Shown here: positions 1 to 64,000 of the stretch, piece by piece
Numbering within the stretch: position 1 is the stretch's first letter
Layout: each line of letters starts with the position of its first letter
Origin: Rhynchonema sp. JSB1_4
Taxonomy: Eukaryota; Nematoda; Chromadorea; Monhysterida; Xyalidae
Assembly (NCBI GenBank): GCA_030248065.1
Contig: JASAMV010008188.1
Location: forward strand, 1-64,000
Length of the DNA stretch: 64,000 bases
Direction: 5' to 3'
Position numbers and translations under genes: made by a program
The notes under the pieces: model-generated
What the model saw: the letters and a program-made list of their open reading frames with translations, nothing else
What the model was told of the DNA's origin: nothing
The model's database searches: none

Positions 1-3000
1 ATAACATAAAAATGAGTCCAGGTTTATGTCAAACCGTCCAAAAATAATCAGCAAAGTGCTCCGAATTATAACTGATACGGTATGTAGGTACATGTAGTAT
101 ACGATTTTAACATGTTCCGCAATGGTGTGATCAAAACCTGCAAGGTTGTGCATACTGCGTAGTAACGACACGGCGGTGAACTGAAAAACCGTACGCACAA
201 GTTTTTTGTCACTTTTTTAGTTTCACCAATCACCTGCACTAGCTGACGCGTGGCACGTTGAACTGAGCTGAAAGGAGGGTACTGAACGGAGAACTGGTAT
301 AGGATGGGAACGAAATTAAACATGTTAATGCTGGAAGCAGAAAAACGTTCCAAAACAGGATTTTTGAATCAAAAAAAGAAAATTCACGAAACAAACAGCG
401 TTTCTGGCGGACGAAACTGACACCAACAAGCAGGGTACAAGAAATCAAAAACCGTGGTGGTATGTAAATCTAGAATTTTGGATTTCTAATAAGCTCGCAA
501 CAATTCAAAATCTGTATTCGTATTCGATGTGATGTTTACAGAGTATCCGGCCAGCAGAACGGTACGAGCACAGAATTGTGCGTACAGCAGTACGACGATG
601 ATGGCCAAAAATGTACACAAGCCACAAGCAAGCAGTCACAGCGTGTGCAATCTGTGCACCACACGCGCACACACAAATGTGGAAAAACGCGTGTGTGTGC
701 GGCGTTGTTGTGCGCATATTATAGTGTCCTGTCCTTTCTCTGGACAGGGGACGGGGCATATAGTGGCGGTTTGGGGTTTCGTTTCGGGGTTGTGCACTAA
801 ACATGTACATGAACAACGTACGCACACACACAAAATAGTAGTAGTACGTGGTGGTGTGCATTTTATGGGCTCAGCAGTGACATTCACACACAACAACACA
901 GTGTGCACACAAATGCACTAAAATGTTGCAAGATGTGTTGAAGGTACGCACATGGTCACACAGGGATTTAGCGCATATCTGAACACTGCGACAGTGGACA
1001 TAGGAGACAAATGGACACTACTGCCCGCCCCAAAAACTGATGTGATTTCAGCAGGGGTGGTCAGATTGTGTGAAATGGGTGAGAGAATGACCCCACTGTC
1101 CGTGCGGATGAAAATTACCTGAATGTGCGCGACTGGTGAGATTAGCTCTGTCAGTCAATCAATGGCATGGGCCAATCAGAAAATTATAGACGTGAAATCT
1201 TCCATCGACCAGAATTCTGATCGAACAGATGCAGAAGCAAAAGAACAACGGTTTAAGGCTTATTCAATTGTTCGGTTGTTTTTGTCAGTCCTTGGCGTTC
1301 TGTGGGACTGCATACAGTCGCAGGAATATTATGTTCCCGTCATTGAAATCACAAACAGCATTGGTTGGTCGGTTCATCAGATATCATTGACATCTCCATT
1401 GACAACAGCAGCCACATTGCGTGACTGCATCGTACCTTCAAAAAAGCCAAACGAAGAGATTGAAACTTCGACCTCGGCACAGAGATCTCATTCATCACGC
1501 ACGAATGGCCGATTGACGCAATGAACTGGGGACGTGGGAAGCTATCGGCACATAAGGATTTGCTTTGACAGAACTCAAACGAGCAGAAGTAAGAAAAGCA
1601 GATTTGTGTGTGTGTGTGAAAAGCAAAGCACAGCTTCATTCACAGACCATTGATGAAACAAGTGAATGCCACATGAAGCGATATTGAGATGCCAGATATA
1701 TCCCAAAAAAGGCAGCAATTTGTTTACCACGACATTACTTTGATACAGGGCAAGTAGGTAGTGTCCGATAAAGTACATGGGACAGGTCTCACAAGGAAGA
1801 AACGTCAGGCAAAGAAAGTTATGATGAGAAGAAGAACGAACGAGTTTGGTGCCGACGCGTGTGAAGAGATCAACACATTTGTCGGCATTCATTCAACAAC
1901 ATCAGCGCAAAGTTGTGTGTTGCAACGCACAGTCTGTCGGCGGAACACTGCTGCGCGTGAAGTACGCCGAAGGTCGTTTGAAATCGAAGAACACACATTC
2001 GCAACCAAGCCAGCCAACAACAAGCGAATAACAACACGCCACACGGTGATGCTGTTGTGTTGTGGAGAGTGAGTGAAATTGAAAATCGACCTCAAAACAG
2101 CAGCGTGCACGCGTCGAGCGAAGCCAGCGATTGGAAAATGAGATAGAAATTCGTAATAACGAGCTGCGGTGAGAAACAAGTGCATAAAGGTTGACCTTTG
2201 ATGTTGTGCTGCATGTTAAAAGGTGCAGAGAGATTCATAGACAGATCATCAAGGTGAATTGGTGCAGCAAACATCGGTCTATGGCCGGAACGACATAAAA
2301 AATTTGTCCCACTTCACCACGAACTGACGGAGGCGAGAGTTTGTGTAGTTTACCGCTAGCCTCGGGGCAGACAGGCAGTGTTGATGAAAATTGAGGTTTC
2401 GTTGTCCTAGCACAGAATGTGCTGTTTTGTTGTGCGTTTGGTGAACGAACTAACGCACATTTTGATGCAAATAATCTTGTGCGCGCGCCACAATACGCGC
2501 GGCGACGGCGGTTGAGGAGAGTGAAGTACAGCGCTGAGTCAGATTGCTGTCCACCAGGAAAAGGCTGTTGGAACGCCGGGCCGAATCACCAATGGAGCAA
2601 TTGCTCTCTGCCTTTCGCTGACTAGAACAACAATGAAAATGAATGAATAGTCAGCCGTATGTCAGAGCGCTACTTTATTATTCACCGACTGGTGGTAACC
2701 AAATACGCGCGCAAGTATTTGGGGGAATAAGCTGGGGGTTTACAAACAACAGTTGCTCTACAAACGTACGCTTATGAGTAGAATATGGGATTTGTAGAAT
2801 TTGTTTGCCACGTGCACAGTTTTAACAACACAAAACAGGATTTGGGAACACCGATATCGTTGGTGTATGGAGGGGTGGGGTGAAACATGGAAATTGTGAC
2901 TACGGATAACGGAGATTTACAAATATTTGAAATGGCGGGGCGTTCGGACGTTTTCGCGCCTTTGAAGTTTGGAGCGCCGATCAAGTCATGTTTGGAAACA

Positions 3001-4436
3001 TTTGTAGTCGCAGGTTAGAACCCTATACTACTGTTGAGCAGAGTGTTCGTTCGCGGGAGTACGGGTCAGCTAAACGACTGTAACATAATCTGCTGGTGTT
3101 GGGGGAGTGCAATGCAACACCTTATAGCAGCGCGACTGAGAGAGTATTAGCTGCTCTCATAGCTGCCAGCCGGTCAATGTGTACGCAGTTTTTTACATTC
3201 TTCTTATGTCGAGATGGAGTAGTGTGCACGGGTGTATATCTTAAAAGCGAACGCAATCTGCACCACACAGCACACCACTACGAGCATAGCAGAGCGTCTT
3301 AACCAGGCTCGGTGTGGTTAGCCAAAGCATCAGCACGAGCAGGTAGGGACGTGAACCAAACCAAGTACTACTCAGTCTGCCACGGCTTTTCGCATAGCTC
3401 TCTCTCTATATGATGACGGACAAACAAAATACACACACGAGCAGCGTTTGGCTAATGTGCTTGCTGGCTGCTTGCTGTTGGCTGAAAGAGCAGACATGCA
3501 CAGCAAGAGGGGGAACGCGGTAGCAGGCGTCCAAATTCAATACCAAAACGCAAACGTACCTTTAGGTGCCACGCGTACCACCACACAGCCGCAGCCAGCG
3601 AACCACCCGAAAGCTGTGGCTTCGTTCGTTCCCTCTGCGTGTATGGTTGTGTGGATGTGTTTGCCTTGCCAGCCACAGCCAGCTTGGGCCTCGAGAGCTC
3701 ACTGACAGCACACTGCAAAAAATCGATCTGTACACAAGCAATGGACATGCATATTGTGCGCGTAACATGCATGTGCCTGGCATGTGTAGGTACACATGCC
3801 CACCACTCCCCTATGTCGCATATGCGTAATTGCGACGAAAAGCCTGAAAGAGCGCTTGCTGCTTGCTTTATATGCATATTCTGAAACAAGACCAAGCACA
3901 CACTCATGCGTTTGTGGTCTATAGCTCAAGCTGGAAAGCACCACCACAACCATCCTGGATTGAAATACTGTATGTGTACGCATGTATTGCTTCCCAACGG
4001 AGCCCGTCCCAACCAGCCAAGAAGGGTGTGTATTGCGCGCACGGAGTCGGGCATAAATTGTGCGTTCCGCTTATTGCTATTGGGTTGGGGCAGCCATAGT
4101 TCACGGTTGTCATGTTCGATTCAATGTTATTTCGTTGCGTCTGATCGTTGTTTCTGTTTGTGCACACACAAGAAACACATGACAATTACGCATAAATAAG
4201 CAATTCAGATTTGCACTCCTTACATTGGTTATTGTATGAGAGGGTCGGTACGTCCAAAATATTTTGGATACGTGTCGGGAAATGCGCCGTGACTCAGGGT
4301 CATGCATTTCATTTTGGATTTGTGTTGTTTTGAGACTTCGATGTCGGTGAAGCACAAACAATGAATAGTTAGTTGGAGTAAAAACGATCGTTTGTGAATA
4401 GAAACACAGGATTTTTTAAACGGCACAAATAAAAAT
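1..4436. other. intergenic, no supported gene
   Basis: I see no exon chain, conserved domain or RNA gene here on either strand. The ORFs present are short and have low-complexity composition. Stretches around 640-910 and 3180-3800 are rich in CA/TG dinucleotide runs and short CACACA tracts, which create mirror ORFs on both strands. This is downstream of the minus-strand myosin gene, so any left-hand gene must lie outside the window or be non-coding. Confidence 0.55.
640..910. repeat. CA/TG-rich simple-sequence tract
   Basis: The interval is dominated by imperfect CACA, TGTG and GTGTGC runs with alternating purine-pyrimidine steps. It is simple-sequence DNA rather than coding sequence. The overlapping ORFs on both strands (505-921) are a side effect of that composition. 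Confidence 0.6.
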
Positions 4437-4439
4437 AGT

Positions 4440-4445
4440 TTTATT
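4440..4445 (-). terminator. candidate polyadenylation signal of the myosin gene
   Basis: TTTATT on the plus strand reads AATAAA on the minus strand, about 360 nt after the myosin stop codon. It is the clearest canonical signal I found downstream of the gene and implies a 3' UTR of roughly 380 nt. The assignment rests on motif and position only. Confidence 0.45.
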
Positions 4446-4806
4446 CGCCTGCAAAACTGAATGTCATGTCACAGCACGAACACTACAGCAATGGATTCTG
4501 TCTGATTAACAATCAATCAAACTACTGTACCAAGAATAAAAATCCAAGGTTATAGAGACGAAATTTGTTATCTTTCGAGTTACATCTCTGATTTGAAGCA
4601 GTACGATAGCGCCTTGCTCAAAACTCACTGTATCTTAACAAAGCAAAACATTGCTACTGATACCGTAGTCTACATTTTCTGAGAATAAGGATCACGATAA
4701 AACGGACCGATCTATACTTACAGTATTACTGTCTAAACACAGTTTCTGGCCTAACGAGCCTGTTTTGATTTCCTTCAGGAAACTAAGGACATAAAAAATC
4801 CACTCC

Positions 4807-7800
4807 TTAGAAGTCAGCCATGCTGGCCGATTGACGCACATTGCGTGCACTGGCACTGGCCATCAACGCTGCATTGCCCCCACCAGGTGCCATCGAAGCC
4901 GAACTGCGTGTTTTGGCGCGCAACTTGGACACAGAGTTTTCGGCCATGTCCGCTCGCTCCTCGGCATCTTCGTACTGCTGCTGCAGTTGACGGTACTTGG
5001 ACAGATTGGTGGCGGCGACCTCTTCCTGCAAATTGATGGATTGATTGGCTTCAATTTGGTTTGATTGATTCACTGATTGATAGATTCAACATCGATTTTA
5101 AATTGAGTCGATCACTTACGGCCTCCTCGATCTGCCGTTTGTAGATCTTGACCTTCTGCTGCAGTTTGTCGATCAGATCCTGACCGCGATCGCTGTTCTT
5201 CTTGTCTTCCACAATCTGCAGATGAGCTTTTTTCACAGCAATCATTGGAATCAAAGCTATGAATGGATAGAATTTTAACCAGTGATGTAAATTGCGCTGA
5301 TTTGAAAGGGTAGCAAACCTGGAATTCCAGTTCCTTCGAGCGACGATCATTGGCACGTGCGTTCTTGTCGGTCTCCTGGTGCCGACGTTGCTCAGCATCG
5401 AGCTCCTGCTCCAGTTCACGGATCTGAACGTCGCAAGAATTCACTCATTCAATTGATCAGTTTTAAAATTACTATCCAATCAGTCGGGTATTCGTGTGAC
5501 AAGTGAGCTTACGCGAGTCTCCAGTTTCTGGATGGCGCGTTTGCCTCCCTTCAATGCGGCTGCCTCGGCTTCTTCGAGGCGAACTTGTAGTTCCTGAAAT
5601 GACGCGCATGTTGTGAAGTCGTCTTCTGAATCGTTTCAGCTTGAATCCTGTCACCTTGATTTGTTGTTCCAGTCCCTTTCGCATTCGCTCCACGTGCAGC
5701 GTGTGCTCCTGCTCCTGCCGCAATTCTTCAGCCAAACGTCCGGCATCGGCCATCGCTTTCTTCGTGCGCTCGTCGACCTGTTTCAGCTCGTTGTGCGCTT
5801 CGTCCAACTCGTTCTGAAGGATTTCGGGCGCGATTCAAGATATTCTAAGCTGTTTAAATCGCAAATGTAGCTTAAAAACTACACACATGCATGGCATTAA
5901 TTTCAGCCTCGAGTTTTCGTTTCTGAGCATTGACCGTCTCGACGTTCATCTGCGCTTCGGCAGCCATCGTCTGAGCGTCGGCCAGCTCTTGTTCGATTTG
6001 ACGACGTGAACGATCCGCCTGAATAAACATTGGCAAGGCATTCAAACAATCCACATCAACACGGCCGAAAGACTCTGTTAATATTGTCCTAATCTCTATG
6101 TATATGTACCTCGCCCATCTGTGAGACGAGATGGTCCTTCTCTGCTTGCAATGCCTGCCCGCGTTTCTCATTGGCGTTGTGCGAATCACGCAGTTCATCA
6201 CGCACACGTTGCTCCTCTTCGAGCATCATCTGTGAATCAATCGTTGTTTAACTGTTTGGTGAGAAGCCTATGAACCTTGTTGTAATTACCTGGATCTCAC
6301 GAATCTGTTCCTGATGTTTCTTGATGTTGCGTTGTGCATCTGCGTTCGCCTTGTTGGCGTGATCCAGTGCGATCTCCAACTCGTTGATGTCAGATTCGAG
6401 CTTCTTCTTGATTCTCAAAGCCTCCTGTTTGCCTTTGGTCTCGGTTTCGAGTGAAGCCTGTGGAACAGATATCGACTAATGATTGGTTGATCAATCGATT
6501 TTGTCGATCTATGAGATTGCACCTGCATCGATTCCAGCGCTCGCTGGTGGTTCTTGCGCGTGTTCTCAAACTCTTCTTCCTTCTCTTGAATTCTCTTCTC
6601 GATCTCTTGGCGTATCTGAGTGACTTCCATCTGTGCTCGGATCACTTTGCCCTCTTCCGCCTCCAACACGGTCTCAGCATCGCCCAGTGCCGTCTGAACG
6701 ATAATGTGATGTCGCATTTATGAAACATCAGCAAGCTAAGCAAATACCTGCAATTCTTCTTTCTCGACTTCCAATCGTTTCACCAGTTTCTGAATGTCGT
6801 GTACTGAGCGCGAACCCTCGCCCAACTGATCCGAAAGGTCCTTGATTTCTTGCGCCAGATTCTTGTTCTCTCGACGCATTCCGTCGATCGCCTGTAGGGT
6901 TTCCGTGATGTTTCATTCGGTGTGGAGAATTTTGAACTGATCAATACCTCATTCAGCTCATCACATTGATTCTTGTACTGGAACGATTCACTGCTGATGC
7001 TGCGATTGTCCCGTTGCAGTGCATCCAGTTCAGCCGACATGTCGTCACATTTGCGTTTCCATTCACCAATCACCTGTTCGGTGCTCTTCTGCTTCTTCTC
7101 CAACGTCAACGCCAGCGTGTTGGCCTGTGGATGTGTGAAGAATCAGGCTTCTATCTGTTTGGTGAACCGTGAAACATCAAGCACGAACCTTATCCACTTC
7201 CACGTGCGCATCTTCAACATCGGCCTGGATTTTGAACTTGACGCGTTCGAGCGCCATGATTTTGGTCTGCGACTGTGTCAACGTCTCTTGCAACTCGGTC
7301 AGACGTTGGTTCAGTTTTCGTCTGAAGCATCATGGCAACCAGTGACTTTGGAATCATTCTGTTTGAAACATCACTCGAACATACTTGGCGTCCTCAATCT
7401 CATCGATCTTCGACATTCCCTCGGATTCGAATTTGGCCTTCCATTGTTGAATCTCGCCATTCAACTTGCTGATCGTTCGCTGCAGTTCGTTCTTGGATTC
7501 AGTCTCTTCTTCGGCTTGATTTCGGAGACTGTCGTTTTCGTGCTGAAACGTTTCGGAACAGTTGCGTACCGTGGCTTATATGAAGGCGCACGTAAGGAAA
7601 GCATCTTGCTCACTTCAAGATTCTTCTTTTGCACAACCAATGCTTGTTTCTCGCGACATTCCTCTTCACCCATACGTCGAATCTCCTCCACCTGTTGACC
7701 GAAGGTGGTCTTGAGACGTTGATGCTGACTGAAAACATCAGGATTTGGACGACGTACTCATAATTAGGGTGATATTTTCGAAACGGTGTAAAGGTCATTT

Positions 7801-10137
7801 GGGTGTAAAGGTCGGTGGAAAGCTCGGTCGACAGCTCAGTGTGATAGACCTCGGTGTAAACTTGAAACATTTCACGTTAATAACAGGCAATGTTTCACGT
7901 TTACACCGAGCTACGCCGACCGAGCTTTCGACCGAACTTTACTCCGACCTTTACGCCCAACTGACCTTTACACCGTTTCGAAAATTGCACCCTTAGTCAA
8001 ATTCGAACATGAATTCAAACAAGTTGCTCCTACGCGATCTGTGATTCGATATCCTCCATCTGTCTCAACAAATCTCCATTTTCGTTGGTCAGCCGATTCT
8101 TTATCGTATTGAAGTCGACCAGTTGGCGCGATTGCTCCTCCACTTTGCCCTGCAGTTCGGCCACCTGCAGCTCGAATTGTTTGACTTGTTTCTCGTAGTC
8201 CTGTTTCATCTTCGTCTCTTGATCCATTGACGAATGCAGGTCCTCCACCTCGCGTTGAACCGTGTTCTTTTCCTTTTCGGCCCTGTAAATCAACATTTTT
8301 AAACTTGATGTTTCCTCAACTTAAACACAGCAATGCTCACTTTTGTTTCTGTTTCTGCAGAATATCAATCTGAGCGCTCAGTTCAGCGACGGCATCGTTG
8401 TGTTTCTTGCGTAGGCTCGACAGCTGGCCTTCGTGATTCATGTTGCTCTCCTGAAAATGGAAAGCAAATTTACGTTGGATCTACGTACATTACTACCAAA
8501 AACACCCAACTTGACCAATCAATCGATACCTCAAGATCGCGACGCATTTTGGCCAATTCAGTGTCGCGTTTCTTGTTCTGTTCCGACTGCGATCCAGCAG
8601 CGCCGTGCGCCTCATTCAGGCGGGACGTCAACTCATCCAGTTCACGTTGCAGACGAATCTTTTGGTCCTCGCTCTGTAAAAGATGTTTTAATATTCTGGA
8701 TTTAATTGCCAACATGTTTGAGATGTTTCAATGCACTCACACGAGATCGGGCCTGATGTTCGGCTTCGACTTCCTCCTCCAGCTCCTGGTTTCGCGCCTG
8801 CATCTCTTTGATTTGGCGTTGCGCCTTCGCTACTTTGCTTTGCTCCTCATCCAATTTGGTGCTGACCGAGTGCAGTTCTGTCTCTTTCCTGAAACATCAC
8901 TGAGTTAGAAGCAGCATTACATTTTAACTAATTAAAAGATGTTTTCAGCGAACCCAACACTCACTTTTTCAAATTCAACTCAATGTCGTGTCGTTCGCGA
9001 CTCAGTTCATCAAGCTGTTCCTGCTGCACTCGCAGTTCACCGTCCAACTTGCGCTTGGCCTTTTCGGCGTCCTGACGCGTCTTCTTCTCGCGTTCAACGG
9101 ACGAGGTCAGCTGAAATTCAATCAATTGATCAATAACGATCTATCAAGCTAATCAATCAATCGATTCAACACTAACATCGTCCAGTTGCTGGTCGACTTT
9201 CGATCGCATTTTGTTCATCGAGTTCACCTTGTCCTCTTCGGCTTGCAGATCTTCCATCAATTTGCGCGTTGCCTTGAAACATCAGGCAATGGGTACAATA
9301 GACAGATATCAGACATCACCAACCGCTCTCACCTCTTCCAACGCTTTCTTTTCCTTGCCGATTTTGTTGATCTGCTCATCTTGTTGGGCCATCTCGTCTT
9401 GCATCATCTTGATCTGCGTGTCGCGGCCCGATTTCTCGGTGTCGATCTGAGTTTTGAAGTTGATAATGTTTTTTTATTGTCTTTGTGGCTTTAATCGTTA
9501 ATGAAGTCGTTTCATTCTTGCTTCACTTATTCATCCAACCTTTCGCAAAGACAGCTCCATTTCCTGGATCTGTTTCTTGACTTCATTCTGATCCTGCTCA
9601 ACCACACGTTTCGTTTTCAGCAGTTCGGCGTTTTTCGCTTCCGTGTCCGCCACTTTCACGTTGGTTTCCTGGACAAAACGCATTAATCGGTTGGTTATTC
9701 CTTAAGTGTTCAGTTAAAAAGTGAAATGACTGACAGCAATAATCTTTTCTAGGTCAATACGACTCGCGTCCAACTGCTGTATCTTCTCCTCCAACTCGGC
9801 CAGTCCGCCTTGTTCCTTCCGCATTCGCTCGCGGAGCAGTTCCATCTCTTCATTCGTCTTCGTGATCTGCTCGGCGATGTTGTCCTTGTCGCCTTGGATC
9901 ACGTCGAAACCCGATTGCAGATTCTGATTGATATACCGATTGATTATCAGTTTTTCTGATCAGTCGATAAATCTTCCATTCACTGACCGTCACTTCGGCC
10001 TGCAGTTTCTCATATTTCTCCTGAATGTTCTTTTCCTCGAGCAGCGGCAGCACACGACCGTACAGACGCCACCAGCCCCAGTTGCGCAACTCCAGCCAAT
10101 GGCGAATGTTGTGTTGCATCACGTGACGCGCTTTGTC
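4807..10137 (-). other. myosin rod (coiled-coil tail) exons
   Basis: Exons 20-43 begin with the end of the lever arm ([16 protein letters not shown], Pro844) and then encode about 1119 residues of uninterrupted heptads with charged repeats. This is the form that dimerises and packs into thick filaments. Introns are mostly 50-110 nt, and from the intron at 7125 onward every junction is phase 0. The last exon has a short non-helical tailpiece rich in Ala, Ser and Gly, ending SASMADF. Confidence 0.85.
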
Positions 10138-13100
10138 CTGTGCGTTTGTGTAACGTTCCAAAAATTTGTGAATTGCACACTTCTATATTTCCACACACTT
10201 GTTTTGAAGAAACGCACAAACCTGCACGCGACGCTTGACGGCATCTTTCATCGCGAAGTAGTTCTTGATGTGCGAGTTGAGTCCGGTTACGATCCAGCAC
10301 AACGTTTCGTCACGCAGATCCTCCAGTTTCGCAAGCACACCGGCTTTGAAGAAGATCTGAAGCGTGTTGTGGGCTGGGTGATGTTTGAAATTAATATGCT
10401 TAGTTCTTATCAAACAGGGCAGGTGCTGCATGGTATAGAATTCTGCCCATAAATGCGAAGTTACATTTCATTTTATTCTGAAAAGCTTGACGCATTTGGA
10501 GAGCATTTTTGATTGAACACAAAAGATACCAAAGGTATGGGATCCGCCATGCCTGCATCTGACTGATTGCCTTTGTTTGTGCTTCTTCGCACAGGCAGGG
10601 ATGTTTTACTCAAGCACTTATGATCGCGCTTTTTGAAGGTCAATTGGTAAGAGGCGTTCTCACTGATAAAGACTGGCATAAACCCCTCACCCACTCAAAC
10701 AGGCCGAAACGGGCTTGTCAATCATCGCACAAACGTAATATCTAGATTGTTTCATCAAAATCTCGCAAATTACAGCATCAGAATCTTCAAATGGTACAAT
10801 AACGCCATTAAAACTCGGTCACCTTTGTTGCTCCCGGTCGAAACTCCTCCTCCTGCAGTTTCTTGTCCGACACCATTTTCTTCAGAATCGCCTTGGATGC
10901 AATCGTGTCATTCGGGTCGCTTTTCGCTTCGTTCGCTGCCAGGATCGTGTAACTGCAGTTTGTTTTCTCTTGCTTTGTATTATATTTTCTTTTTATTTAC
11001 ATTTAATGTTTTTGACTAACCGAGTGCGGAAATCGTTGTAGATCATTCTGTTCGGGAAACCTTTGCGACAAATACGAATGCCCTCCAGCACACCGTTGCA
11101 CGTCAATTGATGGAGCACCAATGGGGCGTCGATCAGACCTGGGGGGTCACAATGAATATTGGTACCACGTGTATAAGCAATGTGTTCTCGTTCATTTTTA
11201 CCATGTGTGCTGTTGTAAATTTTCCAGTAAGAGTAACAAACACACAAGACATCAAACTTGGCGATTCGGAAATCATCTCTAAAATGGAACAAAAATATTT
11301 TTAAGCCGCAAATTGTACCAGATTTCTTGCATTCATTCGGGATGATGCATCGAATGAAGTGGGGATGTGTCTGATGCAACATGCCCATCAACGAGTTCAA
11401 ACCATCACGGTACAACATAGACACCGTCATCATCGATGCTGATTTTCCCTTCTTCTTGCCACCACCTGAAACATCACAATATGAAATGAAAATTAATTAT
11501 AAGATGAAAGTGCCTAATGCAACCTTTTTACGGTGACCTTATATGTGGACAGTGTGCTTCGACCTCGAGAATAGAACCAGGCGGTCTTTTATCTAAAGCC
11601 ACCCACCGCCATCCTTCGATGCTTTTTCGGCTTTGAGAATTTCAGCCATCTCCTCCTGCGTCGTGAACGCGGCCCAACACGATGCCAACAACTTGTGCGG
11701 TGACTTCTTTAACACGGACACCGCTGTGTCATTGAGAGGGTCCTTGTTCTTCTCCAACCAATTCAACACGTTGTAGCGCACCTGGTAAGATGGGTGATGT
11801 TTCAGCGACGGTGGTCATCAACAGCAATAGCGATTTACTGAGCTTCCAAATTAAATTGCTGTACTTTTTATGTTTGCGAATAGCTACAGCTAGGTACATA
11901 CATATGACAATTCTTTTGGAAAACTTTCAACGGCGTTCCTACCAAAACAAGCCAACGCCCCCCTACATGCGCTTACGGATCAGGCAGAGCGGTGAAACCT
12001 TCCCAAATTGCCAGAGATACACATAGACAACCACCAAACAGTCATGCTTAGAGCAGGTGCAGTGATGGTGGTGCATTTTATTTTCCCAATTTTGTACGCT
12101 TTACCTTTCGGATCGAACTCATTGTCCTGTCTTTGCCAGTTTTATGCTAACCACCGTGAAACATTTTTGAAGCGGTATGATTCCTTGATGATATAAGCCT
12201 CAGCTGCAGACTGTTCAGCAGCATTACGGAGGCAGCTTTTGCAACATTACCATGGATCACATGACAACACAAGCTACAAGCCATGTTACGTGCCATCTCG
12301 GTGTGTTAGTGCTGACGATATCCTAATCCTGATGAGCCACCCGTCTGTGAAAAGTCGCAATGGAGTATACTTAACGATCGACTATAATTCCTCCTCTGTT
12401 CACATTGCACTCACCGTGCCAGCGTAATGACGCAAGGCGAAATGAGCCTCGGCCTGTTTGCCCTTTGGCGGTTTGGGCTTCTCAAAGTTCGGATGTTTGC
12501 CCAGATGTTGATCGTTCAGTTTCTGACCGTACGTCAAGTCAGTGGCTTTCGGCACGATACACTCCTCGTCCAACACTGAGATGATGCCAAGTGGCTGCAA
12601 GGCAAAAAGCAATCAGTCTAGTGAACCACTCGATCTTTTCCACTTTACACGGCAACGAACTGGCTCGATCATTCAGTTTCAACTCAGTCATACAGCCGTT
12701 CTGTGCTTTTCTGTTTGCTACAATGTTTGGTGGTTACCCACGGCTTGTGTTGGTACATATGCCACAACAGGTATGTAGTAATTCGACATCAGATCGGAGC
12801 TACCTGATCTCACAGTTCACCTTCTCAATCAATTCAATGCAGGCGGCCAAATCGAGACCGAAATCGATGAACGTCCATTGAATGCCCTCTTTCTTGTACT
12901 CTTCCTGTTCGAGCACAAACATGTGATGGTTGAAGAATTGCTGCAGTTTCTCGTTGACGAAATTGATCCACAATTGTTCGAACGAGTTGAACTGAAATGT
13001 CGAATTGAACTGTTTTGACGTCAGTGGTTGTGCCCGAAATCAAAACTGCATATGAGTGCGACTCATCCTTCCACTCTCTTGCCAAGTTGCTAGATTTTCC

Positions 13101-16100
13101 AGCACTTTCACACAATTGTTATCATGCCCATCGCTGACATGCTGTACGGGTTTAATAGTTAATCAGTGAAAACGCTTCACAAATTACTGTCTCACGAAGT
13201 GTTTTTTTATCGGATTTCAATAAATGACGAATAACCCAAATAACATGGTTCTTCTCACGTTAGGCTTATCGATGCATAAAGCCACAAGCGGGTGGGCGGT
13301 TATTAGGAGGCTTATGGCGTTCCTCGCATATTGAAATCTCCAGTCTAACTCACGTCAAAGATCTCGAACCCAGCAATGTCCAGCACACCAATGAATCGCT
13401 CGCGTTTCATGCCAGTGTCAACGGACAGCGTTTTGTTGCACCGACCAATCAACCACGTGAACATACGATCGTAGATGCCCTTGGTCAACGCGCCGATACC
13501 CCATTGCACCTGAATTGATTTTTGGTATTGTCGGTTTAGGTCACTATATGCGCATTTGTGCAGTTTGTTTGGCACCGCTGATGGGAAAAAATTGAGCGTC
13601 ACTGCGTGATTGACATGAATGTCTTCTGTTCATGACCCTGATCTAACTGGCATTGCACTTTCGTGAGCAGCAAGTGTGGTTTCATGATGATCTGATGCCG
13701 CCTCTTTTCGGTTTCATTTTTTCGTACCGACGATGCCCTGGTGCACCGTCTGTCTGTGAAAAACGGACCAAACGGGAATACAGACAACTATGCATTGCGC
13801 CATCATCAGGCTTTAACAAAAAATCGTAGCCGTATTCAAAGTCGTGGCCTCAATCGACATTATGTAACCCAAGTGCACCTACAGTACCTGTTCCAACGTT
13901 TGACCCTTGTTCACCCACTCGGTACCGACTTTCACCCTCGGCTTACACAACGCTTTGATAAACTCCTCGTGATTCACTTGGAAACAATGCGCGTTGTTCT
14001 TGGCGTCTGAAGGTGTTGGAAACACTTCGGTTGAATAGCACGTTTCAGAATTGTATTATCGCTTTGGCTTATGCAGGATGAAACTCCCATAAATTTGGAG
14101 CCAAGCCAATGTTCGAGCTACGTTTATTCTACAAATTCTATAGTACTCCCTGCAAATAATTGCTCGGTGCCTTATACCTTCAATGCCTTCGTTATCCGGC
14201 TCGGCCTGTTCGCCTCTTTGCTTGAACTTCATCTCTCCCATGTGCATGTTCGCAGCGCACAGCGTGTACAGATTGCTAGTCTCCTCGTCCGAAAATCCCA
14301 TGATCTCGAAGGCTTCCTGAAAGTAATATTCTTAATTTCCTTTCCACAAATGAAAACGAAAAGAAAATGACCAACTGACTTTGGTGAGTATCATCTCTTC
14401 AGTATCATTGACACCATCAATCGTCAGTTCAGCTTGTGCAATGAAATGGTAGTACTTGACCTCTTTTGTCAACTTGCACATTGCTGCGACGAAATGTAGG
14501 TTATGGGGTTTTAATAGTCTTTAAAAAATTAAAATATTTTGACTAATTGTCACAAACTTTTGACATTACTATCGGTGAACATTTGGTAGAAAATGTGGTA
14601 GCAGCGCTCGCCTGGCGCTTGACGGATCACGCGCGATTTCTCAAGCAGATCTGAACACAAGATATACAGGATTTAAACCTTTTCTTCTTAGAAAAATGAC
14701 AAGTTTTGATCAAACAGTAATAACGGATAAACTCACAATGCTCGATGTCACCGCCAGCCAGCTTGCCCTTCTCGTTGAACCAGGTTCGAATGAATTTACC
14801 TGTATTATTAAATTTTGGGATCATAAAGAATGTAAAAATTTTGATGAAATTTGCTGTAATCTGCGCAGTATTGTAAAGGAAGCTTGTTTTACAATTGTTT
14901 TTCACACAAACCAAAACGCGACGAGTTGTTGTTTCGCACAGTTTTCGCATTGCCGAAAGCCTCGAGCACAGGGTTAGTTTGCACGATTTGCTCTTCCAAC
15001 GTCGCCTGTGAGCAAAATGCTGGGCTTCGTGATTTCATTGTTGGTACTGATATGCTGTGAACCGCAATTTACATTATATATGTGTATGTACCCTGTTCCT
15101 CTCAAATGATGAAAGCCCTTGAGCGATATTTTGGTCGAAATCTGCCGTTTAAGCCGCGAAACTAATAATCGATGTGGTGATTATCTTTCTATTGGTCGCA
15201 CAATGACTTTATAAGAATTGGTCAAATTTTTTTCCTGAATCGCAAAGCAGGCTAGTGACGGGGCAATGACGTTGCGTTGCGCGATCACACACAAAACACG
15301 TAGTAAAGAGAATGTTTCAGACCTGCGGCAACGTGGTTGATCCGCTAGATTATTTTCAGCTGAAAATGTTTTGTGAGAATCACAAATAGCACAGTGGTTA
15401 AGAGTGACTGAACGTGAAAATCAGGATTGATTTTGATGAATTCTTATATGGTCATTGTGCGACCAATATCAATGGAAAATACAATATAGTGTGTCCCTGA
15501 TCTTGTCACTGCGCTTATATACCGTATGTACATACCTCCTTCTTTGCTCCAGGCACTTCCTCCTTTTTGGCAAGCGTCGACGCGCCGACCAATGCGAAGT
15601 ACGAGATGACCTTCTTGGTGTTCTCGGTCTTGCCAGCGCCCGATTCACCCGTGATCAACATCGATTGATTTTCGCGATCTGCGATTTGGTTAAAATTTGA
15701 GCGACAATTTTTTGGTATTTTTAATAGATATGTATGTACGTAGTTGATTTTATGAAATATTGATTGCCAATTTTATGCACCGGCGTGTTCACAAACGAAC
15801 GGTGCACCATCGTCAGTGCGAGCCAGCACACACACACGCCTTGGTATAAGTCGACAAAATGCACAAAACTAGTGAAACCCAGGTGTGGTTTAAAAACGAG
15901 CGGTCGGTTATTTGGTTAAAGGTTAGGTTAAGCTTTCTCGTTCTCTATGAGAACATAAAGCAATTTCTCACGCACTGATGGGCTCTCACGCGTCTGCAGC
16001 TAATCAGCGTGTAAGAGTTAAGGCCTAACTATACTTCGTTCTCTAAGGCAACACGAAACAAATTTTCCCACAGTGATTGGTTCTCACGCGCGCGCCAGCT

Positions 16101-19100
16101 AAGGGCGCGCCCATGTAGGCCAGGGCCAGGGCTGGGGCCGGGGCCATGAAAAAAATAATCTATGTCCGAAGCCCCGGCCTCGGCCCTGGCCTACATGGGC
16201 GCACCGACAGGGGCGGCGCCGAGGTATAAGTGAAACATTGTTCTGGCCATGCGACATTACAGCTATCGTCCAGCAACAGCTAACGCAGAATTTATGGCAG
16301 CCATACTGCCTGATTGGTAAAGCAGAAAATCCAGTGATAAGCTTGCTCGGTTTCAGACCGGAAGTTTGCAGACATTCTTTTTCTTTTTCTTTTCTTTCTT
16401 CTTCACCTTCAGACTCGGCTTATTCAACGCTTCAGTGCCTTCAAAAAGTTTTTTTTAATTTTTTGGCTGTCAGCCACTTCATACCAGATTGCCTTTTTTG
16501 TCGTTATGCAGAAAAATTCATGCTCTGGCCACTTCTTTTTCCCTTTCTTTCTCTCGCGGTTTTTGATTGCTACCGTAACCCAAGTCGAACCATTCCAATT
16601 CTCATGTCTGAAGCGAGCGCGCACGTTTTCCGCTTTACGGATCAGGCACTTTGACTGCCATAAATTCTGCGTTAGTTGTTGTCGGACTATACAGGGTTGT
16701 GAATAATTCAACGTTATTTTCGTATATGCAGCTGTGCGTGTGTGTCAGGGTTGGGCAAAAAAAAACGACGGCGTTTTTTCTTAAAAAAACGACGTTTTTT
16801 TAAAAAAAAACGCCTGGGTCGTTTTTCGTTTTTTTTTAAATCCTGAATTTCCTTGATTTTCCCTGATTTTTCAAGGAAAGTACCCTAATTTTCAAGGAAA
16901 ATCAATTTTTTTGTCCCATTTTTTTCAAAAAAATTTCGACCAATTTTTACTTTGTCGAGATACGTCGATATACGGAGTTTGACTTTCAGTGATGACCCCG
17001 GCCAAAGTTGGTCCCATGATGCGGGTCTGATATGGGATCTTAACAACTCGCTAGAAAAGGGTTGAAACCCGTTTATTTTGCCTCAGAACACATAGAATTA
17101 CTTCATTTAACCACGTTTTCTTCCCAACATGAGCGTTTTCCAATTTTTTTGGGGGCATATTTTGGTCATCTGGGCGTTTAAAAAAAAACGTTTTTTTTTA
17201 AAAAAAACGTTTTTTTTTAAAAAAAACGATTTTTTGGAAAAAAACGTTTTTTGCCCAGCCCTGGTGTGTGTTCGCGTTGGGTGTGCTGCTGCCTGATTTA
17301 TCAAGGGCATGGCTATTTTGTGCTTTTATCTTTATATTATACAAATTTGTTAGATCAAATTAATTTAAAATGCTTTATTCTTGAATATTGGCGGATGAAA
17401 CGTCACCAGGTGACATAAATTGTTTGAGCAACCGCAGTAAACGATATGGATACGCGATTTTCGAGTAACACATATTTCAACCAATCAGCGAAAAGCGCAC
17501 GTCGTGTATGTGCACGGTCAAAAGCGGACTGTATATGTGTCGATATATAATTGCAGGTAGAAGTTCAGTGTTTGTCAACCAATATTTCAAACTGCAGCCT
17601 GAATTTGCAGTTTACACATTTGTATAATCTAAAGAGAAAAGCACAGAATAGCAATGCCCTAACGCGAACACACACCCGCACACAGCTGCATATACGAAAC
17701 CAATGTTGGATTATTGACAACCCTGTAGGTGTAATATCGCCTGGCCAGAAAAATGTTTCGCTTATGCCCCGGCCCCGGCCCTGTCGGTGTGCCCATGTAG
17801 GCTAGGGCCGGGGCCAGGGCCGGGGACTCGGACATAGATTATTTTTTCATGGACCCGGCCCCGGCCCTGGCCCTGGCCTACATGGGCGCGCCCTAATCAG
17901 CGCGCGAGAATTTGTTTCGTGTTGCGTGAGAGAACCTTAGGCCTTTATTCTCTGGTCTCTCAGTGAACGGAGTTATAAACAAAATTGAAATTCCATACCC
18001 AGCGCTCACCCATGACCATATTGCGATAAGCCTCATCAGATGCGGCGAACAAATGCGGTGGCATTTCGTTACGTCGTCGACCCATGAACATCTTGACCAT
18101 TGACTCGGTGTAGATCGGTAGACGTTTGTACGGGTTGATGACCACACAGAACAGACCGGAGTACGTCTGTGAAGATATTTTGGTTGCGATTAGTTTGGAC
18201 GAAGCCTTCTTGACACCTTGTGACCGTGTGAAATTTGAAGGCAAGCACGACGACCATACGAATTCAGTGGAGCTAAGACAAAGGGCAAATTTTGTGTGAA
18301 CAGTGCTAGAGTTGGAGCACTAATTTTGACTGGTGCTAGGCGCCCTTTTAATGAACTCAAAAACCCCAACACTCACATAAATCATCAGCGCCGCATAGCG
18401 CGACCGCAAATTGTAGAGCACGGCCGCTTCGTTCAAGAATGTCAAGTTCGCCATGTCCTCCGTCTTTTCGAACTTCGGTGGGTTCATTTCGAGGATCTTG
18501 TCTTTTTTCACTTGTATCTGTAAATGATAACGACAATAGCATGTGCAATGCCTGTCAATGTCCTACGCATTTTTTTGGAATGTGGTATCAAAATATCGAA
18601 TGCGTTAGATTATAAACCTTGGTGACGTGAGTTTTTGAACCAAAGAATATTTCGAGATCTAACGCCGCTGATTACTGTTGTTACTGTAGTATTTCGATGC
18701 ATGTCCGGGAGAAACTTTTGTGGGCAAGATTATTTTGGCCTATCGCGGTTGACTGCGACCAACTGCTTTGCCCACTGGATGGCTACATGTCTAACACACA
18801 AAGCATAGCCGACTGCAATCCACCGGGGACAAAGTGGTCTTCAACCGCAGTGGCAGGTAGAGTTGTGTGCATAGCAATCCGTTGGGCTCGCGGCTGACCA
18901 CAGTCAACCGCGGTGGGGCGACAAAATCCTGCGCACTGGGACGCTCTGTACTTGATGGGGGTCTAGTGAAACATCATTAACTCGAAATACGTGTGCTTAA
19001 CTCAAATCAAGACTCATGGATCCGATCTTAGATCAACTAGAATACTGCCCTTGAGCTGAAGCAGTGAAGTGGAAATTGGTCCACCTGCTTGTTGATTAGG

Positions 19101-21564
19101 TCTGGCGTTCAATTTGAAACCTAACCGAATCAGTGCGATACTGTAATTGCTTTTGATATATTGGTCCACACAATGACAGCCTTAAGGCGGCCTTCACAAT
19201 GCATGCGGGTTGCGGGTTGCGAGTTGCGGGCCGAGGTAATGCGGGCCCGCAAAAATTGAATCCGCACTAGGTTTCACAATGCAATGTGCGGGTTGCGGGC
19301 CAGAAGTTCTAATTGAAGCAAACCCGCAACCCGCAGTTCCTTGCCCGCATGCGGGTGCATTCTGAAACCAAAAAAATGCGGGTTGCGGGCGAAGAGGACT
19401 TTAGGAAACGTCACAAAGAATAACATTCATGAGCTCTTCTTTGTCAATACTGACTTCGAAAAACATGTTCAGGTACTGGTCGCACAAAAAGTTTACAAAA
19501 ACTGGTCAAATTTTTTTCTGAATCGTGAAGCAGGAAAGTGACAGGGCAGTGACGTTGCGTTGCACGATCGCACACAAGGCATGCAGTCTACAAAATGTTT
19601 CAGACCCGCAGCAATGTATAGGCAATCCATCGGCTCATGGCACTTTTTATACACAGCGCGTACGCACACAACATTTTCTAAACAAGATGTGCACTTTGGG
19701 CGAGTGCCATACTTTGATGGCCGACTTTTAAAATTACCTGGTCTTCATAAGCTGCTTGACATAAGACATCTCTGCACTGTCGCAAAATTTGGGGATGTTT
19801 CAACGGATGGCTGCCGAAAAGTAGATGCACTCATTGACGGCAGTAATTTAGGGTGCAGCCTGTGTGTGTGGAGTGCCATGAGCTGGCGGATTGCCTATAT
19901 GTGCTCTTCTGGTTTATTTTCAGGTGAAAATGTTTTGTGAGAGTCACAAATAGCACAGCGGTTAAGAATGACTGAATGTGAAAATCAGGAATGCTTTGAT
20001 GAATTCTTATGTGGTCATTGTGCAACCAACATCTACTATTGAGTTTTAGTATCGTGTACTGATTTTAAGAAATACCAAATTTCAACAAATACCGATTACA
20101 TTGTCCTTGTCTGGAGACCACCGAAGTTTCAAGTGGTGATAAACATTTTCAAAACATGAGGAAGTATCAAACCTTGAAGCAAATTTCGTCTGTGCATTTC
20201 GCAAACATTTACCGCTAACTAATAACAGTTGTTTGGAAAGCTGAGCACGAAAGTTTCTGAAGAAACCTGTACAAATTTAGCATGCAAATTAATTGCGCAA
20301 ATAAGGATAAGCGTGTTATGCTTGGCACACTGTTCTTGGAATTCTGCAACATCGAAAACACATAGAGAGTCGAAAACTAGTGCTCTCTGAGCAATGGGTC
20401 AACAAAAATCAACCATCCGAGCATGCGCTGAGGACCCAAACCCGCAAAAAATAGGATCAGTTCTAATCGAGAAAATGCGGGTTGCGGGCCGATTTGGCCC
20501 GCAACCCGCCCCCCGCACGCTGCTATGTGAAGGGCACTCTGCGTGCGGGTTGCGGGTTGCGGGCCGGGCTCGGCCCGCAATCCGCGACCCGCAACCCGAA
20601 TTTCTTGTGTCTTCACAATGCACAGTGCGGGTGGCGGGCCGATGTGGCCCGCAACCCGCAACCCGCATGCATTGTGAAGGCCGCCTAAATCACCCATACA
20701 CAGCACCAAACCCGACGTACATCCAATCCCTTTGCATTCACACAATGACATATTTCGCCGTCCACTTTCTTTATCGTCGCCGAGCTGAACACTTCGTCGG
20801 CATCCGGCACCCAGCAGTTGGTCTTGCTGTCGTACGGCTTGGACGTTTCGATCATCATCTGCATGTGAGCACATCAAAATTTTGTGAGTGGGTGTGCAAG
20901 GAATATTACGAGCAATTGAGCACAGCCGGTTTGAGCAAGAAAAAACAGCGGAGTCCAAAAGCCTAAGCCACTGGAACATGATACAAAAGAGCTGTGCACT
21001 TTTTCATTGCTGAAACTGAAACTGGTCTTGCTCAAACCGGCGTTGTCCAATCGCCCTTCTGTTGCCTGTGAGTGAGAAAATTTATAGATGCCCGGGTCCG
21101 CAAAACGAGAACTTTGTAGTACACGCCCGATAGGTTCATGTCGCTTGATCATGATCATGCCCACTTAATGAAGTGTTCGCTTGAAGGAAACCAGAAACAA
21201 GATGAGCAAAGCGGTATCACGTAATATTGGTCGCACAATGGCCATATAAGAATTCATCAAATCAGTCCTGATTTTCAAGTTTGGTCACTTTAACCACTGT
21301 GCTATTTGTAATTTTCACAAAACATTTTCAGCTAAAAATAATCTTTCAGAACAACCACGTTGTCGCAGGTCCAAAACATTCTCTTTACTATACATGCTTT
21401 GTGTGCGATCACGCAACGAAACGTCATTGCCCCTTCACTTTCCCTCTTTACGAATCAGGAAAAAACTTGACCAATTCTTATACGTAAAGTCATTGTGCGA
21501 CCAATACCTGCTCGCGCGACAAGCGCAGATAGACCCAGCCGGGGTCACTTTCCATGTCGACCAT
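4807..21564 (-). CDS. muscle myosin heavy chain (class II), complete, 43 coding exons
   Basis: Actin-based motor of muscle thick filaments. The coding exons I traced, with donor GT and acceptor AG on the minus strand, are 21508-21564(ATG), 20742-20858, 18377-18517, 18010-18166, 15536-15678, 14912-15005, 14737-14799, 14558-14650, 14380-14483, 14178-14316, 13888-14006, 13354-13509, 12821-12991, 12415-12594, 11607-11781, 11319-11465, 11021-11138, 10823-10952, 10222-10356, 9988-10137, 9735-9923, 9540-9668, 9333-9446, 9177-9272, 8965-9110, 8741-8888, 8530-8673, 8341-8450, 8034-8282, 7614-7728, 7385-7542, 7189-7321, 6948-7124, 6748-6891, 6523-6693, 6290-6457, 6110-6229, 5887-6018, 5655-5813, 5513-5593, 5319-5423, 5120-5215 and 4807-5025(stop). 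They sum to 5892 nt, or 1963 residues, with all phases agreeing. Landmarks are P-loop GESGAGKT (168-175), switch I NNNSSR (230-235), switch II DIAGFE (453-458), SH2/SH1 Cys699/Cys709, the head-rod Pro844, then a heptad coiled-coil rod ending SASMADF. Length and sequence resemble nematode body-wall myosins. Acceptor choice in exons 2, 8 and 9 is slightly uncertain. Confidence 0.95.
7763..7997. mobile_element. foldback/MITE-like element in a myosin intron
   Basis: Left arm and right arm are inverted copies for about 75 nt each, for example ATTTTCGAAACGGTGTAAAG on the left and its complement CTTTACACCGTTTCGAAAAT on the right. The two arms end in AGGGTG/CACCCT. It fills the otherwise short intron 7729-8033. 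No ORF is present, so it is a non-autonomous element. The superfamily is unknown. Confidence 0.75.
15192..15466. mobile_element. family A MITE, copy 1 (TA target site)
   Basis: Terminal inverted repeats TTGGTCGCACAATGAC and its complement are bounded by TA on both sides, and both ends carry an inner AAGAATT/AATTCTT. It lies in the myosin intron 15006-15535. Two relatives are at 19476 and 21227. The TA duplication and short TIR are typical of Tc1/mariner-derived miniature elements; that class assignment is inference. It has no coding capacity. Confidence 0.8.
16258..16693. mobile_element. MITE nested inside the GC-rich element
   Basis: The ends are inverted copies for about 60 nt. The shared core is CTAACGCAGAATTTATGGCA on the left, matched by its complement on the right, followed inward by CTGATTGGTAAAGC or CTGATCCGTAAAGC. 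A diverged half-copy of one end appears near 51380-51450 (ACCAATCAGG then GGCTGCCATAAATTCTG). There is no ORF of note; ORFs of 95-138 codons here are repeat-derived. Confidence 0.65.
16746..17263. repeat. A/T-homopolymer foldback repeat
   Basis: It starts CAGGGTTGGGCAAAAAAAAA and ends TTTTTTGCCCAGCCCTG, so the ends are inverted repeats. Inside are many A-run/CG/T-run blocks such as AAAAAACG and CGTTTTTT that can pair with each other. Similar starts occur at 52218 (CAGGGTTGGGCAAAAAAACA). Homopolymers here may be miscounted. Confidence 0.6.
19476..20029. mobile_element. family A MITE, copy 2, interrupted
   Basis: The left part (TGGTCGCACA, then GACGTTGCGTTGCACGATCG, AAAATGTTTCAGACC) and right part (TGAAAATGTTTTGTGAGAGTCACAAATAGCACAG in shorter matching blocks, ending CATTGTGCAACCAA) match copy 1 at 15192-15466. 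The match is broken in the middle by the family B element at 19619-19897. Termini are more diverged than in the other two copies, which agrees with an older insertion. Confidence 0.7.
19619..19897. mobile_element. family B MITE, copy 1 (inserted in family A copy 2)
   Basis: TIRs are GGCAATCCATCGGCTCATGG on the left and the complement of CCATGAGCTGGCGGATTGCC on the right, flanked by TA/TATA. Interior landmarks shared with copies at 48500 and 55902 are ATACACAGCGC, CATTTTCTAAA, AAATTTGGGGATGTTTCAAC and ATGCATTCATTGACGGCAGT-like blocks. It has no coding capacity. Confidence 0.75.
21227..21504. mobile_element. family A MITE, copy 3, abutting a splice donor
   Basis: TTGGTCGCACAATGGCC at the left and its complement at the right (GTCATTGTGCGACCAA) are flanked by TA. 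It is in inverse orientation to copy 1, with the interior sequences matching as complements. On the gene strand the first intron begins G-TA-TTGG, so the TA duplication and the element terminus form intron bases +2 onward. The intron is otherwise removable as normal. Confidence 0.8.
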
Positions 21565-21577
21565 GATGGCGGCGTTT

Positions 21578-24500
21578 CTGAAAAAAACTGGATGTTTTAT
21601 TTTGACACATAAATTTCAAAAAATGTTGAAGTTTACAGGACAGTATAAAAAGCAGGTAAACCAGTGATTACCCTTAAATTTGTTCGCAGTGTCAGATCAC
21701 CCAGATGTCAACACCACTGTGGTATCGCATTAACAGCAGAACAAACCAGTCGCTAAAGTTCACAGACCAACGCCAGTCGTCAGCTGCAAACAAAACCAAA
21801 ATGAAGTCACTTGGTGACCCGGAATGAGCGAAAGGAATTTAGTACAATGGGGCCGGTATTCTATACATACATATATTGACACATAAACACCTAACCCAGG
21901 TAACAGAATGGCAAAGGCGTTAAGAAGATCCCAAAGTTACACGACTTCTCTTAGAACCGAACCCAACCCACGGATGCTACCACACATCGTAGAGACCTTA
22001 TTGGTACAGTAACCCACATTTACGAACTGGGTATCGAGACGCACGATGTTTTCCGACCCTTTTTAACAAACGACATTCAGACCCACTCAGAACTGGGACA
22101 AGATTTTTCGGTTCATAGCAGAAACGCTTTTTCGGCAAGCCGGAAAAGTTCAATATTAAATTTTAAGTAATAAAGCTTCAATATTTTGTCCACAATTTCA
22201 CCAATCCCCAACTAAATTCACACCAAGTTTTCCCCAGGTAATATGCGATATCATCATAACACTGCTGTGGTGGGGTACAAAAACCGGCATTGTTGCCCGA
22301 AACACCCTGTTTCTGTCTTGTTGACCCAGCACACCAAGGACGCACACAGGAACAGTTGGTCAGTTGTGAACATTAACCCATGGTTCTGGTACCCTAGCTT
22401 GAAATTCATTGCACTTCCACATGAGTACCAGAATTCGAATAGCACTGATTTGGTGTCCTACATTGTTCTATTTCAGAATTAGGCGTTATACCAACCAGCC
22501 GACGTGTATTATACCTGGCTGGCTGGGTTCGGACAACTTCAGTGAGCAGCGAGCAGCTGCTTTTGTGGGTCAAGGTAACGAGCGACCCCAGCCCATATTG
22601 AAATATCAGACACCAATAAGCCGCCGCGGCATTATTTTTAGCCGGCGCCTTTTGGCGCGTTGCTAACCCGATGTTATGGTGACGTTGGTGGGTTAGGGAC
22701 TGCTCATCTTGTGGTGCGGATGGAATATTATAAAACTGTGGCGCCACGCCCTTTTACAAGATTGGGGTGGTGTGCATCACACAAAAACGTCGTAGCAAAG
22801 ATTATGTATGTCGGTAGGGAGCGTTAAATTTTCCAATAATAAAGCTGAGGAACTGTAATGCTGCTTAGTAATGTGCAACCTCACTTTAGCCGGTGAAACC
22901 AGAACGCAAATGTTGGTAACTTCCTGGGTCAATCTCGCTAAATATTGGATCTCGCTGAAGATTGCCTTCATAGTCCTATACGTTACATACACCCTATCTC
23001 TCCACAATCCCGTCTTCACAAAATTCCAGAAAAAAATTGAAAATATCGCACCTGATAATACATGACACCCATTCGGCTTCAAACCCCACCCCGTGTGGTG
23101 ACTCATAAAACAATGCTGTGCTTCCATGCAATCGACTCGACATTAGCCTGCCAAAACATGCCCAAAGCACACGCCATGATATATCGCATTATTCCTACCA
23201 ACCCTGGACCCCGGTTCCAGGCTACTCTGCCGGATGAATCACACTTCCCGTTCAGCTGGTAGTGGTCCATGACCTGGTATCTAAGGTAACCGTGAGCGGG
23301 CAAATGTACAACAAAGTTGCGTAAACACATCCCTCATCCGCGTTTTTTTCTGGCGGAAAACGCGCCACTTTTGAAGTTGCTTTTTAGTACAAATAACAGC
23401 TTTTGTCCCGCTGGCCTCATCGTTAATCAAATATAATTGCAACCCTTCGATGCCGAAGTTACTGGTCGCAAAGACATACAGTGTCCTCTCTATTGATATG
23501 CAATGTGCTACCGTACACCTGAGTTTCCCGTTATAGTTGCTCACAGCCGGGAAAATAATCGCATTAGTTTGAAAAACAGCTTTTTTCAGACGAATATCTA
23601 ATTTTCTGAATTTGATCATCTGCTGAGTTTGCTGGAGGTCCGACTTTCCGGCGGTTTCTATGGTTTTTGCTGTGTACACATTGCTGAGAGTAACATCTTG
23701 GTTTTACGTTCCGGTACTTTAATTCCAATTTGGGACAGTATTGTTGGAATAGAGTGGTTATGCTTGAGTGCCCAAAAACACTGGCCGTCTTGCTCACGCA
23801 TTAGATTTGTGTTTGTAGCTTTACGTTCGGCTGGTTGTTACAATCGTACCAGTGTTTATCGTCATCACTGACCAAGCGGCACAAATTTAATTTTGGTCAC
23901 AAAACCGGCGGATTTAGCAGTAATAGTGGCAGGTAGGTATAAGGTACATATGGGTACAATACTTGTGTATGTAGTATACGAGTTACATCATGCTCGGTTC
24001 GGTTGTTGGGTACGCTTATGTCTGGCGAGACGTCATGGCTCATCTTTTGTAAATGGTAGGCTGTCAACTGTGTTACAGATTAGTAATTGTCTAATGACAT
24101 GGGCACGCAAAACGAACTAAGCCCATGGATGGCTTAATATGCCCATAGAAATGCCAGCGCCAAATCCATAGTTAATTTTGACTCGCCTAAACGTAAAGAG
24201 CATTAGCCGCATTATTAGAATATTCAGACTGACGCAGAGGCTCTGTTCCAGTAACCTGTTGCGTAAAGTGTCCACTCCAGGTTCCTGGTCGCTGTTCTGG
24301 GTCTGCGTGTTTTAGGGACATGGATTCCATATTTTTGGCTCCATGCAGCGTAAATTCGCTGTGTGTTCGCAGCTGGCGTCTGTAACCATGACAATGCGTG
24401 CCCGGGTGCCTGGACAACGGGACATATGTATGTGAATGCACACGATGTTAGTAATGCACAAGATTATATTTGGATGTCGCTCTTGTTTCCAGCGCAAACA

Positions 24501-25413
24501 CCCCGAGGCTGTCATGACGACCAAGATATAGGATTTGTACTGCTCAGCAGATTAAAAGATGCGACAGGAATTGGGGTCAGCCTCTCCTAACTTGTACCAG
24601 CTTCTCATGTTGAATTCCAAGTCTACCCTCAGGCTGTCAAGCGTGGCCAAACATTCAATCCACCTTCATCTGCTGAATCTTCTAACCCAGTTATAACTTT
24701 TCGTCCCATTTTTGTCAAACTTTTCCACAACTTTCTTTCATTTTGTTTATCACGAGATTACCGCGGTGACAAGAGCCCGGTCTTGGCTGCGATTCAATCA
24801 GCTGCAAGTTCAGGTGACCGACAGCGACGTTGTCTGCGTCAAAATCTTTGCTTTTTGCAAGGTCTTTTTGTATAGCAATTATCAACGTACACACCATTGT
24901 GCCGATGCGTAATAAAGCCTTTACAAACTCATACAAGAACTGTTGCTTACGTACCACTCATATTCTCTTTTATGAACGCGGCCATTTCATGCTCAGTTGA
25001 TCAGTTGCCATGCTATATGTGATTAGACTGATACCCTACTTTCAGGAAATGAGCCTCGATAATTTAGGCTCATTTTTCCAAATGAGATGTTATTCACTGC
25101 AACAGAAAAATACCAACAAATTTGCCATGGGTTGATTTCGTCGTCGCGTGCGAGCAAGTGATGTCAATGTTGTTGATTTTGCACTTGATCTACCTCTCAA
25201 TTGGTTCGTTATCTCTCATTTGTGAAGAATGAAGGAAAGTGCAACGAGAAGTATGACTGCAGCTCCATTATTTCGACTGTTTTATTAGCCTTCAGCTTGT
25301 GCTTGGGCTCTACATATCATCAGGTTTAGGCTTGAGCCAAATTTCAAAGGTGCACTTCAAGCTCGCACTTCACTTCAGCGTGCTGTCACAGCGCTGCCGT
25401 GCAACATACCCAG
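21578..25413. other. region between myosin and the EGF/LDLa gene, no supported gene
   Basis: The myosin 5' UTR and promoter should start at the left edge. I found no TATA-like element that I would defend. No exon chain could be traced. An open frame at about 22,260-22,480 (plus) and another at 23,281-23,679 (minus) read as ordinary protein but have no recognisable domain or partner exons. A broken EGF-like fragment lies at 24,373-24,450. The missing 5' exons of the plus-strand receptor may be here or further left. Confidence 0.45.
24373..24450 (+). pseudogene. frameshifted EGF-like fragment
   Basis: After a plausible acceptor (TGTTCGCAG) one frame reads GVCNHDNACPG. One base later, another frame reads CLDNGTYVCEC, ending in a TAG stop soon after. 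Together they match the cysteine spacing of half an EGF module, but only if one base is added near CCCGGG at about 24,401. It could be an exon of the neighbouring receptor carrying an assembly error, or a decayed duplicate. The lack of a traced donor favours decay. Confidence 0.3.
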
Positions 25414-28400
25414 CTGCTCGAATACCCATGTGCTGCTGATCTTGATTCTATCACAAGCCCTTGTCACTCTTTGGCCCACTGTATCCCGGTCAGGAATGTG
25501 TGTGCTTGCAGAGAAGGGCACATTGGCGACGGAATGTACTGCATGAAAGGTTTGTTCGGGTATGGGGCCTTCATTTATCCTGTTTTCGGTTTGTGAAAGC
25601 GTGGCAACTCATGTGCTTTCACTATTTTCTCAAGTTCCGACCTCGTTCAGCAATGGTAACAGCAATTCCTTCAAATATCGCAGATCTAACATCACATTCT
25701 TGCAGACAACTGCACGAGTGGCGACCTGACGTGTGGCGTTAACGCAGAATGTCGTTCCTTCAAATGGTACAACGACGCCAAGGTGCTGCAGATCACGCAA
25801 CGTTGTGTGTGCATGTCGGGATACTTTGGCGATCCGGAAACGGGATGCGATATGGGTAGGTTGTTATTAGAAGTGACACACTTTTTGTCGTTTTTGCTTC
25901 CCGAAAACGAACTGACGTAATTGATGTTTCACACAGGCGCGTGTGCACCAGAACGAAACGCGTGCTCAAAGAACGCAGTGTGTCTCACTGACACTGTCGG
26001 GTTGACGCACAAGTGCTTCTGCAAAACTGGGTACACTGGCGATGGACATGAATGTTTCACAGGTGTGCGAAAATGCCTTTTCAAATTGACTAGTTAATAA
26101 TCATTAGTGTATCTCTTTTCAGATGTCTGTATCACCAACAGCTCACTATGTCGGCAACACAGCGAAGTGTGCGTACCGACTGGTGAGGCGCAGTACAAAT
26201 GTGAATGTGCTGCCAATCACGTCAGAGCAGCTGACGGCACTTGTTTATTGGGTTGGTACAGTTGCAGAAGACCAATACCATGTTGTTCAATATCGCCTAA
26301 AATTGGATTCTTCTATCAGACCCATGTGCATCGGGTGACCACAACTGTCCAGCGCATTCATTGTGTTCAACAACCGCCACCGGTGACTACCAGTGCACAT
26401 GCCAATTGCACTACTATTGGACTGAGCTGCGAACGTGCGAGAGACGTGTGTTGATTTTCTCATAGAAAACATTCCAATGTTCTCTTGCAGATGGCGGGAT
26501 TTACATTTTCAGACCCGTGTTCCACCACGACTGATCATAGCTGTTCACAGAATGCACTGTGCATTGAACACAGGTCCAGCCAGACTGGTAAACTGCTGCC
26601 GGACTACACTTGCAGATGCATTGGAGGCTTCTTTGGCGATGGACATGTTTGTACACCAGGTAATCGATTAACTGTCAACGATAAACGTTTCAACAAATTT
26701 CTGTTGACTCAAAACGTTTCCAAATGTTCTGTGCCATGTTTCCATACCCGTGTCATCACAATCTACACCACTGTCCCAACAATTCCCAATGTGTGAGTGA
26801 TGGCAGAGGCAGTTACACGTGCACATGCCCACCAATGGAATTCACAATCAATGGCACTTGTGTGAAGCATCTGTGTGTCACGCAGCCAGAGAAACTGTGC
26901 TCGGAACACGCGCGGTGAGTGTAGCTGTGCTCAGACAGGATTCGAACTCGCTCGTTTTATACATTTACAATACAATCGTCTAATCGATTGAGCTACACAG
27001 CAGGCATAAACTATGTACATTACCTATAGTTACGAAAGCCATCATATTGCAGCTGCGTGCCCATCAACGCACACGACTACCAGTGCTCGTGCAATCACCC
27101 TTATCGGGCTGATGTTTCAAACCCAAGTGTGTGTGTGTTGAACGAAGCTGATGCCAAATGCAAAGAAGGACAGTTTGCGTGCAATGATGAAAGCTATCAA
27201 TGCATCCCAGTGGATTGGGTCCGGGACGGCACCACTGATTGTATGAACAATGCTGACGAACAGGTATGTATGATGACATCTGGAGGTGATACTGCGCATT
27301 AAAATTAAAAGGGAAGTCATTTCCTCCTATTCCAGGTCGACCTATGTGCACTGCACCAACATGAATGTCATCCACAGGCTAAATGTGTGTCCTATCCGAA
27401 CAACACATTCAATTGCGTGTGTCCGAGACAGTACGAAGGTTTGTTTCATAATTGGTTTTTTACATTGGTTTTTTACCTCTTTGCAAAATTAATTTTGAGT
27501 TCCGGTTCGCAGGCGACGGTTTCACGTGCCATCTAAGTGTCATCCAACCAACGAACAGTACAATCGGTCGTAACGTGACCGGTCGAATCGGTGACCCAAA
27601 TGCCCCAATCACGCCACCAACCACGACCGATTCACCAATCGTTGAATGCGATCAATCAATGTCCGATCGATATCGATGTGTGAATAGCGATCGATGTGTT
27701 CGATTAGATCGATTGTTGGATGGCAATAGCGACTGTGACCAGGGCGATGATGAAGGTGATGTTTCAATCGAAATAACTGTAGAACCGTCTCTTGCATCAA
27801 TAACAAACAACAAATGTTTCAGACATTGCCGCACTGACCAACACCGATGAATGTCTCCATACCGAGCAGAATCTGTGCCATCAAAGTGCTGGCTGTTGGA
27901 ACATCGTACGGGGCAAATACGCGTGCATTTGTGAAGCTGGGTAAGACCTTCGACCTCTACCAACAAACCATAAGTTGACCATACAATTTAGCTACACAAG
28001 CACTCCATCATGAAACAGGTACCATGGCAGCACTGGGTTCTTGTGCAGACGCACAGTGGACGACAACGGACATCCATTGCCCGCCGAACAGCTAACCATT
28101 GCCATAATTGAAAGCGATCGACGATTCACGAGCGAAAATGGTTCGAAAAATGAAGTTTTGTTTGTTTTTGGACTTCAACATTTTGTGAAACATTACAGAT
28201 TTCACCCAACGTCTGCCTGGTCGGTGCGCGGCGGGAGAGTTTGACTGTGGCACAATCAGAATGCAATGTTTGTCAATGTCAAAGTTCAGAGACGGGACCG
28301 ATGATTGTGACAACGGCAGTGATGAATGTTGGTTGCAGAACTTACAGGACCAACCCTAATGACAGCTAAATTAGGAACTGCGACACTCTTTGATGCTCAG

Positions 28401-31384
28401 GGTGCTTCCACGACCAGGTCTGGTGTGGCGAATTCTGTGTGGCTAAAGAGGACTATTCGCCCAATGGATGTATGGACAGAAAACGTGAGAACATTTTGCG
28501 ACAATTAAAAAAAGTGAAAGGTGTTTAAAAGTAGCACTTGCAGGCGAAAAAATCTGTTCCTACCCGATTGATGACATGATGCCGTGTCGTGGTTACGGGC
28601 AATGCGTACTGCCTGAATGGGTGCTCAATGACGAGCAAGACTGTCTTGATGGCAGCGACGAAGGTACTGGCTAGAGTCTCAATGTGTCGGAAGGGTTTTC
28701 AAAATCATCTATTCCATTATGTTTTCAGACCATTCCTACGTGCAGCTATTCCGGAGGTTCAACACCACTGCAACAAGTACAACTTCTACAGTGCCAGCCA
28801 CAAATAGTGGCACAATTGATAGATCTGTGGCCACAACAACAACGGTTGTTGTAACTCATGATAAACACTCAACCACTGCACCGTTGCATGAAACATCAAC
28901 TGGTTGGATGGATCTGTCAAATATCTCAACTGATCAATCAATCACAACGAATCACCCACCTGATACATCAAATGCGGTGGTGGATTCTGATTCCTCCACC
29001 ACTGAACTGAGTTCACAATTGAAAGCCAGCACTGTGACTTCAGGTTCGATAAAAATTCAGATTTATGGAAGTAATTATCTCTCTAATTGTTGGTAGTTTA
29101 ATCGAATCTTCGTGAAAACTGTCGTTCGATGCGGAAACTAATGCCGATTCTTGTTTCAGGTGTAATTGGTGCATTAACTGCGGCATCCGCCGTTGATACA
29201 CGAAGCCCAAACGTCAGTGGCAACCCAGTCACTAAAAGTTCATCAGGTGTAATTGAAACATCAACCACAAGCACTGCTGCAATTGCAACTGGATCAATGA
29301 ATTCAGTGGACATAACAACTGCAAGTACACAAGCTCCAGCTACATCACCCAGCGTGGCTGCTACAAATGGGGCCTTCGTCAGTAGCTTAGGCGTGATTGA
29401 TAGTGCAGGTTGGGCTTGAATGCTCAAGAGCATCTCTGTTTGCATTTTTGGCACCAACTACCATGTACGTGAAACATTACTTCAGACCTAACTCGTTTAC
29501 CAGTCGAATTGATTGAATCCTCCACACGCAATACAGTCACCGAAATGCATCCTGTTTTGGAGCAAGGAGAACTGCAGGGACCGGACAACCGGGTCACAAC
29601 AACAGGCACCACCACTGTTGAAACATCACCCATGGTCAATGTACAGAAAAGCACCACTGCTGGTTGGTAGTACCTACATGCATTTCGATGTTTGCGATTC
29701 TTTTTAGTCAGTTCAAACACTTTTTCTATCATAGATTCTCGATTCCTCCACTTTGATGCCAAGCTCAGCACAACCCCTCAGATCCAGATGGCAGGCGCAA
29801 GGTTTCAGAATTTTGTATTTTTCACCTAATTTTTTCAACGCTTTTGCCCATGATGGTACACATTTCAGTTTGTGCTCCGGTCTCACCATATTCACCTGGT
29901 GCATTCCACTATGGGTGGCTCTGTTGCTCGCCTTGATCAGTCTACTATTGGCACTGATCCTGGTATGGTTCATCTGCATTCGCGCCAATCACACCAGAGT
30001 TTCGGATTCGAGACAGAACTCGGCATCAGAGCGTGCACCCATAAATCAACCGCATGATCAACAAGTCAGGGAGGCTTGGTCAGCTAGTCCTCCGGCGCAA
30101 TCAGGTATATATTTAATCTAAAGTCAACGTAAACAAAAATTGAGATAAAAATGGGCTCTTTTTTAGCAAACATTGCATCCGAGGGGGTGGTTACCGCGGC
30201 TGGCACAGTCGCGGCCACTTCGCATATGAGCGCCTCATCAAGTCCGTTTTCGAACAACAAAGCTGCTGCGGTGAGATCAAAATTACAATTCCGCATTCTG
30301 ATAAAAATTATGTATTCAAAAATTTTCCATCAATACTTTCACTTCAGCACCATATCGAGGCGCAAGTGCTGAGCGCTAGCGCCCAACGTGTTTGCGACAC
30401 CCCGACCATTTGGGAAACGTACAAGCGATACGCGCGCAAATTTAGAAAACGTAAGGGATCAGCCAGATAGACCAAAAGCCCGAAACACGGACATAGAAAA
30501 AATTGTATTTCGGGTTTCGGGTCTATCTGGTCGAGCCCTGATCTCCTTTTTGATTTTTTCTGACAAAAATCACGAAAACGATAAACTGCAGTGTCAAAAA
30601 GCGGTAATGGCGGTGGTAGTCTATCGTCATCCACAAGCACGTTGGCTGGCCGCGTGCCCATACGACCATCGCGTATACCAATACCTCAACGTGAAACATC
30701 ATCCAACAATCAATTACAAGACAGCAATGGTTCCCGGGTGTCGAAGGTGCAGCAAAGAGAGAGACTGCAAAGCATTCAGGAATTAGGTAAACCTGTTTCA
30801 AAGATTTCTTTGCAAAGTTTGGGTGCGGGTTCTATCTTGGTCACGTGAGCTTTTGGTGTCAAGGATCTATAGTCGTAGCCGTAGGCAGTGGCTAACGTCG
30901 AAAAGTATCCGAAATGAAAACTGGCGTCACAATAGTAACGACCAAGTCATTCGATCAACACTTTTGATGACGATAGCAGGGACAAATCAGCACAACTATG
31001 AGATTGGGTATGGTGATGAAGGGTTGGACTTGCTCTTAAAAACTTCAGGCTAAGGCCCCGTTGGTTGGTTTACGTGTAGGCCTAACTCCAACTCCATACT
31101 TGAACCACGAGCTATACGAGTGTCCAACCACAGATTCGTCGCTTCCCACCTCGCACGCGCCGTCCGAATTCGGTGGCAACGCAGTGAAACGCAGTGTTCG
31201 TGCTTCGGCCAACAGCAACGGGGCGATTGACGCGTATGAAGAGTGGAAAATGAAGATGGACCTGGCCGATGACCAACAATCAATCAGATCAATCAATCAC
31301 GATAATGATCCGTTGCAGTGGGTTTGGGATCATTTGACGTCCGACTTAAAACTCTCTACATGTCAATCTTGCTTTGAAATATAA
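25414..31384 (+). CDS. EGF/LDLa-repeat single-pass membrane receptor (5' incomplete)
   Basis: Traced exons are 25414-25549, 25706-25855, 25937-26062, 26123-26251, 26320-26447, 26491-26659, about 26718-26914, 27053-27263, 27336-27438, 27513-27755, 27823-27940, 28019-28140, 28199-28327, 28401-28484, 28544-28663, 28729-29070, 29160-29408, 29486-29662, 29735-29801, 29869-30104, 30167-30270, 30348-30450, 30592-30786 and 31049-31384. Most junctions are phase 1, as in shuffled extracellular modules. Order: about eight EGF modules, LDLa (CKEGQFAC...DCMNNADEQ), EGF, LDLa, EGF-like, then three LDLa (DCDNGSDE, a degenerate one, DCLDGSDE). A Thr/Ser-rich stalk of about 250 residues follows, then one hydrophobic helix (PLWVALLLALISLLLALI) and a tail of about 270 residues containing RVPIRPSRIPIPQ. 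Modules recall nematode MUP-4/MUA-3 or LRP-type receptors, but no orthologue is claimed. Uncertain points: the acceptor near 26,718 lacks AG, the 26445/26491 junction has alternatives, and the last junction phase does not agree. The start codon was not found. Confidence 0.85.
26928..27002 (-). pseudogene. tRNA-like sequence (possible tRNA-Tyr pseudogene) in a receptor intron
   Basis: On the minus strand the sequence has an A-box-like TAGCTCAATCGATTAGA, a seven-base loop TTGTAAA with GTA in the anticodon position, and a B-box-like GAGTTCGAATCCT. Stem pairing is imperfect: the acceptor stem has two mismatches and the T stem one, and the anticodon stem relies on G-U pairs. It is best read as a decayed tRNA or a tRNA-derived SINE head, lying antisense in the intron 26915-27052. 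Confidence 0.4.
29878..29985 (+). other. transmembrane helix of the EGF/LDLa receptor
   Basis: Within exon 29869-30104 the frame encodes IPLWVALLLALISLLLALI followed by LVWFICIRAN, about 24 hydrophobic residues ended by Arg and an Asn/His/Arg stretch. The cysteine-rich modules lie before it and the polar, Pro/Ser-rich part after it. This fits a type I membrane protein with the modules outside the cell. Confidence 0.8.
30457..30543. mobile_element. small foldback element in a receptor intron
   Basis: The ends GATCAGCCAGATAGACC and GGTCTATCTGGTCGAGCCCTGATC (complementary over about 29 nt with a few mismatches) form a hairpin around AACACGGACATAGAAAAAAT. It occupies most of intron 30451-30591. 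Family unknown. Confidence 0.65.
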
Positions 31385-31388
31385 AGTC

Positions 31389-31394
31389 AATAAA
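31389..31394 (+). terminator. AATAAA polyadenylation signal, 5 nt after the receptor stop codon
   Basis: AATAAA begins four bases after the TAA of the receptor frame. If used, the 3' UTR would be only about 20-30 nt. No equally good signal follows within 250 nt. Confidence 0.5.
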
Positions 31395-32119
31395 TCAAGG
31401 AATCAATTCTTCAATTCCATCAGTCAAGTATGCAACTCAACAGGTCCTTCAATCAATCCATTGATCTAAAAGCTATGTAAGCAAGCAGTCGACCGATTAA
31501 CTTTCAGAGACTCCTGGACCATTCACCCCAACCGACCCAAGCACAGGGGCGCACAAAGTATGGGAAGGGGTGATCTGCAAATCATAAACGAAATTTGATA
31601 AAATAAGACAAAATGGTGATTATTTCACGGGCATATCATTTCTCCGAATTTTTCGATTCTGTTATTTTTGTTGTTGCTTTCGGTTTGTATTTTTCGCCAG
31701 CTATATTTGTTCATCATCTGTGATTCGCTGGTACCTATTGTCTTTGGTTGGAATGATTTTCACTATTTTTGAATGCAGATGGTCTGTGATCACCTACTTG
31801 TATAAAACGATCAAGTCTTGCATCGAAGTCGAGTATGTGTGTGTAACAACCGGCGGATGAGGGAGAAGGAATAATGATCATGAGTTCAATGCTAAAGAAG
31901 CGAAACCGATGTGTGAAAGCACAGCAGTGTCGTCCACTTAGATAGTCAACAGTCGAGTCCCACTCAGCGTGTTGACGACGGGTGTCGAACACTTGTGTTG
32001 ACGACTGTACCATCAGCCGAACTGAGCTGTTGTGAGCTTTGGTCAAGCTTTTTGATTCTTGTACTGTCACCGTGTCAACAATTTTAACCCTAATTGGGAA
32101 ACAAAACAAGCTGATCATA
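31395..32119. other. intergenic between receptor and lectin genes
   Basis: No exon or RNA gene is seen on the plus strand. A 174-codon minus-strand ORF (31735-32259) overlaps the lectin signal-peptide exon and has no domain, so I treat it as chance. The promoter of the lectin gene should be in the right half, but no motif stands out. Confidence 0.45.
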
Positions 32120-33090
32120 ATGTTTCCACGTGTTTTGATTCTCACTTTGATGTGCTGTTTTCTGTTCACACGATCAGTTTGGGCAATCGCTGATGATAAA
32201 GAAATATGCGAGGTTTGAACTTTAAAAATTACTTGCAACTGAAATTCAATGTAAAACAACGTTCAAATTCATCGGCTTGTGACTAAAATGCACTTGCAGG
32301 TCAAATCCGTCACGGAATGGCGCCACAGTTCAGGTGCGCCAGTTTGGTCTCGGAAACGGATATTCCCAAAATGGTCAGAGCCTAACGAAGCATGCTTTAT
32401 TGGATTCAATGTTGAAACTCGGTCAGTTGTGCCAAATCGCAGCGCAACTATATCTGACTCTAGTTCAATGCTCTGGAACACATCATATGCAGCTGGAATG
32501 CAAGTCTTTGTGATGTTTCACCACATCCTGAGTTGACCAATGGAACGTTGACGCGAGTGGGCAATGCAATTGACTTGAGGGAGTTGACAGCTCATAATCG
32601 AGAGGTGAAGATCAATTAACCAATCAATCGATATTTTGACCAAGCTGCCAATCAATAATAATTCCAGACCGGCGGTATCTCTCAAATCCACTACAATCCC
32701 ACCGAGCTAGCCTGGTTGGGTGCCCATGTGCCCAACAACCAAGATTGCACTGATCCAGTGAATTGGTTCTGGCTGGAGAATGACCTTCGGGTTGACAGTG
32801 ACCTCTGGGCCAGTGGCTACCCCACAATTGGAGGCTGTTGTGCTGCCGTATTTGTGAACACCGTAAAGACCGATGCTAAACTGTTTTCAATGTCATGCAG
32901 TCAAAAGCTGCGTTGGTATTTGTGCCGATATGGAATAAAGTGGGTTTCTGTTATGCGATTACAGCTTCAATTTACCCAAAATAGTGCATTACTTTCAGGA
33001 CCATTCACAAACCTGAAGTTCAAACGCCAACGTCTCATCCGTATCGACACAGAGTCTGGCCATGGCATCTGTGGTGATATTTTGATCTGA
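32120..33090 (+). pseudogene. secreted C-type-lectin-like gene with one apparent frameshift
   Basis: Exon 1 (32120-32212) encodes a signal peptide, MFPRVLILTLMCCFLFTRSV followed by WAIAD. Exon 2 (32300-32604) encodes a segment with WSRKRIFPKWSEPNEACF. The frame slips by one base at about 32,509 (CTTTGTGATG), after which CDVSPHPELTNGTL continues in the shifted frame to a good donor at 32,605. Exon 3 (from 32668) has the C-type-lectin core: WFWLENDLRVDSDLWASGYP, GGCC and C-x(8)-C (CSQKLRWYLC). It ends at TGA 33088-33090, or uses a possible further intron 32938-32999. No EPN/WND calcium site is complete, so sugar binding is doubtful. The slip could be a sequencing error in TTT or a true disabling mutation. 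Confidence 0.55.
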
Positions 33091-33503
33091 TTTTTATACC
33101 ATTCATGATTGCTTCGTTAATCTTAAAATTTGTACTTTCGTTCTAAGAATTGATTCATCATTGCATTTGGTGGCAAACCACGCACCCGTCTCGACAGTGA
33201 CCTATTCGTGTGAAACGAAAATTATGCCATACTTTTTGACAAATGCATGGTTTTCTTCGTGCTTCACATTCATCGCGAAAGCTTGAGTGAAAAATCAATT
33301 GATATCTAGCGCTTTACCTTTAAGCCAGTTACAAGTGTCTAGACAACCATTTTCAAAAGTCCACAGCACACTCACGCAAACTTATTCAGACGCTTAAAAT
33401 ATAAATTGAGCCGAAATTCGGCCACGTAGGCTTTATTCAAAGTTTTCCAAGACCTGTCGTTGATCGCAGACTGAAACCTTCGACAGGACCTCGACCTGAC
33501 ACG

Positions 33504-33668
33504 ATGATGTTTCAAGCATATATTGTTGTCGTGCTGTTAATATTGGCCCTCATGATGGATCTTGGTTGGTTTGCAACACATGGCGTGACTGGGCACATGC
33601 GCGATGTAGGCGATGTTTGCAGCTTATGGAGCTGTTTCATGCCAAACATCCGTTTTTTAGCAACATAG
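33504..33668 (+). CDS. short ORF with signal-peptide-like start, paralogue 1
   Basis: The 54-codon ORF begins MMFQAYIVVVLLILALMMDL and is hydrophobic at the start. It is clearly related to the ORF at 34781, both in protein (MMFQ-YI....LLML-C/ALM-DLGW) and in the preceding CTGACAxGATGATGTTTCAA. It may be the signal-peptide exon of a lectin-like gene whose other exons are lost or untraced, because the neighbouring lectin gene also opens MF-x(4)-I-x-T/L-LM. The body after DLGWF has no recognisable domain. Confidence 0.3.
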   Translation: MMFQAYIVVVLLILALMMDLGWFATHGVTGHMRDVGDVCSLWSCFMPNIRFLAT

Positions 33669-34182
33669 GAAAAAATTTGAAGCGGTCGCAGGCCTGTCCA
33701 ATTGTGCATGTGCACTGTCAGCCACTTTGCTTGGCTTAACGAGATTTCTGGTTCACATCCTAAGGTACCAATTGTCCTATATCTTCAGCGACGGCCAGCT
33801 ACTGTATGTGCTGTCCGCCGGTTTTCCCGAAAGAACTGTGCGATTGGGCATGTAAATTTCCGGACTGCCAGTTTCAAACGGGCAAACTCTGAGAACCAAA
33901 CGAAGAGTCGAAGTTGGTTGGTTTATTGCTCTCAGTGACGCATAAAACCATGCACTTAGTGATAGAAGCACAGTTACAAGATCGGGTGGGACACAATTAC
34001 GGAAATGAAAATAGTTACAACACTGGTTATAACAAAACCACAGCAAATAAAAGCTACAAAAAGCGCCAAGGAGAGAGAAAGAGTCGAAGTGACTGTAGTG
34101 TTTTCTTATTCGATTGTCTATTCGAAGATCATAACCCACAACTCATGCATGTTTTGTATTGTTTCGCAACATATTATGTAAG

Positions 34183-34409
34183 TATAGTCCGTCCATCAGC
34201 TCATGACACTTTTATCAGATGAAAAGCTTGACAGGATCCAGTGCTGTTCCGGTTCCGGTTGGCGTACGAAAAAGAAAAGAAAGAGAAATCGGTTTTTATT
34301 TTATTTTTGTGCGCCGTTTTCTCTGACATTGCCTTGCGGAGGAACAATTTTTCACAACGAAACCTGAACCTCCCAAGCAAAAGTGCCATGAGCTGATGGA
34401 TGGACTATA
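34183..34409. mobile_element. family C MITE, copy 1
   Basis: TIRs are TATAGTCCGTCCATCAGCTC at the left and the complement of GAGCTGATGGATGGACTATA at the right, each followed inward by ATG(A/G)CACTTTT. The interior is rich in GAAAAAGAAAAGAAAG. It shares the CTCATGxCAC core with family B, so the two are probably related. Confidence 0.75.
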
Positions 34410-34780
34410 CATACAGCAGGTATGTATATATAAGGTTGGTTATCAATCACACGAATAAAAATCTTTTTGGCAAAGTCGACACGTGGTGTTTCTCTCGTTC
34501 CTGATGCAGTGCGCAGAAACTCCATGCGATAACAAAAAGAAACGATTTCTTAGCACTTTTCCTGCTACAAAACACCAAACGCAACAACTTTTTCTAGAAT
34601 GACAAAAGAATAAAAATCAGCACCCACACAAGATTGTATTCAGACATCCACGAAGGCCGAGTTCCCTTGTTTTCATGTAAATCGAATGCAGTGTTTCTGT
34701 GCTCCATTTTCGCCATACTTTCTCCAAAACCAGAGTACTCCATCTGGCAGAAATTATACAAGAAGCGTCCATCTGACAAG

Positions 34781-34912
34781 ATGATGTTTCAAATGTACAT
34801 CGCTGCTGCTCTGTTGATGTTGGCGTGCCTCATGTTAGACCTGGGTTGGTTGACCTTCACGATTGTGTGCATGGGTAAGGTAGACATTCGCTGGCTGAGA
34901 ATCAAGTTCTAG
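34781..34912 (+). CDS. short ORF with signal-peptide-like start, paralogue 2
   Basis: The 43-codon ORF begins MMFQMYIAAALLMLACLMLD. A strong donor (ATGG|GTAAGG) follows the hydrophobic part at about 34,872, so the coding part may be a first exon whose partner is unknown. It is a duplicate of the ORF at 33504. The copies agree from about 12 nt before the ATG through about 75 coding nt. Confidence 0.35.
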   Translation: MMFQMYIAAALLMLACLMLDLGWLTFTIVCMGKVDIRWLRIKF

Positions 34913-37420
34913 ATTAACCATCAAATAACCTGAGCAAGTTTTTCATATCGATGTGAGAGCGAGGACCAGGCCATCTTCAAGATGAAACCAAAGCTAATAA
35001 TCGTAAGTACTCGATCTGTGCCGAGGTGTAAGAATAGCATATTTATAAGTGTGTTTTGAAGTTGACCAGCAGCTAGCATCTGACATCGGGTTTGTTGACA
35101 ATTAGCCACTTTTCTGGCTCATCCAAATTCATCCCGCAAGCGCCACAATTAATGTGCGTTATTGTTTCCAGCGCTGGCGGTACGCTGCTCATGTTGTCAT
35201 CCAACCCTGCCCTATCACCTGTGTGACTTTCTCTGTCGGTTCCCGGATTGTGAGGTGCCCCACATTGTGAATACTGGATGAGGGCAAAACCAACAATATA
35301 TGGTTGAACATTACAAAAGACAATAACGCCAGCCCCAAATTCTCGCATATCAATGTTGTTTTAAACAGCCAAACGTGTTTCACCAAAACTTTCTTGTGTC
35401 TGTGTCTACTGAATAAGGAGATTAGGTTTCTCTGGTTTGGTTTTCACAATGTAAGGTGCGTACAGGCATGTGACATCGTTGCAATTGAGAATAAACATAA
35501 TTGCAGAACAATTTTTTATTCGATTACCGCTGAAACGCTTACAGCTGACAAACACGGAACGGGAACATTGTAAAACAGAACAAAAGCATGAAACATAAAA
35601 AAGTGAATCAATTGGATATGGAATGCTCGTGAATATGAACGAACAAACGTGGTCAGACGCGCTTGAATAACTTGAATAAAACTTGAAAACTTGAATAAAA
35701 AGCAAACGAACGAACTTGAACCTATATTAATTGAAACCCGAACAAACCAGCAGCCAAAAAAGCTGTGTAAAACGCGATAAATTCCTGACAAAAGAGGAGA
35801 CATCAAACAAAACATAGCATGAAACATTGAAAATATTATGCAAAGATACAATATCTCGAAGTGATTCACACTTTTTGCGCAAAGATTGTGTCACAATAGT
35901 AGGCATAAATAGCAACCAAGTAGAAACAAACCCACAAACCCACTACACGATTTTTGGGTCGGACCCAGACTCGGATTCCTCAGACCCAGAAACATTTGTG
36001 CCTGGTGGTCACGTCCGACGGATCCCAAGTCCGAGTACAAAACAGTGGTCCGAGGATCAAAATCACGACTCCGATTCCAATGCTTTAATGCCAGGACACA
36101 CACAAGACCATACCCCGTACCAAACATCAAGTATAATTCAATCGGTTTAATGAATAGTTTACATCAATTGGTACATAACTCAAGGTGTTTGAATAAAGAT
36201 GCCGGGCTACAAATGCATTCACGGGTTCTTGTCCTCTGATAGACAAAAAAGCATGTCCACAACAGAATGATCAACGTCAGATTCGGTAAACACAATACAC
36301 ACATACAGCAGCTTGGTCACAATGAAGTTGTAGCGCAGATTCATTTCGATATCAGAAGTGCAAGTTATGAACACACACGTTCAAACACAATAGTCGCGTA
36401 CGAAGACAATACGATCACATTTGTATTCGGATAATATCAGGCCAAGCAAGCGCAACGCAAACAGATTGCAGGGAATTGTGACACAGAGTGAAATCATGGC
36501 GTGCCCCTTCAAAAAACGAATTCCTTGAGAAATCCGGACATAACACGGACACTATTCCAGTAAATGTTTGGCAAAAAATACAACAACAATGCTCATATAT
36601 GTGTGAAACATCAACGGAGATTACTTCGCCCGAACACATCACAACAACGCAGGTACACACACAGCAACGTACGGTTACAGTGTGTTGTGGTGATTCATGC
36701 AAGGGCATGATGGTGGATGCAACAGTGCGTAAAACAGCAAGTGCAAAACGGCAAGTCAATCGGCAGATCAAAGCAAATTCACTCACATAACCATCTTGAA
36801 CGAGAAACAGACTATTGCGCTCGTGGATCCAACACCGGACGCGACTCGGATTCTAACGTCGAGCGAGTTTTCAGGTGATTGTTGTTTTTGCGCGTTGCAA
36901 CGCCGGCCAATCTCGCCACGCCTCGCCACATATCAACCTGAAATAAAATTGATGGAATTTTAATGTGCTCAGGACCAAACTGTCTCATGCAACATGCGAA
37001 CGTGAAACATCAGCGATCACGCTAATCACACCAGACGGTTGTGTAGGCTTTGCATATACATCTGCCTTGAGTGCTACACTGGCGATGACTTGGTACACCG
37101 GAGAAAAGTGGATGAAATCCTCCTTTCGCTTGGTCGATCAGTGGGAAAACATAATATTTTGTGCGAGCATATAAAGCCGTGTCGTGTCCGTTCTAGCGGT
37201 GGCGCATGGCAAATTTGTGCCATCGTACTGACGATGACTTGGTGCACCGCCCATCAGATACATAGAAACTGGACGCAAAGGATCGATACATGCACACGAC
37301 GCATAAAGTAAATTAAAATAAACTTTGAACAACGAACGTTGCACTCCGACAAGATGTTGTAGTAGACCGGTGTACGTCGATTTGCCGGTGGCGGTTTGCA
37401 CAGCACAAACTCTTGGCCAT
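34913..37420. other. no supported gene
   Basis: Open frames of 100-123 codons (35516-36150, 36415-36790) overlap on both strands, have no domain and no partner exons. Two exact TGATGTTTCA-type sites occur at 36604 and 37003. Otherwise I see no RNA gene or clear repeat. Confidence 0.45.
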
Positions 37421-40400
37421 TTACAGTGAATGTCGACGCTCCTGAATATCACATGTGTGAACGTTAATAACTTTAATGGAAGAAGCAGCGACTAAAAACA
37501 AAGCCCGATATAAATAATACTTGGCGATCGGATCGGACCTGATCCAATCGATTTTGCCCCTGTGTCACGTGCACGTGTCATGTTTGAATCAAGAAAAAAT
37601 AAGGGATTTAGGCAGTTACTAATTTCGACTAAAGTTGTTCTTTTTAGGTCTGATCACAAATTTTTGTCGAAAAGAGCAACATCACTAAATCACTTATATC
37701 ATTAATGCAAGAATCGCACATGATCAAAGCATTTCTGATCTGGTCTGATCACCAAGTTTGATGCAGAGTTTCAATTGTCTTGCAATGTTCTGACATAACG
37801 TGGAACTTCCAGTGTTTTCTAACGCAAACAACTAACCATTAATTGGATTCACATTAATGGCGCTCATCGCAAGGTCGAGCTCTGGCCCAAACTGTCCATC
37901 GAGCTCTTTGAAGATATGTGTAAATTGATTCCACAGGTCGTTGACGGCTTGCAGCTGCAATAAAAGTGCATGATATGGCCGAGTTGTACATATTGCGCGC
38001 TCGGAATAGAGCTTTAGGATGACCGGAAATGTTTCTGAACCTGGTGGCCCTAATTTGCGCAGAAGGTCTTTCCAAGCATTCAGGTACTAAAACTCCTCAG
38101 GTAGATTTCCACATCAAAACCAATTGGTCTTTTCCGCACCTTTTAAGCCGGTACTAATCGATTTTAGTCAGGTTAGAAAACGAAGTCGCGTTCAGCCGAA
38201 CCCGATGGCAGCCAGGACGACAGCAAAAGGATTATGTCTCAAGGATGTGCAATCATCGTGTAGTACATACCAAGGCAACTCGCAAAAACCCGTTTATGTA
38301 TGACCAAAAAACCACTCACCCGCGTCGGACGTGCCTGCAAACCTGACGGGCCCGGCTGCGGTGTGGCTGGGGTCTGAGGCTGTTGTGTTCGCTGAAGCGT
38401 CTTGATTTGGTCCGCCAACGGTTTCAGCGCATCGCCGAGTAGGTCTGCGAAGAAACACAATTATTTCATTTGAATTGGTGTTCGAAACATCAAAAAGCCA
38501 CTATGAAAACTTTCTAATCGAAAAAGTGCGTGTGGTCACAAAACAGTGGTGAACGTGCAATGATTCAATGATGCAACGATGCAATGATGACCAAGATAGA
38601 TCCGATGACGAATTTTGATACCCACGTTGTTGGAACACAAGCCACTCACCTTCGAAGATGTGTGCAATCTTCGCGAAGTCTGAATCGGACAGCCCGCTGT
38701 TGGTGCGGCCTGAAAGTGAGCACAAGAATATACTGATGATGTGATTCCAATTCCACCTAGCACTGGCATCATATGAAACACCAGCCAGTTAGCTGCCACC
38801 ACACTGTCCGTCTGCTCACAGCAGGGTGATTGCTGTCGTGTTCCAACAAGGAAAATTGGCTAAGGCCTCATCAGTGGTGTTGTTTACCTGCAGTAGCACA
38901 GAAATGCACTAATTTGCCGTGATTGCTATCCACCGTACTCTTTCCACATCAGGTTTAAGTTCTAGTTAACAAAGGAAACCGACGCCTGAGCTGTGTTCAC
39001 CTGCTTCAAACTATCCATACCAACACAAAATGATTGCTCATGCTTTTTTACTAAAAAACATATGTGAAATTTTACTTAAAGCAAGTCAAAAGTTTCCCGT
39101 ACCATGATTGTTGTTGTCGTCAACCACATTGAAGGTAATATCGTGCGTTGCTGTGGTTCCACCATTGGGCATATCTGAATAGGCGTAAAGTCTTGGTTGG
39201 CCCCTGGTTTGTGTCAAAACACCAGTCTGATGTTTCACACAGAAATATACAATATGAATACGACCTTTTCGGTTGTCGAAAATGATGACATCAGTAAATC
39301 CAATCCTAGCACAAAAAGTCACGCGATCAAGGAGATCCAATCGACAAATTTTGATATTACATAGGAAGGTGTTGTGAAGTCGACTTTGTCGATGGTTGGG
39401 TGCAGTGCTGAGGTTGTGGGTCCGGGACATGTAGTTCCATGTATTTTGCTTATTTTTACCCATAACTGAAGAAACATCATAAACCAACCTGAAGTCGTAC
39501 CATCGTCCACATTGGCGTCTTGGCTGTCGTTGTTTGTGAGCAGGTCGGGAATGTTGGCCGGTGCGACACTGATTCCGGACTGAAAACCACGAACGCAATG
39601 AATAATGCGCATAATTGGCCAACGGTGACCGAGTTGGACCGGATGTGCAGTGCCGGGAACTATTTGTGTCATTTACATACCTATGTATTTTGATGATGCC
39701 ACTGATTCGTTCGACCTTCTCTGAACAACTTTTGAACAAAAAATTGGGGCCATCAAATCACGATGAAACTTCAACACAAGAACGGCCATGTTCAACGGCT
39801 TAGGTGTGTCGCGGGCACTATTATATGATTGCACGGCGCAAAACAGCGGTGTGAAAGTGTATAGAATTGTCCAGCTCACCTTGATGGCCCGAATGCATTC
39901 TTCGTATGTACGATGCAATTGATGCACCCAGGTGCTCGGCTTTAACCGGAGTCGACGTGCGACCTCGTCACGAAGGATACACCAAGCCCTGTTTGCCGTG
40001 TCCATATCCTCCTCGCCCTGTTTTCGCCCGTCAACCACTACCCGAAACACTCCCCGCTGCTGCAGTGGCACAAATCGAATGAAGTTTCTGGCGCCGATAT
40101 CAAAGATCAAAGTGGCCCTGGCATCTTGAGCTGAAAAAATATGGCTAATGGTTTTGTCGTCAAATCATCTCGTCAAAGAAAGTCATCGAACACATGAGCC
40201 CCAAATGAGCGCGAAAACTAACATATGTGTTCGACGACTTTATTTGACGAGATGATTTAACCACATTACTATAGGCCAAAAATATGCGCCTACTGTATGT
40301 ATGTATGCGTATGCAGATGCAACCGATGCTGACGAACTCTGTGAGTCTAATTATTTTAGGCGAGCATAAAACTTGTCTTTTCTCTTTGGAGTTTTCTTTG

Positions 40401-43400
40401 GCTCTCAGGCGCAGTGGCGGATCCAGCTCATGGGGCCAAACCCCAAAAGTCATTTTTTCTAGTGCATGTTTGATTTTTCCGAAATCGTTGTGTCTGGTGC
40501 TCGCTTATAATTGGGCGATTTAAAGCTAGATACCATACTTATGAGCATGTGCGCGTATAGCGCGCGAAATCTATGCACTTTTTGCGAGCGCGACAGTCAA
40601 ATTTCAATGATACCATAAATATGGGTGTATCTGACGCGCGAAGCGCGCAATTTGTGGACTTTTGAAGCATATTAGAGTGAAAATCCTACGCTTTAAAGGT
40701 TTTTCCTTCTTTTCACCGAAATGGTGACCTCCTTTCAGGGGCCAATTTGACCAAAGAAGGATCTATGTAGGTCCCCTGGATCCGCCAGGGAGGGATTAGT
40801 TTGACTGCATTAGTTGCGCGCATCGCCCTAGCCATTCGAATCAACTAAATCCGTCATGTATTCTGCCTGCTAAGGCCACCCTGTGTAACCAAATTGGGGG
40901 TATTCTTGAGACACCCTGTGTAGGTACATAACATAGATGCAAATTACATTGGTGCAAAAATAAAACAAACAATGAACAGGAGGAACATACCCGACAGTTG
41001 CTTGTCCACGTGTGACACGTAGAAGATGAACTGCCATCGTGCTGAGTTCGGTGTGGGTCGCATCGCCGTACGAGCCGTGTCTCCGCGCGCCGTCTGCGCC
41101 GATCGCGGTAGTCGCGCCAATCTGAAAAATGATGTTCAGTTTTTTATATGTGCACAACACCATCGCTGAGCACCCATGCACGTGCACGCATCCACGTCAC
41201 AGGATAAAACTATAGTTTTGCCTTTTCGTGGTGACATGATTGGAAGACACTTTCAACATTTTCTGTCATCATGAGGAACTGCGAAACTACGTAACAAGCT
41301 ATACATATGTACATAGGCAGATTGGGAACCAAAAATTGTTGGTCTCTATGATCGATGTTTTATTGTATGCGGTCACTATCAAGAGGCCACTGTAATTCAA
41401 TGGAAAGCAATAAATGCACTTACGAAGTTGGTGGAGCTGTTCGATTCACATGACTTTGATTTGACGTCGTGGGGTGCACTCGTGTTGGAGTCCGAACAGC
41501 AGGACGATTTGCAGTAGAGGCACTGGAGCTGCTGCAAATAACGGTCCGGTCTTGCCTTGATTTTACGCCACTTTCCGCGCACTGGCGGTCAATATGTACC
41601 GGAGTCACTCATGCCACCGGTGCCAACCTGCGAAAAATCTTGGGAAAAAACTTCAACATCAATACAAATTAGAGAGGTCAAAAAACCGCCAAACATTTTT
41701 GCGCCAATCACCCGTCCGGACCAATCGTCAAGTTTGCAACCGGTGTCATTTTTTATGTTGACAGACTGCATTTACGAAATTCTTCCTTCAGCATATTGCC
41801 TTTTAAACTTAAATTTAAATTTAAATTCAAATCGCACTTACGTTGTGGTGTTTTGCGTGTCGTTGGTAGTATTTACTCGAATTGCGTGTCTGAAAAAGAT
41901 CACAGAGGATGTGTTGTTGCACCATGTCTGTCCAGCAGAGCACGTGCCACAACAACGTTTTCGCGACGCGACCGTGCTTTATATCAACAGATTGACAGTT
42001 AGCATTATGGAGACAATTATACCGCATTTTTCCTTATAAAAGATTGGACAGTCGGCGTTTATTAGGAGAAATAAGTGGGGTCCACCGTCAAAAGTTTCGC
42101 AATTAACACTGCGCGTGGTGATCGGTTCGAATAAGTCCGTTATCATATTTTTCATGAAGTATACACGTCTTCGAAGTTTACAGATGCCACTGTAATCTCA
42201 ATGAACCGGGAAGTTATTCCCAAACAAAAGTTATTCGTTCAGGAAAAGCAAATTTTACGCTGGTCAGAATGACCAGTACAGATCCGATCCGATGAGATGT
42301 CCAAGTGTGACTGACGAAAGGCCGGGGGCCAAGAAACATGGTTGAATGCACTTGCCGGTCAATCCAATCCAGCAATTGCATCACGAACACATAGGTGTCG
42401 GTTGTGTCATCATCACCTTCTTCACGCAATGGATTGCGTATCCGGTCGGTCGGACGGTAATTGACCGGTGGACTCAATTGCTGAAACATGGCAGCTAATG
42501 TGCAACGCGGAAAACAGGCTGTTGCCGCACCACAGGGTTAGAAAAAATTCATCAGTGATGCGTCTGGTTGACGGGGTAGCGTGTCAGATTACAAAAATGG
42601 CATACATTCGCCGCACACCCATAACGTGAAACGACAGTTGGGTTAGCCATAATCGTCGTTAACCCTAAATTAGAACTTTATAGCTACTGCATGCGTAAAT
42701 ACAGTGAATATTCTTCATGATGAAACAAAGTGCGAATCCCGACCGATCGAGGTTGATTGCAGCGAGAGTATTCTACCGTACAAAATACATGGACAAAGTT
42801 GTATACAAGCCACAAAGTTCACACACCAGCATCTGATGCGACACGAACGAGCGTTTTTCGGCGAACACACCCGATTCGCACAACGCGCGCGCCCGATTGT
42901 AGATTGATTCGGGAGTCTCCTGCCGGTGCACTATTACGACACGGATGGGCAAAGTCGGCAGAGTGTCGTAGTCGACGTTCATTTCCGCTGGCGGTCGTTC
43001 AGTTGATAACAGGTCGAACACCTCAATGAGCGCAGCGCGGTTGCCCGCCGTCAGCTGTCGGCTCAGATGTTCATCTGAAACCTTGTGATGTTTCAATCTG
43101 GTGAGTGAGTAGTGCGGAGTCTACATTGAACGACCTGGAGCCAAATGTGAAGGCTTGTCATTGGCGCATTCGCACCGGCGCGATGGCCTGGTGCACTGGC
43201 TGAACAGGCAAAAACGTGCAATTAGAAACGCGCTCCGCTCCCAACTCTACAGTTTTTCTGAGAGCAGCATCTTGCGATAGCGTTGATGCATTAAATTTTT
43301 TGACCAGTGTATAAATACATACATATAATGTTCCCAACGTGAAGTGAGGCAGCCTTTACCCTGTAGCTGAAACAATGGTAAAAAAATCAGTGCCGCAATC

Positions 43401-46400
43401 TATGACATAATTTCGCGGATGCCCAGCATCTGCTAAAAGTTGATTATTATGCCCCTGGTTACATGATTCCAACAGCACGTGCGCAAGCCTGCGCTTGCTG
43501 TACGAATTTTAGCCGATTGCCGGAGCTTTCTGCATGGAGTCCCGGGAGCTCTTACCAGAGATAAGTGGAAAATTATTCGAAAACGATTCGTAATGGAGCC
43601 TCTGGCGACCTCTATTCCGGGAAGGGGGCATCAACTAAAGTCTGTTCAGATTGACAATAATTCCCTTGCCACTTACCGGTAATCGTCGAAGGACAACGAT
43701 GAATGAATATTATTTCGCATGGCTTTGCCCTCGGGCCCTTTTGCTGAGCAATTGACGTTGGTGGTTGTTGTCCACCCCCATTCTGTTGTTGTCTGCGCCC
43801 GCCTCCGGCATCAGTTTGTCCCGTTTGGCTGCCAGATGCGGAGCCAGACGACCCTGATGCCAACGACTGAGAACCGGAACCAAAACCGGTAGTTGACCCA
43901 GAATTGGAGCCGCCGGGAGGCCCACATCTGCAAATCAACATGACTAAAATGAGAACACATTCTGCGGCCCCAAATTTGGGACCGGTGACACTCTCTTGCA
44001 GAGGAACCTAAAGGTAAGGCAGACTGCATAACATTAATTCCGGCCTGATTGGTAAAAAATGAGTTGATCTGAGTTTCTCAATGGACTCGTAAGACAGACC
44101 CAAAATGATCAACTTTTTAGGCTGGCCGAAATTAGTAGTTCAAAATAAACAATGCCACGTGATCAAAGCGGATCCGCCACGATCCAGATAACAAAGCTTG
44201 ATATTCTCCTATTTGCTACGGTTATCAAGGTTCTTAGCTGAAGAACGAAAACTTTCGCTAATGAAGCGCAATGTCAAAAATAGAACTGACGTGATTGGCT
44301 GAGGTTCATGCGCACGTTGATCATTCAAGAAACAGTCATGCGCTACGATCGGCAGCTCTGGTTCTTCGGGAGCACCCTGAAATAGAAATTGTTAACTTCT
44401 ACGGACAGGGCTTATGTTGTTTGTTCAGGTGAAAACTCTTTTTCTCAGATAAATCTGGGATAAAAGCATAAAATATATAAATACTTAGATAAACAAACAT
44501 TTTCATCTGGCACTTTAGTCTTCGCCGTCGGTGATTTCAAGCGCTCCACATGATATTGAAGCTCGACGTCTGGTAGACAGCTGTCCCATTCCAAATTATC
44601 GACTTCGTCCGTATGCTGACGACGTTTATGCTGCAAAAAACTTGCTCAAATTCCTCGAGATAAGGACAAAAATATATGGTTTAAACAATTTAGCATGTGT
44701 TTGAGCAGTTTTGTCACTTTTTTAACAACACCTAGCAAAATTTCTGGCTGTCTGCCTTGGCAGTTTGTCATAAAGCTGGCCCCTTAAGAACCGGGCACAT
44801 CCGTGGCTTCCCTCTGTCGTGTGATGTTTCAATATGTACACAACCAAGCAGTTGGCTAGTTGGGTGCCATATTCAAATTCAAAGCACAAAAACGGGTAGC
44901 ACAAACCAATTTGTGGAGCAAAGCAATTCGGGCAAGTAGATCGTCACGACACAATCGAGTTGGCTCGCCACTCTTTTTCGATGGGGAGTACACGAACCGG
45001 ATCAGAAGATGGTCGTCATGGACGGACTGAAAATGAAATCAACATTTGTTTTGGTGTTTTGGACGTTTGACAACTCGATCCACATGCTGATTGAGGCAAG
45101 CAAGGATACAACAAGCACATATAAGAAGACACACAAACTGGTACTATCACGCTGAAAAGTCACACCTCTAAAATGGTAGCAACTCAAACGCGTAAAAATT
45201 TTAGCAAAACACCAACCGTCAGCTGAACTCCAATTTTGTCAGCGGGATCTTTCGTTTGTACCAGCCAAGTGGGCGGGCTCAACAACCGATTATGCATCAA
45301 CGTCGTCAGGATCGCCTGCAGTTCGTTCCAGCACAATTCCTCGGCTGCAAAAAAATAATTGCACGTCGCTTGAAATATTGATGGGCCGTTAGAAACTGGG
45401 AAACAACAAACCTGACTGTTGTTGTACGTGTCGTTTCGGCCGATTCTCAACTCCTGATTCTTGATCAGAAACTGTCCGTTGTCGTTTATGCGACCGTCGA
45501 GGCTGAACGAAAAGTGGCGTCACTATTGATGGACGGGCCTACATACATGCCAAAAATTAGCGGCAACGCTATTTCAGACGCATGTAAGAGCCGTGTCACA
45601 AAATACAGTGTTTTTAGTGATGAACACATGCGAATTACAGTACCCAGGTGAGGCTTTCTGTCTGTGATGCCATTCCTTTTGGCCTTGGTCATACGAGTGC
45701 GTTTGATCACCTGACCGCGATATAGCCTGTCTTCCACAACATGGCTCAAAGGAATTGTCACCGAATAACAGTGATAAAAACAAATGTATATTCATAATAA
45801 CACGCAGCGACTTTGGTGACGCGCTTTTCACAACAATTATAGCATGTGTGCATATGGTTTTCCCTTTTCGACTTGTTTTCGCAGAGACGGGCGGTGCCCG
45901 AGTCAAGTCATGGTCAGTGCGAATGCACAACACTGCCGCGTGACCACTCAATACATACGACCTGGATATTTACAACAAAATATTTTTTTCTGACCGATTG
46001 GCAAAATTCCTCATCATTGCTCTTCCATGGCAATGCAATCGGAACACGGCTAGCGGCGTTGTCTTTTCCGTAGATCGGACTGGGCGGCTGAAATTAACAA
46101 TCAGACCATTTGATCCGACAAAGTTGCAGATGCAGCGCCACGAACATGACAATATGGTCAAGGTAAGCGATCTGTCTGGCTTAGAGCGTGCAAACAATCT
46201 GATGGCAAAACAGCACGCAAGACCAGGTAATCGTCCGTCAGCGCGCCATGCAGTTACTCAAATGGACAAGTTTGTTGCCACGTCATTCTGATAGTGCTGT
46301 CTGTATAAAACTCGCACGCAATTCGTCCTAATTGCTGGTCTCGGTGGAGGAAGAGGGAGTGCAGGCAAATTTTAACTGATTTTCTGCATCTCTATGAAAC

Positions 46401-47937
46401 ATCACCCGACAATTTCATGTCAGTTCGAGCACTGCTACCCGACAGCTGCCCAGAAATTCAAAATAATATAAATAACGAGTTTTAGAAACATACCTGCCAA
46501 TATTCAACATCCATAGCTGCGCTTGAATACTGATCGATTCCCTGTTGCGATGGATGTGGATCGCACGCATTCGACAGAAGCTGCAATGGGAAAACGATAA
46601 CATATAACTAGTTGTCAGCAGTTGTCCGATGTTTCAGTATTCAGCTCTTCAGACCGATCAGATCTGGCCACATATTCGGACCCTTGATAACACACGGATG
46701 TCCCGGGCTTCAGGTGAGATGTCAGGTGACAATGGATGATGGTAAACACGAAGACGGATGATGCAGTGTAGCTAACTAGGCAACTTTTAGCTAGCTAACT
46801 GACTAAACTTGCACAAAACGCAATAGATGACCACAAAGTGAAAAAACGAAAAAATACCGCGCATACCTGAGCTTGACTGAGCACACCGATGTCGGAACCA
46901 GATTGTGAAATGGCCGATTCACTCACGGTAATACCCGACTGCGTGTCACATTGGATACTGGATTGGCGCCGCACCTGGAAATTGAGGCCCACCGTATGTT
47001 TTGCACACTCGTCATTATTTACAGCACACTATCTAATAGTCCTCGAGTTATTCGGTCGCTATGCGATTATCCGCGGTTATCGACAATTCTGATGTTTCAT
47101 GAACGGACAACAAATGCACTACGTCGCCGTGTATGGTAGCAGGATGAGTTACGGTATGCACATAAATCGGTGCTTTATAGGCCTCATAAACCAGTGTGAG
47201 TGCGACACAATGCGTGAGTCGAAAAACTTGTTTGTCATGTGATAGTGTTTCTCAAGATTCGATCTGACCTAATATTATTATTATTACAAAATAATTGCTA
47301 GCACGAAATAAATAATAGAAGCTGAGCAAAAAGCCATGGCAACGATCTGTGTACTCGCCTCGATTGAACTAGCAGAATTAGCCACACACCCGGACATGTG
47401 AATCAAGCTGGACAACGAGTTGAGACCACCATTCTGAAAAGGACTGGATGAACTTTTACTTTACGTTCCCACATCAACACGCCACAAACTGGAACTGACA
47501 TGTGATCATCGACGGAAGAAGTGGTAAACGACCTAACAAATAATCCGCTGGCTGAATGATTTCACACAGGATTCCACATCTATGAACTATGAACACTGCA
47601 CTCGATTACTTACACGAACAAAACAAGTGTTGACGTTAGATTTTTAGGGTCAATCCTGCTGGTCAAACATTCTGGCAGAAAAGTCAACGTTCTCATGCTC
47701 AATGTCACCAAGCCATAGTTGCTGGCGTGGACATGTTAATTGGGTAAAACAGTCTTTATGGGTCTTTGAAAGAACACTCACGTGGTTGACTCGTAAGCAC
47801 GCCAGCTCTTGATCATTGAGGTAGATACGAATGTTGCCAGTGACCAATGCGTCCACAGTGCACCAGCAGTGAAGCTTCACGAACGCGTTGTCGAAATGCG
47901 GATCAAGTCGCTTTGGCAGAATCGCGACATCAGTCAC
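37421..47937 (-). CDS. exon-rich gene for a Ser/Thr/Gln-rich protein of unknown function
   Basis: I do not recognise this protein. Exons supported by splice sites and open frames are 47782-47937, 47359-47433, 46867-46974, 46494-46580, one near 45644-45720, 45412-45502, 45217-45344, 44499-44630, 44291-44376, 43677-43927, 42827-43074, 42352-42480, 41842-41889, 41424-41531, 40991-41121, 39880-40130, 39489-39579, 39103-39174, 38650-38709, 38320-38444, 37853-37954 and 37421-37441 (TAA). Phases agree from 45217 down to 42352 and from 41842 to the stop. Joins around 45.4-45.7 and 41.9-42.3 kb are unresolved. Features are a Gly/Ser/Gln-rich linker (exon 43677), an Asn/Thr-rich stretch (41424-41889), a compact basic segment (RAWCILRDEVARRLRLKPST, exon 39880), a Pro/Gln-rich stretch and a helical C-end (ELDLAMSAIN then ERRHSL). 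No signal peptide or membrane span was seen. A transcription or signalling scaffold is possible, not shown. The 5' end is unknown. Confidence 0.55.
40162..40258. mobile_element. 97-bp foldback element in an intron
   Basis: AAATCATCTCGTCAAAGAAA at the left pairs with the right end (TTTATTTGACGAGATGATTT), and the inner GTCATCGAACACATG pairs with CATATGTGTTCGACGAC. It leaves a loop of about 25 nt. It lies in the intron 40131-40990 of the minus-strand unknown gene. No ORF. Confidence 0.7.
40412..40788. mobile_element. non-autonomous element with CAGTGGCGGATCCAG ends
   Basis: It begins CAGTGGCGGATCCAG and ends CTGGATCCGCCAG, in the same intron as the foldback at 40162. CAGxGGCGGATC-type ends are common among animal hAT-like non-autonomous elements; I use that as a class hint only. 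Adjacent GGGGCC and GGCCCC blocks extend the inverted repeat. It has no transposase. Confidence 0.65.
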
Positions 47938-48144
47938 CTGTGAACAAGATTATGAGAGATGAACGTTCTATCAAGCGTGATGCAACCTACTTTACACAAA
48001 TTTAGTAACACCTGAATTCTGCATTGCAACCACAGTACGGAATAAAGTAGATATTTCCACTGCTGGCTTGGTTGGAATGTGCACGTGTGGTGCAGTCGAC
48101 CCTCACTATGGTGAGCCTCCAAAAATGAATTATACCTACGTATA

Positions 48145-48496
48145 CATAGTCCAACCACGAGCTCATGAGACGACTTTTTTTAAAGCTTGCTTGGCCAGAT
48201 TCAAAAATCGACTCGAAAAGCAAAAGAAAGAGAATGGGCTGAGAGAGATAATAACAAGTTCCAACTGGCTGTCCTCAATTTGTTGCGTGCTTACGCGAAC
48301 AGCACCATTATTCAACACACAAATGTTGAGGGAGTCAAAAGGGAATTTACGCACCGAGGTGGAGAGCGTATTTTTTTACTTAATACCAGCGTTTCTCTTT
48401 CTTTCGCTTCCGAAATACAAGTGGAACCGGAACATTATTGGATCCGCACAATCCAACATCAAAAAAGTCGTCTCATGAGCTCGTGGTTGGACTATA
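48145..48496. mobile_element. family C MITE, copy 2
   Basis: The ends are inverted for about 35 nt: TAGTCCAACCACGAGCTCAT at the left and ATGAGCTCGTGGTTGGACTA at the right, with AGACGACTTTTTT just inside. The interior has ATTCAAAAATCGACTCGAAA and GAAAGAGAATGG blocks like copy 1 at 34183. It ends four bases before family B copy 2. Confidence 0.75.
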
Positions 48497-48499
48497 TGT

Positions 48500-48784
48500 A
48501 TGGGCAATCCATCGGCTCATGGCACTTTTTATACACACAGCGCATGCAGCAGCGCACGCCATTTTCTAAAACAAAATGTACACTTTGAGCGAGTGGCATA
48601 CGTTAATGACCGCTTTTTAATTTATCCGGTTTTTATTTGCCGCTTGCCATAACACTTTTCTGCATTGTTGCAAAATTTGGGGATGTTTCAACGGTTAACT
48701 GCAGAAAATAGATGCATTCATTGACGGCAGTAATGCAGTATGCAGCGTGTGCGTGCGAGTGCCATGAGCTGGCGGATTGCCTAT
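48500..48784. mobile_element. family B MITE, copy 2
   Basis: It begins GGGCAATCCATCGGCTCATG and ends ATGAGCTGGCGGATTGCCTA, with TA on both sides. The interior matches copies at 19619 and 55902 almost throughout (AAATTTGGGGATGTTTCAAC, then TGCATTCATTGACGGCAGTA). There is no coding capacity; the 133-codon ORF across it is chance. Confidence 0.8.
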
Positions 48785-50245
48785 ACATAGTTCGCTCCCA
48801 AATGACAAGAACCATGAAGCGCCAAATTGTTATGCCCTACAATGTGGTCTATTCTCTTTAGTGAACGAAAACGTCGGACCCTATCGACTCATATTTCAGT
48901 GAACACATCGAGTGTCCGGAAAATCGTCACAAAATAAAATGTTAGAAAAAAGAATCGATCACACCCAAAACCCGCACACACATCATGATTTAATGGATTT
49001 AAAGCGCGGGCGAATGCGTCAAATAAGCAGACTTCTTCGCACTGCTTCGGAATTTTCGCCACGTAGACACATTGGTTCACCTCGGCTCCGCCCTGAAAAA
49101 ACGGGAAATTTGTTTTTCGAAGATTTTGTTATTTATCAAAATTGACTCGTTTGATGCACAAGAAGCAGAGTGACACTGATTACATGATTATGTCTGTGTC
49201 GGCAAAAGAAAATGGTTAAAAAATGAGAACGATTCAACAACCCTTATTTGGACATGAACTGCGGTTACCGCGGCCATGTCGCGTATTTTAAAAGTAAAAT
49301 ACACATACCGAACAGTGACCACTTTGACTTTGACTACGAAATGCTGTGATGTCACACAGCTCAGTTAGTGTGCGAAAAAATAATGCAAAAATAACGGAAA
49401 ATTATGTACCTTCGTGAAAGCAGACATTGACCATTTGGGCACTGACTTTGTCTTGGTGCGCGTATGGACGGAACCACGCGTCATTTCACAAACGGAGTTT
49501 TTCGAAATCGGAATTAGCAGCCGGTAAGTTTTCTGATGTTGATATTATTCACGAAACCGGACAACATCAGCACGTGGGTGCGTGCGGCAAGCAGAACCAA
49601 AAGTTAGCGACCCTAAATCTTGGTTTGAGTAAAGTGAGACCAACCACACGCAAAACACAACACCAGAACAAGGGAGAATGCTTGTACATGTCACAACAGG
49701 CAAAAAACAAAACAACACCACATGGTCACGCGAAGAAGAATGTAACAAAAACGTGGGCTATTTGGCCTGTCACAGGCATGGGTTTAGTTCAACGTGTGGT
49801 GAACACAGAAGTCGAACGGATTAGACCTATGATTGCGTCTTGACGGAAACAATGTACATTGTGTCCCAAAAGTACCCTGATTATTGCCACTCTTGCGGCC
49901 TTAGCAAGAAGTAGACAACTCGGATAAAGATGAAGTATACATAGCGCATGCGATTCTGCGTGTGGCTACTACCATCACATTAATTCTCCACACAAGTCTG
50001 ATGTTTCAAGACCGGTTTTTGAAGCCCCATTAGACCAGAATCTTATTAAACCGGCCCAGCCGCTATTGTTTTTTGGTTTTCGTCCTCGGTTTTTTCATTT
50101 ACATCGCTTGTTGGCATCGAGATCAAGAACATTATTTTTGACGAACGTGAGCAAAGTGGCGATTACCCAACGAAATCGATTCGTCAACAAGATGGTCTAT
50201 CGGGAACAAAACTGTTCGATATTGACGCACATCCACACATGATAA

Positions 50246-50720
50246 TCAGGAATGACAAGAGAAATTCAAAATTACTGGGGCGTGATATAGGCAGCGGGTT
50301 ACGTTAGCCCGATAAAACAGGACGATGCTGTCGACGGACACAAAAACACACGACGGACGCAGGATTTCCCTGAAATTTCTAGGGCGCCAATTTGAAAAAG
50401 AAATTAAAAAAATTGTGTAGCGGAGGGAGTGGGTCAAAGTTAGAAATTTAAGATTTAATGCACATTATCGTGGTGGACAGGGATGGTGGACATTCGGCAA
50501 CTGTTTAGAAAATGGTGGAGTTTGGATTGGACAGATATGGTGGACATCCAACAACTATTGCGTATGGTCGACGGAGATGGCGCCTCAAAAGTTTATACCC
50601 AGTCCACACCGTCGCCATGTAGGCCAACTGTCTCCAAAAAAAGCTTTTCACCAAAACAAGTTTCGAGAATGGTGGACGGAGAAGGTGGACATTCGTGAAC
50701 TTTACCGCTAACCTAATGAT
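50246..50720. repeat. dispersed repeat with GGTGGAC units, copy 1
   Basis: The segment contains CTCCCTCC/GGAGGGAGTGGGTCAAA and several GGTGGAC(A/G)-type short units (50472-50698). It matches 58110-58400 in inverse orientation, including the blocks GAGGGAGTGGGTCAAA and TTTCCCTGAAATTT. The copies are diverged. It has no recognised coding capacity. Confidence 0.55.
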
Positions 50721-52217
50721 TCACTTGTTCTGTGCCAGTCGAATACAACCAAACTTAAAACAACCCGAATCTGAGTGGAGAACCGTATTTCGAAACTTTT
50801 CGAAAATGTGTCCGGTCAATCATGTGTCCGTCGATAACATCACGCTAAATGATAAATGTTTGTTCAATCTACCGTAACTCGCCGCCTATACCACACCTCA
50901 GTGATTTGAATTTTCCTTTGGAAATTCTGATTTCCATGCACAGATAGTGCGTCAATATTGGGGTGATTTGTTCCCGATCGGCCATGTTGGTGGATCGATT
51001 TCGGTGGGTAAACGTCAGTTTGGTGAAGTTCTTGAAGGTTAATGTTCTTCATCCCAGTGCCAACAGATCAAAAAAATACCGAGGTCCAAAACCCAAAAAA
51101 CAATAGCGGCGGGCCCGGTTTAATAATTACGGTGACAAGCAAAAAACCGCGGTAAAAAGAAAGAGAAAAAGGAGTGGACCAAGCACCAATTTTTCTGCAT
51201 AACGACACAAAAGAAGGCAATAAAATGAAGAGGCTGCCAGCCAAGAGCCAAAAATTGCTAAAAACTTTTTGAAGGTACCGAAGCGTTGAATAAACCAGTG
51301 AAGAAGTGCAAACCTGAAGTGAAGAAGAAGAAAGAAAAGAAAAAAATGTCTTTGAACTTCCTGTCTAAAACCGGGCTAATCACTTGGTTCTCCGCTTTAC
51401 CAATCAGGTACATAGTGTGGCTGCCATAAATTCTGCTGGACTACAAACGACGCGTGTTAGGTGCGTGCATTCTTTATCGGGAAATCTATCCCAGTTTATC
51501 TGCAAACGCGACCATGGATACAGGAGCTTTCCGTTTCGGGGCCAAGCGAGCAGGAAGCCGTGGAAATCTGCGAAGTTTGGGTTTCCGAGAGCGTAATTTC
51601 AGATTAATTTAATCCTAACAGGATTATGTAAAATAATCTGAAAAGACGTGATCGGCGGATTAAATTAATGGGAAATTATGTGCTCGGGAACCTATTCTTA
51701 AGTACCAGGCATTCTTGAGTCGATTTTGATCGTAAAATATGGGCTCGTGGTCGTTGTGCTACCCAACTATAATTCCACAATAATGCATTGTTATTTATAC
51801 ATCCTAAATAGGGGCGGTATGCACTTTGCTGGAATCCAGGAAGGTGTACGTGTACATATACAAATTCCGTCATACAAGTTTTTTCGTGTGACACGCCCAT
51901 CCGTGAAACCTCACCCAGCTGGCCATGGAATCACTGGTGTAGACCACTTGACTTGCGTTTTCCAACATGCCGAGTAGAGTGCACTTCAGGACAACAAAAG
52001 CGGTCAAACAAGGCATAAAAATAACCAGAGACTTAAACTAAAAGTCATCAAAAAAAATTCTGCGCGCGCGTGGGGTATTTAACCCTCGACCTTCGGGTTT
52101 CAACAAGCAGCCTGAGTTGGCAAGGTTTAAACATTTCTGTTTACCTAATCCGCTCCGAATTTGTGTGCACGGGGCTGTAACACTATGTCGATATTTAATC
52201 AACAGACTATACCACTC

Positions 52218-52285
52218 AGGGTTGGGCAAAAAAACACTGTTTTAAAAAATAATTTTTTTTAAAAAATATTGTTTTTTAAAATTTG
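52218..52285. repeat. A/T foldback half-copy
   Basis: CAGGGTTGGGCAAAAAAACA followed by alternating A and T runs is the left end of the same family as 16746-17263. No matching right end was found within 1 kb. Confidence 0.45.
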
Positions 52286-52769
52286 GCCGGGGAACAATAT
52301 TGTCTAAAACGTTCAAAAATGGTTTTTTTCGAGCTTAAAATTGGTAATTTTTTTCCCAGGGTGCGTGATGGTTTCTTCACAAAAGTGCATGCGACGCTTG
52401 TTTTTCACATCTTGGAGCCCCTGAAAGAGTTTACCATGTGCCTTGATGCAAAACATAAGGTACATGTGTTTCTTTCGTCACTAGTTCACGGATGACGAGC
52501 TTCATCAGAGCAATAAAAGTTGTTTAGACAACCAAATTTCAGGACAAACAGCAAAATATCTGGTTTCTGTATAGGCAACCTACGTTATCACGTAAATATA
52601 CCTCATTTGGTCATCTCTGATGCACACATGCAGCAACACCAAGAGACAGAACATCGGTCAGTGGCCCACGTGGGCTTCAGGCCCCATCGGTTACTGAAAG
52701 GGTACAAATATAACACAGGAAAACTCGCCAATAAGTCACATTCAGCAAGTATAATTGCTCATCGTGTAT

Positions 52770-52775
52770 TTTATT
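52770..52775 (-). terminator. candidate polyadenylation signal for the BESS-like ORF
   Basis: TTTATT on the plus strand gives AATAAA on the minus strand, about 200 nt after the stop of the 119-codon ORF. It supports that ORF being a complete single-exon gene, but by motif only. Confidence 0.35.
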
Positions 52776-52974
52776 ATATATAAAATCTCTCTCATGACTT
52801 CAATCTCCATTTTGTATGTATGATAATAATTTCATTTCTGCTGAACAGCAATATGCACATCAACAACAGTTGCACATAAACGCATCAAATTATACACATG
52901 CCGGGTGGCGACAGACGACGTGAAGATTTGGTCACTACAACAGCACAAAATGCAATCCAGTCAGACAAGCAAAA

Positions 52975-53334
52975 TCAGTCATGTTTTGTCATGGGTTGCA
53001 AGTACTGGTATTCTTTGCTTGCCGAATCCGGCACCGTGGCCGAACTGGTGCTCGCCGATGATTGTGGACGGCTGCCGTTGTTGTCCGATGTTTCAAGAAA
53101 CTGTGCTTCATACATGATTTGACCGATTTTCATCTTGACCCAAGCGATTGAGGCTGCCGGCAGTTTCTCGAGATCTTTCGCCAACGATTGACAGAACGCA
53201 CTCTCTCCACTCGAATTTTTCTCCAATCGGTCTTGAGTCTTCTTGATTATCTCCAAACATTCCAGGTCGATCTTGTCGGTGACTTGTTGCTGCATAGAAC
53301 GACGTTGTTTCTTCGCTGGATCTTTGTTACTCAT
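52975..53334 (-). CDS. 119-residue protein with a BESS-like motif
   Basis: The ORF begins MSNKDPAKKQRRSMQQQVTD, runs through a charged helical stretch, and then has SAFCQSLAKDLEKLPAASIA followed by WVKMKIGQIMYEAQF (about residues 45-80). That spacing of F, SL, L, LP, K-KI and YEA resembles the BESS motif of insect nuclear MADF/BESS proteins. This is recognition by eye, with no search behind it. The C-terminal part is Ser-rich (RPQSSASTSSATVPDSASKE). It may be a single-exon gene (stop at 52975, AATAAA at 52770) or the first exon of a longer one through a GTACTT donor at 53005. A basic N-terminus suggests a nuclear role. Confidence 0.5.
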   Translation of the reverse strand: MSNKDPAKKQRRSMQQQVTDKIDLECLEIIKKTQDRLEKNSSGESAFCQSLAKDLEKLPAASIAWVKMKIGQIMYEAQFLETSDNNGSRPQSSASTSSATVPDSASKEYQYLQPMTKHD

Positions 53335-53539
53335 CTCTGCCTGTTTTCAAGTCATTCTGTATGATGTCACATTATAGCCTGTCCTTGTTCGTTGTTGAAA
53401 ACTGTAACCGATCTGTCAGAAAAAAAATGCAAAACATGACAATTCGTGTGTTGGCGACACAAAAAAAGCAGACAAGCAATACAATTCAATGAAACGAAAC
53501 AAAAAATTCTGCACTGAACTATGCCCGGATTAAATTTCC

Positions 53540-53745
53540 ATTGTGAGTGCAAACGCGTTTTGCTGATTAGCGTTTTAGCGCGTTGGCGCGTTAGCGTGTC
53601 GCTGATAAGCGCGCGCGCTAACGCCCTTTTTCTAATTTCCATTGTGAGTGCAAAAGCGTGCGTGAAAAGCGTGCACGCTAATCAGCAACAGCTAATGCGC
53701 TAACGCGCTAACACGCTAACGCGCTGCATTGTGAGATCGGCCTTA
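53540..53745. repeat. GC-rich hairpin repeat of GCGTTAGC units
   Basis: Short units GCGTTAGC/GCTAACGC and GCGCGCTAACG face each other, and CCATTGTGAGTGCAAA occurs twice as a direct repeat. The right end GCATTGTGAGATCGGCCTTA resembles the end of the element at 20688 (GCATTGTGAAGGCCGCCTAA). The region is probably a non-autonomous element with short internal repeats. Confidence 0.5.
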
Positions 53746-54851
53746 GAGCCAAATAAATTGGGCACAGTGTCTGTCAACGTACTCCAAATCAAATAAGATG
53801 TGAAAGATTGCCGGTTATGATAAAATAAAATAGACAATTCTACACCCAAATTGCTCCGAATCCTAAAACTTTTCGCGCTTCGCGCGACGTTCGCCTGTTC
53901 CCTTCTTTTAGTCTTAGTCATGCCTACATACATACAGTGCGTTGGACCGAACTAAGGGCACATTCAGAGGGCACAAGGCCCATGCTCCCCTTAGACAATT
54001 GTGTCCCGGAAGGGGCAGCGTTTCGGAAGAAAGAGAGAAATAGGACCCTGAAATCGTCGGACTTTCACTCTAACACACTTCAAAAGTGCAAAAATCGCGC
54101 GCTGCGCGCGTTACACCCATTTTCTTTAAAGCTTGTAGTGAGCGCATGCAAATACCTATGGTTTAATAATTAAAATTTCTCGCGCTTTGCGCGCTTAGCG
54201 ACATCCACAGTTTGTTTGGTCTTCGGCATTTAAAATTATTTGGCCGAAAGCTGGATCCTCCACTGTAGCACAAACAGACAGTCTCAGACACAGTGATAAA
54301 ACCGCGAGTAATTTCTTGAAAAAACGTCGGCGTCAAGCACTGGATAAAAATGACTCGTCCAGGTACCCATAGTGTGCCAAAAAGCTGGTTGCGCCGCTGC
54401 AAAACAAACACGAAAAGTTGTGGAACGATTGATATTCGAAGCATTGTTTGGTCTGAAAGAATGGCGTTTGAGCAGGATTGTTTCAAAAAAACAGTGGTTA
54501 ATTAAAAAAATTTAAAAAAAAATTTTTTTTTTGAAGAGCCAGATATTCTGTTTTTTTTTAATTAAAAACACGAGTTTTTCGGAAAAATAAAATCGCCTAA
54601 TTCTTCCAAAGATGGTCTTTTTGAGGCATAAATTTTTGAAAATTTTTTCTAAGTTGGGTCAAATTTCCCAAAATCGCGCCTGCGGCGCTTAGTTTGACCG
54701 CCAAAATGACTCATAAAGAAGTGATGGACCTCAGTTTTTTTAAATGATAAGTCAGGGCATGCTTCTTCGGCACCATAGTTTTCTATATTGTAGTCCCACC
54801 AATCTGTGAAACGGTTATACAGAGCGTATGGAAATGAATAGGCACCATGTG

Positions 54852-54955
54852 TATAGTCCGTCCATCAGCTCATGTCACTTTGTGATGCTGCTAGCCGACT
54901 TGTTCCCTTCCTCCACGTTCTAATGAAAGAGATTATACATACAAGTTGTACGCAT
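54852..54955. mobile_element. truncated family C element end
   Basis: TATAGTCCGTCCATCAGCTC followed by ATGTCACTT matches the left end of the copy at 34183. The other end is missing or unrecognisable apart from a degenerate TTATACATAC near 54946. Confidence 0.5.
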
Positions 54956-55901
54956 ACTGGCGCAGGATCATGAACAGAAACTTCTCATTTCATTCAGTGT
55001 CTTGAGAGCATCATTCACAGGGGCTCTATTTGGAGAATTCAGGTACCCGTACCGGAGAATGCCAAGTACGCCCCCTGGGGCTTAGCTTAGAATTCACATC
55101 GAATATGAGGTTTCAATCAATTCCCCATATATGCCCGCACTTTGTATAAGCATGTGAGACATGAATAAAAATGTCTGCAGATGCGGCGCGCTTATTCAGA
55201 ACAACTAATTTGTTTACAGTGGCTGCTTTTTGGAGGAGCATATTTGGAATTCTCCGGTACCTCACTCCTTTGATCAGAACTTTACCAGCTACAATACATA
55301 AACGGTAATCGTTTCCTATGGTCGTTGAATCATTATCATCTATGTTTGGCACGTGAAATTTAGTATTCTGCGACAATCTACGCAGTTAGTCGCCACCACG
55401 TCCGCGTGATATTTATACTACCGACAAACACTGATAATAAAATGATCGTGTCGAGTCCACGTCACGTTTAGATCCTGCTAGAATAACCGAGTCGCCTTCG
55501 TACATGCGTTGATGACCCCACGTGAGGGGTCACGTGACGAAAAATTTTGAGTTTTCAAAAATTTTTGTGTAGCGCCTCCATTTCACCTGAAACGACGTTT
55601 GCGCTACTTTTTCTAATTAAAAAATTTTTTTCAAAAAAAAACAAACTTTTTTTGTGTTTTTAAAAAAAAAACAGTGCTCTAATAAAAAAATTTTTTTCAA
55701 CCCTGCGTTTGAGCATTGGCTGAAACAATTTTAAAATGATCATAGCGCAGGACGCCAGATCCTGTTTAGAATAAAATTTGCCGAAATGATGTTTTATTGC
55801 TTCATAAACGCAAACATTGAACCAATCCTAGTCGAATTTTGGCGCATTTGGGCGTCAAGAACGCGCAAAGGCAGTTCGATCCAATCATCAATACCGGTAT
55901 G

Positions 55902-56187
55902 TATAGCCAATCCGCCAGCTCATGGCACTCGCACGCACACGCATCATGCTATATTACTGTCGTCAATGAATGCATCTATTCGCTGCAGTTACCCGTTGAA
56001 ACATCCCCAAATTTTGCAACAGTGCAGAAAAGTGTTATGGCAAGCAGCAAATGAAAACCGGATAAATTAAAATGCGGCCATCAAAGCATGCCACTAGCTC
56101 AAAGTGTACATTTTGTTTAGAAAATGGCGTGTGCTGCTGCATGCGCTGTGTGTATAAAAAGTGCCATGAGCCGATGGATTGCCCATA
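55902..56187. mobile_element. family B MITE, copy 3 (inverse orientation)
   Basis: It begins TATAGCCAATCCGCCAGCTC and ends GAGCCGATGGATTGCCCATA, the complement of the other two copies. Interior blocks TTGAAACATCCCCAAATTTT and TACACACAGCGC-type sequence agree. The three copies allow a consensus of about 285 bp. Confidence 0.8.
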
Positions 56188-58109
56188 CCAGATACCGCTG
56201 CATGTGAATTGTGCGGCATGTTTTTGATTGTCCCTTTTGATCTGCTTTTACAGACTAGGGGTGCACCCAAGTTTCGCCGGTGTGAATTCGCCAACAGGCC
56301 ACGTGACCCCAAAAACATCACGATAGCAGGTGTTATTCCCGCGTAACAACGCGTCACAGCTTGTGCGAATGCCCTGACAACCGTATCCCTAAATACAGCA
56401 TCCGAAACCAGCGCAAAACTCAAACAGTGCCCACACATCTCTGCCCCCTCCACAACATGAGCTTGCACGTGAACGCGAATGACACGCTTGCACGTGTGCC
56501 GTTTTGCGCAGCTCACTTGCAATTATGAGCTCACAGACAAGAAGACGAAAAAATCAGATTCTGTGAGGTCAAAAAAAACCTTTTTTCTCGAAGCAAACGT
56601 CTCGAAATTTGTAGCGTTGGGCTTGCTCTGTTGTGACCAACACAGTCATGCCCTGTGCTTTTGCGTGACAGGCAATGTTTTTGCACAATGTGGAAAGCGT
56701 GTCTCATTTCAAAATTGCAGTTGCAGTTTGACCAAACCGATGTGGTCCACGTTACACTACCACACTACCTGCTGTGCGGTCAACTTCAAGCTGTGTTGAG
56801 CATTACTGTTGTTGCATAATCTGATCGGATCGTTCTTAGGTTGCATTTTTGAGGGGCGACCTTCAGAAAATATGATGCGCTTGCAAGTTCGGACTTTTTC
56901 AGACATCTATAACAGCAGTAACGGTGGTTATTTTTTCGACAAACAAGAATGGTGTCCTAGTGTTGAGAAATATTTTATGACGACCGGTGTTCATAAAAAA
57001 TGGGAATTCATCGACTAAATGAGTCGCAGCATGATTCATTTTTTGGGTCGTCCTATATATTTACATGCGTCTGTTCATATCAAGCGTTCACTTCATTCAT
57101 TCGTTCCTTCTCACATACAATACTTTCACAATTTTCGACCGACCAAACAGGCACGATCGCCGTTGTTCAAGAGGATGGATTCACGGACATCGTGTCAGGT
57201 ATGTGTACCTATATCCCAAATTCATTATTTACCACATACATTTAGTCAAACTTCTTTCTTTCTCGATATGTGCACGTTAATCCACCGAATCTTTTTACTC
57301 GTTACCGAAATCGCTATATACATAGCTACGGTGGAGAACAACAGTTGTTACAATTTTTGAATTCAAGCGTGCTGTCCTGAAGATGTGTGGGTATGGACAA
57401 CACTGTACCGTAACGTTGAAAGGCACTCATTAGTTCGCACAGTGAACACATAGTGAACAGAACGGGAACCGACAATTTTGCTCACTTTGAGGAATATTCA
57501 CTGTGCAGAGCGCCGCATAGGAGCGATTTGGGGGCTGATCATTCGTTCACCTGCAGAAAGATTCACTCTGTAGAGGTTCACTGTGTGGACGTTTGACTGC
57601 ATATTCATATTGGGCATTCAAGCGAATATAAAGACCCACACGTTGCTTGCTTGCAGAAACAAATTTCGCGATTACGTTCGTGTCGACCTCAAATCCGCAG
57701 GAAACCTTGCATCTGGGACGTCGCCACCTGAAGCAGCGCTCGAACGAAAGAAAGCAAGTGAAAGATGAGTTTGGGGACGTTTTTCTCTGATTGTTCTCGT
57801 CGCAGTTATGGGTCAGACGTCAATGATGCTCGGATTTTAGGTGGCTGCTCCATATTCAGACTTGGCTTACGCATTGACGAATGATTTTGTTCAGACTCGG
57901 GCTTTGGACCCTATTATGCACTGCTTTGTCTGTAACCAAGTGTATCAGCACCCCACCCAATCAGGTGTGCGAAATTCTGGAGGACTTCCAAAAACACAGC
58001 CACTTGTACCAAACATAAACAAGCGTGACGCTAACGACCGACACATGTGCGACAGGACACATTTTCGCAATCGCTTCCTCCGCTCTGTTTTTGAATTTGC
58101 AGCCTCAGA

Positions 58110-58400
58110 GAATCCGAGAGGCACTGAACGAGTGAATCATTAGGTTGTCGTTAAAGTTCACGAATGTCCACCATCTCCGTCCAACATTCTCGAAACTTGT
58201 ATCTCCGTCCACCAGTCTCAAAACTTGCTTTCGTTAAAAGCTCTTGGAGACAGTTGGCTCGTCGGTGTCGACTGAATTTCCAAGTTTGACCCACTCCCTC
58301 CACACGTTTATTTTTGAACTTTTTTCAAATTACCGCCCTTCAAAATTCAGGGAAATTTTGTGTCACTCATGTGTCCTTGTGTCGGTCGTTAACATCGATC
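58110..58400. repeat. dispersed repeat with GGTGGAC units, copy 2 (inverted)
   Basis: GTCCACCATCTCCGTCCAAC and GTTTGACCCACTCCCTCCAC are the complement of blocks at 50246-50720. The unit order is preserved. The copies are diverged, so this is an old family. Confidence 0.55.
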
Positions 58401-59029
58401 ATGAATACGTCATATCTCGACAGAGGCAGTTGTTGCGCGCATTCAAACAGTTATATGCAAAAGTTTCAGTAAATGTTGTCGGTAAAATTTTTAACTTTTC
58501 ACTTGCAAACACCCTCTGCATTGGGTCAAACAGTATCGGAGCTAGCACGGCAGTGCCAAGCGACATATGCATCATTTGAATTATGGCTCGAGTTCAAAAT
58601 TCGAAGGTCTCGCCATTTTCACAAGACTTAACTGGATTAGTCCAAACTTACACACAGCTTGTAAGGCGTAGGCCCCGCCTCCCACGGAAAATTTAATCCG
58701 CACGCGCGTTTGCGGGCAAGATACAGTTGACATTCTTGCAGAAACGTTCTTCCAATTCTTTCGGCAAAAATGTAGTCAGAGCCAAAACACGTTACCTGAC
58801 ACCAAAAATGTTAATATCGCATTATGGAATATTAGTACCTGGGGAACGCAATGGTGCTATCACCGATTTCGTTTCACCATATCTGAGACTGCGACTTTTG
58901 CATAGAACGCATGCTTTTAAAGCCAAAATCACTGGTAATTTGTTTTTAACTAGGCTTACATGCACGAAACGATCAAGTTATACACGCTAGGTTGCCTGAG
59001 CACACACGCAATGAGTACATGAACGGACA

Positions 59030-59330
59030 AGCCACATCACACGGACCCTCATGAGTGCTGTAACGAGGCACGACATGGGTCACATCGACGACAAGCAAAA
59101 CGAAAATAGAAGTATTCGCATCAATGAGAAGCAATGAAATGCGCGCGGAGTAGGCCAATGGGTCGCATCGATGAGAGATGAAATAGCACACAAAACACGT
59201 CAAATGTCCGCATCGATAAAAGATGGGCGAGAACGCGTAGGCGACGATGTACTGACTTTCATTGAGTGCCGTAACGAGGACGAATGGGTCGGCATCGATG
59301 AGAAGCAAGGAGAATAGCACGAGAACGCGT
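59030..59330. repeat. degenerate left edge of the 91-bp satellite
   Basis: Recognisable unit pieces (GTAACGAGGCACGACATGGG, CATCGATGAGA, GAGAACGCGTAGGCGACGAT) occur with substitutions, deletions and changed spacing. Decay at the array edge with homogeneous units inside is the usual pattern of a tandem array maintained by unequal exchange. Confidence 0.8.
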
Positions 59331-62300
59331 AGGCGACGATGTACTGACCTTCATGAGTGCCGTAACGAGGCACGACATGGGTCGCATCGATGAGAAGCAA
59401 TGAAATAGCACGAGAACGCGTAGGCGACGATGTACTGACTTTCATGAGTGCCGTAACGAGGCACGACATGGGTCGCATCGATGAGAAGCAACGAAATAGC
59501 ACGAGAACGCGTAGGCGACGATGTACTGACTTTCATGAGTGCGGTAACGAGGCACGACATGGGGCGCATCGATGAGAAGCAACGAAATAGCACGAGAACG
59601 CGTAAGCCACGATGTACTGACTTTCATGAGTGCCGTAACGAGGCACGACATGGGTAGCATCGATGAGAAGCAACGAAATAGCACGAGAACGCGTAGGCCA
59701 CGATGTACTGACTTTCATGAGTGCCGTAACGAGGCACGACATGGGTCGCATCGATGAGAAGCAACGAAATAGCACGAGAACGCGTAGGCCACGATGTACT
59801 GACTTTCATGAGTGCCGTAACGAGGCACGACATGGGTCGCATCGATGAGAAGCAACGAAATAGCACGAGAACGCGTAGGCCACGATGTACTGACTTTCAT
59901 GAGTGCCGTAACGAGGCACGACATGGGTCGCATCGATGAGAAGCAACGAAATAGCACGAGAACGCGTAGGCCACGATGTACTGACTTTCATGAGTGCCGT
60001 AACGAGGCACGACATGGGGCGCATCGATGAGAAGCAACGAAATAGCACGAGAACGCGTAGGCCACGATGTACTGACTTTCATGAGTGCCGTAACGAGGCA
60101 CGACATGGGTCGCATCGATGAGAAGCAACGAAATAGCACGAGAACGCGTAGGCCACGATGTACTGACTTTCATGAGTGCCGTAACGAGGCACGACATGGG
60201 TCGCATCGATGAGAAGCAACGAAATAGCACGAGAACGCGTAGGCCACGATGTACTGACTTTCATGAGTGCCGTAACGAGGCACGACATGGGTCGCATCGA
60301 TGAGAAGCAACGAAATAGCACGAGAACGCGTAGGCCACGATGTACTGACTTTCATGAGTGCCGTAACGAGGCACGACATGGGTCGCATCGATGAGAAGCA
60401 ACGAAATAGCACGAGAACGCGTAGGCCACGATGTACTGACTTTCATGAGTGCCGTAACGAGGCACGACATGGGTCGCATCGATGAGAAGCAACGAAATAG
60501 CACGAGAACGCGTAGGCCACGATGTACTGACTTTCATGAGTGCCGTAACGAGGCACGACATGGGTCGCATCGATGAGAAGCAACGAAATAGCACGAGAAC
60601 GCGTAGGCCACGATGTACTGACTTTCATGAGTGCCGTAACGAGGCACGACATGGGTCGCATCGATGAGAAGCAACGAAATAGCACGAGAACGCGTAGGCC
60701 ACGATGTACTGACTTTCATGAGTGCCGTAACGAGGCACGACATGGGTCGCATCGATGAGAAGCAACGAAATAGCACGAGAACGCGTAGGCCACGATGTAC
60801 TGACTTTCATGAGTGCCGTAACGAGGCACGACATGGGTCGCATCGATGAGAAGCAACGAAATAGCACGAGAACGCGTAGGCCACGATGTACTGACTTTCA
60901 TGAGTGCCGTAACGAGGCACGACATGGGTCGCATCGATGAGAAGCAACGAAATAGCACGAGAACGCGTAGGCCACGATGTACTGACTTTCATGAGTGCCG
61001 TAACGAGGCACGACATGGGTCGCATCGATGAGAAGCAACGAAATAGCACGAGAACGCGTAGGCCACGATGTACTGACTTTCATGAGTGCCGTAACGAGGC
61101 ACGACATGGGTCGCATCGATGAGAAGCAACGAAATAGCACGAGAACGCGTAGGCCACGATGTACTGACTTTCATGAGTGCCGTAACGAGGCACGACATGG
61201 GTCGCATCGATGAGAAGCAACGAAATAGCACGAGAACGCGTAGGCCACGATGTACTGACTTTCATGAGTGCCGTAACGAGGCACGACATGGGTCGCATCG
61301 ATGAGAAGCAACGAAATAGCACGAGAACGCGTAGGCCACGATGTACTGACTTTCATGAGTGCCGTAACGAGGCACGACATGGGTCGCATCGATGAGAAGC
61401 AACGAAATAGCACGAGAACGCGTAGGCCACGATGTACTGACTTTCATGAGTGCCGTAACGAGGCACGACATGGGTCGCATCGATGAGAAGCAACGAAATA
61501 GCACGAGAACGCGTAGGCGACGATGTACTGACTTTCATGAGTGCCGTAACGAGGCACGACATGGGTCGCATCGATGAGAAGCAACGAAATAGCACGAGAA
61601 CGCGTAGGCCACGATGTACTGACTTTCATGAGTGCCGTAACGAGGCACGACATGGGTCGCATCGATGAGAAGCAACGAAATAGCACGAGAACGCGTAGGC
61701 CACGATGTACTGACTTTCATGAGTGCCGTAACGAGGCACGACATGGGTCGCATCGATGAGAAGCAACGAAATAGCACGAGAACGCGTAGGCCACGATGTA
61801 CTGACTTTCATGAGTGCCGTAACGAGGCACGACATGGGTCGCATCGATGAGAAGCAACGAAATAGCACGAGAACGCGTAGGCCACGATGTACTGACTTTC
61901 ATGAGTGCCGTAACGAGGCACGACATGGGTCGCATCGATGAGAAGCAACGAAATAGCACGAGAACGCGTAGGCCACGATGTACTGACTTTCATGAGTGCC
62001 GTAACGAGGCACGACATGGGTCGCATCGATGAGAAGCAACGAAATAGCACGAGAACGCGTAGGCCACGATGTACTGACTTTCATGAGTGCCGTAACGAGG
62101 CACGACATGGGTCGCATCGATGAGAAGCAACGAAATAGCACGAGAACGCGTAGGCCACGATGTACTGACTTTCATGAGTGCCGTAACGAGGCACGACATG
62201 GGTCGCATCGATGAGAAGCAACGAAATAGCACGAGAACGCGTAGGCCACGATGTACTGACTTTCATGAGTGCCGTAACGAGGCACGACATGGGTCGCATC

Positions 62301-64000
62301 GATGAGAAGCAACGAAATAGCACGAGAACGCGTAGGCCACGATGTACTGACTTTCATGAGTGCCGTAACGAGGCACGACATGGGTCGCATCGATGAGAAG
62401 CAACGAAATAGCACGAGAACGCGTAGGCGACGATGTACTGACTTTCATGAGTGCCGTAACGAGGCACGACATGGGTCGCATCGATGAGAAGCAACGAAAT
62501 AGCACGAGAACGCGTAGGCGACGATGTACTGACTTTCATGAGTGCCGTAACGAGGCACGACATGGGTCGCATCGATGAGAAGCAACGAAATAGCACGAGA
62601 ACGCGTAGGCGACGATGTACTGACTTTCATGAGTGCCGTAACGAGGCACGACATGGGTCGCATCGATGAGAAGCAACGAAATAGCACGAGAACGCGTAGG
62701 CGACGATGTACTGACTTTCATGAGTGCCGTAACGAGGCACGACATGGGTCGCATCGATGAGAAGCAACGAAATAGCACGAGAACGCGTAGGCGACGATGT
62801 ACTGACTTTCATGAGTGCCGTAACGAGGCACGACATGGGTCGCATCAGATCAGAAGCAAAGAAATAGCACGAGAACTCATAGGCGACGATGTACTGACTT
62901 TCATGAGTGCCGTAACGAGGCACGACATGGGTCGCATCGATGAGAAGCAACGAAATAGCACGAGAACGCGTAGGCGACGATGTACTGACTTTCATGAGTG
63001 CCGTAACGAGGCACGACATGGGTCGCATCGATGAGAAGCAACGAAATAGCACGAGAACGCGTAGGCGACGATGTACTGACTTTCATGAGTGCCGTAACGA
63101 GGCACGACATGGGTCGCATCGATGAGAAGCAACGAAATAGCACGAGAACGCGTAGGCGACGATGTACTGACTTTCATGAGTGCCGTAACGAGGCACGACA
63201 TGGGTCGCATCGATGAGAAGCAACGAAATAGCACGAGAACGCGTAGGCGACGATGTACTGACTTTCATGAGTGCCGTAACGAGGCACGACATGGGTCGCA
63301 TCGATGAGAAGCAACGAAATAGCACGAGAACGCGTAGGCGACGATGTACTGACTTTCATGAGTGCCGTAACGAGGCACGACATGGGTCGCATCGATGAGA
63401 AGCAACGAAATAGCACGAGAACGCGTAGGCGACGATGTACTGACTTTCATGAGTGCCGTAACGAGGCACGACATGGGTCGCATCGATGAGAAGCAACGAA
63501 ATAGCACGAGAACGCGTAGGCGACGATGTACTGACTATAATGAGTGCCGTGACGAGGCACGACATGGGTCGCATCGATGAGAAGCAACGAAATAGCACGC
63601 GAACGCGTAGGCGACGATGTACTGACTTTCATGAGAACCGGAAAGAGGCACGACATGGGTCGCATCGATGAGAAGCAACGAAATAGCACGAGAACGCGTA
63701 GGCGACGATGTACTGACTTTCATGAGTGCCGTAACGAGGCACGACATGGGTCGCATCGATGAGAAGCAACGAAATAGCACGAGAACGCGTAGGCGACGAT
63801 GTACTGACTTTCATGAGTGCCGTAACGAGGCACGACATGGGTCGCATCGATGAGAAGCAACGAAATAGCGCGAGAACGCGTAGGCGACGATGTACTGACT
63901 TTCATGAGTGCCGTAACGAGGCACGACATGGGTCGCATCGATGAGAAGCAACGAAATAGCACGAGAACGCGTAGGCGACGATGTACTGACTTTCATGAGT
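59330..64000. repeat. 91-bp tandem satellite array, about 50 units, open at the right edge
   Basis: The unit has CATGAGTGCCGTAACGAGGC, ACGACATGGGTCGCATCGAT, GAGAAGCAACGAAATAGCAC, GAGAACGCGTAGGCGACGAT and GTACTGACTTT in order. Landmarks recur every 91 nt, except one 92-nt variant at 62,845-62,880 (CATCAGATCAGAAGCAAAG). Most units differ from each other by 0-2 bases. Because 91 is not a multiple of 3, ORFs of 61 and 80 codons repeat on both strands; they are not genes. The array runs past the window end. Confidence 0.97.

Follow-up and report, generated by a model that had tools for sequence, protein, structure and literature searches.

A 10-base word dispersed through a nematode genome matches the core of its snRNA promoter element and is a candidate Ruby-type piRNA promoter

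The closest described counterparts of the sequence analysed here are the promoters of nematode piRNA loci, the genes of RNAs that silence transposons. In Caenorhabditis elegans, where more than 15,000 piRNA loci have been reported (PMC7917550), type I piRNAs are associated with the Ruby motif, CTGTTTCA (PMC6317315), the core of which, GTTTC, is described as derived from the SNAPc motif of snRNA genes (PMC6436959). PRDE-1 is reported to be required for this motif in C. elegans (PMC4015492), and 25,883 piRNAs have been counted in C. briggsae (PMC9683057). The P-type piRNA loci of Pristionchus pacificus are dispersed within introns of active genes, and 21U-RNAs were detectable at 20% of the motifs in active domains (PMC6436959). 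In Plectus, the piRNA motif is almost identical to the snRNA SNAPc motif; it is bipartite and is found at about 3,000 sites, with 3,082 in P. murrayi (PMC6436959). PIWI together with motif-driven piRNAs has been reported in clade V and Plectus and as absent in clades I and II (PMC4323106, PMC6436959), PRG-1/PIWI being reported as missing from the latter two clades (PMC4323106). Among the open-licence papers listed for Enoplea, Enoplida or Dorylaimia, none was seen to report PIWI or piRNAs.

In the present analysis, the 10-mer TGATGTTTCA was followed from a 64-kb stretch of DNA (the window) to the whole assembly, which comprises 203.9 Mb in 5,747 contigs. The first-pass annotation had claimed about 27 exact copies in the window, in both orientations. 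All 27 proved correct in position and strand, and the search found no additional copy. They are given below, together with the gene that holds the first eight of them.

4807..15005, minus strand, muscle myosin heavy chain gene (MYO-3 group), 38 exons, hand-made model
6721..6730, minus strand, TGATGTTTCA copy, myosin intron 6694-6747, sense
6906..6915, plus strand, TGATGTTTCA copy, myosin intron 6892-6947, antisense
7170..7179, minus strand, TGATGTTTCA copy, myosin intron 7125-7188, sense
7364..7373, minus strand, TGATGTTTCA copy, myosin intron 7322-7384, sense
8890..8899, minus strand, TGATGTTTCA copy, myosin intron 8889-8964, sense, forms the splice acceptor (TGATGTTTCAG, then exon)
9275..9284, minus strand, TGATGTTTCA copy, myosin intron 9273-9332, sense, ends 2 bases short of the exon (TGATGTTTCAAG, then exon)
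11467..11476, minus strand, TGATGTTTCA copy, myosin intron 11466-11606, sense, forms the splice acceptor (TGATGTTTCAG, then exon)
11795..11804, plus strand, TGATGTTTCA copy, myosin intron 11782-12414, antisense
18967..18976, minus strand, TGATGTTTCA copy, under no open frame of at least 45 aa
25922..25931, plus strand, TGATGTTTCA copy, probably the intron end ahead of an EGF-like exon (by eye)
27110..27119, plus strand, TGATGTTTCA copy, in an EGF/LDLa-like predicted frame (by eye), A-D-V-S-N
27757..27766, plus strand, TGATGTTTCA copy, end of an LDLa-like frame, coding or intron start
28889..28898, minus strand, TGATGTTTCA copy, antisense to a Ser/Thr-rich predicted frame on the plus strand, HETST
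29254..29263, minus strand, TGATGTTTCA copy, antisense to a Ser/Thr-rich predicted frame on the plus strand, IETST
29619..29628, minus strand, TGATGTTTCA copy, antisense to a Ser/Thr-rich predicted frame on the plus strand, VETSP
30692..30701, minus strand, TGATGTTTCA copy
32511..32520, plus strand, TGATGTTTCA copy
33505..33514, plus strand, TGATGTTTCA copy, in a predicted membrane-protein frame, DTMMFQ, resembling the frame at 34782
34782..34791, plus strand, TGATGTTTCA copy, in a predicted membrane-protein frame, DKMMFQ, resembling the frame at 33505
36604..36613, minus strand, TGATGTTTCA copy
37003..37012, minus strand, TGATGTTTCA copy
39228..39237, plus strand, TGATGTTTCA copy
43086..43095, plus strand, TGATGTTTCA copy
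44822..44831, plus strand, TGATGTTTCA copy
46395..46404, minus strand, TGATGTTTCA copy
47090..47099, plus strand, TGATGTTTCA copy
49999..50008, plus strand, TGATGTTTCA copy

Dinucleotide-shuffled versions of the window held a mean of 0.48 copies and at most 3, which places the chance expectation at about 0.5 instead of the 0.1 proposed earlier. Words with no more than one mismatch numbered 52 in the window vs 10.7 expected. For the whole assembly, the same word read backwards served as the control. The exact word was found 18,829 times on one strand and 18,727 times on the other (37,556 in all), compared with 172 and 173 (345) for the control, and matches with at most one mismatch amounted to 92,371 vs 15,893. 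The enrichment over the control is therefore 109-fold for the exact word and 3.5-fold on average for the one-mismatch words. Both of these genome-wide counts, exact and single-mismatch, had been proposed in the first-pass annotation and came out in its favour, as did the occurrence in both orientations; chance as the source of the copies was rejected on the counts in window and genome against their controls. The density is uneven, as judged from the window plus 13 contigs whose lengths are known and whose copies are all listed: the window holds 27 copies vs 11.8 expected at the genome rate, while one contig (C22) has 5 in 77 kb and another (C7) 16 in 31 kb. The 91-bp satellite at 59228-64000 contains no copy, as had been noticed from the letters. 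An Rfam scan of the window gave no match at gathering scores, and of 101 papers found by a text search to contain TGATGTTTCA or its complement, none of the 20 listed has the word as its subject.

The distribution between introns and exons was determined with the myosin model, which covers the gene without its 5' part and reads through its 38 exons without a stop. Eight copies lie in 4,934 bp of intron and none in 5,262 bp of exon (p = 0.003), six of them in sense and two in antisense orientation. The intron placement in this gene, along with the pattern elsewhere in the window, suggests that the copies sit where the sequence can vary freely. The earlier claim of several copies in coding exons is partly right: some fall in predicted open frames (27110; 28889, 29254, 29619; 33505, 34782), but all eight in the myosin gene are intronic. 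The claimed overlap with splice sites likewise stands in part: the copies at 8890 and 11467 form acceptors and the one at 9275 stops 2 bases before one, but the relation is not general, since the base following the word is G at 19 of 104 sites, which is not above the level given by base composition. A splicing signal as the general cause of the word was rejected on this ground. A tandem duplication behind the 365-bp spacing of the copies at 28889, 29254 and 29619 was also tested and rejected.

The surroundings of the copies were compared at 97 and later at 104 non-redundant sites, near-duplicate flanks having been dropped; these samples are non-random, being drawn from the window, from the contigs at the head of the listing and from loci retrieved for other purposes, and copies inside snRNA promoters are included in the 97 and excluded from the 104. 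The flanks are unrelated in both samples, save for weak preferences beside the core: among the 97 sites, position -4 is T in 45, position -2 is G in 45, position -1 is C or G in 66, and the core is followed by C in 37. The origin of the copies from one repeat or transposable element family was rejected because no homologous flanks were found at these sites, in agreement with the earlier claim that the flanks differ and that the word is not a copied transposon. In duplicated segments, nearly all pairs retain TGATGTTTCA and one pair differs by one base; as such pairs are mostly near-identical throughout, this retention does not demonstrate selection. The word TGATAA at offset 18-23 from the dispersed sites reached 4.4 sd, but it was picked post hoc and was left unused.

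The same word is found in the snRNA promoters of this genome. Rfam models gave 27 snRNA loci (9 U2, 10 U1 and 8 U5, with U2 locus L044 and U1 locus L054 below the cut-off), many of which are paralogues and therefore do not represent 27 independent trials. In the upstream slot from -44 to -48, on the transcribed strand, TGATGTTTCA occurs exactly at 2 of the 27 (U1 loci L050 and L053) and with one mismatch at 12, these 14 lying 44-47 bases upstream, with two mismatches at 7 and with three at 3, and the three loci that lack the element are a weak U2 match and two near-identical U1 copies with divergent upstream DNA. A slot of five positions across 27 genes would yield about 0.03 matches with at most one mismatch at genome density, vs 14 seen. 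The three families, U1, U2 and U5, agree on the upstream element, examples of which are GAGCTTGATGTTTCAGCGCAGAATGACTACCCC (U1), AGCCTGATGTTTCACCGTTGGTATAAAGG (U1, with a TATA-like word present) and TGCCTGATGTTACACTCGAGAATGACTACCC (U5). Of the 14 elements with at most one mismatch, 7 have T at -4, 9 have G at -2, 11 have C or G at -1 and 13 have C following the core. Such flank preferences are common to the snRNA elements and the dispersed sites, which supports one shared promoter core. Given the fixed slot and the same strand in snRNA promoters, together with these preferences, TGATGTTTCA, a real and genome-wide word, very probably forms the core of the proximal sequence element in this genome, the predicted SNAPc site. 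SNAPC3 matches are present on two contigs (C1090 and C2701), and the likely binder of the word is SNAPc. The earlier proposal of a sequence-specific binding site used genome-wide is well supported by this same-strand, fixed-position occurrence.

The dispersed word and the snRNA element are nevertheless not identical. The snRNA elements carry a second half, GACTACCC, 3' of a core that is mostly TTATGTTTCA or TGATGTTACA, whereas the dispersed word keeps strictly to TGATGTTTCA. TTATGTTTCA, the most frequent of the U1 forms, is not dispersed (2,024 vs 1,728 for its control, 1.2-fold), and the U5 form, TGATGTTACA, is found 1,549 times vs 477 (3.2-fold), which is near the average of the one-mismatch words. 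Since TTATGTTTCA stays near background and TGATGTTACA reaches 3.2-fold, the dispersed word is narrower than the snRNA element and may require a partner protein of its own, much as PRDE-1 is required for the Ruby motif in C. elegans. The snRNA second half, searched as GACTA and GACTACC, was not enriched in the snRNA register at the dispersed sites.

A search of the assembly with the Pfam Piwi model gave 54 exon matches on 17 contigs, among them C3368, C4595, C3630, C815, C4479, C5352 and C1227, and 11 short pieces from the 10 other contigs were read. Pieces from C2817, C802, C3198, C3982, C2124, C4344 and C2030 are AGO-type by eye, and those from C971 and C4966 are WAGO-like by eye. A PIWI-clade C-terminus of 52 residues lies at C1663:21043-21198. 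When compared with solved structures, this fragment scored 59.2 bits with 'Protein piwi' (6kr6), at best 27.9 with HrAgo1 and at best 23.9 with Argonaute-2, while an AGO fragment of the same genome, from C3198, showed the reverse, with 119.7 bits for Argonaute-2 and at best 49.8 for a Piwi protein. The Piwi matches on C3368 and C4595 are laid out as on C1663. The genome encodes a predicted PIWI-clade Argonaute.

The best mechanism for the dispersed copies, which we consider narrowly probable, is that TGATGTTTCA serves as a Ruby-type piRNA promoter core, dispersed in a Pristionchus-like layout. The proximal sequence element core would be used alone, scattered over introns and other free DNA; each copy would be bound by SNAPc plus partner proteins, transcription by RNA polymerase II would begin on the same strand some 45 bases downstream, and the short transcripts would be loaded into PIWI. 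New copies would arise through point mutation in sequence that is free to change, and weak selection would keep them. What this reading brings together is observed: the word is in excess throughout the genome, it is identical with the core found in a fixed slot and on a fixed strand of snRNA promoters, it sits in the introns of one gene, and PIWI-clade and SNAPC3 genes are present. Among the functions proposed in the first-pass annotation, a silencing role fits best, which would be exerted through piRNA transcription and not by a tag on the DNA; the present results give no pointer to chromosome pairing, recombination or origins.

TGATGTTTCA includes GTTTC, the Ruby core. The Ruby motif and the present word have in common TGTTTCA with the GTTTC core, the kinship to a SNAPc site, very many separate copies and a PIWI gene in the genome, but here the core is the 10-mer TGATGTTTCA, and no YRNT signal is seen. 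The exact copies (37,556) outnumber both the C. elegans loci and the C. briggsae piRNAs. The dispersed, intronic placement (8 of 8 copies within one myosin gene) resembles the P-type loci of Pristionchus, which also has many motifs without detectable RNA, whereas the host belongs to a different nematode branch and its best example is a muscle gene. As in Plectus, the word is close to the snRNA SNAPc motif, but the dispersed copies have no second half, which in the snRNA element stands 3' of the core, and they number 37,556. The likeness to the proximal sequence element comprises core, strand and spacing as in the genome's own U1, U5 and, partly, U2 genes. Several results count against the Ruby-type reading, namely the initiator signal not seen at 104 sites, the main U1 form not being dispersed and the second half not being enriched in its snRNA register, as well as the copies in open reading frames and the location of the densest stretch seen in a muscle gene, while Pristionchus piRNAs favour germline-active genes.

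A YRNT initiator near offset 44 would be expected of a Ruby-type promoter, and it was sought at offsets counted from the start of the word. Across 104 exact sites, the YRNT counts at offsets 38 to 50 never exceeded 12 (mean 7.8, sd 2.7), none of these offsets being raised, and no offset stood out in the same range among 165 sites including variants. The dinucleotide YR occurs 37 times at offset 44, where U1 starts, vs a mean of 27.1 (2.0 sd, 104 sites), and it reaches 38 at offset 41 and 40 and 43 at the unrelated offsets 18 and 86. No downstream AT or composition signal was found at the 104 sites. A small active fraction would escape a sample of this size, and the lack of YRNT at offsets 38-50 means that only a minority of sites can fire at one fixed spacing, which we estimate at no more than about one in eight for any single spacing.

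Short words may also become abundant for reasons other than transcription; HIP1 in cyanobacteria and the uptake sequences of Neisseria are thought to spread by drive or to serve a genome-wide, non-transcription role. Molecular drive, or a role in biased repair, recombination or chromosome organisation, with the likeness to snRNA promoters as a side effect or a result of shared binding, is an unlikely account of TGATGTTTCA but the most serious of those considered beside the piRNA promoter. It would suit the very sharp excess (109-fold for the exact word, 3.5-fold with one mismatch and 1.2-fold for the main U1 variant), the spread of copies over introns, open frames and elsewhere, and the start-site signal that is not seen, but it does not predict that U1, U5 and U2 promoters have the word in a fixed slot, on the same strand and with matching flank preferences, or that there is a link to GTTTC and PIWI.

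It is less probable still that SNAPc or another factor binds the copies for a use unrelated to piRNAs, be it further kinds of short non-coding RNA, enhancers or chromatin structure; forkhead proteins are reported to recognise the Ruby motif (PMC6317315). The identity with the proximal sequence element in the absence of a YRNT initiator, the enrichment in muscle-gene introns and the published clade I and II nematodes without piRNAs (PMC4323106) are in line with such a use, against which stand the PIWI-clade gene in the genome and a number of copies, 37,556, higher than would be expected of ordinary regulatory sites. That a repeat family, a splicing signal or chance accounts for the copies is highly improbable: two of the eight myosin copies do form an acceptor, with a third nearly doing so, and the acceptor TTGATGTTTCAG downstream of U1 copies L048 and L049 is retained where the flanks are 69% identical, but unrelated flanks, both orientations inside one gene, a following G at so few sites and a count 109 times the control all speak against it.

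The best relative of the myosin among 120 matches listed is that of Romanomermis culicivorax (63% identity), followed by other nematodes. In a quick tree of 23 rows (22 hand-picked from these matches plus the window's), the window myosin falls within a 10-row nematode MYO-3 set (support 98) and outside a seven-row set with Plectus and Rhabditida (support 100); its branch is long and the tree does not settle its order relative to Romanomermis. The host is probably an early-branching nematode, as judged from this one gene. It is possible, though on balance somewhat doubtful, that PIWI has been retained in an early-branching nematode outside Plectida and Rhabditida and is run there from dispersed promoters built on the snRNA core, which number in the tens of thousands and exceed those of the worms found described, that the system reaches the base of the nematodes, and that the word is held in free sequence by weak selection or drive. 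If true, the combination of PIWI and a Ruby-like word outside the Plectus and Rhabditida set would move the system closer to the root of the phylum, with an early form for comparison, and a genome in which one core serves snRNA genes as well as dispersed sites in the tens of thousands would allow a direct test of the co-option model. Four tandem units of TTAGGC, the telomere word of nematodes, gave 698 overlapping matches in the assembly vs 0 for the control, many of them, among the matches listed, internal to contigs.

Three copies of the word, at 28889, 29254 and 29619, are separated by an exact spacing of 365 bp. These copies are located in Ser/Thr-rich frames, in which the word is read as ETS, and comparison of the surrounding DNA revealed no in-register homology between the three sites (25-33% identity).

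Several repeated elements were also found in the window:

7729-8033, inverted-repeat element within an intron of the muscle myosin heavy chain gene, one arm of which carries AATGTTTCA
16756-17252 and 52229-52281, two short arrays in which A/T runs around CGTT or TGTT recur every 16-21 bp
59228-64000, satellite with a 91-bp unit, 52 copies, 98% matches

The word is absent from the satellite. Sequence resembling the inverted repeat (AATGTTTCAAGTTTACACC, AATGTTTCACGTTTACACC) occurs near two U2 genes (loci L040 and L041).

The U1 copies at loci L048 (contig C5667) and L052 (contig C1907) are nearly identical (99.4% across 1,936 bp). The promoter element is missing from the DNA upstream of both, and these copies are perhaps non-functional. 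In the profile search, PIWI matches with an identical exon layout were detected on three contigs of the assembly (C1663, C3368 and C4595), which may represent either gene duplicates or haplotypes left uncollapsed. The telomere word TTAGGC forms many short stretches internal to contigs of the same assembly, e.g., at C568:77388-86096, among which pairs 30 bases apart are common.
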